Of a stretch of DNA of 64,000 nucleotides, positions 1 through 64,000 are shown one piece after another. Every line of letters starts with the position of its first letter. Position 1 is the stretch's first letter. Origin of the DNA: Marinoscillum furvescens DSM 4134 (GTDB lineage: Bacteria > Bacteroidota > Bacteroidia > Cytophagales > Cyclobacteriaceae); the NCBI RefSeq assembly GCF_003386095.1, contig NZ_QREG01000014.1:1-64000 (forward strand), written 5' to 3'. The notes beneath the pieces were generated by a model. That model was not told the DNA's origin, searched no databases, and was given only the letters and a program-made list of their open reading frames with translations. The translations under genes and the position numbers were made by a program.

Positions 1-197
1 TCGTAAAGAATCACCCAATAAACTCCTGTAGCTTCCATCGCAACAGTTTCAACCTTGTTGGTAATCAAATACTCAACAGCCTCTCTTAATCCAGATGTGA
101 AGGTTTCAAATACACGAACCTCCCCATTTTTGATCGAGACAAAAATGTTCTTTGCGCCAATATCAATCCCTGCGCAGTTTTCCCTAATCTTTTTCAT
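1..197 (-). CDS. IS110-family transposase, N-terminal fragment
   Basis: Reading the minus strand from the ATG at 197 gives an open frame of 65 codons that runs off the window. It begins MKKIRENCAGIDIGAKNIF and contains VAMEATGVYW, the two hallmarks of the RuvC-like DEDD domain at the start of IS110/IS1111 transposases: the first catalytic Asp in GIDIG and the Glu in EATG. The enzyme would act as the bridge-RNA-guided recombinase of the element. No frameshift is seen in the visible part. An overlapping plus-strand ORF at 55-243 is its antisense shadow. Confidence 0.85.
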   Translation of the reverse strand, partial: MKKIRENCAGIDIGAKNIFVSIKNGEVRVFETFTSGLREAVEYLITNKVETVAMEATGVYWVILY

Positions 198-422
198 AAA
201 TTATACTGCTAAAGATGTAAAATGCTGCGCTGAAAGAAATTAACACTGTGACAGACTACCGACCGGGCATTCATGATATATGAAGCACCATAATTTGTGA
301 CTCCTTTCTTCCATCCAAGCTCAAGGACAGGCATACAAGCACTATTCCCTAGTACGGACATATTGCGCAGCTCTAGTATTAAACGTCATCTCATTTTGTG
401 CGGTTTGCAAAACTGTTACTTC
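198..422 (-). ncRNA. candidate IS110 bridge RNA region (left end)
   Basis: IS110-group elements are known to encode a structured bridge RNA in the long non-coding end next to the transposase start. Here the non-coding stretch immediately upstream of the transposase ATG is of suitable size and has no ORF. On the minus strand two similar short stretches, TAGTGCTTGTATG near 331-343 and TATGGTGCTTCATA near 278-291, could lie in two loops. I could not fold it, so the RNA borders and loops are not defined. Basis: position and family knowledge, not a covariance match. Confidence 0.35.
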
Positions 423-740
423 TCAAGGTGACACTCCTTTCGACCATGCCTACGTAAACTTCGGCAGGCAGGCGGGCTCAAGGTGACTCGACTCAATGCC
501 TCCGGCGTGGCAAGCCCGCCTTCGGCGAGGTAAACTTGGCGGTTTTGTCATAGTGAGCGTGTCGAACTATAAGACAAAACCTTACGATAATTAGGAGTCG
601 AGTCTTATCCTTCGACAGGCTCAGGATGACCCGACTCAAGATGCCCCCAGCTCCATGCCTCCGGCAGGCCCGCCTCCGGCGTGGCGAGCCCTCCTCCGGC
701 GTGGCGAGCAGGCAGGATGACCTCAGCTCATAGTGGAGGT
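423..740. repeat. repeat-rich intergenic DNA with direct and inverted repeats
   Basis: The 17-base unit CCTCCGGCGTGGCGAGC occurs at 673-689 and 693-709, and with one change at 499-515. Arms GGCGGGCT (471-478) and AGCCCGCC (513-520) form an inverted repeat. CTTCGACAGGCTCAGGATGAC occupies 610-630, with the related AGGATGACC near 714 and CTCAAGGTGAC at 423 and 478. GTAAACTT is repeated near 454 and 531. No coding frame fits. It resembles the dispersed intergenic repeats common in Bacteroidota and is more GC-rich than its surroundings. Confidence 0.6.
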
Positions 741-841
741 TCTGGAAGCCTCCAGGGTTTACTGGCGAGCAAATGAACCTCCATCACCACTCATTCACTA
801 CGGAATAATTCAAGTTCATCTTCATATAGTCTTATTTTCAC

Positions 842-871
842 TTTGAGTTAAGCGCTGTACCCTTATCTTTA
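842..871 (+). promoter_or_regulatory. Bacteroidota-type promoter
   Basis: TTTG at 842-845 and TATCTTTA at 864-871 are separated by 18 bases, matching the TTTG / TAnnTTTG primary promoter of Bacteroidota at all but the last base. It would start transcription near 878, about 34 bases before the small lipoprotein gene at 912. Confidence 0.5.
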
Positions 872-911
872 AGTACAATTTTTTCTTTATTTATTACTAT
901 TTATTCCAGCT

Positions 912-1109
912 ATGTACATTACTAAAGCCAAAACAATTGCATTTGTCCTGTTGCTTTCACTCTTTATCATGGGGTCTATGGGATCGTGTAAGTCCAGTAA
1001 AATGAACCCTACTTATACTGACCTCAATCATGCCAAGGCTCTGGATAAGAAGAAAGGCAAGCGACTCAAGAAGCTACAGAAGAATGTTTCTAAGGTGTAT
1101 TCTTTTTAA
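912..1109 (+). CDS. small lipoprotein, unknown function
   Basis: 65 residues. A hydrophobic segment at about 9-25 ends in GSMGSC, a lipobox with the lipidated Cys at 26. The mature part is only about 40 residues and strongly basic (KKKGKRLKKLQKNVSK). No family is recognised. It stands alone between the IS/repeat region and a terminator, with its own promoter at 842-871. A small, basic, lipid-anchored envelope peptide is the most that can be said. The lipobox and promoter make it likely real despite its size. Confidence 0.6.
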   Translation: MYITKAKTIAFVLLLSLFIMGSMGSCKSSKMNPTYTDLNHAKALDKKKGKRLKKLQKNVSKVYSF

Positions 1110-1126
1110 GCTTTTGCTTGCATACG

Positions 1127-1156
1127 AAAAGCCCCGGAGATATGCTCTGGGGTTTG
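1127..1156. terminator. bidirectional terminator
   Basis: The stem AGCCCCGGAG / CTCTGGGGTTT has short A/T runs on both sides. It lies between the convergent small lipoprotein gene and the AraC gene and could serve both. Confidence 0.7.
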
Positions 1157-1160
1157 CCTT

Positions 1161-2045
1161 TCACCCGATCTTCTGATACTGCTGCCGGTAGGTCTGTGGC
1201 GACTGCTGCTTGTACCGACTAAACTGCCGGTAGAAAAACGACAGGTTGTTGAATCCAGACCGATAACCAACCTCCGATACTGACAGGTCGGTCTCTATCA
1301 GCATCTGGCTGGCCAGGGTGACTTTGTATTCGTTTACATATTGCATAAACGTCTTGTCAAAGGTTTTTTTGAAAAACCGACAAAAAGCCTCTTTGCTTAG
1401 CGAAAGCAGCTCTGCCACTTCATCGAGCCGTATCTGCTCCAGTATATTGTCTTTGATATAGTTGTTGATCAGGTTTACGCGCTGACTTTCCTTTCCCGAA
1501 AGGGCCTTTCCAAATCCCGGACCCGCCAGCAGTTCCGAATCAGCCTCTGCAGCCAATGTATGTAGTATCTTCAGCAGGGTGAGCAGCCGCTCAAAGGGAG
1601 GTTGTTGTGGGAGTTTTACAAAATCACCCTCCAGCCTGAGAGCCGTATTCCGATCAAAGGCAATACCCCGAGAAGAAGAGACCAGCAGCTGACGTATGGC
1701 GGCAAACTCAGGTTTTGGCAGCCAGTCTGCGAGCAGCGACTCATCCCATTGGATGATCACACATTTCACATCCTCAGACTTCACTTTTACGGTTTTCCAC
1801 GAATGTGGCAGGTTACGCCCTACCAGCACCAGGTCTCCCCGATCAAACGGGTGCATGGAGTCGCCCACATAGCGTATGCCGGTGCTCTGCACCATGTAGG
1901 TGAGCTCGTACTGCGGGTGAAAATGCCAGGCAGCCTGAAACTGGCGGTCTTCAAATACTTTGACCCGAAAGGAGCAATCAGCGCTTGTGGTAACTTCCCG
2001 TAATTGTGCTTTCATAGCATGTAGGTTCTCTACCAAAAATGACAT
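1161..2045 (-). CDS. AraC-family transcriptional regulator with cupin sensor domain
   Basis: 294 residues. The N-terminal half (about 25-140) is a cupin-like sugar-sensing domain with the HFHPQYEL motif. The C-terminal 100 residues hold the two helix-turn-helix motifs of AraC proteins, ending SGFNNLSFFYRQFSRYKQQS-PQTY. It is divergent from the sugar-acid catabolic operon at 2174, and the 128-base gap contains two dyads, so it is the likely activator of that operon responding to a sugar or sugar acid. The first ATG is used; the Met at residue 11 (2015) is an alternative start. Ligand unknown; L-fucose or L-fuconate is inferred from the neighbours. Confidence 0.9.
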   Translation of the reverse strand: MSFLVENLHAMKAQLREVTTSADCSFRVKVFEDRQFQAAWHFHPQYELTYMVQSTGIRYVGDSMHPFDRGDLVLVGRNLPHSWKTVKVKSEDVKCVIIQWDESLLADWLPKPEFAAIRQLLVSSSRGIAFDRNTALRLEGDFVKLPQQPPFERLLTLLKILHTLAAEADSELLAGPGFGKALSGKESQRVNLINNYIKDNILEQIRLDEVAELLSLSKEAFCRFFKKTFDKTFMQYVNEYKVTLASQMLIETDLSVSEVGYRSGFNNLSFFYRQFSRYKQQSPQTYRQQYQKIG

Positions 2046-2067
2046 TTATTGGCTAATCGCTATTCAT

Positions 2068-2088
2068 TTTTGACTCAGAAAGTCAAAA
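2068..2088. promoter_or_regulatory. inverted repeat, candidate operator
   Basis: TTTTGACT and AGTCAAAA form perfect 8-base arms around a 5-base spacer, between the divergent AraC gene and the catabolic operon. It is a candidate regulator site; which protein binds it is unknown. Confidence 0.45.
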
Positions 2089-2099
2089 TAGTATAGTAG

Positions 2100-2146
2100 A
2101 AGTACATAATGCTGTACTTTTTTGGCAGGTCATTCGGTCAACTTTG
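2100..2146 (+). promoter_or_regulatory. candidate activated promoter of the fucose operon
   Basis: CAACTTTG at 2139-2146 matches the -7 box TAnnTTTG at 7 of 8 positions, but no good TTTG stands 18 bases upstream. Instead the dyad AAGTAC-8-GTACTT (2100-2119) covers the place of the -33 box. A poor -33 box overlapped by a dyad is what an activator-dependent promoter would look like. Inference from sequence only. Confidence 0.35.
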
Positions 2147-2173
2147 TGAAATACAAAAGCGAAAATTACCAAC

Positions 2174-3256
2174 ATGAATGATCTGGCCATACGGGATGTA
2201 AAACTCTACAAGGCATCCTCCGAACTCAAAAAACCAATAGCCGACGCTACACATACGCTCACTGAGATCTCCTTTGTGGTGATGCGCATACAGCTGGAAA
2301 ATGGCATCATCGGCGAGTCTTACCTGCTATCTTTCCAATACTCACCCAACGCCATCATTGGCGCTCTTCAGGACATCATACCCGTAGTGAAAGGATATAA
2401 GACTAACGAAACGGGGCTGGTTTACCAAAAGCTCAACGACCTCCACGAGTACTTTGGCAACCAGGGCCTACTCCGCTGGGCCCAGGCGGCCATCAACATC
2501 GCCATGTGGGATGCATGGGGCAAAGCCAACAACCAGCCCATACACCAGCTACTCGGCACTACGCGCGAAAAGGTAAGCATCTATGGCAGTGGTGGCTGGA
2601 TCTCCTACACCATAGACGAACTCATCGAAGAGGTGACCGACTATGCCAGCCGCGGGTTTAAAGCAGTAAAAATCAAAGTAGGCTCCCCCAAAGTAAGCAC
2701 CGACCTGGAGCGCCTGCGCAAAGTGCGTGAGGCTGTGGGCGACAAGGTAGACATCATGATGGATGCCAATCAGGGCATGGACCTGCCTGCTGCTATCAAG
2801 CTAGCCAATGGAGCACGTGAGCTCAACATTCACTGGTTTGAAGAGCCGGTCAACCATCAAAATTTTCAGGCCTACGAAATCCTCAAAAATCAAACGGGTA
2901 TCTCACTGGCCATGGGCGAGCGAGAGTTTGACACCCTTCCACTTCGCGAGCTGGTCACCCGCAATGCGCTGGATATCTGGCAGCCAGACATTCTCAGGAT
3001 CGGTGGCGTAGAGGCCTGGCGTGAGAGTGCCGCACTTGCTGCTAGCTTTCACCTGCCCGTACTGCCTCATTACTATAAAGACTATGATGTACCACTACTC
3101 TGTACCATTCCCAATGGCGTGGGTGCTGAGTCCTTCGACTGGGTAGACCCACTCATAGACAACCCGATGGTTCTGAAAGATGGTTTTGCACAGCCACATG
3201 ACCGCCCGGGGTGGGGATTTAGCTTTATCGACGATCAACTTACCGCAATCAACTAA
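2174..3256 (+). CDS. enolase-superfamily acid-sugar dehydratase (L-fuconate dehydratase-like)
   Basis: 360 residues, mandelate racemase/muconate lactonising enzyme family, with N-terminal capping domain and C-terminal barrel. Visible catalytic residues are KIK (166-168), metal ligands D197 (MMDAN), E223 (WFEEP) and E249 (GERE), and a D272/H299 pair (QPDILR, LPHYY), the set used by sugar-acid dehydratases that make 2-keto-3-deoxy acids. It is first in an operon with an SDR, a zinc-type dehydrogenase and a symporter, upstream of two fucosidases. L-fuconate is therefore the best guess; L-galactonate or L-rhamnonate are alternatives, since specificity in this family cannot be read by eye. Known L-fuconate dehydratases are longer, about 440 residues. 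Confidence 0.8.
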   Translation: MNDLAIRDVKLYKASSELKKPIADATHTLTEISFVVMRIQLENGIIGESYLLSFQYSPNAIIGALQDIIPVVKGYKTNETGLVYQKLNDLHEYFGNQGLLRWAQAAINIAMWDAWGKANNQPIHQLLGTTREKVSIYGSGGWISYTIDELIEEVTDYASRGFKAVKIKVGSPKVSTDLERLRKVREAVGDKVDIMMDANQGMDLPAAIKLANGARELNIHWFEEPVNHQNFQAYEILKNQTGISLAMGEREFDTLPLRELVTRNALDIWQPDILRIGGVEAWRESAALAASFHLPVLPHYYKDYDVPLLCTIPNGVGAESFDWVDPLIDNPMVLKDGFAQPHDRPGWGFSFIDDQLTAIN

Positions 3257-3257
3257 T

Positions 3258-4019
3258 ATGGCACTATCAGTATATTCATTGGAAGGAAAACGCGCCCTCA
3301 TCACCGGTGGTGGCACGGGTATAGGACTGGGTATAGCGCAAGCCATGGTAGAGGCTGGCGCCAAAGTGGTAATCACGGGACGCCGAGAGGCGGTGCTCCA
3401 GGAGGCTGTAGCCCAACTGGGCTCGCACGCTACCTACCGGGTAAATGACATCACCGACAAAAAGGCGATACCGGGACTCGTGGAAGACATAGAATCCAAC
3501 GAAGGCCCCATTGATATCCTGGTCAACAATGCGGGCATCCACCACAAAGCTATGGCTCAGGACACCTCTGACGAGGACTTTGAGCGTGTACTGCAAACCA
3601 ATGTAGTAAGCGTATTTGCACTGACCAGGGCATGTGCCAAATACATGCTCCAGCGCAAGCAGGGAGCTATACTGATGATTGGCTCCATGGCTGGTCTCTT
3701 TGGGGTAGACAAGGTGGTAGCCTATGGCACTTCCAAGACAGCCCTCACCGGCTTGGTCAACTCGCTGGTCACGGAGTACTCTACCAGCAACGTGCGGGTA
3801 AATGCCATCGCTCCCGGGTGGATCGAATCCAATATGTTTCTCAACGCCATCAACAAAGACGAAAAACGCAAGCAGCAAATCACCAACCGCATAGCTATGG
3901 ACTGCTTCGGTCAGCCGAGCGATATTGGCAATGCGGCGGTGTTTCTAAGCTCGGAAGCTGCACGCTACATCACCGGAGTGGTACTACCTGTAGACGGAGG
4001 TGCCACCGTCAATTTTTAA
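3258..4019 (+). CDS. SDR-family oxidoreductase (keto-deoxy-sugar-acid dehydrogenase candidate)
   Basis: 253 residues from the ATG just after the dehydratase stop; a longer frame from 3180 overlaps that gene and is not used. It is a classical SDR: TGGGTGIG cofactor motif (16-23), NNAG (90-93), catalytic S143, Y156 and K160 in YGTSK, and C-terminal ITGVVLPVDGG. In the oxidative L-fucose route an SDR oxidises 2-keto-3-deoxy-L-fuconate, and the position next to the dehydratase fits that role. Gluconate 5-dehydrogenase-like activity is an alternative. The one-base gap to the preceding gene implies co-transcription. Confidence 0.85.
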   Translation: MALSVYSLEGKRALITGGGTGIGLGIAQAMVEAGAKVVITGRREAVLQEAVAQLGSHATYRVNDITDKKAIPGLVEDIESNEGPIDILVNNAGIHHKAMAQDTSDEDFERVLQTNVVSVFALTRACAKYMLQRKQGAILMIGSMAGLFGVDKVVAYGTSKTALTGLVNSLVTEYSTSNVRVNAIAPGWIESNMFLNAINKDEKRKQQITNRIAMDCFGQPSDIGNAAVFLSSEAARYITGVVLPVDGGATVNF

Positions 4020-4034
4020 ACATCCAAACCCTGA

Positions 4035-5066
4035 ATGATGAACCAAATGAAAGCTATACGACTAAAGGAACCCGGCCAGTGGGAAGCGATCACCAAAGAC
4101 TTCCCTGCGCAGGAGCTCAAGGGAGATGACGTACTGGTAAAGGTACACCGCATGGGTGTTTGTGGCACCGACTTGCATGCCTACAAAGGCAATCAGCCGT
4201 TTTTTGAGTACCCGAGAATACTGGGCCATGAGCTGGCAGTAGAGGTATTGGCCATTGGCCCTGATGTAAGTACTCTACAGGTGGGTGACCGCTGTGCCGT
4301 GGAGCCTTATTACAACGAAACGGTAGGCCAGGCGGTAAGACGCGGCAAAACCAACTGTGGCGAAACGCTACGTGTGTTGGGTGTGCACGTAGACGGAGGC
4401 ATGCAGGAGCAACTGGTGCTGCCTGCCCGATACCTCCATCCCTCCCCTGTGCTGAGCAATGATCAGCTCGCACTCATAGAGCCGCTGGCTATTGGCTGCC
4501 ATGCTGTAGACCGGGCGCAGCTCACGCATGAAGACATTGTACTGGTCATAGGTGCCGGACCTATAGGACTGGCCACCATACAGTTTGCGCAGCTCTCCGG
4601 AGCACGTGTGATCGCCATGGATATAGATGCTGGCAAACTAGACAAAGCACAAAACATCACCCAGATTCAAGACACACTACTGGTTTCTGATCACATAGAA
4701 GAAGACCTCATGAGCCTGCTAAATGGTGATCTACCAACTGTGGTATTAGATGCCACGGGCAACCCAAAATCCATGCTCAACACTTTTAAATATTGCGCTG
4801 CAGGAGGAACGATCGTTTTTATCGGTCTATTTCAGGGTGATGTAGTCTTCAATGATCCCTATTTCCATAAAAAAGAGCTTACGCTAAAAGCAAGCCGGGC
4901 AGCACTGAGTAGTGATTTTGGTCGGATTGTGCGGCTGATAGAGGCTGGAAAAATCAAGCCTGAAGCATACATCACGCATCGCATGACCTTCGATCAGGTA
5001 CCCACGGATTTTGAAAAACTCTATACCTACGGTGGAGCGCTGGTAAAAGCCGTCATCGAATACTAA
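4035..5066 (+). CDS. zinc-type medium-chain alcohol/sugar dehydrogenase
   Basis: 343 residues, MDR superfamily. Catalytic zinc ligands C43 (GVCGTD) and H65 with E66 (GHE) are present, and the Rossmann motif GAGPIG lies at 173-178. The lobe that usually binds a structural zinc with four cysteines (about 93-112) keeps only C108, so the structural zinc is probably lost. As the third operon gene it could oxidise L-fucose (C1) or a downstream hydroxyl; relatives act on sorbitol, galactitol phosphate or threonine. Met1, Met2 and Met5 are all possible starts. Confidence 0.8.
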   Translation: MMNQMKAIRLKEPGQWEAITKDFPAQELKGDDVLVKVHRMGVCGTDLHAYKGNQPFFEYPRILGHELAVEVLAIGPDVSTLQVGDRCAVEPYYNETVGQAVRRGKTNCGETLRVLGVHVDGGMQEQLVLPARYLHPSPVLSNDQLALIEPLAIGCHAVDRAQLTHEDIVLVIGAGPIGLATIQFAQLSGARVIAMDIDAGKLDKAQNITQIQDTLLVSDHIEEDLMSLLNGDLPTVVLDATGNPKSMLNTFKYCAAGGTIVFIGLFQGDVVFNDPYFHKKELTLKASRAALSSDFGRIVRLIEAGKIKPEAYITHRMTFDQVPTDFEKLYTYGGALVKAVIEY

Positions 5067-5081
5067 ACTGCAAAACCTGTT

Positions 5082-6710
5082 ATGAACATTTCTATCATCG
5101 ATTTATCCATCATCGCCCTGTATCTGGTAGGCATCACTATCATCGGTATTTGGGCGGGTGGTGGTTTCAAAAAGCAGACCTCCAACAACTACTTTCTGGC
5201 CGGCCGTTCGCTGGGCTGGGGCGTGGTAGGTGCGAGCCTTTTTGCTTCCAATATCTCCACTGTACATATCGTGGGCTTTGCTGAGTCTGGCTTTACCTCG
5301 GGGCTTTCCGATGGCATTTTCGAGTGGATGGCGATTCCCTGCCTGGTTTTTCTGGGGGTATTTATCGCACCTTTTTACTTTCGTAACAATGTGCAAACGA
5401 TTCCGCAGTATTTCGAGCGGCGATTCGATGGTGCTTCGCGGACCTTTATGGTGATTTTTGCCATACTTACGGCACTGCTCATCCATATAGGCATCAGTCT
5501 TTATGCTGGTGCCACCATCATGAAAGAATTCTTCGGCCTGGACCAGTTGTGGGGCGTGCTACTGATCTCCTTTCTTACCGCATTATACACCATCGTGGGT
5601 GGCCTTAAAGCAGTAGCTGTTACCGAATCCATCCAGTCGGTGATGCTACTGGGTGGTAGTATTCTCATCACCCTTTTTGGTATTGCTATGCTACCCGAAG
5701 CGGGCATCACCAGTTTTGAGCTTTTCAGGAGTGAAATCAAACCTGGCAGCTTATCCATGCTGCGGTCTGACGCTACAGTAGCCCAAACGGGTGGTATCCC
5801 CTGGTATGCCGTGTTTTTAGGTTATCCTGTATTAGGTATTTGGTATTGGTTCACTGACCAAACCATCGTACAGCGGGCGTTGGGCTCGCGCTCTGAAAAC
5901 GATGCGCGCATCGGACCTATGTTTACTGCCGTATTGAAGCTGGCTCCGGTATTTTTCATGCTACTCCCTGGCCTGCTGGCTTATGTGTTGTTTCGTGACG
6001 AGATCAATGCTGCAGGAACTGGTCAGACTTTTTCTATACTGGTAGCCAAACTCCTGCCGGTAGGTCTTGCAGGCCTGGTAATCGCCTCGCTATTGGCTGC
6101 ACTCATGAGCTCGGTAGCCGCAGCGCTCAACAGCTCCTCCACGCTGGTTTCGATGGACATTGTCAAACGCATGAATCCCAGCATAGACGATGACAAACTG
6201 GTATGGATTGGCAAGGTCACCACCTTTTTGGTCATGGTCATTGCCATATTGTTTTCGTTGGTGGCTGGGGCCAAAGGTGGCTCCATCATCACCATCGTCA
6301 ATTCTATAGGCTCTAGTATCGCTCCTTCCATTTCTGCGGTGTTTATCCTGGGTTATTTCTGGAAAAGAGGCACCAAAGAAGCCGCAAAAGTCACGTTTGG
6401 TGTAGGGCTCGTATTGGGCGTACTGATGTTTGTACTGGACTTTCCCAATGCTGCTGGCGTAAAACTCATCACCGACACCTGGGGGATTATCTTCATGATG
6501 CAGGCCTGGTGGGGATTTGTGTTTTGCTGTGCGGTTTTTGTGGTGGTAAGTTACCTCACGCCTGCCCCTACTGCAGAGCAGCAAGCCCTGTCCTTTACTG
6601 CAAAAGCCTATTTTGATAAAATCAAATCCATCGCAGACTACCGTATCATCGGTATCGGCGTAATGGTGCTGCTTATTGTCCTTTGGGCCGCCATCGAACT
6701 CATTGCTTAA
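5082..6710 (+). CDS. sodium:solute symporter (SSS family), sugar uptake
   Basis: 542 residues with about 13-14 hydrophobic segments. The conserved N-terminal stretch (NNYFLAGRSLGWGVVGASLF) and the later WYWFTDQTIVQRALGSRSE region are typical of SSS sugar transporters related to SglT. It would bring the released monosaccharide across the inner membrane with sodium. It lies 15 bases after the dehydrogenase gene and 19 before the fucosidase gene, so it belongs to the same operon. Fucose or a related deoxysugar is the expected substrate from context only. Confidence 0.9.
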   Translation: MNISIIDLSIIALYLVGITIIGIWAGGGFKKQTSNNYFLAGRSLGWGVVGASLFASNISTVHIVGFAESGFTSGLSDGIFEWMAIPCLVFLGVFIAPFYFRNNVQTIPQYFERRFDGASRTFMVIFAILTALLIHIGISLYAGATIMKEFFGLDQLWGVLLISFLTALYTIVGGLKAVAVTESIQSVMLLGGSILITLFGIAMLPEAGITSFELFRSEIKPGSLSMLRSDATVAQTGGIPWYAVFLGYPVLGIWYWFTDQTIVQRALGSRSENDARIGPMFTAVLKLAPVFFMLLPGLLAYVLFRDEINAAGTGQTFSILVAKLLPVGLAGLVIASLLAALMSSVAAALNSSSTLVSMDIVKRMNPSIDDDKLVWIGKVTTFLVMVIAILFSLVAGAKGGSIITIVNSIGSSIAPSISAVFILGYFWKRGTKEAAKVTFGVGLVLGVLMFVLDFPNAAGVKLITDTWGIIFMMQAWWGFVFCCAVFVVVSYLTPAPTAEQQALSFTAKAYFDKIKSIADYRIIGIGVMVLLIVLWAAIELIA

Positions 6711-6729
6711 CTACCTAAACTTCTTTGCT

Positions 6730-8847
6730 ATGAACCCTTTCAAGTCACTTTACTCCATCTTGCTGCTCACGTTCCTTTTTGGAGCTTGTGATCAGGCAGA
6801 TCCGCTCAAAGCCCGCCGTTTTTCTTTTGTACTCCCAACAGACGCCAACCTGCTTTCCATTTTGGAAAATACTCCTGATGGCTTGGAGACGGAAGTATAT
6901 AAAACTGACGAACATACCTTTTTGCTCGTAGATGCGCCTTCCGACTATGACCTGTCCAGGCTACGAAAGGCTTTTTCTGGCAATTCAGAAATTCAGGACC
7001 TGCTAAAATCTCCTCTTGAGCGTATTTACAAACTGGAGCAGCAAGCCAACTACAGTGCACAGAACGGGCAGTTGATTACACGTGAGCAACAGGACTCCAA
7101 GCGCTACGTACTCACGCTGGAAATAGTCAATGATCTGAACCTGCTCAAAATGTACAAACACGTGCACAGCATGGGGATGGCCTGGCCAGAGATAACCGAA
7201 AACATGAAAACTGTGGGCATCCGTGACATGGAAATCTACCTGGATGGCTATCGTGCCTTTCTGGTCATGGATACCAAGCCCGACTTTGAATGGGAAGATG
7301 AAGGAGAGCAATGGGGCACGCTACCTCGCGAAAAAGAGTGGCAGGAGTATGTGGCCAAGTTTCAGAAAGTAGACCCACAGAGCAAAGCTGCAGAAAAATG
7401 GGCTGCAATGAAACGCATCACCGCATACCAGGCAAGCTGGGAGAGTCTCAGCAACTACGAAATACCCCAATGGATGAAAGATTCGAAATTCGGAATTTTC
7501 ATTCACTGGGGCCCCAACTCCGTACCGGAGATGCATACTGATTGGTACAGCCGCTGGATGTACCTGGACTCAGGCAGAGTGGATCACATGACAGGGGAAA
7601 AAACAAGCGATACCCCACACCCGGCCCATGTTTTTCACAAGGAAAACTTTGGCGACCCCAAGAAATTTGGCTTCAAAGACCTCATCCCCATGTGGACCAT
7701 GGAAAAATTTGACCCAAAAGAATGGGTGAGCATTTTCAAGCAATCAGGAGCGCAGTATGTGGTACCTGTGGCCGAGCATCATGACGGTTTTGCGCTTTAT
7801 GAGTCATCCATCACTCCGTACCATGCAGTAGCAATGGGCCCAAAGACAGATGTGCTGAAAGCACTCACCGATGAAATCAAAAAGCAAGGGCTGATCTGTG
7901 GAGTAAGTTCTCACCTGGCATTCAACTGGAATTTCTATACGCAAAAGCCACACTTTGACACGTGGGATCCACAATATGCTGATCTGTATGCCCCGCGCCA
8001 TGAGCCGTACTCCCCGGCTAGCGAGGAATGGCTTGCAGAGACCTGGTGGCCACGTACCAAAGAAATTATAGACAACTATCAGCCAGACATCCTCTGGTTT
8101 GACTTCTACCTGGATCGACCGGAGTTTGCACCTTACCACAAAAAACTGGCGGCATATTACTACAACTCGGGACTAAAGCGCAACCAAACCGTGGTGCTTC
8201 AGACTAAAAACCTCAGATACCAGTCATACCGAGAAGGCACCCATATGCTCGATCTGGAGCGCAGCAAAATGGATTCACTTCGCAGTGAGTATTGGCAAAC
8301 AGATACTTCTATAGGCAAAAACTCGTGGTTTTATACCAAAAACTGGATTCCCAAAGCACCAGGAGACCTCATTGCGGATTTGATGGACATTGTCAGCAAA
8401 AACGGCTGCCTCCTACTCAATATCGGACCAAGAAAAGACGGCATCATTCCGGATGACCAAAAGGAAACGCTTTTGGCTATAGGCGAATGGCTGAAAGTAA
8501 ACGGCGAAGCTGTGTATGGCTCCAGCTACTGGCGTACCTTCGGCGAAGGCCCTACTGAAACAGCTACCGGCCACTTGTCTGAAGACAAAAACAGTGGGTT
8601 TACGCAAGAGGACATACGATTTACCAAAAACAATGGCTTTCTCTATGCCACAGTGCTAGCCCCTCCTACCAGAGATATTACGATTCGTTCGCTTAGCACT
8701 GACCAATTGAGCATTCAATCCATAGAGCTCTTAGGTTATGATGGTTCCATTACTTACCAGCAAAACGCCGATGGGCTTTCTATCAAACGTCCAAAAAGTA
8801 CTCAACTTCAACATGCGTGGGTATTCAAAATCACCCCAAGCAAGTAA
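6730..8847 (+). CDS. lipoprotein fusion of sugar mutarotase domain and GH29 alpha-L-fucosidase
   Basis: 705 residues from the ATG that gives a signal peptide and lipobox (LLLTFLFGAC, Cys20); the upstream ATG at 6676 overlaps the symporter gene and is rejected. Residues about 125-232 match the RhaM/DUF718 mutarotase family (EIYLDGYRAFLVM, HSMGMAWPEI). Residues about 30-105 look like a second, degenerate copy of the same fold. From about 240 on it is GH29: FGIFIHWGP (254-262), nucleophile near D458 in ILWFDF, and the family C-terminal region. It would release alpha-L-fucose and speed its anomer exchange in the same chain. The stop overlaps the sulfatase start (TAATG). Confidence 0.85.
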   Translation: MNPFKSLYSILLLTFLFGACDQADPLKARRFSFVLPTDANLLSILENTPDGLETEVYKTDEHTFLLVDAPSDYDLSRLRKAFSGNSEIQDLLKSPLERIYKLEQQANYSAQNGQLITREQQDSKRYVLTLEIVNDLNLLKMYKHVHSMGMAWPEITENMKTVGIRDMEIYLDGYRAFLVMDTKPDFEWEDEGEQWGTLPREKEWQEYVAKFQKVDPQSKAAEKWAAMKRITAYQASWESLSNYEIPQWMKDSKFGIFIHWGPNSVPEMHTDWYSRWMYLDSGRVDHMTGEKTSDTPHPAHVFHKENFGDPKKFGFKDLIPMWTMEKFDPKEWVSIFKQSGAQYVVPVAEHHDGFALYESSITPYHAVAMGPKTDVLKALTDEIKKQGLICGVSSHLAFNWNFYTQKPHFDTWDPQYADLYAPRHEPYSPASEEWLAETWWPRTKEIIDNYQPDILWFDFYLDRPEFAPYHKKLAAYYYNSGLKRNQTVVLQTKNLRYQSYREGTHMLDLERSKMDSLRSEYWQTDTSIGKNSWFYTKNWIPKAPGDLIADLMDIVSKNGCLLLNIGPRKDGIIPDDQKETLLAIGEWLKVNGEAVYGSSYWRTFGEGPTETATGHLSEDKNSGFTQEDIRFTKNNGFLYATVLAPPTRDITIRSLSTDQLSIQSIELLGYDGSITYQQNADGLSIKRPKSTQLQHAWVFKITPSK

Positions 8848-10673
8848 TGAAGAATAATCACAAGGCCTTTCAATGTGTGAAAGACATAGGGTATCTCGCC
8901 AGCCTCTTTTTCGTGCTGGCTTGTACCTTGATGAGTTGTAACAACGGCTCACACCCTGACCTGCCCAATGTGGTTGTGATTGTAACCGATGATCAGGGAT
9001 ACGGAGATTTTTCAGCTCATGGCAATCCCTATCTGAGCACTCCAAACATGGATAAGCTGCATGATGAATCGGTACGATTTACAGACTTTCATGTAGACCC
9101 CACTTGTGCGCCCTCTCGTGCAGCACTGCTGACCGGAAAATACGCACACCGTGCAGGTGTGTGGCACACGGTGAGCGGCGGCAATCACCTGAGAGCTTCA
9201 GAAGTAACCATGGCGGAGGTATTTCAGCAAAACGGCTACCGCACCGCACTATTTGGCAAGTGGCACCTGGGCTCCAACCATCCCTACCGTCCGATGGACC
9301 GGGGATTTGATGAGTGGCTGGGACAGGGAGATGGTGGCACCGGCACCACTGACGACTGGTTTTTCAACGACCGGGTGGATGACCACTACTGGCACAATGG
9401 TGAAAGAAAGCAAAGAGATGGATTTGCGCCAGATGTATTCTATGATGCAGCTATAGACTATATCTCTAGGGACGATGACAAGCCCTTTTTCATTTATCTC
9501 CCGACCTACCTTCCGCACGACCCACACACATTGCCCGACACTGCGCTGGCAGCGCACTTTGGCCCTGACGTTCCGAAATACGTCTCGTTTTTCTATGCCG
9601 GTATCCAACGAATAGACTCCAACATCGGGCGTTTGCGCCAAGCACTGGAAGCAACTGGTCAGGCAGTAAACACCATCATACTATTTCTCACCGACAATGG
9701 AGGGACCGCCGGCGTTCGGCTTTTTAATGCTGGAATGCGTGGGTACAAGGGACAAGTGTATGAAGGCGGCCACCGGGTACCACTATTCGTTCACTGGCCT
9801 GCCGGCAACCTCCAGCATGGCAGTGATGTCAGCCAACTCACGGCACATATCGATGTATTGCCTAGCCTGATAGAGCTCTGTAAGCTAGAAAGCTCCCCTT
9901 TGGATTTTGACGGACGCAGTTTTGTACCACAGCTGTTCCAACCCAATAAAAGACTAGAAACTCGAACCCTTTTTGTGGAAACACAGCGAACCTTAAAGCC
10001 CAAAAAGTGGGAACAAACCGCCGGTATGATGGGGCACTGGCGCCTGATTGACAACCAGGAGCTTTATCACCTAAAAAATGATCCCAGCCAACAGCACAAT
10101 GTACTGCAGCAGCATCCCGAAATAGCTTCCAAAATTCGAAAAGAACATGACCGCTACTGGAAACGGGTCACTCCCAATGACCGGGAAGTACCCACCTTCT
10201 CCGTAGGTCATCACTCGGACCCTGAAACCTTCTTAACTCCCTCTGACTGGCATCTACCAAAAATTCCGTGGAATCATGCTCAGGTAGCAGCAGGTGCTTC
10301 GCTAGCTGGCTCATGGATGATCAATGTGATCCAGGAAGGAACTTACCGAATAAAGGCCAGTCGCTGGCCGCTGGAAACAAATGCTCCGCTGCAGGGAGTC
10401 CCGAATTTTGATGACAAGAAAGCCGACGCATGGCTTGCATCGGGAGCTGTGAACCGGCTGATCTATGGCAATGAGATGAAAGCGCTACCTATAGAAGCTA
10501 TCACTTTTGAGGTGGGTAGCCACAAGGTCACTACAGAAATAGGTCCTGAAGACACACACATCTCCTTGGATTTAAAGCTGAGCAAAGGACCAACTTCCAT
10601 TCGGGGCTTGATGCTGGATGACCAGGGGCAAACGATTGCGGGAGCTTATTACGTCTATTTATCTAAACTTTAA
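8847..10673 (+). CDS. S1-family sulfatase, lipoprotein
   Basis: 608 residues from the ATG that overlaps the fucosidase stop by one base; an earlier frame start at 8817 lies inside that gene. The signal sequence has a Cys at 31 (TLMSC). Metal site VTDDQGYGD (46-54) and the formylglycine motif CAPSR at 87-91 are intact, so it needs an anaerobic-type or FGE maturase, not seen in the window. Residues after about 470 form an extra C-terminal beta-rich region. It probably desulfates a fucose- or galactose-containing glycan before fucosidase or galactosidase action. Subfamily cannot be assigned by eye. Confidence 0.92.
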   Translation: MKNNHKAFQCVKDIGYLASLFFVLACTLMSCNNGSHPDLPNVVVIVTDDQGYGDFSAHGNPYLSTPNMDKLHDESVRFTDFHVDPTCAPSRAALLTGKYAHRAGVWHTVSGGNHLRASEVTMAEVFQQNGYRTALFGKWHLGSNHPYRPMDRGFDEWLGQGDGGTGTTDDWFFNDRVDDHYWHNGERKQRDGFAPDVFYDAAIDYISRDDDKPFFIYLPTYLPHDPHTLPDTALAAHFGPDVPKYVSFFYAGIQRIDSNIGRLRQALEATGQAVNTIILFLTDNGGTAGVRLFNAGMRGYKGQVYEGGHRVPLFVHWPAGNLQHGSDVSQLTAHIDVLPSLIELCKLESSPLDFDGRSFVPQLFQPNKRLETRTLFVETQRTLKPKKWEQTAGMMGHWRLIDNQELYHLKNDPSQQHNVLQQHPEIASKIRKEHDRYWKRVTPNDREVPTFSVGHHSDPETFLTPSDWHLPKIPWNHAQVAAGASLAGSWMINVIQEGTYRIKASRWPLETNAPLQGVPNFDDKKADAWLASGAVNRLIYGNEMKALPIEAITFEVGSHKVTTEIGPEDTHISLDLKLSKGPTSIRGLMLDDQGQTIAGAYYVYLSKL

Positions 10674-10734
10674 CACAGGATATGGCCATATCTCTTGACA
10701 GCACACAAGCAATTAACGCAAACCAAAGTTGAAT

Positions 10735-11505
10735 ATGAATGAATATTACTCCCCTATTTTTTTGAAAGCCATGACCTGTGCGGTTGTACTTTTCACATCC
10801 CTAATCGTATGGGCTCAGGAACAGCAAGTGGACCCTAAGCTAACCGAAGACTGGAGTCGCCAACCAGAAGTAGTTACCCCCGGCGAAAATGGATCGGCTC
10901 CCTCTGATGCTGTGGTCCTCTTCGATGGTAGCGATTTAAGCCAATGGGCAAAAAACTCAGGAGAACCTGCCGGATGGAAAATTGTAGGCGATGCTATGGA
11001 AGTAGTTCCCGGTACTGGTGCCATCATGAGCAAGCAGTCTTTCGGCGATTGCCAATTGCACATAGAGTGGATGACACCCATGGAGGATGTAGCTAAAGGG
11101 CTGAAAGGGCAAAAGAATGGCAATAGCGGTATCTTTCTGATGAGAAGGTACGAAATACAGGTGCTCAATTCATTTGAAAATGAAACCTACTACAATGGCA
11201 TGGCCGGAAGCATCTACAAACAGCACATTCCCCTGGTAAATTCCACCAGGCAGCCGGGCAAATGGCAGACCTACGACATCTTTTTTACAGCTCCAAAATT
11301 CAATAGTGATAAAACGCTGAAGGAGCCAGGGTATGTGACGGTTGTTCTGAATGGCGTGCTTATTCAAAACCATGTAGAGCTTAAAGGCCCCACTGTATTC
11401 AGAGGTACCCCCTCTTATTCCTATCATGAAGAAAAAGCTCCTTTGCTTTTGCAGGATCACAGCAACAAGGTACGATATCGCAATATTTGGATTAGAGAAC
11501 TGTAG
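10735..11505 (+). CDS. DUF1080 (3-keto-disaccharide hydrolase-like) secreted protein
   Basis: 256 residues. The ATG at 10735 is preferred over an in-frame TTG two codons upstream. A signal peptide ends near WAQ (22-24). The DUF1080 jelly-roll starts at VVLFDGSDLSQW and continues through NSGIFLM and YEIQVLNS, ending with RYRNIWIREL, all typical of the family. Members are found widely in polysaccharide loci, and some hydrolyse 3-keto-glucosides. There is no partner 3-dehydrogenase in view, so the substrate here is unknown. Same strand as its neighbours, with 61-base and 59-base gaps. Confidence 0.88.
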   Translation: MNEYYSPIFLKAMTCAVVLFTSLIVWAQEQQVDPKLTEDWSRQPEVVTPGENGSAPSDAVVLFDGSDLSQWAKNSGEPAGWKIVGDAMEVVPGTGAIMSKQSFGDCQLHIEWMTPMEDVAKGLKGQKNGNSGIFLMRRYEIQVLNSFENETYYNGMAGSIYKQHIPLVNSTRQPGKWQTYDIFFTAPKFNSDKTLKEPGYVTVVLNGVLIQNHVELKGPTVFRGTPSYSYHEEKAPLLLQDHSNKVRYRNIWIREL

Positions 11506-11564
11506 CATTTGATAACGTGAATCTATCAATGCGCAATTGCCATGACACTCGAAACTACATTGAT

Positions 11565-13073
11565 ATGAACAAACAGCTCCTACTGTGTTTGCTACATGTA
11601 TTGGTGCTTTCTGGATGCCAGCACAAAACACCCGATACCTCCAGAATAAGCCAGCAAATAAATGCCTATGAACCCGATTGGTCTTCGCTACGAAAGCATC
11701 AATCACCTGAATGGCTGGACGGGATGAAATTCGGCATGTATTTTCATTGGGGTCCGGCTACAGTTATAGGTGCCGACCAGTCCATGACGCGCCTCGAAGC
11801 TATTGAGCAATGGAAGGCAGAGGAGTTTAGCGCGGAAGCATGGGTAGATCTGATACAGGCTTCAGGAGCGCAGTTTGGTGGACCTGTGGCATGGCATGGC
11901 TGTGGCTTGCTCAACTGGGACAGTGACATTACCGAATGGAATTCTACTGAAAAAGGTCCGAAAAAAGATATTTACGGTAGTCTGGCCACAGAGCTCAGAA
12001 AGCGAAACATGCCAGTGATCTCCTCTTTTCATACTGGTCGTTTTTACGATCGAATGTGGGGGAAAATATCTAAAAGCAACACCACCTACCTGAGCCCGAC
12101 AGAAGACCATTCTACTTATGCCACCAGAAACGGTGGCCGCATGAGCAACGTGATCTTTGATGCGTGGTATGCTAGAATTACGGAAGCCATTACCAAATAC
12201 CAACCCGACATGATCTGGTTTGACACGGGGTTTGGCGGCACAGTAGGGCCTGAGCTTAGAAAACAGCTTTACAAGGGGCGATTGCTACAAGATTCTCTGG
12301 TGCGCATAGGTGGCTTGTCAGAAGAATACCAACAGCGGCTTATCAGCTTTTATTTCAATAAAGGCATCGAATGGAACAAAGAAGTAGAGGTCTTTTACAA
12401 GTCTCACGACATCCCGCCAGGAATAGGCATGCGTGATATCGAAAATGGCAACCTTGTGGGCTTGCAATATGACCCATGGATCGCAGATATAGACATGAGT
12501 CATCACTATGACTGGTCTCCTACGTGGTTTTACAACCCCAAAAATCCCATAAAAGACGCCAACATGCTGGTGGACATGCTAGTAGATATGACCAGCAAAA
12601 ACGGACGCATGCTGCTCAACGTACCGCCGCTGGCTGATGGTAGCTTTCATGAAGATGTCACCAAAGAACTCTACGCTATGGGTGATTGGCTTGAGCTGAA
12701 TGGTGAAGCCATTTACGGCACCATTCCGTGGACATTCTATGGAGAAGGCCCTACTGAAGTCACCCTCCCCGGGCATCACGGTCAGGGAAAAAATCGGGGG
12801 CAAAACATCCCCCGGTATACTTCGAAAGACATTCGGTTTACCCAGAAAGGGAAAATACTCTATGCCATCTTACTCGAATGGCCTGGCCAGCAAGCGCACA
12901 TCAAAACGCTGGGTACAGAAGGAAAACTCCATCCCAACACGATCCGAAACGTGAGGCTCCTGGGCAGCGAAGCACCAATCAGCTGGGAACATACACCCGG
13001 AGCTCTTGTGGTGAACTTACCTGCTCAAAAGCCATGTGATTTTGCACAAGTGATACGCATCGAACGCAATTAA
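11565..13073 (+). CDS. GH29 alpha-L-fucosidase, lipoprotein
   Basis: 502 residues from the ATG that gives a lipobox signal (LVLSGC); the frame opens earlier at 11517 but without a signal at its start. GH29 signatures are MKFGMYFHWGP, the nucleophile near D220 in DMIWFDTGFGG, and the C-terminal LLNVPPLADG and GEAIYGTIPW segments. It lacks the mutarotase extension of the first GH29, and the two paralogues differ clearly, so they probably cut different linkages or chain positions. GH29 also includes alpha-L-galactosidases, which would suit a galactan diet given the GH2 gene downstream. Confidence 0.92.
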   Translation: MNKQLLLCLLHVLVLSGCQHKTPDTSRISQQINAYEPDWSSLRKHQSPEWLDGMKFGMYFHWGPATVIGADQSMTRLEAIEQWKAEEFSAEAWVDLIQASGAQFGGPVAWHGCGLLNWDSDITEWNSTEKGPKKDIYGSLATELRKRNMPVISSFHTGRFYDRMWGKISKSNTTYLSPTEDHSTYATRNGGRMSNVIFDAWYARITEAITKYQPDMIWFDTGFGGTVGPELRKQLYKGRLLQDSLVRIGGLSEEYQQRLISFYFNKGIEWNKEVEVFYKSHDIPPGIGMRDIENGNLVGLQYDPWIADIDMSHHYDWSPTWFYNPKNPIKDANMLVDMLVDMTSKNGRMLLNVPPLADGSFHEDVTKELYAMGDWLELNGEAIYGTIPWTFYGEGPTEVTLPGHHGQGKNRGQNIPRYTSKDIRFTQKGKILYAILLEWPGQQAHIKTLGTEGKLHPNTIRNVRLLGSEAPISWEHTPGALVVNLPAQKPCDFAQVIRIERN

Positions 13074-13088
13074 ACACAGCCAGAATGA

Positions 13089-13101
13089 TTTGAAATTCAA
13101 A
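13089..13101. promoter_or_regulatory. short perfect inverted repeat
   Basis: TTTGAA-A-TTCAAA lies 16 bases after the fucosidase stop. It is too short for a terminator and has no T run. It could be an operator for the gene at 13238 or chance. The rest of 13074-13237 shows nothing else recognisable. Confidence 0.2.
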
Positions 13102-13237
13102 GCTCAACGTGGGCCACATGAAAACTATCCAGACCGAAACGAATCAGCGCATTTACCTTAAGTTGTTTATAAATGCACAAGCCTTTAAAGCCTGCCAGTT
13201 AGGCCATATCTACCTATTATTGATGCGCTAATTAACT

Positions 13238-14737
13238 ATGCGACAATTCACCTACCCAGCCTTACTCATTTACTGCATTTTCATATGCCTTATGGTCGTT
13301 TCGTGCCAGCAAGGCAATAAAAAGGAAGGAAGCGGTGAGGAACTAGCCAAACAGTACTGTGCCAGCTGCCACCTACTGCCCCAACCCGGAGAACTAAACA
13401 AAAAAGTGTGGGGTGAAACCGTCTTGCCTCGCATGGGATATCTGTTGGGGTTCAAAGAATGGCCCAGAGAGGTACTGAATGCCTTTGATGACTACCCTGA
13501 AGGCAAAATAGCACAACGATCTTCTCCGTATTTCATTGAAAATGAACCTCCATTGAGCAAGGAAGCGTTTGACAAAATAGTAGCTTACTACCTTGAAAAC
13601 GCCCCTGAAGAGCTGGATTTCGAAAACCCCTTTGAAGACCTACCAGTAAACACATTTCTTAAACCTCGGGAAGTGTCACTGGGGCTCGACCACCCATCTA
13701 CCACCATGTCCTCCTTTTTGGCACCCGGCAAACTCATGGCCGCAGACTATTTAAGTGGCCGTTTGCTTCAGCTGGATAAAGATTTTAACATCAAAATAAG
13801 TGAACCACTGGAAAAGGCTGTATTGCAGTTTCAGGAAGACGATGATGCCTTTTGGGCGACAGTATTTGGAGACCAGATGGAAGGAACCGACGCACCTTCC
13901 GGCTCTCTGATCAGGTATCCGAAAAACCGGCAATCACCAAAGACGCCAATTACCGATCTACAACGACCAAGTGATGTGCAAATCACAGATCTAAATGGAG
14001 ACAACCTTAAGGATTTCGTCATCTGCGAATTTGGAAAGTATACAGGAGCATTGGCATGGTGGAAAAACACGGGGACATCTTACGAAAAAAAGGTCTTGTT
14101 GAATCTGCCAGGTGCTATCAACACGCAAATTTTGGATTGGGATGGGGATGGTGATCAAGACATTGTTGCACTGTTTGGTCAGGCCAAAGAAGCCATCTAC
14201 CTGTTCATCAACGAGGGCAATGAAAACTTTAGCACCAAAACACTGATGGAGTTCCCGGCTACCTACGGGTCTACGAATTTGCTCGTCACTGATTTTAACG
14301 CTGATGGCCTCCACGATATGATCTACAGTCACGGCGACAATGGCGACTATGTACCCCTTCATAAGCCTTATCATGGCATCCGCATTTATCTGGGACAAGG
14401 AAATGACACCTTTGAAGAAGCGCAATTCATCCCACTTCCTGGCATTTACAAAACCATCTTTCTAGATCTGGACGCGGATGGTGATAGGGACTTTTTGACC
14501 ATCTCATTTTTTCCATCAGAAGATCAGCCCTCCTTTGTTTTTCTGGAAAATGATGGCCAAAACCACTTCTCCCCTTCAAGAATAAGTAATGAGTTCGCAT
14601 CGAGATGGATGACCATGGACGCTATGGACTATGACGAAGATGGCGATGTAGATGTGGTGCTTGGGGGTTTTCATTGGAAAGAGGATAACTATGCTAGCAA
14701 GCTAGGCTTATTGTATCTAGAAAATCAGTTGAAATAG
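13238..14737 (+). CDS. lipoprotein with cytochrome c domain and FG-GAP/VCBS propeller repeats
   Basis: 499 residues. The lipobox VVSC (Cys23) is followed by a haem-binding CASCH at 41-45, so one c-type haem is attached; a Met in RMGYLLG is a possible distal ligand. From about 200 on there are repeated FG-GAP motifs with calcium-type acidic loops (DLNGDNLKD, DWDGDGDQD, DFNADGLHD, DLDADGDRD, DYDEDGDVD), suggesting a beta-propeller. It would sit on the outer or periplasmic membrane face, as an electron acceptor or binding protein for a periplasmic sugar oxidation. The partner enzyme is not evident. Confidence 0.8.
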   Translation: MRQFTYPALLIYCIFICLMVVSCQQGNKKEGSGEELAKQYCASCHLLPQPGELNKKVWGETVLPRMGYLLGFKEWPREVLNAFDDYPEGKIAQRSSPYFIENEPPLSKEAFDKIVAYYLENAPEELDFENPFEDLPVNTFLKPREVSLGLDHPSTTMSSFLAPGKLMAADYLSGRLLQLDKDFNIKISEPLEKAVLQFQEDDDAFWATVFGDQMEGTDAPSGSLIRYPKNRQSPKTPITDLQRPSDVQITDLNGDNLKDFVICEFGKYTGALAWWKNTGTSYEKKVLLNLPGAINTQILDWDGDGDQDIVALFGQAKEAIYLFINEGNENFSTKTLMEFPATYGSTNLLVTDFNADGLHDMIYSHGDNGDYVPLHKPYHGIRIYLGQGNDTFEEAQFIPLPGIYKTIFLDLDADGDRDFLTISFFPSEDQPSFVFLENDGQNHFSPSRISNEFASRWMTMDAMDYDEDGDVDVVLGGFHWKEDNYASKLGLLYLENQLK

Positions 14738-14754
14738 CTGCATACTATTTAGTG

Positions 14755-14803
14755 CTAACGATCACCCCCTGCAATTAACCATCGCCTAACGATATCCCCC
14801 CTG
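14755..14803. promoter_or_regulatory. tandem direct repeat upstream of the gene at 14872
   Basis: CTAACGAT-CA-CCCCCTG (14755-14771) recurs as CTAACGAT-AT-CCCCCCTG (14786-14803), starting 31 bases apart, about three helical turns. This spacing is typical of paired binding sites for a regulator. A CCCCTAGGGG palindrome follows at 14825-14834. No copy was noticed upstream of the other genes of the locus. Confidence 0.4.
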
Positions 14804-14871
14804 TTTTTCCAACAATTTCCACAGCCCCTAGGGGTTCTGCTCATCGTAATTTTAAACCTGTATCCAATTTT

Positions 14872-15780
14872 ATGATGACAAGCCGCCTGGTAACTGTTCC
14901 AGATATGTTGAAGACCCTATGCTTTTGGATTGTTTTTGCCAGCTGTAAGTTCATAGCTACTGCGCAGCATCCCGTTTATCAAAATCATCGAATAGCCATT
15001 AGCGCTGACGGAAACAATCAGGCGGATGAGCACTCAGAGGCCCGATGGCCCCGTGCTGACCCTGACGACTGGGGTGGTACCCCTGCTGCCCTGGCCATCC
15101 TGGCAAAAGCCAACCTCCAAAACCAGGTAGTACACTATTCCTACAACAATTTTATAGCCGCACCTCCTCACACGGACGAGCGCAACTTTATGGCGGAAGC
15201 TGCCAACTATGCCATAGAGCACCTGGGGTTTGACGAATCCGTATTCTTTGATGTATCAGCAGCACCGGCTAAAGCCATAGACCACCTGGCAGAGGTCCTA
15301 CAGCAATCTACCGCCAGCGATCCGCTCTTTTTTATACACATGGGGCCATCGGAGTTTTTCTATCAGGCTGTGGCCAAAGTAGTTTCTGCAGGAAAACAGG
15401 ATGCGCTAGCCCATGTATATGTAATCTCTCATAGTGGATACAACGACAACCACCTGCGACGCACGGCACACCACACCATGGCAGAAGCCATAGCCTTGAG
15501 TGATGGACGCATCAACTACCAAAAAATCAAAGACCAAAATGCATGTAAGGAACCTGAAAAGCTCTGGTGTTCTGGCACAGACTTCACACCTTTTTATTGG
15601 ATGCGCGATCATAGCGATCCCGCCCTTCGGTGGGTTTATTCACGCTTACAGTTTCACCCTGGAGGGAAAGGTGCAGATATATCAGATGCAGGCATGGTCT
15701 ACTACCTCCTCACTGGCGACGAATATGGCAACCTGTCTAAACTGAAAGATTACATGGGTGATGGAATCATGAGCAAATAA
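14872..15780 (+). CDS. secreted nucleoside hydrolase-like protein of unknown substrate
   Basis: 302 residues. A signal-like segment runs through FWIVFASCKFIATAQ. The mature start, RIAISADGNNQADEHSEARW followed by DPDDWGGTPAALAILA, resembles the Asp-rich metal site at the start of the nucleoside hydrolase/DUF1593 fold. HVYVISHSGYNDNH and the later FHPGGKGADISDAGMVYYLLTG fit the same fold, where an Asp near the C-terminus is the last metal ligand. It follows the cytochrome gene and precedes beta-galactosidase. A role in trimming a sugar from the same glycan is a guess. Family assignment is tentative. Confidence 0.5.
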   Translation: MMTSRLVTVPDMLKTLCFWIVFASCKFIATAQHPVYQNHRIAISADGNNQADEHSEARWPRADPDDWGGTPAALAILAKANLQNQVVHYSYNNFIAAPPHTDERNFMAEAANYAIEHLGFDESVFFDVSAAPAKAIDHLAEVLQQSTASDPLFFIHMGPSEFFYQAVAKVVSAGKQDALAHVYVISHSGYNDNHLRRTAHHTMAEAIALSDGRINYQKIKDQNACKEPEKLWCSGTDFTPFYWMRDHSDPALRWVYSRLQFHPGGKGADISDAGMVYYLLTGDEYGNLSKLKDYMGDGIMSK

Positions 15781-15850
15781 CCCCACCACTCACTGAACCA
15801 AACGATTATATGCGGCCCAATAGCCGTGGATTAAACATACAAGATTCTAA

Positions 15851-19036
<3,186 letters not shown>

Positions 19037-19057
19037 CATTTTTGGTTGTCTAAATAA

Positions 19058-19097
19058 GTAACCCCATTGGAGTCTTCCTTTGGGGTTTCTTTTTTCT
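19058..19097 (+). terminator. terminator after beta-galactosidase
   Basis: ACCCCA-tt-GGA-gtct-TCC-tt-TGGGGT hairpin followed by a T-rich run; it closes the fucose locus. Confidence 0.75.
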
Positions 19098-19125
19098 GGG
19101 TTGTCCGTTACCCTTCAAAGCGTGG

Positions 19126-19497
19126 TTATTCCTTTAGCCGCAAATTCAACGTAATATTTTCGGCACGGTAGCAGTCACAGTCTTCATTTTCTTTTAGGTC
19201 CATAAACCTTCCATCGATCACCTTTACAGTTCGGCCATTTTTCTGATAAGTAGCCACTCCTGTATAATAGGTGTCTGGGATAAATTCTTTATAACGTACT
19301 TTTTCGCGAGCCACTACATCTTGTTCGAGCGTATCTCTATCATCCAGATACCCCTCCATGATGAGTACATCTACTGTGGTGTTTTGCTCGTTGATGGTGA
19401 GCTTGAGCTTAATGTCACCAAACTCCCGGTCAGTACACAGGCAGTCACAACCTGCGATCAATACTCCAACGGTCCATATGGAAAGTAATTTTTTCAT
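19126..19497 (-). CDS. small lipoprotein, unknown function
   Basis: 123 residues with lipobox VLIAGC (Cys17) followed closely by CLC, and a CDC near the C-terminus: five Cys in total, unusual for a Bacteroidota lipoprotein and suggestive of disulfides. The rest is beta-strand-like. No family recognised. Its ATG overlaps the stop of the upstream gene (ATGA), so the two are translationally coupled and probably act together in the envelope. Confidence 0.75.
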   Translation of the reverse strand: MKKLLSIWTVGVLIAGCDCLCTDREFGDIKLKLTINEQNTTVDVLIMEGYLDDRDTLEQDVVAREKVRYKEFIPDTYYTGVATYQKNGRTVKVIDGRFMDLKENEDCDCYRAENITLNLRLKE

Positions 19498-20045
19498 TCA
19501 GATTCTGCGAAGCCTGACAAAGCAATAAATACACGATGTGGAGCCACGTCATCACTTTTGATGTCCTGATAGCCATACCCCATTTTCATCAACCCTGCAC
19601 GCGAGATTTTCAAAAACAATCCCGCCCGCGGCCACAGTACCCAGCCCTTTTGCTGATGCTCAAAAACCCCACCTCTATTGCCCCAGGTGTACCCCATATT
19701 TGCCTGCACAAAAAGGCCTTTATTTCCTTCACCAAATCCTCGTAAGTATTCGCCACCTACACCTACTGTAAATCGTTCTTCGCGAAACTGATAATAGAGG
19801 TTGTTGCCTTGAGATTCCGTGTAAACCCTGCGGTATGGTCGTGCCGCAAAAAACCCAAAAGCCGTGAATGAACGACCTGGCGTCATGATGCCCAGCTCCG
19901 TACCCAGGCCATAATCGTCCAAGGTGGTGGTTCCAAAAAGAGACGCGTACAGCGCCAGTCTCCCTGGCTCAAAGATGGTTTCCTGAGCAGAAACACAGCA
20001 ATAATTACTAAAAAGAAAAAGGACGATCAATAGTATTCGAACCAT
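19494..20045 (-). CDS. small outer-membrane beta-barrel-like protein
   Basis: 183 residues from the ATG at 20045, which gives a clear signal peptide (VRILLIVLFLFSNYCCVSAQ); the frame opens 13 codons earlier without one. The mature part alternates short beta strands rich in aromatic and glycine residues (FGFFAARPYRRVY, YTWGNRGGVF, KMGYGYQDI), as in small outer-membrane barrels, and ends with VFIALSGFAESE. Coupled by a 4-base overlap to the lipoprotein gene at 19126. Function unknown; a lipoprotein-barrel pair is plausible. Confidence 0.7.
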   Translation of the reverse strand: MVRILLIVLFLFSNYCCVSAQETIFEPGRLALYASLFGTTTLDDYGLGTELGIMTPGRSFTAFGFFAARPYRRVYTESQGNNLYYQFREERFTVGVGGEYLRGFGEGNKGLFVQANMGYTWGNRGGVFEHQQKGWVLWPRAGLFLKISRAGLMKMGYGYQDIKSDDVAPHRVFIALSGFAESE

Positions 20046-20092
20046 AGCTGTATTGAATTTACGAGTTCTATCAATCACAATCAATACTCAGG

Positions 20093-20136
20093 TTCAAAAA
20101 AAAGAACCCCACAGCTTTGGATCACTGAGGGGTTCG
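20093..20136 (-). terminator. terminator after katG
   Basis: GAACCCC (20104-20110) pairs with GGGGTTC (20129-20135). On the minus strand the hairpin is followed by a run of eight T. Confidence 0.85.
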
Positions 20137-20160
20137 AGATTCACATTTACGATTTGACCC

Positions 20161-22452
<2,292 letters not shown>

Positions 22453-22699
22453 TTACGAATGCAATAATAGTATCTTATACATCTCGTTGTTCATTAGATT
22501 TCCTTATGCCCCAATAACTCAAAATAATGCTGACTTGACCTCTGAAGGATTGTCATTAAAAAATGTCCGGGATGGATACTCCTTTTTATATACCGCTACA
22601 TGAAAAAGTATTTGAATTTTTCAGAAAATCACTCAACAATGCGGCCTCCAGGTCGTTAAACAACTAAACAACAATATGTTAAACCAAAAAGCAGACGTT

Positions 22700-22897
22700 A
22701 TGAATTTAAGAATAAAAGGAAACTGGAATCAGATTAAAGGTGAGCTAAAAGAACGATACGGTGAGCTAACCGACGATGACCTGAAAATGGCTGAAGGAAA
22801 AGCCGATGAGCTACTAGGCATCCTTCAGGAGAAGACAGGAAAATCTAAAGATCAGCTCGAAGAAGAGCTGCAAGAGATAGAATCTAAACATCTATAA
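22700..22897 (+). CDS. CsbD-family stress protein
   Basis: 65 residues starting NLRIKGNWNQIKGELKERYG, the CsbD signature, followed by a helical, charged region (TDDDLKMAEGKADELLGIL). CsbD proteins are small, abundant general-stress proteins of unknown mechanism. An in-frame ATG at 22676 would add eight residues; the later ATG is chosen because family members begin a few residues before the GNWNQ motif. It is divergent from katG across about 270 bases, in which no clear promoter was found, and is followed at once by a strong terminator. Confidence 0.9.
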   Translation: MNLRIKGNWNQIKGELKERYGELTDDDLKMAEGKADELLGILQEKTGKSKDQLEEELQEIESKHL

Positions 22898-22915
22898 ACT
22901 GAACAACCCCAAATA

Positions 22916-22948
22916 AAAATAGCGCCTTAGTGGCGCTATTTTTTTTAT
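22916..22948 (+). terminator. terminator after the CsbD gene
   Basis: AATAGCGCC-ttagt-GGCGCTATT stem followed by a T run of about eight. Confidence 0.92.
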
Positions 22949-23013
22949 GTTCTCCGCTACCTTAAAACAGCCTTACAGGGAAACAATTGCAGTTTTTTTT
23001 AGTCTAGTAATGC

Positions 23014-23490
23014 ATGGAGTCATTGATGAATATAGACACAGAAGAGTTTCATATCATATGGCACGTACTACTGGCATCCGTTCTTACGATGCTCGTAGGG
23101 CTAGAAAGGGAAAAGGCCAACAAGGCCGCAGGGATCAGAACCAATATGATCGTTGGCGGGTTTACGTGTCTTACTGTATTGCTCATCAATCCGATGATCG
23201 ATTTTTTACAACTTCAGAACAGCCTGGATGTAGTGGAAACAGACCCCATTCGAGTGCTACAGGCTATCGTCATCGGCATTAGTTTCATAGGAGCTGGGAC
23301 CATTATCAAATCTCGAGGTGAAAAAGAAGTAAGAGGCATCACTACCGCAGCAACTCTCTTGTATTCGGTAGGAATTGGAATCTGCGTAGCAATAGATTTT
23401 TTAGCTACAGCGATAGCGCTAACCACGCTAATCTTTGTCATCAATTACCTCCTCAATGTATTTACCAAAAAGTACACCTCCTTAAAATAA
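23014..23490 (+). CDS. MgtC/SapB-family inner-membrane protein
   Basis: 158 residues with four to five hydrophobic helices. Family hallmarks are LVGLEREKANKAAGIRTNMIVG near the N-terminus, ISFIGAGTII and the EVRGITTAA segment. MgtC-like proteins help cells cope with low magnesium, acid or membrane-potential stress; many Bacteroidota members consist of this transmembrane part only, as here. The Met at 23026 is an alternative start. It follows the CsbD gene behind a terminator, in what looks like a small stress-related cluster with katG. Confidence 0.9.
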   Translation: MESLMNIDTEEFHIIWHVLLASVLTMLVGLEREKANKAAGIRTNMIVGGFTCLTVLLINPMIDFLQLQNSLDVVETDPIRVLQAIVIGISFIGAGTIIKSRGEKEVRGITTAATLLYSVGIGICVAIDFLATAIALTTLIFVINYLLNVFTKKYTSLK

Positions 23491-23495
23491 TTGCA

Positions 23496-23522
23496 ATTGA
23501 TCCTTTTTAGGTATTGATCCTT
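23496..23522. repeat. short tandem direct repeat
   Basis: ATTGATCCTT occurs at 23496-23505 and 23513-23522, upstream of the gene at 23570. It could be a paired binding site; support is weak. Confidence 0.2.
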
Positions 23523-23569
23523 GTTGGGGGATTGGGCAATTTTAAGGTTACTCACCAATCTATAGCCCT

Positions 23570-24562
23570 ATGAAATGCCTTGCTCCCCTCCTGTTGCTGA
23601 TAGCTACTACCAGCTTTTCACAGTTTGTCTATGAGGACTTCCAGCGCGGTATCAGCCGGCTAGACGAAAAGTCCTACGTGATGCATCCCTGGTTTATTTA
23701 TACTGGTCCCTCCATTGACTGGCAACCAGGTGAAGGTGAACGAGCAATCATAGAGGCGAAAATCGCTCATACTTTTACGCTGGCTCATAGCCACTATAAA
23801 CACGCAGATCTCGCCCGTGACCGGCACTGGCGGCTATCGATCCCAGGAAGTGTAAATTTCCGACTATCCAATGATGGTAAAAAGCTCACCTCACCGTCCA
23901 CCCCACCAAGCAACAAAATTGGTCTTCGCTATGACCTGGGATGGACCAAAAACAACAACCGAATAGACTTCTTTCGGGCAGATGTCATGCACTACAGCAA
24001 TGGACAGGGTGAATCTGGCTATGACGAAGACCTGGGAAGGTATAGCTATGCTGATGGAGATTTTAGCACCAACTACGTGCGGCTTTCGTTTGGGTCTACA
24101 CGCTTTCGAAATAACCGGCGCCAAACGATCGATTCGGCACTGGTAAAGCAGGAAGCGCTGCCTATGCTCCAGGCGGAGCAGTTTCTCCAGCGTACTTTTT
24201 ATACCAGCTGGCTCCTCTACCTACAGCGCGATGGACATGGACCGCTTCCGGTGCTGGACTACCTCCCTGATGATGGCAACTATGGACACTGGCGTGTGGG
24301 CCTATCGCTCTACCGAGCCAGCTTGCTAAGCGAAATCTTTAAAGCCCCATTGATTTCGTATCGGCTAGATGCAGCTATCATCCTGAATGAACTAGAAAAC
24401 GAGGACGTGTCACATGTACAAGCCACCGGCAGACTGGTCTATCATCCCTGGGGAGCTCCATGGGGTGTGATGCTCTTTGGGCATGTGGGCCGTGACTACC
24501 TCAACATTCGCTATACGATCAAAGGAGCGATTATCGGGCTGGGGTTACATCTGGATTTGTGA
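23570..24562 (+). CDS. outer-membrane barrel protein with PldA-like active-site motif
   Basis: 330 residues with a signal peptide ending near TTSFS-QFVYED. The mature chain looks like a beta-barrel and ends LGLHLDL, a typical outer-membrane C-terminus. VMHYSNGQGES contains HxSNG, the motif holding the catalytic His and Ser of outer-membrane phospholipase A. It is followed about 30 residues later by DFSTNYVRLSFG, at the place where PldA carries its active-site Asn. I therefore suggest a phospholipase A or lipid A deacylase-like enzyme. Overall similarity to PldA was not tested and the length is somewhat greater than the E. coli enzyme. Confidence 0.5.
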   Translation: MKCLAPLLLLIATTSFSQFVYEDFQRGISRLDEKSYVMHPWFIYTGPSIDWQPGEGERAIIEAKIAHTFTLAHSHYKHADLARDRHWRLSIPGSVNFRLSNDGKKLTSPSTPPSNKIGLRYDLGWTKNNNRIDFFRADVMHYSNGQGESGYDEDLGRYSYADGDFSTNYVRLSFGSTRFRNNRRQTIDSALVKQEALPMLQAEQFLQRTFYTSWLLYLQRDGHGPLPVLDYLPDDGNYGHWRVGLSLYRASLLSEIFKAPLISYRLDAAIILNELENEDVSHVQATGRLVYHPWGAPWGVMLFGHVGRDYLNIRYTIKGAIIGLGLHLDL

Positions 24563-24596
24563 GCTGTATAAACTGGCATAAGTTCATCCTAATACG

Positions 24597-24630
24597 ATAA
24601 GCTCCTGCCTGAATTCGGCAGGAGCTTTCC
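24597..24630. terminator. bidirectional terminator
   Basis: Perfect 11-base stem AAGCTCCTGCC / GGCAGGAGCTT around a 7-base loop, between the convergent genes ending at 24562 and 24655. It also marks the end of the phosphodiester locus. Confidence 0.88.
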
Positions 24631-24654
24631 AAGATTCACACAGGTATGCTCTGA

Positions 24655-26742
24655 TTATTGCTTAAGGAACTTAAAGGTTTCTTGCGTGTCAGGACCACTA
24701 AATCGCACCATATAAAAGCCACGAGCAAGCGATTGCATATCGCAAGTAATAACGTTTGCACCTTTCTCTAATAGGTAAGTCTCGGTGTATAGAGTGGCAC
24801 CGCTCAGATTGACCACTTCCATGCGTACCTCACCTGATTGGGCGGCTAGCAACTGAACCGTCACAAAATCATACCCCGGGTTCGGATACAATTCTGAAGG
24901 CGTAGTTTGACCCATACTGCCGATTTCTTCCTCCTTATCGGCAATTCTAGCTTGCGCATTTTCCTCGGCAATTTCCTCCAATCGCAGCTGATCCATTTGG
25001 CGATAATTTAAAGCCCGATCGTAGACTTTAAAGCCTTCTACTTTCCATAGCAAATCCATCCTGTGAGCATATCCAAATCCAAATTCGTTGCACATAGAAA
25101 GGTCTTGCCCTCCCATATAGAGCAGTTCGGTATTGCCTCCATATCCAAGATCACCCCATTGAGCACTTCCCTCCCCTTCTGGGTATACTTTGATTCTTAT
25201 TATATCCTCTTTCACAGAATAAACCACCTTCTGCCAACCATTCTGAAAGACCTCAGGGTTCCAAAGACTCATTTGCCACCCTCTAGCAGGGTGGCTATAG
25301 TCGATATACCTTCCCAATACCATCTTACTACCCCGTTGATTAATACTGGCCAGATCAGTCTGAGCGCCCGATTGATACCATTTGATGATTGGCACATCAT
25401 GCTCTGAAGCAGCAGCTGAACTGGTATGATACCAGAAAGAAACAGTATAACCTGCTCCAGAAGGATCAAATATCTCATTGATTACCGATTGGGCATTGGG
25501 AAAAGTAATGTGCCCCTGTCCGGTGAAAGTCAAAGATGCATTTGGATTTCCGCTGCGTCCATAATCCCGGTTTACGTAGCCTATTGCTTCATCGGAAAAA
25601 TCATTAGATAACAAACCAGCAAATGTCGCTACCGAATTGCCGGAACTTAGTATCTCCAATTCCGCACTAACCTGTGGACGCAAGAAAATGCTATCTACTA
25701 CCGTACCTCCATTTTTTGTATTGTAAAAACTAAATTTCAGATCTTTCTTATCCGACTCGTTATATTGAATAACGTCTAGCTTGATGGCTCCCTTAGCCTC
25801 ATCATAGTGAACTGCATTTCCACTTACCAGTAGAGAAGGCTTCAAAAGTTTAGCATCAGGAAAACCTCCCAGACCATTGACCAGATACAAGACACCATCT
25901 TTCCAATTGCGCTCATAGTAGTGGTCATCACCAGCAATTACCGCATCTATACCCATCTCCGCCCAGTTCCACTTGCTCAAAGTAAGCGCAGTACCTCTAG
26001 CTCCCGGATCGGAAGAGTGTGGACTGGTATGTAAATACACTATTTTGAACAAAGCAGTTGAATTACTAGCTTCCTGAAGCAACCATTGGTGCTGCTGAGC
26101 CAGCAAATCATAATTCACAGAATCACAATGTGGATACGCCCCTGGGCAACCATCTACATATTTAGGCTCCACAGTATTGAGGGCAAAGAAATGAATAGAA
26201 TCACTCTGTCCTATGTTATAAGTGAAATCATAATACCGGCTACTGTTAGAAGAATTCTTCATCGATATAGCTGGGTGCTGATTGACTTCTTTATGCTTGA
26301 AATACGACTCCCAGATAATGATCTCCCCGTCATAGTCATGATTTCCAGGCACCGGGTAAAACCTATTATAAGGAGGTGCTGAGGAGTTTCTGTAGTTCGA
26401 ATTGACATTCTGAGTCTCCAGTGTGGTCCCTTGATAGTCCGTATATGTATTGTATGGATAGATATAATCCGCGTAGTATCTCCCCACATCATCATCCATT
26501 GTATTGGTGGGGCATGCCGGAAAATCCCGAGCACCACCGTAGTGATTGTCTCCACTGGTAAGTATCACTGATGGGTTCCACCCTTTCACCAGTGAGGATA
26601 CAGCCAATGCGGAATCTCCCTCGCAACCATAATCTGATATATGTGCAAGTGTACTGAGCGTAGTGTAAGTCTGAGCGGAAAGCGAAGAGACACCTGCCAA
26701 CCATACAACTAGTAGTATTAAAGATTTACTGAATTGTCTCAT
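24655..26742 (-). CDS. secreted metallophosphoesterase with LamG-like domain and T9SS sorting tail
   Basis: 695 residues with a signal peptide (WLAGVSSLSAQ). The calcineurin-type phosphoesterase domain (about 30-310) shows HISDYG, TSGDNHYGG, PVPGNHDYDG, HTSPHSS and AGDDHYYER, the full metal-ligand set. A concanavalin/LamG-like domain follows at about 370-580. The C-terminal 80 residues (SELYPNPGYDFVTVQL ... GFYMVRFSG) are a type A T9SS sorting domain, so the protein is exported and anchored at the cell surface. Last gene of the minus-strand operon; one untranslated base separates it from the GDPD fusion gene. Likely a phosphatase or phosphodiesterase finishing extracellular phosphate release. 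Confidence 0.88.
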   Translation of the reverse strand: MRQFSKSLILLVVWLAGVSSLSAQTYTTLSTLAHISDYGCEGDSALAVSSLVKGWNPSVILTSGDNHYGGARDFPACPTNTMDDDVGRYYADYIYPYNTYTDYQGTTLETQNVNSNYRNSSAPPYNRFYPVPGNHDYDGEIIIWESYFKHKEVNQHPAISMKNSSNSSRYYDFTYNIGQSDSIHFFALNTVEPKYVDGCPGAYPHCDSVNYDLLAQQHQWLLQEASNSTALFKIVYLHTSPHSSDPGARGTALTLSKWNWAEMGIDAVIAGDDHYYERNWKDGVLYLVNGLGGFPDAKLLKPSLLVSGNAVHYDEAKGAIKLDVIQYNESDKKDLKFSFYNTKNGGTVVDSIFLRPQVSAELEILSSGNSVATFAGLLSNDFSDEAIGYVNRDYGRSGNPNASLTFTGQGHITFPNAQSVINEIFDPSGAGYTVSFWYHTSSAAASEHDVPIIKWYQSGAQTDLASINQRGSKMVLGRYIDYSHPARGWQMSLWNPEVFQNGWQKVVYSVKEDIIRIKVYPEGEGSAQWGDLGYGGNTELLYMGGQDLSMCNEFGFGYAHRMDLLWKVEGFKVYDRALNYRQMDQLRLEEIAEENAQARIADKEEEIGSMGQTTPSELYPNPGYDFVTVQLLAAQSGEVRMEVVNLSGATLYTETYLLEKGANVITCDMQSLARGFYMVRFSGPDTQETFKFLKQ

Positions 26743-26743
26743 T

Positions 26744-29725
26744 TTATTCCTTGATTTTAATCGCTAGAAAAGTGGCCAAATGCCTGTAAGGCATCTCTGC
26801 CTTTTTGCCATGAAATTGCTCCAGGTGTGTCTGGTCAATACCCTGAGGAACAGTCCCGGCTGTAATATTAGGCGAAGCTGGAAACTTAATATTTGGTAAG
26901 CTGCCTACCGAGGTAAGCATTGCCGCCGATTTACCTGAGTCCATCAGGATGACGTCATCGCAGTTATAATGATTTACTAAAAGTTTTGCCGCTTGATGAA
27001 CTCCCAATCCCTTTTGTAAGCCATGATGCGCTGATTGTACCGCCTGTACCGTGACAATGTACATTTCAGTAGGACCTTGATGATTGTACTTAAGCCCAAC
27101 AACCGTCCGCATTTTTACCTTTTGATCATTGTTAAATTTCTGTGTGATATTGTTGTAGGATATTTCTACTCCCCCGGTGGCAATCTGATAGCCTGAGACC
27201 GCTTGTAGCACTTTGACTCCATCGTAATGCCTACGGATCACACCCGTTGTTGCATCCAGGTAGTTTCCATGCGTAATAGTGTGCGGGCTTACTATTTCGA
27301 TTTCCCCATTTTCAAGAAACATCATGGCATCAAAGCGACCGTCATAGTATGAATCAGGAATACATTCGCCGTTTGCATCCTTAATGCAGGCTCCAGAAGA
27401 TCGACCTGATGGATCGTAACTCTCATAAACATAGGATACCTCAACACCATTGCTAATGGACAAGCCATATATATCCGTACACGGTAACCAGAATTCTGGT
27501 CGTTCACGAGCACTTTGGCTCCCTGTCCAGCCATTGGTAGCCCAATAGTTCGAATTCAAGTAAATGTCATAACCGGGATATATCTCAGACCACTCCGCAA
27601 TTGTTCGATGCGGGAACACAAACTTTGCCTGCATAGGCGCGTTCTTTAGATCCACAAGGGTGGATGTATCATAAAGCTGTTGACACGTCAAACCTTCAGC
27701 AGTGGTGTAGTTATACCCATTGTAAAACTTATAGGATACCGAATCTTTAGTAACCCCCGCTGGTAAATAGGTGATGTTGCTCGAGGGACTTGAGGTTAAT
27801 TCTGGCAACTTCGTCATACCTACTTTTATGGGGTCAGTCTTCACGGGGTGGTTTCTCGTGTCAGGCACAAAGAACTCCACTTTACTGACATCCGGTATGT
27901 GAAGAGCTATTCCCTCAAAGTCAGTCAGGTTTTCCGTTTCTGTCACCGTATTCGGGTCAGGGTAGCTACCCGATCCTGAAGGCACTGGAAAAACGGTCAG
28001 GTAATCCGGAAAGGCCACCCTTTTAATGACTTGCTCCGACTCATCCCGCATGTTTGCTGCGTTCAAATAATCCAGCAATAAGTCAGGCCTATCATGAATG
28101 ACATAGGTAGGTTTGGCAGTATTAAATACCCAGTCCAAACTTCCTCGTCCATCATTAAAAAAATTAGGTTTCTGATGAGCCTGATAATTGGGGTTATGAT
28201 AATATTCCCTTACCGTTGTTTCACACGAGTTATTGGTATTCAACACCCCGTTTGGCTGATCAGCAGTAAAGATAAACACCCCTAACCTCACGCCTTGATC
28301 CTGAAGCCACTGCAGCAACCCTGACTCTACAAGAGGATCGCTATTTACTTTAAAGTGAGTTTCTACGGCTTTGATACGTCCAGCCTTAATGTCATTGTGC
28401 CACTGTACCTTGAAGCTATGGAAACAATTAGTACCCTCATAGCCATATTGACCTCCAGAGGATCCGCTTCCGCCAGATGACGACCCATCGCCGGAGCCTG
28501 GCCCTCCGGAGCCTCCTCCCGACGAACCGCTACCGGAGCCTCCTCCTGTGGAAGAGCCACCATAGCATTGAGACCAAAAACCATCTCCATACAAAACGGG
28601 TGTATAATTCACATTGGCGAAACTTAAAGTATCGCTCACCTGATGCATTAGCTGCGTAATCTTATAATGATCTGCAGACCCTTTAAAAATTACGGTCTTT
28701 AACAAATCCTTTTGAACAACCAACTCCAGGCATTGCTTGAAAGCATTGTCCCAGTCTGTCTGTGTATCCTTGATATCCAAACTGATTAGTGCTTTGTTTC
28801 CAAGCTGGTCCAGAAGCTGCTCAAGTGAATTGATATTGTACTGGGTGACCGCCCCAAAACGATCATAGGTAGGCTGCCCCATCAAGTAGGAAGCGGTGCG
28901 GGTTTTGATGTTATCATCTTTTTGCCCTGTGTTAGGATCTACAATGCATGGATCGTGTAGCAGCATAGGAACACCATCCATAGAGGTGCGAATATCCACT
29001 TCCAGCATGTCTGCTCCCAGTACTAAGGCACGTCTGCACGCCTCCACTGTATTTTCTGACACACCGGCCTCCGCCCAATATCCTCTATGAGCAGCTACCA
29101 AACTATAGTTAGGATAGTCGCCTCTATTGTTGAACTTGTCCAACGCACGCTGTTGGTCCAGGGAAGGAGCAAGGTGCACATGATACCCTCCAGGTAATGC
29201 TATATCCTCAATATCCGACAACTCTACATCCTTCACCCGTACTTTAATTAGCACTGAGAGCGTTTGACCTTTAAATGACGACCCTCGCCCTAGAATATCC
29301 ATTAAGTAATTCTCATAGTCATCAGAGAAATGATACCTGTTTTTTATAAACCTATCTTCACATACATCTCCATTCAGCAAGGCTGCGGCCTTTTGCCACC
29401 AGGTACATCGGTCCCACAATTCTTCTACGTATAAACGATATCTTTGAGCATGAAATTCCCCGGAATCTCCATCGCCATAATATTCCATTCCATAGAAAAA
29501 AGCGACACTTTCACCTGCCGTTTGCAAGACATCATTGGCATACATATCAACTCGCACACGACCATTTCCAGACCATGTTCCTTTAATACCTTTTACCGTC
29601 TTATTTAGTCTATACAAATCCCTTACCTTGATCTCGCGCTCAAACTCATAAACGCGCTCATTGGCAAAAAGAGCTGCCGAAATGAACTGAACGGTTATAA
29701 TTATTAAATAAGCCCTACTTCTCAC
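26744..29725 (-). CDS. glycerophosphodiester phosphodiesterase fused to phosphodiester glycosidase (NAGPA-like) domain
   Basis: 993 residues with a signal peptide (about 1-21). After about 180 residues of unknown beta-rich sequence comes a GDPD barrel: AAHRGYW (H213), ENT, LEVDIR, LLHD (H257), closing with VIHDRPDLLLDYL. The barrel is interrupted at about 390-428 by a Gly/Ser-only insertion. The C-terminal 250 residues resemble the phosphodiester glycosidase family, with MRTVVGL, GLGVHQAAKLL and VILMDSGKSAAML in the order seen there, although the usual LDGGGSS reads MDSGKSA. It would cleave both glycerophosphodiesters and sugar-1-phosphodiesters. Its start overlaps the upstream gene by 11 bases. 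Confidence 0.82.
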   Translation of the reverse strand: MRSRAYLIIITVQFISAALFANERVYEFEREIKVRDLYRLNKTVKGIKGTWSGNGRVRVDMYANDVLQTAGESVAFFYGMEYYGDGDSGEFHAQRYRLYVEELWDRCTWWQKAAALLNGDVCEDRFIKNRYHFSDDYENYLMDILGRGSSFKGQTLSVLIKVRVKDVELSDIEDIALPGGYHVHLAPSLDQQRALDKFNNRGDYPNYSLVAAHRGYWAEAGVSENTVEACRRALVLGADMLEVDIRTSMDGVPMLLHDPCIVDPNTGQKDDNIKTRTASYLMGQPTYDRFGAVTQYNINSLEQLLDQLGNKALISLDIKDTQTDWDNAFKQCLELVVQKDLLKTVIFKGSADHYKITQLMHQVSDTLSFANVNYTPVLYGDGFWSQCYGGSSTGGGSGSGSSGGGSGGPGSGDGSSSGGSGSSGGQYGYEGTNCFHSFKVQWHNDIKAGRIKAVETHFKVNSDPLVESGLLQWLQDQGVRLGVFIFTADQPNGVLNTNNSCETTVREYYHNPNYQAHQKPNFFNDGRGSLDWVFNTAKPTYVIHDRPDLLLDYLNAANMRDESEQVIKRVAFPDYLTVFPVPSGSGSYPDPNTVTETENLTDFEGIALHIPDVSKVEFFVPDTRNHPVKTDPIKVGMTKLPELTSSPSSNITYLPAGVTKDSVSYKFYNGYNYTTAEGLTCQQLYDTSTLVDLKNAPMQAKFVFPHRTIAEWSEIYPGYDIYLNSNYWATNGWTGSQSARERPEFWLPCTDIYGLSISNGVEVSYVYESYDPSGRSSGACIKDANGECIPDSYYDGRFDAMMFLENGEIEIVSPHTITHGNYLDATTGVIRRHYDGVKVLQAVSGYQIATGGVEISYNNITQKFNNDQKVKMRTVVGLKYNHQGPTEMYIVTVQAVQSAHHGLQKGLGVHQAAKLLVNHYNCDDVILMDSGKSAAMLTSVGSLPNIKFPASPNITAGTVPQGIDQTHLEQFHGKKAEMPYRHLATFLAIKIKE

Positions 29726-31301
29726 CGCTTCTCATTTTTAATAATTCAATTTCCAACGCTTGAATGGCCTTCTGCTGCTCTATGGTGTACAACGTAAGTT
29801 CTTCTATTTTCTGCATCATGATTACATTCATCTCATGAACGGTGTAACCATTGGCTTTTACCTCCTGGGCTGATGGAACGTTCGGCAGGTGTCCTTTTTG
29901 ATTAATATAGCTCTCTACATCCTCAAGGCTTTCTAGCTTATAATCCTCTTCAAATACAAAATCAGCCCATTCATGAGGGTCTGCAAGTGCAAAATCCCTA
30001 CTCACAATCCCTTCGCTTACCCACATAGAAAAGGTATCATTAGCATTCAACGTAAACGAGGTATCCTGTAGCGATCTCGAATATTGGATATAAGCACTAT
30101 CCCCTACAAAGACCTTTTTCTGACCCGCAGAAACATGAAAAACCTGCCCTAAACCATCAGATGCCTCTACATGAAAACTCCCTTTTACGTGAAGCGGTAC
30201 AATGGGGTCTGATGTACCTACGCCAAGGTTACCTCTTTTGAGTACCATATCTACAGCACCACCACCTGCATCTAGCGAGGTATCACTGTGATAGCCGTCT
30301 CTATACCAGGCAAAGTTGTTGGATCGGAAATAGGTAGTCTGGCTGTCCTGAAAACCTATACCGTAATCATCGTTATTCAGGTTGATCAACTGCCCATAAC
30401 CTTCTCCAAAGTACATCTCTCCGCTGGTCAGCGTTAAGCCATCTCTACCAATCATATGTCCATTAACATCCAAATGAGCACCAGGACTCAACGTACCAAT
30501 CCCCAACCTGCCCTGATGTGACAACATCATTTTTATTTCTCCAGCAGTTGTAGTGGTTCTATCCTTCACAAAGTGTAAGTCACCGTCGTAGTTTTGAAGT
30601 AGCGCAAAAGAGCCTACACCGAGCTGCTGGAAACTAATGCCCACGTCGCCCTGGCCATCACGTGTTAAGGAGGTTACTATTCCATTCGCTGGATTAGCAT
30701 CATGTACTTGAAACTGTGAAACAGGCGTGGTGATATCCCCAATGGCTACATCACCTGTTGCCGTGATCCGCATGTGCCTTTGTCCGGGAGAGTCTCTGTA
30801 CAGGTTATTTCTAAACTCTATACCTCCTATGGATGGATGCAAAATACCATAGGAACTATATGCTTCTTGTGTAAATGAAATCCCCAAATCACCCTGTCCT
30901 TGTCGCGTAAAGGATCCCACTATTCCATTTTTGGAAGATGGGTCTGCTTCATGCACATGAAATCTCGTCCAGGGTGTAGCACGGCCAATTGAGAGATCCC
31001 CATCTTTCAATACCATATCCAAAAAACCACCCCCAGGGTTAAATTCGGTTTGGTTATGCGTGCCTCCACGGTACCAGGCAAAATTGTAGTCCGACCGGAA
31101 GTATTGTGTATGGTTTTGAACTCCTATCCCGTAGTTGGTTTGCCAGAAATTTATCTTTTGACCTCCACTCAGATCAAAATATAAATAGCCGGTATTTGGG
31201 GTCTGTGCAAATGTGGTTTGACTCCATAAAAACAAGCAAAGTATAAGCCACCCTATCCCAAAGGGTCGCTGAATGGGTAAAAGGTTGATAGTGTTTTTCA
31301 T
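29715..31301 (-). CDS. tail-fibre-like repeat protein with C-terminal coiled coil
   Basis: 528 residues with a signal peptide (LILCLFLWSQTTFAQ). The chain has repeated units: YFRSDYNFAWYRGGTH and YFRSNNFAWYRDGYH, each followed by GGG..DMVLK.G.L..G, and two GQGD.GISF segments. The C-terminus (GHLPNVPSAQEVKANGYTVH then MNVIMMQKIEEL and a heptad-rich helix) is the ending shared by many Bacteroidota fibre-like proteins, probably a trimeric stalk. No endosialidase-type self-cleavage site is recognised. Sitting inside the phosphodiester operon it may be a surface adhesin or binding fibre for the same substrate. There are no phage genes nearby. Confidence 0.75.
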   Translation of the reverse strand: MKNTINLLPIQRPFGIGWLILCLFLWSQTTFAQTPNTGYLYFDLSGGQKINFWQTNYGIGVQNHTQYFRSDYNFAWYRGGTHNQTEFNPGGGFLDMVLKDGDLSIGRATPWTRFHVHEADPSSKNGIVGSFTRQGQGDLGISFTQEAYSSYGILHPSIGGIEFRNNLYRDSPGQRHMRITATGDVAIGDITTPVSQFQVHDANPANGIVTSLTRDGQGDVGISFQQLGVGSFALLQNYDGDLHFVKDRTTTTAGEIKMMLSHQGRLGIGTLSPGAHLDVNGHMIGRDGLTLTSGEMYFGEGYGQLINLNNDDYGIGFQDSQTTYFRSNNFAWYRDGYHSDTSLDAGGGAVDMVLKRGNLGVGTSDPIVPLHVKGSFHVEASDGLGQVFHVSAGQKKVFVGDSAYIQYSRSLQDTSFTLNANDTFSMWVSEGIVSRDFALADPHEWADFVFEEDYKLESLEDVESYINQKGHLPNVPSAQEVKANGYTVHEMNVIMMQKIEELTLYTIEQQKAIQALEIELLKMRSGEK

Positions 31302-31308
31302 AGTATCG

Positions 31309-32589
31309 TTAATTGATGGTTATGTTTTTGATATAAAGTGTTTGTCCCTGACTGTCTAGAAACTTGATCGTGAGCAAGTCTTTGCTAATAGTCAGCAGAC
31401 CAAAATTTCGCTGCTGAATGTGAGACCCGGGGAGTCGATAAACATTTATATCGTCCCGTGTATTTACATTGGCAGTGAGTGGTGACGAGGCAAATTCATA
31501 AAGTTGATTACCATTGGGCAAAGCCATAGAACTGACCTCCGAAAAGTGCTTATCACCTGTGAGAAAAATAACGTTGTTAATGCCGTTTGCTTCCAGCTCA
31601 TCCAGGAGCCATTGGCGCTCTTCCGCATAGTTGACGATGTAGTTTTGACTCAGCGGATTATCCATAGAAGACAAAAAGAGTCCACCCATCACCACTACTT
31701 TTACCTTTGCTTCGCTAAAAGCCAGGGCGTCTACCAACCACTCTCTTTGCACTTCTCCCAGTACTGTCCGGTTGCCAGAAGACCGCTTCTGAGGCGAACG
31801 AAAAGAACGATTGTCTGTAAGAAAAAAGTCTACATCACCCCAGCTAAATGCTGTAGCTATTCCTCCTACTGCTGGATGTGACGGTGGGTTGGCCCAAAAG
31901 TGGTTGAACCATTTCAATGCGATTTCTTTGCCCACAAAGCTGCGATCAGAATCGTTTGGTCCATAGTCGTGATCATCCCAAATCGCATAATGTGCTGTGT
32001 TGGCCAGTAGTGCCTGCATCTCTGGAAGCTGACGGGTGTGACTGTAACGGTACGCAAAGCCTTCTTCAGTACTCCAGTCTTGCGGACGTAAATAAATGTT
32101 ATCCCCCAACCAAAACATCAGCTGAGGACCTTGCTCAGCGATTGCTTCGAATAGCTCATATTCTCCCCCTTTGTATCGTCTGTCAGTCGTAGAGTCATTG
32201 ATGTACACACAGCTACCAAATGCAATTTTCAATGGATCTGCTCCTGAGTAGCCGGCAGGTGGAGGTGTTTGAAATGAACCCGACGAAAGTACCTGACTTG
32301 CAACCAACACATCATACTCATACCTGGTGTTAGGCACCAACCCACCTAGTTGTATTTGTGCGGTAAAGGCCTTAGAAGCCAACGAGGTAGAAGGCAGACT
32401 GACCAGCTCAGAATGTGAGGCATTAACCGGTCGGTAGCGACACGTAAAGGTGCCTGACACGTCAGATTGGATCCATATCGTGGCGGTTCGCTCCGTTACA
32501 TGCCCTACCATTGGTCCAGCTGTCAGCTTTTGTCCTTTGGCAAAATGTAAGGAAGCCATCAAAAGGCATACACTAATTAGGATCCTCAT
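31309..32589 (-). CDS. phoD: PhoD-family alkaline phosphatase/phosphodiesterase
   Basis: 426 residues with a signal peptide (about 1-19). An N-terminal fibronectin-like domain (GPMVGHVTERTATIWIQSD) is followed by the metallophosphatase domain: FGSC (Cys127), WLGDNIY (D163), IWDDHDYGPND (D205-H207) and FLTGDKHFSEVS. PhoD enzymes bind iron and calcium and cleave phosphomono- and diesters; the Bacillus enzyme attacks teichoic acid. The 4-base overlap with the GDPD gene upstream shows tight coupling. Expected location is periplasm or surface. Confidence 0.93.
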   Translation of the reverse strand: MRILISVCLLMASLHFAKGQKLTAGPMVGHVTERTATIWIQSDVSGTFTCRYRPVNASHSELVSLPSTSLASKAFTAQIQLGGLVPNTRYEYDVLVASQVLSSGSFQTPPPAGYSGADPLKIAFGSCVYINDSTTDRRYKGGEYELFEAIAEQGPQLMFWLGDNIYLRPQDWSTEEGFAYRYSHTRQLPEMQALLANTAHYAIWDDHDYGPNDSDRSFVGKEIALKWFNHFWANPPSHPAVGGIATAFSWGDVDFFLTDNRSFRSPQKRSSGNRTVLGEVQREWLVDALAFSEAKVKVVVMGGLFLSSMDNPLSQNYIVNYAEERQWLLDELEANGINNVIFLTGDKHFSEVSSMALPNGNQLYEFASSPLTANVNTRDDINVYRLPGSHIQQRNFGLLTISKDLLTIKFLDSQGQTLYIKNITIN

Positions 32590-33479
32590 TTGATATAGGA
32601 TAAGAGCAACTGTGGTCTATCTGTCTGAATAATGTTGACGTGGCTATCCCTAAGCCAGCCCCAGGCTGCCCCAGGGTCGGTTAGGGCCAGGTCATCATCG
32701 CGTCCTGCGCACAGCTCTGGCCAGAGCGCATTGACCCATACTCGGGCTCCTGTCTGTCGCAAATCGGGAAAAAGTCCAATCACTTCTGAAGTGTCCGCTG
32801 AAAAAATGAATTCATAGGCAGGAGGTGAAAGGTGCCTTTGAAAGTTTTCCAAACTCTGCCTTGCCCCAGTTTTATCCAGTGAGATTACTGGCATATAGAT
32901 GATTTCGTCTAAGTACTCACCTAGATCACGTCGAACAGCGTCCAACGGATGCCAGCCTTTCATGATGACATGGTCTACCGTGCCTGTCTTCTCCAGGATG
33001 GTATATGCCTCTGGAAAATAGTCATAACATTTGTCCAGATTCACCATGGCACGTCCTTTCACTAGTGTCATCGCTTCTTCTAATGTGGGGATTTTCCATT
33101 TGGTAAGTCTACCCAAGCCATTTTTTAGGTGCAAGTGCTGCAATTCTGACCAGTATCTATCGGAGACATTACCCTTACCGTTAGTGGTACGATCCAGCGT
33201 TTGGTCATGCATTAGTACCAGCTGACCATCTTTGGTTCTTCTGATGTCTATCTCAATGATATCCACACCGGCTTTTATCGCTGCCTCCAGGGCTGGAAGG
33301 GAATTTTCGGGAGCGCTTCTCCAAAGCCCACGATGGGCCACTACTAGTACCTCGTCACTATTGGCATTAAAAAACGCGTCTCGAATAGAATGAACATTTT
33401 TCTGCGGTGCTACTTGCTCCGACGAACTACAGGCGCATAGCACTGCCAGTCCAAAAATCAATAGACTTTTGAGTTTCAT
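32586..33479 (-). CDS. glycerophosphodiester phosphodiesterase, lipoprotein
   Basis: 297 residues with lipobox LCAC (Cys18 or so), followed by Ser residues. Canonical GDPD barrel: VVAHRGLW, PENSLPAL, IIEIDIRRTKDG, LMHDQTLDRTT and the closing NIIQTDRPQLLLSYI, so all metal and catalytic residues are in place. It hydrolyses glycerol-3-phosphate diesters, giving glycerol 3-phosphate and an alcohol. It differs from the GDPD of the fusion at 26744 in lacking the N-terminal region and the Gly/Ser insertion. First gene of the enzyme block, 92 bases after the propeller lipoprotein gene. Confidence 0.93.
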   Translation of the reverse strand: MKLKSLLIFGLAVLCACSSSEQVAPQKNVHSIRDAFFNANSDEVLVVAHRGLWRSAPENSLPALEAAIKAGVDIIEIDIRRTKDGQLVLMHDQTLDRTTNGKGNVSDRYWSELQHLHLKNGLGRLTKWKIPTLEEAMTLVKGRAMVNLDKCYDYFPEAYTILEKTGTVDHVIMKGWHPLDAVRRDLGEYLDEIIYMPVISLDKTGARQSLENFQRHLSPPAYEFIFSADTSEVIGLFPDLRQTGARVWVNALWPELCAGRDDDLALTDPGAAWGWLRDSHVNIIQTDRPQLLLSYIK

Positions 33480-33571
33480 GTATTTTTCGGTCCAGTGATG
33501 GAGGCCATCTCTTAAGCTACACTTGACTAGCCGTCAACGATGACCTCCTTTTCACTATGAGAAAATTAACC

Positions 33572-35029
33572 TTACAATCCTGATCTTTTTAAGTTTCGAC
33601 CTCTGGTAGGCCATGCAGAGTCAGCCAAGCCTGACGCTGACACCTGAAGTCCATATACATTGCCGCTGTAATCCTGAAAATAAATATTTCCTTCATCTGT
33701 AAGTGCCGGAGAAGTCCAAATGGCCTGATCCCAACGCTCAGCAGGGTCATCTGTAGCTACCTTGTAAGTAAACTTAATGCTACCATCCTCCTTGAATGCA
33801 TACAGATTGCCATCGTTGAAAGTAACGTAAATGGTACCATCAGCCCCTACTGTAGGTGTGCCAAGCACATCGCTTTGAAAGGATGGCTCTTCGGAATCTG
33901 GCGCAAAATCATGTTTCCATTTCTCTGTTCCATCAGCACCGATAGCATAGAAAATAGCTGCGCTGGTCAAGCCACCTCTTTTAGTTCCAGTATAGATGGT
34001 ACCATCTGTACCCAAAACTGCACCTCCAAGAAACGGGTTGTTGTCAGCTGTAGTGAACGTCCATTTTGCTGTTCCGTTGGTATTTACTGCATGAAATACC
34101 CCGGCATCATCACCAAAATAAACCACTCCCGCATCATCCAGAATTGGAGATGCATTGAGCGTGGCCCCAGCATCATACGTCCACTTTGAGGTACCATCAG
34201 CTTTGAGGGCATACAGCTTGCCGTCCTGAGAGGCCAGGTAAATAGTACCATCCTTAGCCAGAGCTACATCTGTCCTGATTTTTCCACCAGTTTCGAAAGT
34301 CCAGACATTTGAGCCAGATGAGGAGATCGCATGGAGCTTGTTATCATCTGCACCCTGATAGATTGTACCATCACTTCCTATGACTGGCGAAGCATTAAAA
34401 ATAGATGCCTCGAACGGATATTCCCATGACTTACTTCCACTACTTGTGAGTGCATAAAGCTTGCTATCCTGCGCCGGTACGTAAATGGTACCATCTGCGC
34501 CTACTGCCGCATGTGACCGTACTTTACCACCAGTGGCAAAAGTCCATTTGACTGAGCCATCCTCTGGGTTGACGGCATAAACATTGAAATCTTGTGAACC
34601 AAAGTATAATGTACCATCAGCGCCTACAGCCGGAGCTGAGGGTGATATACTAGCTGTTCCTATTTGTGCAGTCCACAACTCTTTAAAGGAAGTAACGGAG
34701 ATCTCTAATGAATAATGAGCAGTAGCTTCCTTATCATCTGATACTGTGAGGCTGACAGTATAGTCACCAGCCTCTGCATAGGTATGCGTTGGGTTTTGTT
34801 CGGCAGAAGTATTGCCATCACCAAAATCCCAGGCCCAGCTAGTGATTTCTCCATCATTGTCTCCTGACTGATCAGTAAAAGCAATCTCGTCACCCACGGT
34901 AGCGGCAGTTGGAGCTGCAGCAAATAGCGCAACGGGTAGTTCGTTTTCCTTTTCGGGCTCATCCTCAGAACAAGCAGATAAAAGACACAGTCCTAGCAAG
35001 AGTACTGCAAGTGAAGTGTAATAATTCAT
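33572..35029 (-). CDS. lipoprotein with PKD domain and PQQ-type beta-propeller
   Basis: 485 residues with lipobox LLSAC (Cys20). One PKD domain (about 32-115; WDFGDGNTS, HTYAEAGDYTVSLTV) is followed by about eight repeats of the form DGTIY.G..D..LYA....G...W, the PQQ-like propeller. It lies directly after SusD, where SusE/SusF-type surface glycan-binding proteins normally sit, so it is probably the surface ligand-binding partner of this SusCD pair. There is no sign that it binds a real PQQ cofactor. Confidence 0.85.
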   Translation of the reverse strand: MNYYTSLAVLLLGLCLLSACSEDEPEKENELPVALFAAAPTAATVGDEIAFTDQSGDNDGEITSWAWDFGDGNTSAEQNPTHTYAEAGDYTVSLTVSDDKEATAHYSLEISVTSFKELWTAQIGTASISPSAPAVGADGTLYFGSQDFNVYAVNPEDGSVKWTFATGGKVRSHAAVGADGTIYVPAQDSKLYALTSSGSKSWEYPFEASIFNASPVIGSDGTIYQGADDNKLHAISSSGSNVWTFETGGKIRTDVALAKDGTIYLASQDGKLYALKADGTSKWTYDAGATLNASPILDDAGVVYFGDDAGVFHAVNTNGTAKWTFTTADNNPFLGGAVLGTDGTIYTGTKRGGLTSAAIFYAIGADGTEKWKHDFAPDSEEPSFQSDVLGTPTVGADGTIYVTFNDGNLYAFKEDGSIKFTYKVATDDPAERWDQAIWTSPALTDEGNIYFQDYSGNVYGLQVSASGLADSAWPTRGRNLKRSGL

Positions 35030-35070
35030 GATTTGATTTTTGAAGTTTAATAATTAGAAATTGATGCGTT

Positions 35071-36765
35071 TTAATAATTTTTTCGCTGTGTGAAGCGGCC
35101 TTCACTGAGGTCCACTTCTGTAGCGGGTATTGGAAAATACTCGTGTTTCTTTTCGAATATGGCCGATTCCATGTAGGGCCTTCTGGTTTTCTCCACACGG
35201 AGGTATTCGTTCATGACATCCTTAGCAATACCCCACCTTACCAGATCAAAAAAGCGGTGCCCTTCCATAGCAAATTCAAGGCGCCTTTCGGTTCTGAGTG
35301 CCCAAATAGCCTCCTCGTAGCTGGCAAAGGAGTCGTCATAGGTGGAAATCGCATAGGGTGCGGCCGGGCTTGAGTCCATTGCAGTCACTACAGGGGCATT
35401 TTTAGCCCGCTCTCTTACCAGGTTTATATATGCTCTACCGCCATTCAGGTCCCCTTGCTCTATGAGTACCTCGGCCTTCATCAGGTAGACGTCCGCAAAT
35501 CTTAAGATGCAGTAGTTTTCGCTATTGGTATAGTAAGGAATGTCCATCACCTGATTACCTGATGGAGAGTAAAGCTGCTTTTTTCCCGCAAAGGGCCCAT
35601 AGGTGCTTACCCCCCTCGTCCACGACTCCTCATAGATTCCCGCATCCAAAAACGGAATGCCTGGTCTGCCCACAGTATGATCTAGCCGAGGGTCTACGGG
35701 AGTAGTGAGCGAAACATTGGAGCGATTGAAATCTATTACAGGCAATCCGTCCGCATTCGTTTTAAAGGCATTTACCAGGTTTTGTGAAGGCTTATGAAAC
35801 CCGTACACCCGGGGATACGGCCCTCCAAGTCCGCTGAGTCGATCCCCTACATTGCCATCCCAGCCATAGGTAGCGCCCACGTCAGGAGTAGACGAAGGCA
35901 ACGTAGGATCTAAAGAATGCTGAACAGAAAATATACACTCTGGGCAAAACTCCGCACCATTTTCATTGATGTTTAAAAGAAATATTTGCTCAAAATCTGA
36001 CATGAGATGATGCTGTCCGGGGTTGGCGATCACTTCATCTAAAGCTGCATCGGCAGCTGCCCATTCTTGCTGAAACAAATGTGATTTTGCCAGGTATGCA
36101 TTGGCCACCACGCTGGTCATACGCCCTACGTCTGCCTGGACTGCAGGTAAATGCTGCGCACCAAATCGAAAATCTGCCTCAATCTTATCCCATAGTTGAT
36201 CAGAAGTATAAGCTGTATTGGTGACCTTTTTTAGATCTGCCACAGACATAGTCTCATCTATATAGGCTATCTGATCAAATACCTTCTTTAGCTCAAAATA
36301 GTAATGCCCCCTTAGCACTCTCACTTCAGCTAGTCTCAAGTTCTTTTTGCTTTCTGACCAATGTGGAAAATTACTAATGATATTGATGGCACGATTGGCT
36401 CTGGAAATGCCCTCATAGCATGCCTCCCATTTGACTAACACCGCCTGTACACTGGCATCTGCCTGAAATACTTCGAGCTGATGGACATCACTACCGTCAG
36501 ATATCCCACTACTCCCTTTGTATGCATCGTCAGACACCACGTCTCCATATACCCAGTTTGAAGGCCCACTTCTATGGGCATTGGTGATTTGATTGTATTG
36601 TCCATTGAGCATACTATACACACCAATAACCACTCCCTCCACGGCATCTTCGGAGGTTTCAAATACATTTTCACTGAGCTCACCTTTGGGACTTACCTCT
36701 AAAAAATCCTCACATGCCCCGAGCATAAGCCCTACAAGTGTGAGTAAGAAAAATTGATTTTTCAT
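35071..36765 (-). CDS. SusD/RagB-family outer-membrane nutrient-binding lipoprotein
   Basis: 564 residues with lipobox MLGAC (Cys18) and the SusD opening EDFLEVSPKGELSENVF. The tetratricopeptide-like helical core and the C-terminal hallmark ALRTERRLEFAMEGHRFFDLVRWG are clear. It forms the lid of the SusC transporter and captures ligand at the cell surface. Only 11 bases separate it from the SusC stop upstream. Its ligand cannot be read from sequence; the enzyme genes that follow point to a phosphorylated polymer rather than a neutral polysaccharide. Confidence 0.95.
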   Translation of the reverse strand: MKNQFFLLTLVGLMLGACEDFLEVSPKGELSENVFETSEDAVEGVVIGVYSMLNGQYNQITNAHRSGPSNWVYGDVVSDDAYKGSSGISDGSDVHQLEVFQADASVQAVLVKWEACYEGISRANRAINIISNFPHWSESKKNLRLAEVRVLRGHYYFELKKVFDQIAYIDETMSVADLKKVTNTAYTSDQLWDKIEADFRFGAQHLPAVQADVGRMTSVVANAYLAKSHLFQQEWAAADAALDEVIANPGQHHLMSDFEQIFLLNINENGAEFCPECIFSVQHSLDPTLPSSTPDVGATYGWDGNVGDRLSGLGGPYPRVYGFHKPSQNLVNAFKTNADGLPVIDFNRSNVSLTTPVDPRLDHTVGRPGIPFLDAGIYEESWTRGVSTYGPFAGKKQLYSPSGNQVMDIPYYTNSENYCILRFADVYLMKAEVLIEQGDLNGGRAYINLVRERAKNAPVVTAMDSSPAAPYAISTYDDSFASYEEAIWALRTERRLEFAMEGHRFFDLVRWGIAKDVMNEYLRVEKTRRPYMESAIFEKKHEYFPIPATEVDLSEGRFTQRKNY

Positions 36766-36776
36766 TTTGTTGAATG

Positions 36777-39700
36777 CTAGATTTCTAAATTGAGACCGAT
36801 AATGAACATGCGTGCATTTGGATAAATCCCCCGGTCTATACCTATGTCCAGATTATTCTGTTGTCCATCGGCCTGCAGTACGCTGATCTCCGGGTCTACT
36901 CCCTGATACTTCGTCATGGTGAACAGGTTTTGAGCCTGCACATACACCTTACAGCTTGTCTCTTTAATGCGTGGTAGCTGATAGCTGGCCTGAATATTTT
37001 TTAATCGAAAGTAAGAGCCGTCTTCTATGAAGTAGGTAGAGGGGCGCAGTTCATTGTTGATATCTACAGCTGCTACCATTGGTACGGAAGCATCAGTATT
37101 TGTGGGAGACCAGGCATCCAATACGCGACTATGGCGATTGCCCAGGTCATAAAAGAAATCGGTGTAATAGCGGGTAAAGTTGTAAATATCAACTCCAAAA
37201 ACACCTTGTCCCAAGACCTTAAGATCAAACCTTTTATATTGAAAATACAGATTTACACCCCCGATTAGCTCAGGATGTGGACTACCTATAAACGTACGAT
37301 CCCTGTCATCTATAATCCCATTTTCGTCCAAATCTCTATACCTAATACGACCTATGCCCGCCCCTTCTTGCTGTGCATGTGACTGTACCTCCGGCTGTGA
37401 CCCAAAGATGCCATCTGCTATGTGTCCATAAAACTGAGCAATGGGCTGTCCCACTTGCGTCACTGCCAAAGTGAGGTCACGAGAAAAGGTGGTATTGACC
37501 GGACCTGTGAGCTGCACCACGTCATCAGCTAGTTTCTTCACCTCATTTCTAATCACACTCATATTGACAGACGCTCCAAATGCAATATCGTCCTCAATCG
37601 CCTGGTCATAGCCCAGTACAATTTCTAACCCGTGGTTAAACATTTCTCCAATGTTCACAAAAGGAGCATTGGCCTGACCTTCAATGGCGAGTGTGGGACG
37701 CTGAATCAAGATATCTTTCGTAACCTTCTGGAAATAGTCGAAAGAAGCACTCAGCCCGAAATCGGTGGCTAAATCAACCCCAAAATTGGTCTGTGTGGTT
37801 GTCTCCCATTTCACATCTTCATTACCAACTCTCGTTGGCTTAAACCCAATTTGAGCTTTATCATTGGAGCCGTCTATAGCGTAGTAGGTATCCCAGGCGT
37901 CAGCAGAATAGGTGGAGAAGTAGCTAAAATCTCCTATTTCCTGATTCCCGCTTTGTCCCCAGGATGCTCTCAGCTTCAATTCTTGCAGCCATTCGAAGCT
38001 TTTCAAAAAAGACTCCTGAGAGACCCTCCAACCTGCAGAAAATGCTGGAAAATGAGCAAATCTGTTGTCAGGACTAAATCGGGAAGACCCATCCCGCCGT
38101 ACAGTAGCTGAGAACAAGTATTTATCGTTATAACTGTAATCTAACCTGCTAAAAAAAGACAAAAGCGCCCATTCACTACCTCCACTAAAATTGGAGCTTT
38201 GGCCACTTCCATTGTTTAGCTGTATATAGTCGATATCATCGGACACAAAACCGGTACTTGCTCCTCCCGAAAAATTGGCCTGGTAGCGTATCGCTTCAGT
38301 ACCTGCCAGTGCGGAGAAAAAGTGTTCACCAATGTTTCTTTTATAAAGTAAGGTGTTACTGGAAACGAATTGTGCTATTCGTTCATCTCGCTGCAAAAAC
38401 GAGGTTTCGCCCCGCTCCGTAATGCCCATATGGTATTCCGGATCATAATTTTTGGTATTTCGAGCAATCAGGTCCAAACCAAATCGTGATTTTACAAACA
38501 AGCCATCCGCCAACTCATATTCAGCATACATGCTACCAAATGCACGTAGTGTACTTAGTCGATCGTCCTGATCTAAGTAATTTAGTGCTACCGGATTCAC
38601 CGCTCCCTGAATCCCACTTACAGGCCCGGCAAAATTCCCTTCCAGATCTCTCACCGGCACGATGGGATTCATTCTATAGGCATGAATGATACGAGATCCC
38701 GTAGCCTGATTTGTAGGCGCTGACTGCTGAGTGACACTGCTGAGTGAAAGGTTTTCACCAATTGTCAATTTACCTAATGTTGCAGATGTATTCAACTGCA
38801 CATTGTACCTGGCAAAGTTTGTATGCTGCATGATTCCGGACTGCCGGAGATGAGATACCGATAGGTAATTACTAAGTTTTGCAGACGTATTTTGAACAGA
38901 CACGGCATAGTGCTGGACACTCCCCGGGTCAAAAAGTTCTTCAAACCAATCAGTACCGGACGTATTGGCGGGCACAATGCCTTCACTATCCAGAAACTCT
39001 GGGATCACTGGCGATGCACCATTTCCAAATAGATCATTGGATGGCGCCACGCCAGAATTGAGCTGTGCAGCCCATAGCAGGTCTGCATACTCCTGTGTAT
39101 TGAGCATGGTAGGTAAATTGGTAGGCATCATAACACCTCCGTAAACATTGGCTGATATTTTGGCTGCCTCACCTCCTCCAGATTTGGTAGTGATTACAAC
39201 CACCCCATTGGCTGCCCTGGAGCCATAGATAGCTGTGGCTGCTGCATCCTTTAGTACCTGAACACTTTCTACATCATTGAGATTAAACTGATTGAGACCA
39301 CTTTTGGTCGGTACTCCATCCACGATGTACAGTGGGTTATTGTCTCCTACTGTGGCAAATCCTCTAATACGCACTACAGCCTCTGCTCCGGGAGCACCTG
39401 TACTACTCACCTGCACGCCGGGCACTTGCCCCTGCAGTGCCTGATCCAGCCCTGCTACTGGCAAACTTTTGATCTGTGATTCATCTACTATGGAAATAGC
39501 GCCAATGATGTCCCGGGTTTTGGCAGATGTATACCCGACCACCACCACGGCCTCCAGGTCTTCAGTTTTAGGTTTTAGTATGATTTCGTATTCGGTCACT
39601 CCAATTTTGATGGGAAGTGATATGGTCTGGTACCCCACCGAAGAAATCACCAGCATATCAGAAGAATCAGGCACGTTCAAGGAAAATGCACCATGAATGT

Positions 39701-40190
39701 CGGTAATGGTTCCTATGCTCTTATTGGCGAGTTTTATGGTAGCACCAATCAATGGCTCTCTGGTTTCACCATCCAGCACCACCCCTCCAATTTGGAAATC
39801 ACTGGGGATCTCAATAACTGCCGGTTGGTCATCTGATTGTTTGCGCGAGATGTAGATGGCATTGTTGATTCTGCGAAACCGGAGGTTATGTGATTTGCTC
39901 AACTTTAGCAGAATAGTGCGCAAGTCGGACTCTGGAAAAATATGAATCTTGCCAGTGTGTCTTTTCAGCACTTGCTTACTATAAAAAAAACTAAAATCAG
40001 ATGTAGCCTCAATCTGGCTGAGTACTTCCTCTACAGTGGAGTACCGGGCCACAGAGACTTTTACCTCTTCTAGCGACTGCCCTGAAAGTGTACCGGCTAG
40101 CAACAACTGACAAGCAAGTAGCTGGGCTAAAAAAATATAAACGAAAGTCCTGGATAAACGCACAAATAGGTCAATTAGCTCCCTTTGCAT
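36777..40190 (-). CDS. SusC/RagA-family TonB-dependent transporter with STN signalling domain
   Basis: 1137 residues from the ATG at 40190, which precedes a signal sequence; the frame opens 11 codons earlier. Domains in order: STN domain (about 45-120, VEEVLSQIEATSDFSFFYS), carboxypeptidase-like domain (GVVLDGETREPLIGATI), plug (VRIRGFATVGDNNPLYIVDG ... VQVLKDAAATAIYGSRAANG) and 22-strand barrel ending MFIIGLNLEI. The STN domain contacts a FecR anti-sigma factor, and fecR and an ECF sigma gene lie just upstream, so ligand binding should induce the locus. It imports the product captured by SusD. Confidence 0.95.
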   Translation of the reverse strand: MQRELIDLFVRLSRTFVYIFLAQLLACQLLLAGTLSGQSLEEVKVSVARYSTVEEVLSQIEATSDFSFFYSKQVLKRHTGKIHIFPESDLRTILLKLSKSHNLRFRRINNAIYISRKQSDDQPAVIEIPSDFQIGGVVLDGETREPLIGATIKLANKSIGTITDIHGAFSLNVPDSSDMLVISSVGYQTISLPIKIGVTEYEIILKPKTEDLEAVVVVGYTSAKTRDIIGAISIVDESQIKSLPVAGLDQALQGQVPGVQVSSTGAPGAEAVVRIRGFATVGDNNPLYIVDGVPTKSGLNQFNLNDVESVQVLKDAAATAIYGSRAANGVVVITTKSGGGEAAKISANVYGGVMMPTNLPTMLNTQEYADLLWAAQLNSGVAPSNDLFGNGASPVIPEFLDSEGIVPANTSGTDWFEELFDPGSVQHYAVSVQNTSAKLSNYLSVSHLRQSGIMQHTNFARYNVQLNTSATLGKLTIGENLSLSSVTQQSAPTNQATGSRIIHAYRMNPIVPVRDLEGNFAGPVSGIQGAVNPVALNYLDQDDRLSTLRAFGSMYAEYELADGLFVKSRFGLDLIARNTKNYDPEYHMGITERGETSFLQRDERIAQFVSSNTLLYKRNIGEHFFSALAGTEAIRYQANFSGGASTGFVSDDIDYIQLNNGSGQSSNFSGGSEWALLSFFSRLDYSYNDKYLFSATVRRDGSSRFSPDNRFAHFPAFSAGWRVSQESFLKSFEWLQELKLRASWGQSGNQEIGDFSYFSTYSADAWDTYYAIDGSNDKAQIGFKPTRVGNEDVKWETTTQTNFGVDLATDFGLSASFDYFQKVTKDILIQRPTLAIEGQANAPFVNIGEMFNHGLEIVLGYDQAIEDDIAFGASVNMSVIRNEVKKLADDVVQLTGPVNTTFSRDLTLAVTQVGQPIAQFYGHIADGIFGSQPEVQSHAQQEGAGIGRIRYRDLDENGIIDDRDRTFIGSPHPELIGGVNLYFQYKRFDLKVLGQGVFGVDIYNFTRYYTDFFYDLGNRHSRVLDAWSPTNTDASVPMVAAVDINNELRPSTYFIEDGSYFRLKNIQASYQLPRIKETSCKVYVQAQNLFTMTKYQGVDPEISVLQADGQQNNLDIGIDRGIYPNARMFIIGLNLEI

Positions 40191-40217
40191 ATCTTTGTAT
40201 TGAAGTTTAATAATTCT

Positions 40218-40235
40218 GATCATGTACCCATGATC
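40218..40235. promoter_or_regulatory. inverted repeat in the susC leader
   Basis: GATCATG-tacc-CATGATC, 7-base arms, 28 bases upstream of the chosen susC start. It could be an operator or an RNA hairpin. Confidence 0.35.
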
Positions 40236-40245
40236 ATGTTTTATG

Positions 40246-40288
40246 AAGGGTTTGAAGCTGTTGGAGCAGCGTCAAGCCCTTTTTTTAT
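40246..40288 (+). terminator. hairpin with T run on the strand opposite to the operon
   Basis: AAGGGTTTGA pairs with TCAAGCCCTT, with GCTG/CAGC inside, followed by seven T on the plus strand. No plus-strand gene ends here. On the operon strand the hairpin has no T run behind it, so it should not stop fecR-to-susC transcription as an intrinsic terminator. It may block antisense transcription or form a leader or processing hairpin. Confidence 0.5.
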
Positions 40289-41205
40289 TCACAAGCACTC
40301 CCGCTTAAAATGATTCGTCCATCGTCCTTTTTGATAAGCTGAAGTCCTGGCAGTGCATATTGTAGTCCTTGAATCACATTGGTGAAGGGTTCATTTTCAA
40401 AGCGCCCCATCAGCAAACAATCTCCAATAGCTCCACGAACCTCAATATTCACATCATAAAACTCGCCAATAAGCTGTACCCCCTCACTTAAAGACAAATC
40501 GCGTAAATCCACAATGCCTGAACTCCATCCGACATACTGCGCAATGTTGATGTCTGCTTGTTTTTCCCAGCTTCCTTTTTGGTTGGTCACCAATTCATTG
40601 GGATGCAGGATAAATTTCGCCGACTGGTTATGTACGGCTACTTTACCAGTTTTCACAGCTACGGTGAAATGATCATTTGCATAAGCCTTTACATTAAAGC
40701 TTGTCCCCAGGACACGAGTGATTCCCTGTGTGGTGTGTACTTCGAAAGGCCTTTGCTCATCACGCGACACTTCAAAAAAAGCCTCCCCTGTCAGTTTGAC
40801 TATTCGTTTACCTTCAAATTTTTCAGGAAACTCGATTTTACTGCTGCGGTTGAGAATCACCTCTGATCCATCTGGCAAAGCAACTTTACTCCGGTGAGAG
40901 GAATCTGTACTGGCCACCTGCCAGTTGGGTGTCGCTTGCCACTGTACGTGATACAAGAGTACCCCTATAGCACTCACCAATACAAGCATAGCGGCTATCT
41001 TCCAAACATTGTGGAAGGGTTTTGCATCCTCACGCAGGATGCGATTTAGCTGCTGCTCCTTCACCAACTGAAGGTTGGAGGCATCTGAGTCCTTGTTTTG
41101 CTGCTCCAGACGCTGACAGATCTCCTCATAAAGAGACCGCTCACCTGGTGAGCAGTTACCTGACTCATACTTTCTTGCCAGAAGTTTAAATTCTTCTTGA
41201 TTCAT
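40285..41205 (-). CDS. FecR-family anti-sigma factor
   Basis: 306 residues. Cytoplasmic N-terminal part (about 1-70), one membrane span (VWKIAAMLVLVSAIGVLLYH, about 68-90) and a periplasmic FecR domain (SHRSKVALPDGSEVILNRSS ... GEAFFEVSRDEQRPFEVHT ... VLGTSFNVKAY), then a C-terminal STN-like segment. It holds the ECF sigma factor inactive until SusC signals. Sits between the sigma and susC genes on the same strand, the standard trans-envelope signalling arrangement of Bacteroidota. Confidence 0.95.
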   Translation of the reverse strand: MNQEEFKLLARKYESGNCSPGERSLYEEICQRLEQQNKDSDASNLQLVKEQQLNRILREDAKPFHNVWKIAAMLVLVSAIGVLLYHVQWQATPNWQVASTDSSHRSKVALPDGSEVILNRSSKIEFPEKFEGKRIVKLTGEAFFEVSRDEQRPFEVHTTQGITRVLGTSFNVKAYANDHFTVAVKTGKVAVHNQSAKFILHPNELVTNQKGSWEKQADINIAQYVGWSSGIVDLRDLSLSEGVQLIGEFYDVNIEVRGAIGDCLLMGRFENEPFTNVIQGLQYALPGLQLIKKDDGRIILSGSACE

Positions 41206-41290
41206 TGAAATTCTATTCGGCTTTATAGAGAAGTACCGAAAAGAAGTAGGGTCAGGTACACGAAAATTAAACTTTACCTATGCGTAATAT

Positions 41291-41854
41291 TCAGATAACA
41301 TGAAGCAACGCCCAAAGCAGGCTAACTGTTGCTTTTAGCTTTTTTAGGGCACGTTTAATCTGTGTTTCTACAGTATGCTCTGAGAGGTTGAGTTTTTCAG
41401 CAATCTGCCTGGTAGAAAGGTGCTGCTCACGGCTCATCTTAAATATTTCTTTGCAACGCTCTGGAAGTGCCTCAATAGATGCCCCTAGTCGTAACTCCAG
41501 CTCCTTCCCATACAGCTCCTCTTCGATACTGTCTGGCACCGCATACTCCTTTAGAACCTCTAAAGTTTCTTGTGGAAACTTCATTCGATCTATGTGTTTA
41601 GCTGCCTGATACCTAAGCGCTTGAAACAGATAAGCACTTACGTTTTCGATAAATACTGTTCCCCGTCTTTCCCACAAGTCCATGAAGACGTTTTGGGTCA
41701 AATCAGCCGCAGCAGCTTCATCACGCAAGATACCAAAGGCTCGTCTGTACAGTCGGTCCCAGTAGCGGTTAAAAAGCTCTTTAAATGCCACCGAATTGCT
41801 AGAAGCTATCAGTGGTATCAGTGCCTCATCGGATACATTTTTCATCTTAGGCAT
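41291..41854 (-). CDS. ECF-type RNA polymerase sigma factor
   Basis: 187 residues. Region 2 (SVAFKELFNRYWDRLYRRAFGIL ... DLTQNVFMDLWERR) and region 4 (ALPERCKEIFKMSREQHLSTRQIAEKLNLSEHTVETQIKRALKKLK) match the Bacteroidota ECF family that pairs with FecR. It should transcribe the SusCD locus, perhaps only this one. The Met at residue 4 is an alternative start. An ATTCTTT-ctta-AAAGAAT inverted repeat lies just upstream at 41867-41884 and could take part in its regulation. Confidence 0.93.
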   Translation of the reverse strand: MPKMKNVSDEALIPLIASSNSVAFKELFNRYWDRLYRRAFGILRDEAAAADLTQNVFMDLWERRGTVFIENVSAYLFQALRYQAAKHIDRMKFPQETLEVLKEYAVPDSIEEELYGKELELRLGASIEALPERCKEIFKMSREQHLSTRQIAEKLNLSEHTVETQIKRALKKLKATVSLLWALLHVI

Positions 41855-41969
41855 GCGCGAAATTCAATTCTTTCTTAAAAGAATAGAACTACCAGATGAT
41901 CGAGAAAAAAAACGTATTATGTTAGTCTTAATAAAATTCAGGTCCTCTACAATCAACATGCATTCGAAA

Positions 41970-42461
41970 TCAATTAATTTGATAATCCAACAACCTGAAT
42001 TGGAATTCGTCTCGGGTGAAATTTTCGAGTTTTCCATTACCACCGAATGCCTGTGCACCACTATACAGGCCTAAGCCAACTACGGCTATGCTTAGCTCTC
42101 CCACGTAATTTGCCTCTGGGTCTTCTTTCACCATTTTCTGGATACCGAATGCTACTCCCGCTCCCGCCACCACCAATCCAATCGCTTTCATTGCCAACAC
42201 GGAATTACTGGGCCTCAAATAGCTTATTCGGACAATATTTTCCACATCCAACTGCTTACCCTGTACCAATAAATGATCAGCACGCACCACAACAGGAGCA
42301 ATGTAATCATATTGTTCATCACTTACCTGTAGGATCCATTTCGGATTAAGCTGCTTATATCGTGAGCTTTTCTCCAGATACAAAAACCCGGTATGCTGAC
42401 CAAATGACCCAAGTGAAGACAAAGCAAAAAATAGAACGACCAGTACTCGCAAATTCATCAT
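41970..42461 (-). CDS. secreted protein of unknown function
   Basis: 163 residues with a signal peptide (VVLFFALSSLGSFGQ). The mature part has a beta-rich first half (YKQLNPKWILQVSDEQYDY) and a hydrophobic hairpin (VLAMKAIGLVVAGAGVAFGI ... VGELSIAVVGLGLY) that could be one or two membrane spans. No family recognised. The start could be either of the two adjacent Met codons. It lies 16 bases downstream of the helicase gene on the same strand and may be co-transcribed with it by read-through. Confidence 0.65.
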   Translation of the reverse strand: MMNLRVLVVLFFALSSLGSFGQHTGFLYLEKSSRYKQLNPKWILQVSDEQYDYIAPVVVRADHLLVQGKQLDVENIVRISYLRPSNSVLAMKAIGLVVAGAGVAFGIQKMVKEDPEANYVGELSIAVVGLGLYSGAQAFGGNGKLENFTRDEFQFRLLDYQIN

Positions 42462-42477
42462 TGGGCTAATTTAGCGA

Positions 42478-43812
42478 TCACCAACGTTTGCCTTTAGGTT
42501 TCTTCTTTTTATTGGCGTGTTTTTTCTCCATTTTTCGGCGCCAGGAACCTCCCTGATTGGTTTTTTTATTCTTTTCTTTCTTTTCATGAAACGCCGGTCC
42601 GGGACCTTCGGGCAGCTTGTGCTTCCCCGTATTAATTTCCTTTCGCTTAGGCTTCTCTTCGGGGGTGAGTTGTGGGTTGATCTCTACTTCCTCAGGAAAC
42701 TCCAACTCCGGAATTTCATAATTCATTAGTTTTTCGATCGCCTGCTTGTGCGGCTCTTCCTTTTCGGTATAAAACAAGATGGTTTTACCAGCCTCTTCTG
42801 CCCTACCTGTCCTTCCGATCCTGTGCATGTAGTTTTCCGGATAGGCAGGTGTATCAAAGTTGATCACGTGGGTGACCTTCTCCATATCGAGCCCTCGAGC
42901 CATCACGTCGGTGGCTATCAGCACCCGTTTCTTTCCTTCATCAAACTGCTTCACCGATCGCAATCGGTAATTTTGGCTTTTATTAGAGTGAACGATGCAC
43001 AGTTCATTACCCCACATCGGCTCAAGCTGTTCAAATAGCCGATCAGCTGACTTTTTATTGCTAAGGAAAACCAGCACCTTTGAAAACGTCTCCTTGTCGC
43101 GAATGAGATGTTCCAGCAAGTTGACTTTCGTGTAGAAATTGCGCACCTGATAGCAAGACTGCTCGATGTTTTCCAGCCGGGTACCACTTACAGCGATGGA
43201 TATTTTCTGTGGATTGGCGAAGAAGTCTTCGATCATAGTCTCCACCTCCTCTGTCATAGTAGCTGAAAACAGTAGGTTTTGCCGACGCTCAGGAAGCAAC
43301 TCCAATATGTTGGTAAGCTGAAACCTGAACCCCAGGTCCAACATAACATCTACTTCATCAATTACGAATTTGCGGACATCTTTCAGTGCAAGCGACCGAT
43401 CAATCACCAGGTCATACAAGCGCCCCGGAGTGGCCACGAGAACGTCCATCCCCTCTTGCACCATAGCCGCCTGAGTGCTCAGTGTAGTACCACCGTATAC
43501 GCCCATTACACGAACATTCATGTATTTGGCAAAAGCCTGCACCTGTTCTACTACCTGTACCACAAGCTCTCGGGTAGGCACCAGTACCAGCACCCGCGGG
43601 TTGAGCTGCTCAGAGAAAGATAAATCCCGCAGGATGGGAAGCATATATGCCAGGGTTTTCCCCGTACCCGTCTGGGCTATACCTACCATATCTTTTCCTG
43701 AAAGGATTACCGAAAAGGCTTGCTCCTGAATAGGTGTAGGGCGCTCAAAGCCCAAATCGGCCAGGGCGTTGCGTAATGGGGTAGTCAGCTTAAAATCTTC
43801 AAATACCGGCAT
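42478..43812 (-). CDS. DEAD-box RNA helicase (RhlE/SrmB-like)
   Basis: 444 residues. Q motif (FERPTPIQEQAF), Walker A AQTGTGKT (46-53), motif II written DEVD rather than DEAD, SAT, and motif VI HRIGRTGRA are all present. The last 60 residues are a Lys-rich basic tail, typical of helicases acting on ribosomal RNA or cold-shock mRNA. DEVD keeps the catalytic Asp-Glu pair, so activity is expected. Housekeeping gene unrelated to the flanking uptake loci. Confidence 0.95.
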   Translation of the reverse strand: MPVFEDFKLTTPLRNALADLGFERPTPIQEQAFSVILSGKDMVGIAQTGTGKTLAYMLPILRDLSFSEQLNPRVLVLVPTRELVVQVVEQVQAFAKYMNVRVMGVYGGTTLSTQAAMVQEGMDVLVATPGRLYDLVIDRSLALKDVRKFVIDEVDVMLDLGFRFQLTNILELLPERRQNLLFSATMTEEVETMIEDFFANPQKISIAVSGTRLENIEQSCYQVRNFYTKVNLLEHLIRDKETFSKVLVFLSNKKSADRLFEQLEPMWGNELCIVHSNKSQNYRLRSVKQFDEGKKRVLIATDVMARGLDMEKVTHVINFDTPAYPENYMHRIGRTGRAEEAGKTILFYTEKEEPHKQAIEKLMNYEIPELEFPEEVEINPQLTPEEKPKRKEINTGKHKLPEGPGPAFHEKKEKNKKTNQGGSWRRKMEKKHANKKKKPKGKRW

Positions 43813-43848
43813 AGTGCTCGTGGGTTTGCTGCAAAAGTAGCTATTTTT

Positions 43849-44376
43849 CTACCCCTTACGCTTCAATATCACGGCAGAAAGTAAAGCCACGACCAGCCCA
43901 ATGGGAAAAATCTCCAAAAAGGTAAAAGCCATCATCACCAGCGGGTTTTTATACATTTCCACCCACTGCGTCATCTCTTCCTGCTTCACTGCCAGGTCTG
44001 CTTCGGACATGCCCTCAGCACGATACTGCTCCAGCTGATAGGCCGAATATTGCTCAGGAAAATCCGCCATAAAATTGGGATAGTAGATCATCCAGCCAAT
44101 CACATAGATCACAGATGCCACCAATACGATCCAAAAGCCGGTCATGAATGCCTGCTTAAAGGTAATTACACCTCCCAGGTGTTTATCGCGATGGTTTTTC
44201 ACCCCCACAAATACAGTGGATAGCGCCAGCGCCATGGAAATATAGCCGAGCACTTCTAACTGAGAATAATCCTTATTGGATCCATCCCCCATGATCACTT
44301 GGGTCACTACCCAACTCAACATCATAATGGCTCCTGCTATGGCACCATATTTCAATGAAAATTTAAAGCGATTCAT
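43849..44376 (-). CDS. DUF4199 membrane protein
   Basis: 175 residues with four hydrophobic segments in the arrangement of DUF4199 (KYGAIAGAIMMLSWVV; LGYISMALALSTVFVGVKNHRDK; FKQAFMTGFWIVLVASVIYVIGW; MMAFTFLEIFPIGLVVALLSA). The AGM.EADLAVKQEEM loop before the last helix is also usual. A small inner-membrane protein found throughout Bacteroidota, function unknown. It lies 36 bases upstream of the helicase gene on the same strand. Confidence 0.85.
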   Translation of the reverse strand: MNRFKFSLKYGAIAGAIMMLSWVVTQVIMGDGSNKDYSQLEVLGYISMALALSTVFVGVKNHRDKHLGGVITFKQAFMTGFWIVLVASVIYVIGWMIYYPNFMADFPEQYSAYQLEQYRAEGMSEADLAVKQEEMTQWVEMYKNPLVMMAFTFLEIFPIGLVVALLSAVILKRKG

Positions 44377-44467
44377 ATTCCATTTCCTTTTTTGGTTTCC
44401 TGTAAAAAGTAGGCTCTAGCACCTACGATAACTACCCCAATAAACGGCAAAATTCTGCTAAAACCGC

Positions 44468-44483
44468 TCACCCGAACGGGTGA
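44468..44483. promoter_or_regulatory. inverted repeat in the gap between DUF4199 and TonB receptor genes
   Basis: TCACCCG-AA-CGGGTGA has 7-base GC-rich arms and no T run, so it is more like an operator than a terminator. It lies in the 329-base divergent gap (44377-44705), which otherwise holds the two dyads listed at 44557 and 44587. Confidence 0.35.
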
Positions 44484-44556
44484 TTTATAAAAAATAGTAC
44501 TTCTGGGTTATACCAAGGCATGGTGCTGACCGCTTTGCGAATACTACAATGACGCC

Positions 44557-44573
44557 TAATGAATTTGTCATTA
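44557..44573. promoter_or_regulatory. Fur-box-like dyad upstream of the iron operon
   Basis: TAATGA-atttg-TCATTA has arms identical to the core arms of the classical Fur box (TAATGA-TAA-TCATTA) but a 5-base instead of 3-base spacer. It lies about 130 bases before the TonB receptor start. Iron-dependent repression is a plausible role. Confidence 0.4.
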
Positions 44574-44586
44574 ATTGTAATGAATA

Positions 44587-44600
44587 CACTAGAAGTAGTG
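44587..44600. promoter_or_regulatory. inverted repeat upstream of the TonB receptor
   Basis: CACTA-gaag-TAGTG, 14 bases after the Fur-like dyad. Function unknown. Confidence 0.25.
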
Positions 44601-44705
44601 ATTCGTTAGCCAGCCGTAGTGATCAAAAAACGCCTACCAATAGCGATTGACTCTCGCGTACACCTGGCCAATCTTTGCAAAACCAAATCAGACCAATTCA
44701 TCACT

Positions 44706-47123
44706 GTGAATATTCAACGCTTTCGCTACTTGTACCTCTTTCTACTGATTCCGTGTGCTTCTCACGCCACTGAGCTTACAGGCCTGGTCATAGACGAAGG
44801 TATGAATGCCCTACCCGGTGTGACATTACATGTAAAAGGCACCAACCTTGGTGACATCACCAATGGCCAGGGACGGTACTCTATCCATTTGGATAGCGGA
44901 AACTACACGTTGGCGGTGAGCTCACTGGGCTATATCGATCAAGAAATAAGCATACATGTCTCTGAAACAGACAAACAGCAACTGGATATAACACTGAAAG
45001 AGTCCGTAGATCGTCTGGAAGCGGTCACGATCACTGCTTCGTCCATTAAAGCCACCCTGGAAAGTAAGGGTTTTGCCATGAAGGCGGTAGACATGAAAGA
45101 TGCAGAGCTTTCATCGATACAGGCTACTGATATATTAGACCGAACGTCGGGTGTGCGTATCCGACAAAGTGGAGGAATGGGATCACGAACGCGATTCAAC
45201 ATAAATGGACTTTCTGGAAATGCCATTCGCGTATTCATCGATGGTGTGCTTATGCAGTCTTATGGCCCATCGTTTTCGCTCAGCAGCATCCCCACGAATA
45301 TGATAGAGCGCATAGAAGTATACAAAGGAGTAGTTCCCGTAGAACTTGCAAGTGATGCTTTGGGCGGGGCTATCAATATTATACTTAAAAAGAACTACGC
45401 TCAAAACACCCTCAATACTTCTTATTCTTTTGGGTCCTTTAATACACACCAGTTCAACACTTCTGGTAGCCTGCACCGCCCTAAATCAGGGTTTACATTA
45501 AAAGGCTCCGCATTCTACAACTATTCAGACAACAATTATAAGGTGTGGGGAAACCAGGTCTACACTACAGAACCCACTACGGGAGAAATTGCCTATGTGA
45601 AAGCCACCCGATTTCACGACACTTATAGCAGCGCTGGTGGCAAAGTAGATGTTGGGGTCACGGGTCGTTCATGGGCTGATGAGCTTCTGTTCGGTATGGT
45701 GCTGTCCGAAATGTCTAGGGATATTCAACATGGCGCCACCATGGAGTCTGTTTATGGCAACCGGCGAGCTACCCAAAACACTCAACTGGCCAGCCTGTCC
45801 TTTAAAGACAAATCCTTCTTATCCGAAAAGCTAAGTCTGGAGGCATTCACATCAGTATCCAACCTAAACCGACACATCATAGACACCTCTGCGTACATCT
45901 TTGACTGGGATGGAAAACGGAAAGCCAGATATGACAAAGACGGCAACCGAACCGGCTGGTATGAATACATCTCTGGTGCCGAGGCAGGCAACCCAACATT
46001 GCAAAAAAGTAAAGAGAACGTATTTGTAGGTAGAGCAGTATCTCATTTTCAGCCCACCGACCAGCACAAATTCACCACTAGTTTTTTACACACAGGGTTT
46101 GTACGAGACTCTGAAGACCCACTTCGGCATGTCGACATTAGAGACCTGGAAGATACACGCTACTCTAGTAAAACCATAGTTGGGCTGAGCTACGAATACC
46201 AGGCTTTTCAGGAAAAACTAAAGCTTTCCAGCTTTTACAAACGCTTTACTCAAGCAGTGCGTGTGGTGGAGTATAAGATTTCTGGTGATGATGAAGTAGA
46301 GCTCAACAGGGTCAGACGTGCGGTAAATGCAGATGGGTTTGGCTTTTCGGCTGCCTATGAAATACTTCCGAAAATCCTGCTACTTTCCTCTGCCGAACGC
46401 TCATTTAGACTACCTGTAGCACATGAACTTTTTGGCAATCTAGCCGAAAGCCTGGAACCAAACTATGACCTCAATCCCGAAAAAAGTAAAAACCTGAATA
46501 TCGGGTTTACTCTAGGTGCATTTACTTTCGGCAAGCATGAAGCCAAACTGCAGCTCAACACTTTTTGGCGAGACACCAAAGACAAAATCAAACGAAACGT
46601 TCGTGAAGACGATACTGACGAGACCACTGAGTACATCAATGACGATAGCTACCTGAGTAGAGGTCTGGACTTAGATGTGTTTTATGCCTACAACGGCAAA
46701 ATCCATTTCAATGGCAATATGTCCGTGTTCAACTCCAGGTTCAATACAGAATTTGACGAAAATGGACTGCAATATGACTGGTACCGTGACCGTGAACGCA
46801 ACGCGCCTTTTTTTACGACCAATTCTAACCTGAAATACCATTTCGAAAACGTAATACAATCTGGCTCTAAAGCATCAATCGCCACCAACCTCGCCTACGT
46901 GCACTGGTTTTACCGTGACTGGGAATCCCTGGGTGGAGCAGGCAAAGACATCATTCCCGCCCAAACCGTGCTGGACGTGAGTATCACTTATACCTTTCCT
47001 GACCAGCGAATCACCTTGTCGCTGGATGGACGCAACCTGCTTGATGACCAAGTCTTTGACAACTATGCCCTACAGAAGCCCGGGCGAGCTTTATACGGAA
47101 AAATCAATTTAAAAATTCTCTAA
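44706..47123 (+). CDS. TonB-dependent receptor, likely iron-chelate or haem uptake
   Basis: 805 residues from the GTG at 44706, which places a signal peptide (RYLYLFLLIPCASHA) at the N-terminus; the frame is open from a GTG at 44619 and contains no ATG before the signal. Carboxypeptidase-like domain (LTGLVIDEGMNALPGVTLHV), plug (RTSGVRIRQSGGMGSRTRFN ... IERIEVYKGVVPVELASDALGG) and a 22-strand barrel ending YGKINLKIL. It is not a SusC and has no STN domain. The genes behind it (DUF4374, DUF2271, PepSY-flavoreductase) are the set seen with iron-siderophore or haem receptors. Confidence 0.9.
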   Translation: MNIQRFRYLYLFLLIPCASHATELTGLVIDEGMNALPGVTLHVKGTNLGDITNGQGRYSIHLDSGNYTLAVSSLGYIDQEISIHVSETDKQQLDITLKESVDRLEAVTITASSIKATLESKGFAMKAVDMKDAELSSIQATDILDRTSGVRIRQSGGMGSRTRFNINGLSGNAIRVFIDGVLMQSYGPSFSLSSIPTNMIERIEVYKGVVPVELASDALGGAINIILKKNYAQNTLNTSYSFGSFNTHQFNTSGSLHRPKSGFTLKGSAFYNYSDNNYKVWGNQVYTTEPTTGEIAYVKATRFHDTYSSAGGKVDVGVTGRSWADELLFGMVLSEMSRDIQHGATMESVYGNRRATQNTQLASLSFKDKSFLSEKLSLEAFTSVSNLNRHIIDTSAYIFDWDGKRKARYDKDGNRTGWYEYISGAEAGNPTLQKSKENVFVGRAVSHFQPTDQHKFTTSFLHTGFVRDSEDPLRHVDIRDLEDTRYSSKTIVGLSYEYQAFQEKLKLSSFYKRFTQAVRVVEYKISGDDEVELNRVRRAVNADGFGFSAAYEILPKILLLSSAERSFRLPVAHELFGNLAESLEPNYDLNPEKSKNLNIGFTLGAFTFGKHEAKLQLNTFWRDTKDKIKRNVREDDTDETTEYINDDSYLSRGLDLDVFYAYNGKIHFNGNMSVFNSRFNTEFDENGLQYDWYRDRERNAPFFTTNSNLKYHFENVIQSGSKASIATNLAYVHWFYRDWESLGGAGKDIIPAQTVLDVSITYTFPDQRITLSLDGRNLLDDQVFDNYALQKPGRALYGKINLKIL

Positions 47124-47143
47124 ATCAACATACACACATCATT

Positions 47144-48505
47144 ATGATAAATAATACCTTACGACAACTACTGGCACTAAGCCTTGTGATCATCACCCTG
47201 GTGTCTTGTGAAGACGAGCCAGGTGTAGAACCAGAAACTCCTGGTACAACTGACACTACCGAAACAGGTCGTGAATTTTTCACTGTGGCTCTTTCTGCCA
47301 GCCCTACTGGCGAAACGAAAGTGTACACGCAGGCATTGGCCGACCTGAGCTCGGGTACCATCAGCTATGATGGATATGGCTTTGAAATGCCTTCTACACG
47401 AACTGCCAGAATATTTGGCTCCGCAGATGGTACCTCGCTATTCAACCTTGACTATGGCGGGGGACGCATCTATAAATTTGCCGTAAAGGGTGGAGAGTCT
47501 TACCCTATGGAATACGAAAAAAATGTGGAATTTGCTATGGGTACTGCCTATCCAAGATGGACCAAAGCAAGCGAACAATATGCATCCATCCAGTATGCCG
47601 ACGGGGCAACGGCAGCACGTGTATATGCTTACACGGATAGCACCGCAAATGGTGATGGAACTTACACCTATACAGATTCTTCCTTTGTGCGATCTGACGT
47701 AACGCTACGTATCATGAGCGTAGGACTAAACGACCTGACGTTTGGCTCTATTGAGGAAATCACCATACCCGTTAGCGAAACAGATCTGGAGTCTTTCAAC
47801 TATGTTAGCCGAGTGGATGCTCCTGTCATAGCCGGAAATAAAATCTACTACGGCATGGCAAAAAGTGCTTACAACCCAGAAGATCCGTGCACCGGCCGTG
47901 GGTGCCCTGCTCCAGTGTATACCAATGTTGAAACTCTTGTTTTGGACTATCCATCACTTACAAACCCGCACATCATCAGCACAGAAATAGCCGCTGGAGC
48001 TACTAATGGATATCGCACCCCTGTAGCATATACAGACGAAAATGGCGATGTATACCAGATCATCACCGTGCCAGACAATACTTATGATACTTATATCCTC
48101 AAAATTACCGATGGTGCTTATGACGACTCTTACCAGTTTAATCTGTCTGATCTCGTAGGCGAAAACACACGATCACTGGGATGGTTTTATGTTGGCAATG
48201 GTATTGGTTATGTACCTTATCTAAGAACGGATGAAAGCAACTCCAACAGCGATTCGAACTGGTCAGTAGCGCGAGTAGACCTCTACAGCGGAACAGCCGT
48301 AAAACTAAACCTGCCCGAAAACCTCTGGCTACAGCAATACCAAAGTGGTGTGGTGAAAGATGGGAAATTCTACATGGCCATCACCCCTACCGGCGAAAAT
48401 GGCAACATTTACATCTTTGATATAGCCTCTGAAAGTGCTGATGGATTTGCGGTAGGTGCTACCCTCAATAACCTCGCTGAAGGCACCTACATAGGTGTCT
48501 ATTGA
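47144..48505 (+). CDS. DUF4374 lipoprotein
   Basis: 453 residues with lipobox TLVSC (Cys22), followed by an acidic, Thr-rich linker (EDEPGVEPETPGTTDTTETG). The body matches DUF4374: FFTVALSASPTGETKVYTQA, GFEMPSTRTARIFGSADGTS, FTLDY-type strands and DFS-like propeller blades. Such proteins stand next to TonB receptors in iron-responsive operons of Bacteroidota and probably bind the ligand at the surface. It is 20 bases after the receptor. Confidence 0.85.
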   Translation: MINNTLRQLLALSLVIITLVSCEDEPGVEPETPGTTDTTETGREFFTVALSASPTGETKVYTQALADLSSGTISYDGYGFEMPSTRTARIFGSADGTSLFNLDYGGGRIYKFAVKGGESYPMEYEKNVEFAMGTAYPRWTKASEQYASIQYADGATAARVYAYTDSTANGDGTYTYTDSSFVRSDVTLRIMSVGLNDLTFGSIEEITIPVSETDLESFNYVSRVDAPVIAGNKIYYGMAKSAYNPEDPCTGRGCPAPVYTNVETLVLDYPSLTNPHIISTEIAAGATNGYRTPVAYTDENGDVYQIITVPDNTYDTYILKITDGAYDDSYQFNLSDLVGENTRSLGWFYVGNGIGYVPYLRTDESNSNSDSNWSVARVDLYSGTAVKLNLPENLWLQQYQSGVVKDGKFYMAITPTGENGNIYIFDIASESADGFAVGATLNNLAEGTYIGVY

Positions 48506-48582
48506 TGCCAGACCAAGTCAACCCCACAAATACTCCTCCTGCTAAAAGGGGGAGTACTCTTCATTTTCAAACATCAAATGAC

Positions 48583-50064
48583 ATGAACAAATTACTCTCA
48601 ATACCGCTACTCTTCCTTGTGCTCAGCGGCTTTGGCCAGCAAGGAAATAGCTTTTTGGAACCTTCATTTTGGAAAGAGAACCCTTCGGTAAAAACGATCA
48701 AAAAGAAAATAAAGGAAGGGCATGACCCAGCAGCACTCAATGACAATGCATTTGATGGAGTGACCTATGCTATCAATGCCAATGCCTCATTGGAAAGCAT
48801 CTTGTTTATGCTTGAGCAAGAAGGAAACTCCGTAGATAAAATCACACATGACAATAGAAACTACCTCATGTGGGCAGCCCGAATGGGTAACAAGCCACTT
48901 ATAGAGCATCTCATCAAAGAGGGATCCAATACCAATCTTACGGATTCTCACGGATACAATGCACTCACTTTTGCTGCGGTAGCAGGAGTGGAAAATATGG
49001 CTATTTACGACTTGTTGCTCTCTACTGGAATAGCAGCCACATCCACCAACAGATCTGGAGCCAATGCCCTACACTTACTCGCCGGCAGTATGAAAAACGA
49101 TGCCTTGATCAGGTATTTTGAGCAAAAAGGGTTGAGCATTCGATCGTTGGATCATAATGAAAATGGCCTCTTTCACTACGCTGCACAACGAGGAAACATA
49201 GAAATGATGAACCTCCTGATAGCTGAAGGATTGCCCTATCGAACGCTCAACAAAGCCGGTGAAAACGCCATGATCCTGGCAAGCAAAAGTGGGCGAAGAG
49301 GCAGCAATGGACTGGAAGTATTTCAATTCCTGGACAGCAAAGGGGTAGCTGCTGATATCGTTAGTTGGGAAGGCAACACCCCACTTCATGGTATCGCTGC
49401 TGGCGCAAAGGATGAAGCGATTTTTGATTTTTTTGTTGATAAAGGCGTAAATGTAAATCAGGTAAATGAAGAGGGAAACACGGCATTTATGCTGGCAGCC
49501 CAGCGCAACAATCTAAAGATGCTTCAAAAAGCCGAGCCGTATACGCATGACATCAACAGAAGAAATCATGAAGGTGAATCAGCGGTGATTTTGGCTGTAA
49601 AAAGTGGGGCGGCAAGTACCTTTGAATACCTCAAAACCAGGGGTGCAGATCTCAGCTTCAAAGATGCTAAAGGCAATGATATATTCTACCACATGTTTCA
49701 ATCACACAGCAAAAGAAACGCCAAAGCATTTCAGACCTTTTTGAATGCCGCCACGGCAAACAATTTAAAGCCGGATTCTGACACAGAAATACTGCATATC
49801 GCCGTAGAAAAAGGTGAAATAAGCCTGGTAAAAACAGCACTAAAACTGGGTGCAAAAATAAACCATCGAAACGAGGAAGGACTTACTCCGCTACATTTGG
49901 CTGCCATGAAAGCTCAATCCAATGACATCCTACACCTTTTGCTCGAACATGGTGCTGACAAAGGCATAAAAACGGAATTTGAAGAAAGCGCCTATGACCT
50001 GGCTCAAGAAAACGAAGTACTTGCAAAAAATGGCGTAGACCTATCATTTTTAAAAGCAAACTAG
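48583..50064 (+). CDS. secreted ankyrin-repeat protein
   Basis: 493 residues from the ATG at 48583, giving a signal peptide (LLSIPLLFLVLSGFGQQ); the frame opens at 48502 over the upstream stop. Ten or more ankyrin repeats are visible (NYLMWAARMGNKPLIEHLI, NGLFHYAAQRGNIEMMNLLI, NTPLHGIAAGAKDEAIFDFF, ESAVILAVKSGAASTFEYLK, LTPLHLAAMKAQSNDILHLL). A purely periplasmic ankyrin scaffold in an iron operon is unusual; it may hold receptor, binding protein and reductase partners together. Only one base separates it from the DUF2271 gene. Confidence 0.9.
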   Translation: MNKLLSIPLLFLVLSGFGQQGNSFLEPSFWKENPSVKTIKKKIKEGHDPAALNDNAFDGVTYAINANASLESILFMLEQEGNSVDKITHDNRNYLMWAARMGNKPLIEHLIKEGSNTNLTDSHGYNALTFAAVAGVENMAIYDLLLSTGIAATSTNRSGANALHLLAGSMKNDALIRYFEQKGLSIRSLDHNENGLFHYAAQRGNIEMMNLLIAEGLPYRTLNKAGENAMILASKSGRRGSNGLEVFQFLDSKGVAADIVSWEGNTPLHGIAAGAKDEAIFDFFVDKGVNVNQVNEEGNTAFMLAAQRNNLKMLQKAEPYTHDINRRNHEGESAVILAVKSGAASTFEYLKTRGADLSFKDAKGNDIFYHMFQSHSKRNAKAFQTFLNAATANNLKPDSDTEILHIAVEKGEISLVKTALKLGAKINHRNEEGLTPLHLAAMKAQSNDILHLLLEHGADKGIKTEFEESAYDLAQENEVLAKNGVDLSFLKAN

Positions 50065-50065
50065 C

Positions 50066-50551
50066 ATGAACAAAATACATTTAATCACCTGGATAGCAAT
50101 AACTTTCATAGTGTCTGCATTCAAGTCAGATGTTGGGAGTTCTCAGTACAAATGCATGATTCAGCTCACCAACTACTCTGGTGAAGGTGCATACATCGTG
50201 GTGTCGGTGCTCAATGCAAACAAAGAATACGTAGAGACTTTGAGAGTGCTGGGAGATGATGAGGAATGGTATCCGGACCTACCTACCTGGTGGTCATTTT
50301 TCGAAAAGGCTGGACAAGAAAATGTAGATGCAATCACAGGTGCAACCATAGCCGGAGGCGAACGCTCCATTTTTATCCTGGATATCGACGATCGCTATCT
50401 GGACAATGGTCATTTTCTTCGTTTCGAAACGTCAGTAGAACATCAAAACTATGTAGAAAACGACGTGCTTTTGCCCTTAAAGAGCTCATCAATAAGCGGA
50501 AAGTTTGAAGGGAGCGATTACATCCGATATGTACGATTGATCCCAAATTAA
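50066..50551 (+). CDS. DUF2271 periplasmic protein
   Basis: 161 residues with a signal peptide (LITWIAITFIVSAF). DUF2271 features: ANKEYVETLRVLGDDEEWYPDLPTWW split over 52-78, FFEKAGQENVDAITGATIAGGER, and the C-terminal SDYIRYVRLIP. These small beta-sandwich proteins accompany PepSY-type reductases, and the DAITGAT segment resembles the FMN-attachment-type motif DAITGAT of NqrC/RnfG proteins, where the last Thr carries FMN through a phosphodiester. If so this protein may be a flavoprotein electron carrier. It sits 13 bases before the reductase gene, which supports that idea. Confidence 0.82.
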   Translation: MNKIHLITWIAITFIVSAFKSDVGSSQYKCMIQLTNYSGEGAYIVVSVLNANKEYVETLRVLGDDEEWYPDLPTWWSFFEKAGQENVDAITGATIAGGERSIFILDIDDRYLDNGHFLRFETSVEHQNYVENDVLLPLKSSSISGKFEGSDYIRYVRLIPN

Positions 50552-50564
50552 ACCTAAAACAACA

Positions 50565-52736
50565 GTGCTAAAAAACCTATGGAGATACAGCCATTTTATA
50601 TTGGCTGTATCTTCTTCTTTATTTTTACTCCTGGCCACTCTCAGCGGCCTCATACTCGCTTTTGGGCCAATAAATGCTGAGATAAACACGTATCAGTTAG
50701 CTGGATCTCAAGATATTACCATCCAAACACTGATTAATAACCTTGGCAATGATTATGACGAGATTTTGGAAATTAACCGGGATGCTAGTGGCGCAGTTCA
50801 AATATCCGCGTTTAGTTCAAACCCTGCCTTCGATGGTGATTTTTACCTGGATCCCGTCACAGGAAAGAAGATAGCTGAAATACAGGATAAACACCCAGTC
50901 TTCACCTTTACCACCAACCTACATCGTTCACTTTTTCTAAAAACCCCGGGTAGAATATTTGTAGGCATTGCATCTTTTCTCCTGTTGCTCATTGTAATCT
51001 CAGGTCTCGGACTGCTCATCAAAAGACAAGGCGGATTTTCCAGGGTATTCTCCAGGGTGATAAAAGAAAACCGCGAACAATACTACCATGTCACGCTAGG
51101 CCGATGGGCTATAGTGCCCATTCTCATCATCGCGATTACGGGCTGTTACCTGTCGCTTGTTCGATTCGAAATCATCGCTACCACTAAAGGTGAATGGGAA
51201 AATGGCCAAACTACTGAGCATGGCGATGCTTTTGAACGCTACCAACTTAAGGATTTGCGTAGCCTGGAGTTCCCATTCACGAAAGAGCCAGAAGACTATT
51301 ACACCCTTTCTCTCAAGGACCGAGAACTAAAAGTGCATCAATACACCGGAGATGTAGTACAACAGCGACGCTACCCCTTTTCACTTATGGTGGCGATGCT
51401 CAGTTTTGATCTGCATACAGGTGCAGGTAATTGGTGGTGGGCTGCGGTACTTGCTGGCTCATGCCTAAGTATGCTCTATTTTATGTATTCTGGAGCACTG
51501 ATTTCCATTGCCCGTCTAAAGAGTAAAACCAAAAATAAATTTAGCCCTCAGGAGGCCGAATACGTCATCCTGGTAGGCTCTGAAAATGGAAGCACCAAAC
51601 ATTTTGGCCATGCCTTACAGCATGCGCTCATTGACCAAAAGAAAAAGGTCTACCTGGATGACTTAAACAATTTCCAATCCTACAAGCAAATCAACCACCT
51701 GATCGTGTTGACCAGCACCTATGGTGATGGAGAAGCCCCGGCCAATGCATCCAAATTCATTGAGACCTTTCACCGTACGCCTATTCATCGTCCCTTTCAA
51801 TCAACCGTGGTTGGATTCGGCTCCAGGTCCTACAGCAAGTTTTGCCAATACGCCATGGATGTGCATGATGCCATTAGCGATAATAATCTGGTGAGCTTGC
51901 CCTCCACTCCTACCTTAATCAACGACAAAAACCTGGGAGCTTTTCAGGACTGGGCACGCTCATGGTCTGTAGCGCAGGGCTTATCTCTCAACCTCCCTAC
52001 CGACAAGCTTCAATCATCTGGAAAAGCCTTAAAACTCACCATTGTAGCTAAAAAATCGACTCAAAATGAAGAAGAAGAAACTTTTACGCTGGAGCTAAGC
52101 CCCAAAAAGCGCCTAAGGGTCCATTCTGGTGATTTACTTTCTATTACCCCTCCCGGAGACGCTGTGGAACGACTGTACTCTGTAGGAGTGCTGCCAAACG
52201 GAAATATGATCATCAGTGTAAAACGCCATAATCATGGTATCTGCTCCAACTATTTGAATCAATTAGTGCTCGGTGAAACTTTCACCGCAGCAGTAAAGAA
52301 CAACACTCACTTCCACCTTCCCAACAAAGCTACAGCGCTAGTCATGATTGGAAACGGTACAGGTATTGGCCCTTTCCTTGGGATGATTAACACCAAAACA
52401 ACCCCAAAAAAACACCTGTATTGGGGAGGACGCACCACCCAATCCTTTGTCCTGTACGAGGACTTTATATCAAGAGCACAAAAGCAGCAATCACTTCAAA
52501 ATATTCGAATTGCGCTAAGTCAGGAAAGTAAAAAACAGTATGTGCAGGACTTACTCCTTGAAGATCAGGAAAAAGTAGCCAGACTCATCAAAAAAAACAG
52601 CACACTAATGATCTGTGGAAGCCTCGCCATGAAAAAAGGCGTTTTAGAAGTGCTGGCAACCATCTGTTCGAATCACGGCTTACCGTCCATCCAGGAGTTA
52701 GAACAAGATGGGTTTATTCGATCTGATTGTTATTAG
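50565..52736 (+). CDS. PepSY-domain membrane flavoreductase (flavodoxin plus FAD/NAD(P) reductase)
   Basis: 723 residues, GTG start. N-terminal PepSY-associated membrane part (about 1-310) has spans at 9-32, 134-152, 177-198 and 285-310. A flavodoxin domain (about 325-465; GSENGSTKHFG, STYGDGEAPANA) is followed by an FAD-binding region and an NAD(P)-binding region of sulfite-reductase/P450-reductase type (NGTGIGPFLGMI, YWGGRTTQSFVLYEDF, MICGSLAMKKGV). It should pass electrons from NAD(P)H across the inner membrane to reduce ferric chelate in the periplasm, probably through the DUF2271 protein. Last gene of the operon. Confidence 0.9.
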   Translation: MLKNLWRYSHFILAVSSSLFLLLATLSGLILAFGPINAEINTYQLAGSQDITIQTLINNLGNDYDEILEINRDASGAVQISAFSSNPAFDGDFYLDPVTGKKIAEIQDKHPVFTFTTNLHRSLFLKTPGRIFVGIASFLLLLIVISGLGLLIKRQGGFSRVFSRVIKENREQYYHVTLGRWAIVPILIIAITGCYLSLVRFEIIATTKGEWENGQTTEHGDAFERYQLKDLRSLEFPFTKEPEDYYTLSLKDRELKVHQYTGDVVQQRRYPFSLMVAMLSFDLHTGAGNWWWAAVLAGSCLSMLYFMYSGALISIARLKSKTKNKFSPQEAEYVILVGSENGSTKHFGHALQHALIDQKKKVYLDDLNNFQSYKQINHLIVLTSTYGDGEAPANASKFIETFHRTPIHRPFQSTVVGFGSRSYSKFCQYAMDVHDAISDNNLVSLPSTPTLINDKNLGAFQDWARSWSVAQGLSLNLPTDKLQSSGKALKLTIVAKKSTQNEEEETFTLELSPKKRLRVHSGDLLSITPPGDAVERLYSVGVLPNGNMIISVKRHNHGICSNYLNQLVLGETFTAAVKNNTHFHLPNKATALVMIGNGTGIGPFLGMINTKTTPKKHLYWGGRTTQSFVLYEDFISRAQKQQSLQNIRIALSQESKKQYVQDLLLEDQEKVARLIKKNSTLMICGSLAMKKGVLEVLATICSNHGLPSIQELEQDGFIRSDCY

Positions 52737-52738
52737 CC

Positions 52739-53146
52739 CTAATTCACTATTCCCAACTCCCGAGCCTTTTGTACAGCCTGGGTTCTACGAGTGACGTGTA
52801 GCTTTTGATAGATGTTAGATAGGTGGGTTTTTACAGTATTTAAGGAAACAAACAACTTATCTGCAATCTCCTGGTTTGAGTGGCCTGCGCACAGCAATGC
52901 CAACACTTCTAGTTCACGCTCGCTGAGCTGATGCGCTGCACCGCGCTGCTTATCGACGGATGCCTCAGGCTGACCTTTGAGCCCTCTGGTACCTAGAAAG
53001 ACGCCCAGCCCCATAAATAATACTGCGATGATGCCACCGAAAAATTCAAGCTGCAGATCACGCACCAGCGTGCGGTAGTGCACCACTTGCTGCACCAATA
53101 TCACCAGACCCATCACCAGGCCATACATCAAAAAGCTGCGCTTCAT
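52739..53146 (-). CDS. membrane-anchored LuxR-type HTH protein
   Basis: 135 residues. Two hydrophobic helices (about 5-20 and 35-53) are followed by a linker and a complete LuxR/GerE HTH (LSERELEVLALLCAGHSNQEIADKLFVSLNTVKTHL split across 75-109). There is no receiver or sensor domain, so control must come from the membrane part or a partner. Its ATG overlaps the stop of the Ste24-like protease (ATGA), which implies coupled expression. It converges with the iron operon with two bases between the stops and no visible terminator. Confidence 0.88.
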   Translation of the reverse strand: MKRSFLMYGLVMGLVILVQQVVHYRTLVRDLQLEFFGGIIAVLFMGLGVFLGTRGLKGQPEASVDKQRGAAHQLSERELEVLALLCAGHSNQEIADKLFVSLNTVKTHLSNIYQKLHVTRRTQAVQKARELGIVN

Positions 53147-54387
53147 TTGGTCATTTTGGCTTTCATAGCACGTACGCGCGCCAGCAGTGGAGGATGTGAA
53201 TAGTGCACAAATACATACGCTGGATGGGGCGTCAGATTGGATAGATGGTCACTGCTCATCTTTTTCAACCCGTCGATAAGCGGTTGCCCGGCATAGGTTT
53301 CCACGGCATATGCATCGGCTTCATATTCATTTTTCCTGCTTAGCAAATTACTCAGGAGTCCGAGCACCCTGGACACAGGGCTGTACAGTATCCCAAAAGC
53401 TAAAATATTCAGGTGAAGTGAAGTTACCTGTCCACCCATCGCCCAACTCACTTCGCTGTTGTAGATCATTTTGGAGAGTAAAAACAACATCAACCCCACG
53501 GTAGCAATACTGACGATCGTGCTCAGTACGATGTGCTTTTTCTTGTAATGGCCTACCTCATGGGCAAAAACAGCTGTAAGTTCTTCTACAGTATGTTTTT
53601 CGATCAGTGTATCAAAAAGAACAACCTTCTTATTGCGTCCCAATCCAGAAAAAAATGCGTTGCCTTTGCTAGACCTTTTGGAACCATCCATTACAAAAAT
53701 GTTTTTCAGCGGAAAGTCCACCTTTTGGCTGTATGTTGTAATGGCCTCCTTGAGTTCTCCATCTTCTAGTGGTGTGAGCTTGTTGAAAAGCGGTAGAAAC
53801 AGTGTGGTATAAAACACATTTAAAAACAAAATGAAAAGGGTGATGACCACCCAGAAATAAATCCAAAAATCACTCCCCATGCTCATCACCAGATAGATCA
53901 AAACACCTAACAGCAGGCCTCCAATAAGAATGGTGAGCACATAGCTTTTAAGCTTATCCATCCAGAAAGTCTTAGGAGTCATTTTATTAAACCCAAAGCG
54001 CTCCTCTATCACAAAGGTGCTGTACCAGCTAAAGGGAATACCAATGATGTCAGAAATAACGAACAACACTCCAAAAAACAGCAAAGTAGTGACAGGCGCC
54101 ACTGGCGACCAACCTCGTACCCACTCATCTAGCAGACCAAACCACCCTAACGATAGCGCAAGTACCATCACCACAAAACTGAAGGTAGAAGTAAGCATTC
54201 CAAACTTGGAAGTAGCCTGGTTATAGGCCTGAGAGCGTTCGTATTTCTCTTTATCATAAATTCCTTCTAGCTCTGCAGGTATGGGTTTTTTAGCACTTTT
54301 ATTGTTGAGCAATTGGAGGATGCGCTCCAGCGCAAAATCCAGCACTACAATGACCAACAATGCAACAAGAATGGTTTGTTCGTTCAT
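53143..54387 (-). CDS. M48-family zinc metalloprotease, CAAX prenyl protease (Ste24)-like
   Basis: 414 residues, several membrane spans, and the zinc site HEVGH at 276-280 with a downstream Glu in NEYEADAYAV. The N-terminal CAAX-protease half (SWYSTFVIEERFGFNKMTPK) is present, as in Ste24/HtpX-like enzymes. Bacterial members take part in membrane protein quality control. Co-transcribed with the membrane LuxR protein that follows. Gene start at the ATG after a promoter-poor gap; the gap to the next gene contains the divergent promoter at 54479. Confidence 0.92.
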   Translation of the reverse strand: MNEQTILVALLVIVVLDFALERILQLLNNKSAKKPIPAELEGIYDKEKYERSQAYNQATSKFGMLTSTFSFVVMVLALSLGWFGLLDEWVRGWSPVAPVTTLLFFGVLFVISDIIGIPFSWYSTFVIEERFGFNKMTPKTFWMDKLKSYVLTILIGGLLLGVLIYLVMSMGSDFWIYFWVVITLFILFLNVFYTTLFLPLFNKLTPLEDGELKEAITTYSQKVDFPLKNIFVMDGSKRSSKGNAFFSGLGRNKKVVLFDTLIEKHTVEELTAVFAHEVGHYKKKHIVLSTIVSIATVGLMLFLLSKMIYNSEVSWAMGGQVTSLHLNILAFGILYSPVSRVLGLLSNLLSRKNEYEADAYAVETYAGQPLIDGLKKMSSDHLSNLTPHPAYVFVHYSHPPLLARVRAMKAKMTK

Positions 54388-54478
54388 GCTGCAATGTTAC
54401 TAAAAGCATGACACTCTTAGAAAAAGGGTAGAAATCTGCCCTTTTTGGACGAGTCCCAAAATACCCCCAAGGAGGTAT

Positions 54479-54508
54479 TTTGTCTGGCATCCCCCCCGTT
54501 TAACTTTG
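54479..54508 (+). promoter_or_regulatory. consensus Bacteroidota promoter
   Basis: TTTG at 54479-54482, 18 bases, then TAACTTTG at 54501-54508: a full match to TTTG / TAnnTTTG. Start of transcription is expected near 54515, leaving a leader of about 88 bases before the gene at 54603. Confidence 0.65.
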
Positions 54509-54602
54509 TAATAGAATTAAGTTGTCAACACCACCAACGTAATCAAACGGTGCTGTGTCTATTTCAAAGGACAACCGTATTTGTACCGCAAAACCAAAAA
54601 CT

Positions 54603-55940
54603 ATGAAAAACTTATTGCTTTACATGACCCTGGGGTCTATCATCCTTTTTACCAGTTGTAATGAGAGGGACGAGAAAAATGATGAAGAGATCAACGAGCC
54701 GCTTACCGCGGAGGAAAACAAAAAACTGATGCAAGAAGCAGGCGTGGAGTTTGTCAATGAAATGACTACTATGCAGCAACAAGCAGGTGTAGGTGCCATG
54801 ACTTCCCTGGGTGTAATCATGGATGAAGATGACGATGAGCCTTCTGGAGGACGTATTCAGGGAGCCAATAGCGTAGTGAGACTATCGAAAGCAATCGTTG
54901 GTCTGGCGCATGGCAAAGTCTCCACAGTAGAGTTTGGGCAGGCTTCTGCACAACTCAATGATGAGGACGATGACGAGTTTACTTCACTGGAGGAGCTTTT
55001 CAATGAAAACACAGGTACTTATGACTGGGATGCCAGCCTTAGCGATTGGGAGTATACTGACAACAGCAGTACCGAACTAATCTTCAACTATCCATCAGAG
55101 CATGATGGCACCTCAAACAATGCCACATTAACGCTCAGCAACTACTCTAGCGTCCGTGTAGCAAATCCGATTGATGAGGAATATGAAGGTGACCTGCCTA
55201 CCTCACTGGATGTATCGCTTGCCGTAGATGGGTCTGTAGCTATGACCTACGGCTTCACGGTAAAATATGGCGATGATGGCGTGCCTACCAAAGCGGATAC
55301 AGAAATGACCATGGGTGATTTCGCTATTGCAGTGGGCATGACCAATACCAATTCCCTGATTGGTGCGAGTGTCTCTTTCCGCAATGGTACCAAAACCCTC
55401 ATTGGTGTATCATCAGAAGCTAAAGGTGATTTCTCAGATACTGCTATCGAAAAGGCTGACGACACAGAAGATCCTACAGAGGTACTTACTGAAGCAAATT
55501 TCGAATTCATCTTTATGGACCTAAAACTCGCTGGCAACATGGACTTTGTGCCTTTGTACAACGAGGTGGCAGATTTGGAGACTTCCTATAACAGTTACGA
55601 TACTATACCACGCGCCGACCTGGAAGCCAATGCTGAAACCATCGAAACCGCCCTCAACACACACACCACATTGACGGCCAGCTACGTTTCCACAGAGAAA
55701 AAAGCCGCAGATGTAGAGTGGTACACCTACATTGACACCTGGGAAGACGGAAGCAACAAAGAAGAAGATGTAGAACTAGGCGCCCGCATGGTATTTGAAG
55801 ACGAAAGCAAAGTAGACGTAGAAGACTTCCTGGAAACAGGCTTCGAAAGCCTTGAAAGCGCTATCAATAACCTTTTGGATCAAATCTCAGAGGACCTGGA
55901 TGACGACATAGATCACATCGACTTTGATGATTTAGATTAA
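54603..55940 (+). CDS. acidic lipoprotein, unknown function
   Basis: 445 residues from the ATG at 54603, giving a lipobox (ILFTSC, Cys17); the frame opens 16 codons earlier. Strikingly acidic clusters (MDEDDDEPSGG, NDEDDDEFTSLEE, and a C-terminal tail of Asp-rich residues ending HIDFDDLD) could bind divalent cations. The central part is Thr/Ser-rich beta sequence. No family recognised. Transcribed alone from a consensus promoter and closed by a strong terminator, so probably well expressed. Confidence 0.8.
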   Translation: MKNLLLYMTLGSIILFTSCNERDEKNDEEINEPLTAEENKKLMQEAGVEFVNEMTTMQQQAGVGAMTSLGVIMDEDDDEPSGGRIQGANSVVRLSKAIVGLAHGKVSTVEFGQASAQLNDEDDDEFTSLEELFNENTGTYDWDASLSDWEYTDNSSTELIFNYPSEHDGTSNNATLTLSNYSSVRVANPIDEEYEGDLPTSLDVSLAVDGSVAMTYGFTVKYGDDGVPTKADTEMTMGDFAIAVGMTNTNSLIGASVSFRNGTKTLIGVSSEAKGDFSDTAIEKADDTEDPTEVLTEANFEFIFMDLKLAGNMDFVPLYNEVADLETSYNSYDTIPRADLEANAETIETALNTHTTLTASYVSTEKKAADVEWYTYIDTWEDGSNKEEDVELGARMVFEDESKVDVEDFLETGFESLESAINNLLDQISEDLDDDIDHIDFDDLD

Positions 55941-55956
55941 TTTATTCATACAGTAT

Positions 55957-56003
55957 TTAAAAGCCCCGCCAGAAAGCTTCAGCTTTCCGGCGGGGCTTTT
56001 TTA
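55957..56003 (+). terminator. strong terminator
   Basis: AAGCCCCGCC and GAAAGC pair with GCTTTC and GGCGGGGCTT around a TTCA loop with one mismatch, then a T run. It follows the acidic lipoprotein gene; the preceding A run makes it possibly bidirectional. Confidence 0.93.
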
Positions 56004-56071
56004 TGCGCTGACGTAAGATACGACAACCAACTATTCATCGAGAAAATGCGTCTTACAGCAAAGCTAATTGT

Positions 56072-56539
56072 ATGAAAAGAACAGTTCTTGTAACCTGCAT
56101 AGGCCTTTTCATTGGCATCAGCTCTTGCGATGAAGAACCATTGGAGCTTTTCGATAATGGGCTGGAGTTTGGACACTCCTATGGAGAATGTATCGGAGCA
56201 GGCTGCGTAGTGACTTATCGCTTACAAAGTGGCAAATTATACCAGATAGACAGACCATCTTATGCTGGATGCGATCAAAATGTGCAACTTTCTGTGCTTC
56301 CAGATTCTTCGTTTGTCAAAGCAAAAATACTTCTCACTCAAATCCCAGAGCAGCTTTGGCATGAACCCACAGGCAATATAGGCACTCCAGATGCCTATGA
56401 TCAGGGCGGCATACAAATCAGCCTCTCAAAAGATGGAGAAAAAAGATGCTGGTTCATTGACACCAACAATCAAGCAACTCCAGACTACCTACACCATTTT
56501 ATCGATTCTGTACAAGAGGTAATTCAAGAGCTTCCTTAA
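56072..56539 (+). CDS. small lipoprotein, unknown function
   Basis: 155 residues with lipobox GISSC (Cys19) followed by acidic residues. The mature part has four further Cys (GECIGAGC, YAGC, RCWF), probably forming disulfides, and a short beta-rich core. No family recognised. It converges with the DUF4249 gene, with a 5-base gap. Confidence 0.75.
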   Translation: MKRTVLVTCIGLFIGISSCDEEPLELFDNGLEFGHSYGECIGAGCVVTYRLQSGKLYQIDRPSYAGCDQNVQLSVLPDSSFVKAKILLTQIPEQLWHEPTGNIGTPDAYDQGGIQISLSKDGEKRCWFIDTNNQATPDYLHHFIDSVQEVIQELP

Positions 56540-56544
56540 GTCGG

Positions 56545-57396
56545 TTATTGAAAAACCACATTGCCATAGCTCACCCCGTATCCTCCCCAAATACCCAGGG
56601 CTGGTTTGTTGCCTCGGATGTTGGATGCTACTTCATTTCCAACACTTCCAAAGGGATTACCCACCAGATAGAGTTCCTGCTCCAATGTATTCCAAAATCG
56701 ATAATGAGCCTCATCAATGTGGCATAGCTTCACGCCGATGGTGTCCCCTTTTTGAAACAACACCTCATCTCCAAGCTCCAATGCCGACCTGGGCTGGCGA
56801 AGTACTGGGTGGCTGTATGTTTCACCATCAAATGTGCGATCCAACAACGTAGACTTAAATGCCGGCACATAGGCGGCACCATTTGTACTAGTAAAAAATC
56901 GGTAATAATCGTCCTGCAATCCAGCATCATTAAACTGCACCCATAACTGCCCCAGCGTGTCCACCTCCTGATCTACCTCGATCCATACACTATCCAGGTC
57001 TACCGGCTTAGGAATGGTGGTAGTAGCCGTATAAACTCCCGCCTCACTTCGCACTTCCAGGTGATAGGTTTTGCCCGGCTCGCCTGTCAAATCAGTACCT
57101 CGATAAAAGAAGGGAGGATAAACCTCATTGTTGCGAAATAGTGTGAGCACTTCCGAATTTTCGCCATCAGACACCTCTACTCTGGCCGTAGCCAAGACCA
57201 GCTCCTGTAGGCTAGCCGAATCTACCGGCTCATAAAACCCTGAGCTATACGTCAGATATACCACCGGATACTGCCCCTGCTCTATGAACCCATCGATGAC
57301 CACCTTGCGCTCATTGAAGTCAGCCTCATCTAGGCCATTGCATGCGGCTATCAGCACCAAAAGGGGTATCAAGATGGTCTTAAAATTCCAATTCAT
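56545..57396 (-). CDS. DUF4249 lipoprotein, partner of TonB-dependent receptor
   Basis: 283 residues with lipobox LIAAC (Cys19). DUF4249 features are KVVIDGFIEQGQYPVVYLTYSSGF at the start of the mature chain (split here over 31-54), the GEPGKTYHLEV strand, and the YRFWNTLEQEL and NPFGSVGNEVASNI segments near the end. DUF4249 genes almost always follow a TonB receptor, as here, where the start overlaps the receptor stop by 17 bases. The pair is thought to bind and import an unknown ligand in a SusCD-like manner. Confidence 0.9.
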   Translation of the reverse strand: MNWNFKTILIPLLVLIAACNGLDEADFNERKVVIDGFIEQGQYPVVYLTYSSGFYEPVDSASLQELVLATARVEVSDGENSEVLTLFRNNEVYPPFFYRGTDLTGEPGKTYHLEVRSEAGVYTATTTIPKPVDLDSVWIEVDQEVDTLGQLWVQFNDAGLQDDYYRFFTSTNGAAYVPAFKSTLLDRTFDGETYSHPVLRQPRSALELGDEVLFQKGDTIGVKLCHIDEAHYRFWNTLEQELYLVGNPFGSVGNEVASNIRGNKPALGIWGGYGVSYGNVVFQ

Positions 57397-59701
57397 AACT
57401 CACAGATGGCATAATGGGAAATAGGGAAACCTCCTCCAGGTTGATATCTAAAGAATAATTCTCGACACTACCCTGTACATCGAAGTACATAAAATAGGGA
57501 TTTCTACGGTTATAGAGGTTATAAACGGAAAACACCCAGGTAGCATTGGGGTGACGCCTGGGCACCAGAGATGCTGACACATCCATGCGGTGGTAAAGTG
57601 GCATACGCAGAGCGTTTCTTGAAGAATACTCGCTAATGACTCGCTCCCCGATGAGATATTTGGCTGTGGGGAGGGTAAGTGCCGTGCCACTTGCCAGCTT
57701 TAGCATGGCACCAAAGGTCCACTGGTCCTTCTTCCAACTTGCTACTACATTAAGATCGTGCGTACGGTCATACTTGGCGGGGAAAAAATCTCCTCCATTG
57801 ATTTCATCAAACTGCCTACGCGTACGGCTTAGGGTATAGTTGAGCTGACCGGTTACTACTCCCAGTTCTTTTTTGATAGTTGCTTCCAGCCCTACCGAAT
57901 AGCCTTTTCCAAAGATGAGGTCATCATCCAGGTTTGGACTGTCCGAATAGCCCGCTATAGCTCCATCCCGCCACTCTACCTGGTTGCTCATCTGTTTACC
58001 AAAAGCACCAATAGACCAGCTGACAGGCCACTCTACTGCTACCCTGTGATAGGCAATTGACAGCTGATGGGCCACTTGAGGCTTTACCCGACTGGTAGAC
58101 GGCACCCATAAGTCCGTAGGCAAGGAAACCGAACTAAGCGGCGACAGGTGTATGTATTGGAAAGTACGATCAAAGCTGGCCTTGACTGAACTCCTGGGAT
58201 CCAATAAATAGCTCAGTCTTATTCTGGGCTCCAGGCCTACATAGGTCTGCACCACCTCTCCGCGTCTATAACGAAGCGTATCTACCTGATCACTCGCTTC
58301 TATGGCATTGACTCGCTCAAAAGGACCAAACTGTGAAAATCCGCTCATGCGTAGCCCTATCCCTAGTCGCCACTGCACATCCAGCGCTAAGTCATCCTGA
58401 ACAGACACAGACCATTCAGCTGTATGCATCATTTCAGAATGTTCCAAATCTACCGCTACCTTTCCGGTATTAACTTTTACTTCACTTGGACGAAATCCTC
58501 TGTAAGTACTCTCCATCCCAAAAGTGAGGGAATGGTTATTGATATCCACATGATACAGAAGCCCACTGCGGACGTTTTGAATGTAGCTACTCATCGCCAA
58601 TTCGAAGCTTACGATTTCCGCCACAAACTCTTGATCAAAAGTACCGCCATTGGCATAAAACTCCAGATCCTGATTTGCATGAATGAGCCACTTCCATACC
58701 ATGCCTATGCTTCTGGTTTTCCAGTACATATCGTTTCTAAACGTGCGGCTGCTTCGGTAGTCATAAGCATCCTGACCTACAAAGCCGGTAATAGACAGAA
58801 GATGCTTTTCCCCTATTTGCTGGGCGTATTTAAGGATAAGGTCTGAAAACCGATAATCTGTACTTCGCCTTACTCCGCTGTTTTCTTTAAAAGCATTTTG
58901 AGTAATCAAATCTAAATATGACCTGCGTGCAGACACCATAAACGCTGACTGCTCAGACAGAGGAACTCCTAACGTCACATTAGCTGATAGCAGCCCTACA
59001 CCTACCTGGCCTTCTACCCTTTCGTACGAAGGGGTGCTGGTTTGTAAATCCAACCTTGACGAAAGCCGCCCTCCTATGTGTGCCGGATAACCAGCTTTGG
59101 TGAAGGTGGCACGTTCAATAGCATTGGCATTAAACATGGAAAAGAAACCAAACAAGTGGCTGGCATTGTAAAACTCCATGTGATCAAGTCTGATGGCATT
59201 TTGATCAATACCTCCTCCTCTAACAAAATAGCCATTGTTTCCATCAGTGCCTGTAGAAACTCCCGCCTGCGTTTGGATAAATTTGATCGGGTCACGCTCT
59301 CCCAAAAGGTAGGGCAAGTGCTTTACCGATTCTAGTCGAAAACTCAAGTCGGTACTCGCCTGGGCCAATTGCGCCGCAGCGCTACTGGCATTGATCACCA
59401 CAGATTCCATTTCAGAAGCCTCAGCTCGCAAAGTCACCAAATAGCTTCCTGCAGATGATAGTGTATCGATCTGGTCCCGATAGCCTACATGTTCTGTTAA
59501 AAGGAAAACTGGAAATTTCGTTGGACTGAAAGAGATTTTCCCGGTTTCAGATGCAATTATAAAAAGGCCTTCCGAAGTACTTACCGTAGCAGATGGTAGT
59601 GGATCACGGCCTGTATCCTGCACCTGAAGGTGTACTTTTTCCTGACAGAATGATTGACTGCCAATGAACAACGATGTAACAAGTAAAATCGCCCGGAACA
59701 T
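57380..59701 (-). CDS. TonB-dependent receptor (DUF4249-associated)
   Basis: 773 residues with a signal peptide (LLVTSLFIGSQSFCQ). Carboxypeptidase-like N-terminal domain (VQDTGRDPLPSATVSTSEGL), plug with GDPIKFIQTQAGVSTGTDGN and GGGIDQNAIRLDHMEFYNAS, and a shorter barrel ending PSVSYELEF. It has no STN domain and no sigma/anti-sigma pair, so it is not regulated like SusC at 36777. Ligand unknown. Promoter-like boxes lie immediately before the ATG. Confidence 0.9.
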   Translation of the reverse strand: MFRAILLVTSLFIGSQSFCQEKVHLQVQDTGRDPLPSATVSTSEGLFIIASETGKISFSPTKFPVFLLTEHVGYRDQIDTLSSAGSYLVTLRAEASEMESVVINASSAAAQLAQASTDLSFRLESVKHLPYLLGERDPIKFIQTQAGVSTGTDGNNGYFVRGGGIDQNAIRLDHMEFYNASHLFGFFSMFNANAIERATFTKAGYPAHIGGRLSSRLDLQTSTPSYERVEGQVGVGLLSANVTLGVPLSEQSAFMVSARRSYLDLITQNAFKENSGVRRSTDYRFSDLILKYAQQIGEKHLLSITGFVGQDAYDYRSSRTFRNDMYWKTRSIGMVWKWLIHANQDLEFYANGGTFDQEFVAEIVSFELAMSSYIQNVRSGLLYHVDINNHSLTFGMESTYRGFRPSEVKVNTGKVAVDLEHSEMMHTAEWSVSVQDDLALDVQWRLGIGLRMSGFSQFGPFERVNAIEASDQVDTLRYRRGEVVQTYVGLEPRIRLSYLLDPRSSVKASFDRTFQYIHLSPLSSVSLPTDLWVPSTSRVKPQVAHQLSIAYHRVAVEWPVSWSIGAFGKQMSNQVEWRDGAIAGYSDSPNLDDDLIFGKGYSVGLEATIKKELGVVTGQLNYTLSRTRRQFDEINGGDFFPAKYDRTHDLNVVASWKKDQWTFGAMLKLASGTALTLPTAKYLIGERVISEYSSRNALRMPLYHRMDVSASLVPRRHPNATWVFSVYNLYNRRNPYFMYFDVQGSVENYSLDINLEEVSLFPIMPSVSYELEF

Positions 59702-59708
59702 GATATAG

Positions 59709-59738
59709 CGAAGTTATTTGTTTCCGGGCGAATGCAAA
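59709..59738 (-). promoter_or_regulatory. Bacteroidota-type promoter close to the start codon
   Basis: On the minus strand TTTG (59738-59735), 18 bases, TAACTTCG (59716-59709), one mismatch to consensus. The -7 box lies only 7 bases before the receptor ATG, which implies a leaderless or nearly leaderless mRNA. Confidence 0.45.
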
Positions 59739-59769
59739 CTACCCCTTTCAGGGTAAATCCCAGGTGTGA

Positions 59770-60852
59770 CTATTTCACATAGGCATCATAGGCCACTATG
59801 GTCCCATCCGCTCGATGCTTCAGCTCCGCCATTTTGATGCTACGCAAAAAAGTACGCCCGCCAGACAAGCTGCTATCATGATAAAACAGGTACCATTTCC
59901 CCTGAAACTTAACAATCGAGTGGTGATTGGTCCATCCTATAACGGGTTTCAGCACGACTCCACGGTAGGTAAATGGGCCATAAGGGTTGTCACCCGTCGC
60001 ATAGACTATTTTGTGGGTATCACCAGTAGAATAGGATAGATAGTAGACACCTTCATGCTGATGCACCCAGGCAGCCTCAAAAAATCTGCGATGATTGTCG
60101 CCTTCCTTGAGGAGATCACCGTTTTCATCCAGAATCAACACATCCCTGGGTTCTTCTGCTAATCCTCGCATGTCTTCGCTCAGCCGCGCTACCTTGGGCA
60201 GCAACGCATCTTCAGTAGGTTTGGGCAGCTGACCATTGGCGTCATACTGCCCCGATTGCCAGTTTTGCAGCTGACCACCCCAAATACCTCCAAAATACAA
60301 GTAGTAAGCTCCATCATCATCTGCATAAACTGCCGGGTCTATACTAAAACTACCTGCTATTGGCTCTGATTCTGGAGTAAAAGGCCCCTCTGGTCTATCC
60401 CCCACAGCTACACCAATTCGAAAAACATCTTGTTTGTCTTTTGCCGGAAAGTACAAAAAGTATTTCCCGTCTTTTTCCGCCGCGTCCGGAGCCCACATCT
60501 GACGCGCAGCCCAGGGCACATCTTTTACATCTAAAGCCACTCCATGGTCTTTCACTTCGGCACCGGGCTCTTTCATAGAAAAAACATGATAGTCTTTCAT
60601 ATCAAAATGACTCCCCAGGTCATCTTCAGGTATCCCCGACTCTATATCATGTGATGGATAGATGTATAGTTTATCCTCAAAAACATGAGCAGAAGGGTCT
60701 GCTGTGTAAAGATGTGTGACCAACGGATCCGTTTTCCCTACGGGCAAGGCACCCTCCTTTTTTTCAGTTTGCCCCTCCTTGCTGGCAGGCTGACAGCCTG
60801 ACAAAATGATTAGGGTCAAAACAAAGAAATTCAATGCGTTAAATCGATTCAT
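59770..60852 (-). CDS. GH43-family glycoside hydrolase, lipoprotein
   Basis: 360 residues with lipobox ILSGC (Cys20). Five-bladed GH43 propeller: catalytic base in YTADPSAHVFEDKLYIYPSH, the middle Asp in FSIDPAVYADDDG, and the acid Glu in RRFFEAAWVHQHEGVYYLSY. Such enzymes act on arabinose- or xylose-containing chains, and some on galactan. Single gene, not in a visible saccharide locus; the fucose locus is 40 kb away. Substrate not assignable. Confidence 0.9.
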   Translation of the reverse strand: MNRFNALNFFVLTLIILSGCQPASKEGQTEKKEGALPVGKTDPLVTHLYTADPSAHVFEDKLYIYPSHDIESGIPEDDLGSHFDMKDYHVFSMKEPGAEVKDHGVALDVKDVPWAARQMWAPDAAEKDGKYFLYFPAKDKQDVFRIGVAVGDRPEGPFTPESEPIAGSFSIDPAVYADDDGAYYLYFGGIWGGQLQNWQSGQYDANGQLPKPTEDALLPKVARLSEDMRGLAEEPRDVLILDENGDLLKEGDNHRRFFEAAWVHQHEGVYYLSYSTGDTHKIVYATGDNPYGPFTYRGVVLKPVIGWTNHHSIVKFQGKWYLFYHDSSLSGGRTFLRSIKMAELKHRADGTIVAYDAYVK

Positions 60853-61108
60853 ATGTACGTTAAGATTATTACTTCAATCCTAAACCTAAAGATTTATCAA
60901 TCGATTACTCTGCCGCTAGCGTCCTGTTCTCAACATTCTAAACTTTTCAGTCCATGATCCGAACGATTTGATAACCACCACACATTACTGCTTAGGAAGT
61001 TCCCCGGCCAAAACACCTTTAAAATTATTTAGTTAGGGTTATCAACTGACCTATAGAAATTCTCAAACATTTCGCGAACTTCGCATCGCACAAACGTGCT
61101 ATTGAGGT

Positions 61109-61987
61109 ATGACAAAAGATCGAAAAGTAAACATCGGTATCGTACAGACATCCTGTGGTGATGATCTGGACCAAAACATGCAAAAAGCAATCGCTGGCGT
61201 GGAAGAAGCCGCCAGTCAGGGTGCACAGATTGTGTGTTTGCAGGAGCTCTTTCGCAGCAAGTATTTCTGCGATGTGGAGGACTATGATAATTTCCAGTTG
61301 GCAGAGGCCATTCCGGGCCCCAGTACGGAGGTATTTTCGGCTGTAGCCAAAAAACATGACGTGGTAATCGTAGCCTCACTTTTTGAAAAGCGTGCAGAAG
61401 GGCTCTATCACAACACTGCAGCAGTGATAGATGCAGATGGCACTTATCTGGGCAAGTACCGAAAGATGCACATCCCCGATGACCCGGGCTATTTCGAAAA
61501 ATTTTATTTTACACCAGGAGACCTGGGGTTTAAGACCTTTCAAACCAAATATGCGAAAATAGGCGTGTTAGTATGCTGGGACCAATGGTACCCGGAGGCA
61601 GCACGAATCACTGCACTAAAAGGTGCGGAAATGCTCTTTTACCCAACAGCTATAGGCTGGCACAAAAGCCAGGATGAGCAAACGAACCAGGAACAACACA
61701 ACGCCTGGCAAACGATCCAACAGTCTCACGCTGTGGCCAATGGCATACCTGTGATTGGAGTGAATCGTACGGGCGTAGAAGGCGACATGCAGTTTTGGGG
61801 CGGCTCCTACGTTACCAATGCCTTTGGATGGCTCGATTATAAAGCTCCACACCTCGAAGAAGTGGTAAAAGTTGTGCCTGTGGACCTGTCTAAGTCTGAC
61901 AGCTATCGCATACATTGGCCGTTCTTGCGCGACAGACGCATAGACGCCTATAGCCCTATAGAAAAACGCTACCTCGACGAAGAATGA
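61109..61987 (+). CDS. aguB: N-carbamoylputrescine amidase
   Basis: 292 residues of the nitrilase superfamily with the catalytic triad E46 (CLQELF), K119 (YRKMHIPDDPGY) and C156 (VLVCWDQWYPEAAR). It converts N-carbamoylputrescine to putrescine, ammonia and CO2. The last 4 bases overlap the agmatine deiminase start, which makes the substrate, so the two-step agmatine-to-putrescine route is complete here. Cytoplasmic. The 256-base gap upstream contains no clear promoter by eye. Confidence 0.96.
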   Translation: MTKDRKVNIGIVQTSCGDDLDQNMQKAIAGVEEAASQGAQIVCLQELFRSKYFCDVEDYDNFQLAEAIPGPSTEVFSAVAKKHDVVIVASLFEKRAEGLYHNTAAVIDADGTYLGKYRKMHIPDDPGYFEKFYFTPGDLGFKTFQTKYAKIGVLVCWDQWYPEAARITALKGAEMLFYPTAIGWHKSQDEQTNQEQHNAWQTIQQSHAVANGIPVIGVNRTGVEGDMQFWGGSYVTNAFGWLDYKAPHLEEVVKVVPVDLSKSDSYRIHWPFLRDRRIDAYSPIEKRYLDEE

Positions 61988-63018
61988 GTACTCCTAAAGC
62001 TGATGGACTCAGGTTTCCTGCAGAGTGGCACCCACACCGCGCTACCTGGCTGAGCTGGCCACACAACACGAACTCATGGCCCGGCAAGATCGAAAGTATC
62101 TACAAGCCGTATTGTGAGTTTATCAGAGAGGTAGCCAAAGGGGAAGAGGTCTGTATCAATTTGGCCAATGCCACGATGGAAAAGCAGGCGCGCAATTACC
62201 TGACGGAAGTCGGCGCAGACTTAAGCAAAATCAAGTTTTATCAACACCCCACCAATGATGCCTGGTGCCGAGACCATGGACCTGCCTTCGTCATAGGTGA
62301 AGGAAAGAAGGCTATCGTCAACTGGGGCTACAACGCATGGGGCGAAAAATATCCACCTTATGATTTGGACAACAAAATACCGGAGCTAGTTGGGGGTGCC
62401 CTAAGCCTGCCGGTATACCAACCGGGAATAGTGATGGAAGGCGGATCTGTGGATTTTAATGATGAAGGCATCATCCTCACCACTACCGCCTGCCTGCTCA
62501 ACCCCAACAGAAACCCACAGCTCAATCAAGCACAGATAGAATCCTACCTGAAGGACTATTATGGAGCTAAAGAGATCTGGTGGATAGGTGATGGTATCGT
62601 AGGAGATGATACCGACGGACACGTGGATGACATCACGCGATTTGTATCCAATGATACCGTAGTGACTGTAGTGGAGCCCAATGAAGCCGATGAAAATCAT
62701 GCCCCTCTGGCCGAAAACCTGGAACTACTCAAAGGCTTTCAACTAGCTGATGGTACACCCCTGAAGGTAGTGGAACTACCGATGCCTGCGCCGGTGGTAT
62801 ATGAAGGCCAGCGCCTCCCAGCCTCGTATGCAAACTTTTACATCGCGAATGAATGTGTGGTAATGCCGACTTACAGAGACAAAAAGCACGACGGTGAAGC
62901 CCTGGAAATACTCCAGTCTTGCTTTACCGACCGAGTGGTGATTGGCATAGACTCTACTGATATCGTATGGGGGCTTGGAAGCTTCCATTGCTTGAGCCAA
63001 CAGGAGCCAAAGCACTAA
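61984..63018 (+). CDS. aguA: agmatine deiminase
   Basis: 344 residues, peptidylarginine-deiminase-type fold. Family motifs FPAEWHPHRATWLSWPHN, NDAWCRDHGPAFV, and GDDTDGHVDDITRFV with the catalytic His, and the nucleophilic Cys at 336 in SFHCLSQQEP are present. Converts agmatine to N-carbamoylputrescine for polyamine synthesis. Its ATG overlaps the aguB stop by 4 bases (ATGA). Arginine decarboxylase is not in the window. Confidence 0.97.
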   Translation: MSTPKADGLRFPAEWHPHRATWLSWPHNTNSWPGKIESIYKPYCEFIREVAKGEEVCINLANATMEKQARNYLTEVGADLSKIKFYQHPTNDAWCRDHGPAFVIGEGKKAIVNWGYNAWGEKYPPYDLDNKIPELVGGALSLPVYQPGIVMEGGSVDFNDEGIILTTTACLLNPNRNPQLNQAQIESYLKDYYGAKEIWWIGDGIVGDDTDGHVDDITRFVSNDTVVTVVEPNEADENHAPLAENLELLKGFQLADGTPLKVVELPMPAPVVYEGQRLPASYANFYIANECVVMPTYRDKKHDGEALEILQSCFTDRVVIGIDSTDIVWGLGSFHCLSQQEPKH

Positions 63019-63101
63019 ACAAACATTCGAGCCAGCTGCTTAATAAAAACCAGAGTATGGAGCGGATGCCTCATGGAATTGCCGGCCCGAATGTAATTTT
63101 T

Positions 63102-63854
63102 TTATGAGAAGGCTAACCCTCCATTGATGTCTACATTGTTGCCTGTCATAAACGAAGCTTCATCACTGGCCAAATACGCTACCAGGTCCGCCACTTCTTC
63201 CGCACGGCCTTCTCTTCTCAAAGGCGTAGAATTGGCTACATTTTCACGTACCTGATCTTTGGTAAACGTATCGTGAAAAGTGGTAGCAATCATTCCCGGA
63301 CAAACAGCATTGATGCGTATTCCCTGTGGGCCAAACTCTTTGGCCCAGTTGCGAGTCAATGTCATCACAGCCGCTTTAGACGAGGCATAAATGGCAGATC
63401 CAGGACCACCACCGTCTCTTCCTGCCTGTGAAGCCAGGTTTACGATAGCTCCTCCTTTTCCCATCAAAGCTTTGAAGGCTTGCGTGACAAATACAGTACC
63501 CTTGAAATTTACGTCCATCACGAGGTTGTAAAAATCCTCATCCAACTCTTCCACCGTCTTTCGCGCAAACAACCCGCCGGCATTGTTGACCAATATGTCT
63601 ACATGATCACCAAAAGCCTCTTTCGTTTTAGCTACTAAATTATCAATGTCTGACTGGCTCGACACATCAGCCTTAACTGCGATGCCTTCTCCTCCCACGG
63701 CTTTGATAGCCGCCAATGTGTCTTCACTGTCTTTTTCACTGTTGTGATAGTTTACCACCACTTTAGCTCCTTCTTTCGCCAGTTTTACACAGATCGCTTT
63801 TCCAATATCGCGTGCTCCACCGGTTACTACCGCCACTTTTCCTTTAAACTTCAT
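63102..63854 (-). CDS. SDR-family oxidoreductase
   Basis: 250 residues, FabG-like SDR. The cofactor motif reads TGGARDIG (11-18), with Asp where the classical TGxxxGxG has its middle Gly. NNAGG, the catalytic Ser in NLASQAG and YASSK (YxxxK) are intact, as is the end ASFMTGNNVDINGG. Tandem SDR genes (this one and the fragment at 63912) are common in sugar-acid loci such as those for alginate monomers, but nothing else of such a locus is visible. Probably reduces or oxidises a keto sugar acid. Confidence 0.85.
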   Translation of the reverse strand: MKFKGKVAVVTGGARDIGKAICVKLAKEGAKVVVNYHNSEKDSEDTLAAIKAVGGEGIAVKADVSSQSDIDNLVAKTKEAFGDHVDILVNNAGGLFARKTVEELDEDFYNLVMDVNFKGTVFVTQAFKALMGKGGAIVNLASQAGRDGGGPGSAIYASSKAAVMTLTRNWAKEFGPQGIRINAVCPGMIATTFHDTFTKDQVRENVANSTPLRREGRAEEVADLVAYLASDEASFMTGNNVDINGGLAFS

Positions 63855-63911
63855 CTTACTAAATGATTTGATTATTGAAATACTGTATGCTGAGTTCTGC
63901 TCCTCCAGTCA

Positions 63912-64000
63912 CTAGATGCCCAGTGCCTGGCCACCACCTACCTGAATGGTCTCCGCAGTGATGAAAGAAGCATCCTTGCTAGCCAAAAACGACACTACAG
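63912..64000 (-). CDS. SDR-family oxidoreductase, C-terminal fragment
   Basis: The window end cuts this gene. The visible 29 codons read VVSFLASKDASFITAETIQV followed by GGGQALGI, the end of an SDR (compare ASFMTGNNVDINGG in the neighbour). It lies 57 bases upstream of the SDR at 63102 on the same strand, so the two form an operon. The two proteins are clearly different in sequence and not a recent duplication. Confidence 0.8.
   Translation of the reverse strand, partial: VVSFLASKDASFITAETIQVGGGQALGI

Follow-up and report, generated by a model that had tools for sequence, protein, structure and literature searches.

Our analysis indicates that a ten-gene locus of Marinoscillum furvescens DSM 4134 is probably a SusCD-type system, resembling phosphate utilisation systems (PUS), for the uptake and degradation of organic compounds with glycerophosphodiester bonds, a reading to which we assign a probability of roughly 0.6. 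The locus occupies positions 24655-41854 of the window (the whole 64,000-nt stretch analysed, contig NZ_QREG01000014.1, positions 1 to 64,000), and all coordinates given here are window coordinates. SusCD pairs are as a rule taken to import sugars. Here the pair is joined to phosphodiester-cutting enzymes, a pairing that recurs in Bacteroidota, and the locus therefore probably feeds on glycerol-phosphate compounds.

Table 1 Features of the locus in window coordinates, with genes numbered 1-10 in transcription order from ECF sigma to metallophosphoesterase.
Gene	Feature	Position	Strand	Evidence
1	ECF-type RNA polymerase sigma factor	41291..41854	-	TIGR02985 139.6 bits, above cut-off; PF08281/PF04542
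2	FecR-type anti-sigma regulator	40285..41205	-	PF04773 3.7e-18
3	SusC/RagA TonB-linked outer membrane transporter, N-terminal extension read as STN-like	36777..40223	-	TIGR04056 835 bits; TIGR04057
4	SusD-family lipoprotein	35071..36765	-	PF07980, PF14322; lipobox C18
5	PKD plus PQQ/BamB-like propeller lipoprotein	33572..35029	-	PF18911, PF13360, PF13570; lipobox C20
6	GDPD with C-terminal DUF4996	32586..33479	-	PF03009, PF16387
7	PhoD-like phosphatase/phosphodiesterase	31309..32589	-	PF09423 4.6e-27, PF25077
8	Fibre-like repeat protein	29715..31301	-	signal peptide and C-terminal coiled coil by reading
9	Large secreted GDPD protein	26744..29725	-	PF03009 48.9 bits
10	Secreted metallophosphoesterase, T9SS C-terminal sorting tail	24655..26742	-	PF00149, PF18962, TIGR04183 above cut-off
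	Hairpin, likely weak or bidirectional terminator	24598..24632 (about)		GC-rich, between convergent genes

All ten open reading frames were found on one strand with the ends and order originally predicted: ECF sigma, FecR, SusC, SusD, PKD/propeller lipoprotein, GDPD, PhoD, fibre-like protein, large GDPD protein and T9SS metallophosphoesterase. The predicted 1-11-base junctions were likewise present, as gaps of 11 bases (susC-susD), 7 bases (phoD-fibre) and 1 base (gene 9-gene 10) and as overlaps of 4 bases (GDPD-phoD) and 11 bases (fibre-gene 9); the propeller gene is set apart from susD by 41 bases and from the GDPD gene by 92, and gaps of 85 and 61 bases occur elsewhere. The expected terminator was recovered in part: a stable hairpin lies past the last gene (MFE -26.1 over 76 nt, z -3.6, 1/200 shuffles equally stable), but its U-tract is weak and it was missing from a terminator consensus scan. 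Two of the four GDPD matches in the 5.96-Mb genome (E 0.001) fall within this 17-kb stretch, for which a rough estimate of the chance probability is about 5e-5.

The adjacent, same-strand susC and susD place the locus among SusCD-type utilisation loci, and the co-located GDPD, PhoD and Metallophos genes give it the composition of a PusCD system (a SusCD-like pair with phosphodiesterase or phosphatase genes). Its order of sigma factor, FecR, SusC, SusD, surface lipoprotein and enzymes, as well as its SusD lineage, resemble those of classical polysaccharide utilisation loci. Unlike those loci, which hold at least one carbohydrate-active enzyme, it lacks glycoside hydrolases, lyases and sulfatases, an absence that had been predicted and that our search upheld (no match to GH, PL or sulfatase enzyme models in the ten proteins; Pfam, E 0.01). 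The transporter had been described as an STN-SusC; the SusC assignment stands, but residues 63-125 of the extension matched FecR_C/PF16344 below cut-off (0.0015) rather than the STN model. The PKD/propeller lipoprotein, in which SEDEPE follows the lipobox cysteine, is a predicted surface binding protein, and its equivalents adjoin SusD and GDPD in four other loci (L072, L143, L144 and L164). Its only carbohydrate-enzyme-like match was to a generic carrageenase beta-propeller model.

Both GDPD proteins combine PF03009 with the HR, E-x-D and HD active-site residues of the family; in gene 6, which is probably a lipoprotein, these are H49, R50, E76, D78 and H91, invariant in 25/25 aligned sequences of its type. 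Its DUF4996 domain was not mentioned in the literature we searched. The fibre-like protein had no Pfam or NCBIfam match, and its homologues occur near large GDPD proteins in four loci (L072, L108, L193 and L207). A search of 147 other genomes of the family, scoring up to 7 candidates per genome, returned one further relative of gene 10 at E<=1e-15, which also adjoins SusCD and a large GDPD.

Bacillus uses a GDPD (GlpQ) together with PhoD on wall teichoic acid, and the window shares both families, unlike Bacillus in having SusCD. This pairing, the suitability of SusCD for large ligands and the possibility that two GDPDs of different size could perform exo- and endo-cleavage would fit teichoic acid of Gram-positive bacteria, a polymer of glycerol phosphate, as the specific substrate. 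We consider this quite unlikely, as neither window enzyme comes anywhere near the cut-off of its Bacillus-type model: PhoD scored 47.3 bits against NF058638 (cut-off 1000) and gene 6 scored 44.6 bits against PRK11143 (cut-off 254), which we take to be the GlpQ model, its best NCBIfam match being PRK09454 (77 of 264 bits). Furthermore, there was no peptidoglycan- or wall-active enzyme among the ten genes (Pfam), and none of the papers listed in our literature search tied SusD to teichoic acid use. None of the evidence points to teichoic acid specifically.

Gene 9 comprises a rare N-terminal module (residues ~22-205), a GDPD domain (213-324 matched, with a Gly/Ser-rich insert at ~389-426) and a weakly NAGPA-like C-terminal end. 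The original prediction described a fusion of GDPD and phosphodiester glycosidase (NAGPA); the GDPD half held, but the glycosidase end had no Pfam match, PF09992 included (E 0.01), and only a weak, in-register hhalign match to NAGPA (24.4, with the unrelated gene 5 propeller scoring 20.9), in which DSGKS stands where DGGGS is expected (1/150 shuffles as good). NAGPA also had no match when the genome was searched in all six frames (E 10), and we rejected gene 9 as a proven phosphodiester glycosidase on these two results. BLAST against the Fulvivirga NAGPA protein yielded nothing significant, PDB sequence searches gave no match for the C-terminal end, and structure prediction without an alignment returned a pLDDT of 31.8 for residues 360-993. 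The N-terminal module gave a profile match (P 2e-5, 0/100 shuffles as good). Only the genome itself was matched by its profile among 395 genomes and by the C-terminal 474 residues among 295, so neither end is open to broad homology study. A scan of genome contigs confirmed no relative of the whole protein.

We compared gene order around GDPDs in named genomes, contrasting 67 Bacteroidota loci bearing the gene-6 GDPD type with 20 control GDPD loci and counting neighbours within five same-strand genes, the central GDPD being fixed on its matched strand. SusC or SusD lay within this distance in 35/67 gene-6-type loci versus 4/20 controls (P 0.02), and a GlpT/UhpC-like transporter in 19/67 versus 0/20 (P 0.005), with both present in 11/67; SusC/D was absent within five genes in 32/67, and in 20/67 fewer than five ORFs are available upstream. 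We typed ten of these 19 transporters; for all ten, TIGR00881 (PgtP) was the best-scoring model, followed by UhpC or GlpT models, with scores below equivalog cut-offs. No GlpT-like transporter is encoded in the window locus, and its genome's best TIGR00881 matches (139-144 bits) lie outside it. One control locus (L125) also carries FecR, SusC, SusD and GDPD in a row.

SusCD-GDPD loci, in part with a transporter, thus recur across Bacteroidota, well beyond the window genome. In a relative from the same genus (G004), the order is FecR-SusC-SusD-PKD/GDPD-PKD propeller-GDPD-organophosphate-type MFS, with a fibre and a large GDPD-like protein encoded at a greater distance. A Fulvivirga MAG (L207) largely repeats the cassette as sigma-FecR-SusC-SusD-GDPD-fibre-NAGPA-large GDPD-LamG/T9SS, with an above-cut-off NAGPA gene adjoining the large GDPD. 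The fibre (2/67 loci) and PKD propeller (6/67) are minority partners. The proposed comparison across Bacteroidota therefore favours the SusCD-GDPD linkage but not PhoD, which we rejected as a conserved partner (0/67 loci within five genes).

The lineage of the window SusD complicates this picture. It lies outside the GDPD-linked clades, and its 33-row clade (support 98) otherwise holds 32 SusDs with no linked GDPD, of which the three nearest are 43-48% identical to it by BLAST. SusDs that do have a linked GDPD group together on the tree, with 11 changes against 34.5 after shuffling (0/500). No same-strand GDPD was found near SusD in any of the 32 clade contexts, two of which end at contig ends; in locus L064, a GDPD lies near SusD on the opposite strand. 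Orthologous SusCD pairs lacking these enzymes had been named as grounds against the original prediction, and this is partly what we observe, because the 32 nearest SusDs have no same-strand GDPD nearby. The proposed phosphodiester uptake is thus favoured by the SusCD-GDPD linkage, often with a GlpT/UhpC-like transporter, but weakened by the company of the window SusD.

Two alternatives draw on this lineage. That a generic SusCD sits by chance upstream of unrelated phosphoesterases would agree with it and with the 41- and 92-base gaps, but the shared strand, short junctions, hairpin and similar ordering of gene types in L072 and L207 make this very improbable. Alternatively, the locus may serve a phosphorylated or phosphodiester-linked glycan, with SusCD binding the sugar part and phosphoesterases stripping phosphate or glycerophosphate. 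The loci of the nearest SusDs encode alpha-L-rhamnosidase (GH78-type), 3-keto-disaccharide hydrolase, DUF218 or GH32, GH92 or GH65 accompanies GDPD in some other loci, and the NAGPA resemblance of gene 9 and the NAGPA gene of the Fulvivirga cassette are consistent with such a substrate. Since the ten genes include no glycoside hydrolase, enzymes encoded outside the locus would have to process any sugar chains released, and we regard this explanation as unlikely.

The closest described systems are the PUS, in which SusCD-like PusCD complexes are co-located with phosphodiesterases and phosphatases (PMC8115612); contrary to the original claim, the class of substrate is therefore not a new one. 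Flavobacterium johnsoniae PUSI groups PusC and PusD with an ECF sigma factor and two phosphodiesterases, one of them a pf00149 protein, and is induced by Pi depletion; in PUSIII, sigma and FecR adjoin a TonB-dependent transporter (PMC8115612). Like PUSI and PUSII, the window SusCD pair sits with phosphodiesterases and phosphatases rather than CAZymes, and its ECF sigma recalls PUSI; unlike them as described there, it has GDPD/DUF4996, a PKD propeller, PhoD, a fibre and a large GDPD (PMC8115612). Elsewhere, BT4724-25 (TonB receptor, SusD) and BT4727 (GDPD family) of the model organism Bacteroides thetaiotaomicron, listed in iron-response table rows without function, resemble the window in that a GDPD stands at a distance of three locus tags from SusC/D-type genes (PMC10434189), and appear adjacent judging by tag numbers. 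In Flavobacterium IR1, a GDPD gene maps near a starch-type PUL with susC/D/E that, unlike the window, has GH13, GH65 and GH97 (PMC9131120).

These parallels raise the possibility of a strict phosphate-scavenging PUS, induced by low phosphate (Pho) and importing organophosphates for phosphorus rather than carbon. The phosphatase-type genes 7 and 10 and the makeup of PUSI and PUSIII argue for it, and we consider it plausible, though less likely than not. Phosphate-depletion induction has been demonstrated for PUSI and PUSII; 'GDPD' and 'GlpQ' are absent from the main text of that source (PMC8115612). Pho-box-like sequences occur in the window at chance level (8 found versus 6.7 expected), with none upstream of the sigma gene, though the E. 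coli-type consensus searched may not apply here. The pairing of GDPD with a GlpT-like transporter in relatives suits use of whole glycerol-3-phosphate and counts against this alternative.

For the glycerophosphodiester reading that we favour, we infer substrate, direction of flow, localisation and induction as follows. SusD and the acidic-leader PKD/propeller lipoprotein would capture ligand at the cell surface. There it may be trimmed or held by the metallophosphoesterase exported through the T9SS, perhaps together with the fibre protein, before TonB-powered import through SusC. The two GDPD proteins, the probable lipoprotein of gene 6 and the large product of gene 9, would then cut phosphodiesters in the periplasm to glycerol-3-phosphate plus an alcohol or sugar, and PhoD would release phosphate. 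The N-terminal extension of ligand-bound SusC may pass the signal to FecR and the ECF sigma, switching the locus on.

More speculatively, and with considerable doubt, the locus may be an elaborated chimera of a recurrent Bacteroidota 'glycerophosphodiester utilisation locus' (gut Bacteroides included), ECF sigma-FecR-SusC-SusD-[PKD propeller]-GDPD-organophosphate transporter, which would take up macromolecules containing glycerophosphate, such as other microbes' teichoic acids or phosphoglycans, for carbon and phosphorus; its SusCD would come from a sugar-type lineage, and its large secreted GDPD would carry an undescribed N-terminal module.

Reuse of SusCD-type importers for organic phosphorus has already been reported (PMC8115612). 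A predicted function for DUF4996 follows from the GDPD locus reading. A GDPD-plus-transporter locus in Cytophagales, Flavobacteriaceae and Bacteroides would assign SusCD a ligand other than sugar that is concrete and testable, and would connect SusCD import with the turnover of phospholipids or teichoic acids in soil, the sea and the gut.

All ten open reading frames of the locus lie on the minus strand and agree with the gene list and coordinates originally given (see table); no model for a glycoside hydrolase, lyase or sulfatase enzyme matched any of the ten proteins at E 0.01. The close spacing was likewise borne out: at the susC-susD, GDPD-phoD, phoD-fibre, fibre-gene 9 and gene 9-gene 10 junctions, neighbours overlap by at most 11 bases or are at most 11 bases apart. 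Between convergent genes 3' of gene 10, where a terminator had been proposed, lies a stable hairpin, but its U-tract is poor and it is absent from a consensus scan. Two of the genome's four GDPD matches fall inside the locus. Outside it, a catalase-peroxidase-like frame (KatG-type by reading) begins with an apparent lipoprotein signal, which suggests an exported form of this usually cytoplasmic enzyme.

Features of the ten-gene locus and its surroundings
Feature	Gene	Position	Strand	Basis
ECF sigma factor, FecR, SusC, SusD	1-4	within 24655-41854	-	Pfam + NCBIfam
PKD + PQQ-propeller lipoprotein	5		-	Pfam + NCBIfam
GDPD with DUF4996	6		-	Pfam + NCBIfam
PhoD	7		-	Pfam + NCBIfam
Fibre-like protein	8		-	Reading; no Pfam or NCBIfam match
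993-residue protein with GDPD domain	9	26744-29725	-	Pfam + NCBIfam
Metallophosphoesterase with T9SS sorting tail	10		-	Pfam + NCBIfam
N-terminal module of gene 9	9	29111-29662	-	
Catalase-peroxidase-like ORF		20161-22428	-	Reading

A profile built from 25 aligned GDPDs of the gene 6 type, in which H49, R50, E76, D78 and H91 are invariant, confirmed at least 593 relatives in named genomes. The best 80 of these were used; by title, 12 came from other phyla and one was unassigned, leaving 67 Bacteroidota loci as the test set. SusC or SusD lay within five same-strand genes of the GDPD in 35 of the 67, against 4 of 20 control GDPD loci (weaker matches from the family to which the window belongs; Fisher P 0.02), and a GlpT-like MFS protein did so in 19/67 against 0/20 (P 0.005), in a comparison whose control taxon is narrower than the test set and whose related genomes are non-independent. 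Both partners occurred together in 11/67; the upstream side held fewer than five ORFs in 20/67. One control locus (L125) carries the full FecR-SusC-SusD-GDPD order. Neither SusC/SusD nor a GlpT-like MFS protein accompanied the GDPD in any of the 13 loci outside Bacteroidota or without an assigned phylum. In all ten of the 19 MFS proteins that were typed, TIGR00881 (PgtP) was the top model, followed by UhpC or GlpT models, all under equivalog cut-offs; the partners can thus reasonably be assigned to the organophosphate transporter family, with organophosphates as putative cargo.

The consecutive order FecR-SusC-SusD-GDPD on one strand recurs in 7 of 20 loci of one relative set (L084, L085, L089-L093) and 6 of 20 non-control loci of a second (L102-L105, L107, L110). 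SusD, a Pfam-confirmed PKD/propeller protein, GDPD and a GlpT-like gene are combined in Phocaeicola intestinalis (L144), Aestuariivivens sediminis (L143) and a Cryptobacteroides MAG (L164). The nearest match found to the window's extended layout is L207, from a Fulvivirga MAG, which reads sigma-FecR-SusC-SusD-GDPD-fibre-NAGPA protein (34.1 bits, cut-off 25)-large GDPD-LamG/T9SS protein; PhoD is missing from this locus, and the protein at its end does not match Metallophos. The window's other partners are rare within five genes of the GDPD in the 67 loci from the best 80 (PhoD 0, fibre 2, PKD propeller 6). For gene 10, scoring up to seven candidates in each of 147 other family genomes gave a single further relative at E<=1e-15, whose locus (L121) also contains SusCD and a large GDPD.

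Within the same genus, genome G004 carries a parallel phosphodiester cassette (L072) whose SusCD pair is only distantly related to the window's: FecR-SusC-SusD-PKD/GDPD-PKD propeller-GDPD-organophosphate-type MFS, then three ORFs (two on the opposite strand), then fibre and a large GDPD-like protein. An unlabelled 214-residue ORF preceding its FecR is sigma-factor-like by reading; the large proteins of L072 and L193 fall below the Pfam GDPD cut-off and are named by gene 9 similarity and reading. Two further layouts were seen. A second SusCD lineage (L076, L097-L100, L118) has a weakly neutral-ceramidase-like protein (under the Pfam cut-off in L076) and a GDPD after it, most of its loci adding a purple-acid-phosphatase-like protein; this may be a lipid-headgroup locus distinct from the window's. 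In Mucilaginibacter (L172, L174), SusC, SusD, a protein of 677-681 residues (with GH92 in L172) and GDPD stand in a row, an arrangement consistent with a phosphomannan-type substrate.

Gene 9 had been read as a fusion of GDPD and phosphodiester glycosidase. Its C-terminal end has no Pfam match, but profile comparison with NAGPA (phosphodiester glycosidase) domains gives a weak alignment in register across the R-T-x-x-G to D-G-G-G-S signature (pairwise P 0.016), with DSGKS at the latter position; the score of 24.4 was equalled by 1 of 150 shuffles, and the unrelated gene 5 propeller reached 20.9. Since L207 lends indirect support, we keep the glycosidase reading as likely but unproven. An undescribed N-terminal module with a conserved PG motif at its end precedes large GDPD or NAGPA domains and is common to gene 9 and other large proteins (profile P 2e-5, 0/100 shuffles), in the window, L072, L108, L121, L193 and L207; among 395 genomes searched with its profile, the window's own alone matched. 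The GDPD-bearing part of gene 9 also contains a Gly/Ser-rich insert (residues about 389-426).

The window's SusD itself speaks against the interpretation. In a tree of 106 SusDs, built by a quick method and including several long branches, the 61 labelled as having a GDPD within four same-strand genes were strongly clustered (11 changes against 34.5 expected, 0/500 shuffles), and the window SusD fell outside their lineage, in a supported 33-row clade. None of the 32 other members, which had been chosen for resemblance to the window SusD, has a same-strand GDPD nearby (surroundings of all were read, L250 and L254 being shortened by contig ends), though L064 has one on the opposite strand. The four nearest loci, at ten proteins each, hold one apiece of alpha-L-rhamnosidase, 3-keto-disaccharide hydrolase, DUF218 protein and GH32; a DUF218 protein also lies 3' of SusD in the GDPD locus L143. 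The pattern named beforehand as refuting, orthologous SusCD pairs that consistently lack these enzymes, is thus partly seen; the three nearest SusDs are 43-48% identical to the window's, a level that does not guarantee a common ligand. The most economical account is that, in the window's lineage, a SusCD descended from the sugar type became coupled to the phosphodiester cassette.

The substrate class, originally proposed as new, is not: PMC8115612 describes SusCD-like PusCD complexes that respond to phosphate depletion by induction and are encoded next to phosphodiesterases and phosphatases, and it suggests that they target phosphodiesters, for example lipid headgroups and nucleic acids (a summary of the PUS is repeated in PMC8812569), so SusCD for organic phosphorus has a precedent. 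Like the window locus, PUSI of that study combines an ECF sigma factor, a SusCD-like pair and phosphodiesterase genes, and its ECF sigma factor makes ECF/FecR control compatible with phosphate regulation. The terms 'GDPD' and 'GlpQ' are absent from the main text of PMC8115612. Among openly available papers retrieved on SusC/SusD together with glycerophosphodiester, GDPD, teichoic acid or PhoD, and on DUF4996, no title or abstract opening describes the locus type. A starch PUL map includes a GDPD (PMC9131120), and one expression table, for iron response, lists B. thetaiotaomicron BT4724-25 (TonB receptor, SusD) with BT4727 (GDPD) (PMC10434189); this pair, three locus tags from a GDPD, is a convenient system in which to study such loci in the laboratory.

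In the working we propose, SusD and the PKD lipoprotein, whose lipobox is followed by an acidic leader (SEDEPE), would capture the ligand at the surface, where the T9SS metallophosphoesterase would trim it. SusC would import it, driven by TonB; the GDPD and large GDPD would cleave it in the periplasm to glycerol-3-phosphate, and PhoD would dephosphorylate the product. These locations are predicted from signal sequences and by analogy. The window locus has no organophosphate transporter, and the three highest-scoring TIGR00881 matches of the genome (139-144 bits) lie elsewhere; PhoD and gene 10 could instead free the phosphate on the outer side of the inner membrane. With the SusCD-GDPD linkage upheld across Bacteroidota, but with a SusD from another lineage and a substrate class already known, the interpretation is partly supported, a polymer, or teichoic acid in particular, being a possible ligand; the locus is a variant of the PUS/SusCD type, most likely for glycerophosphodiester-containing compounds.
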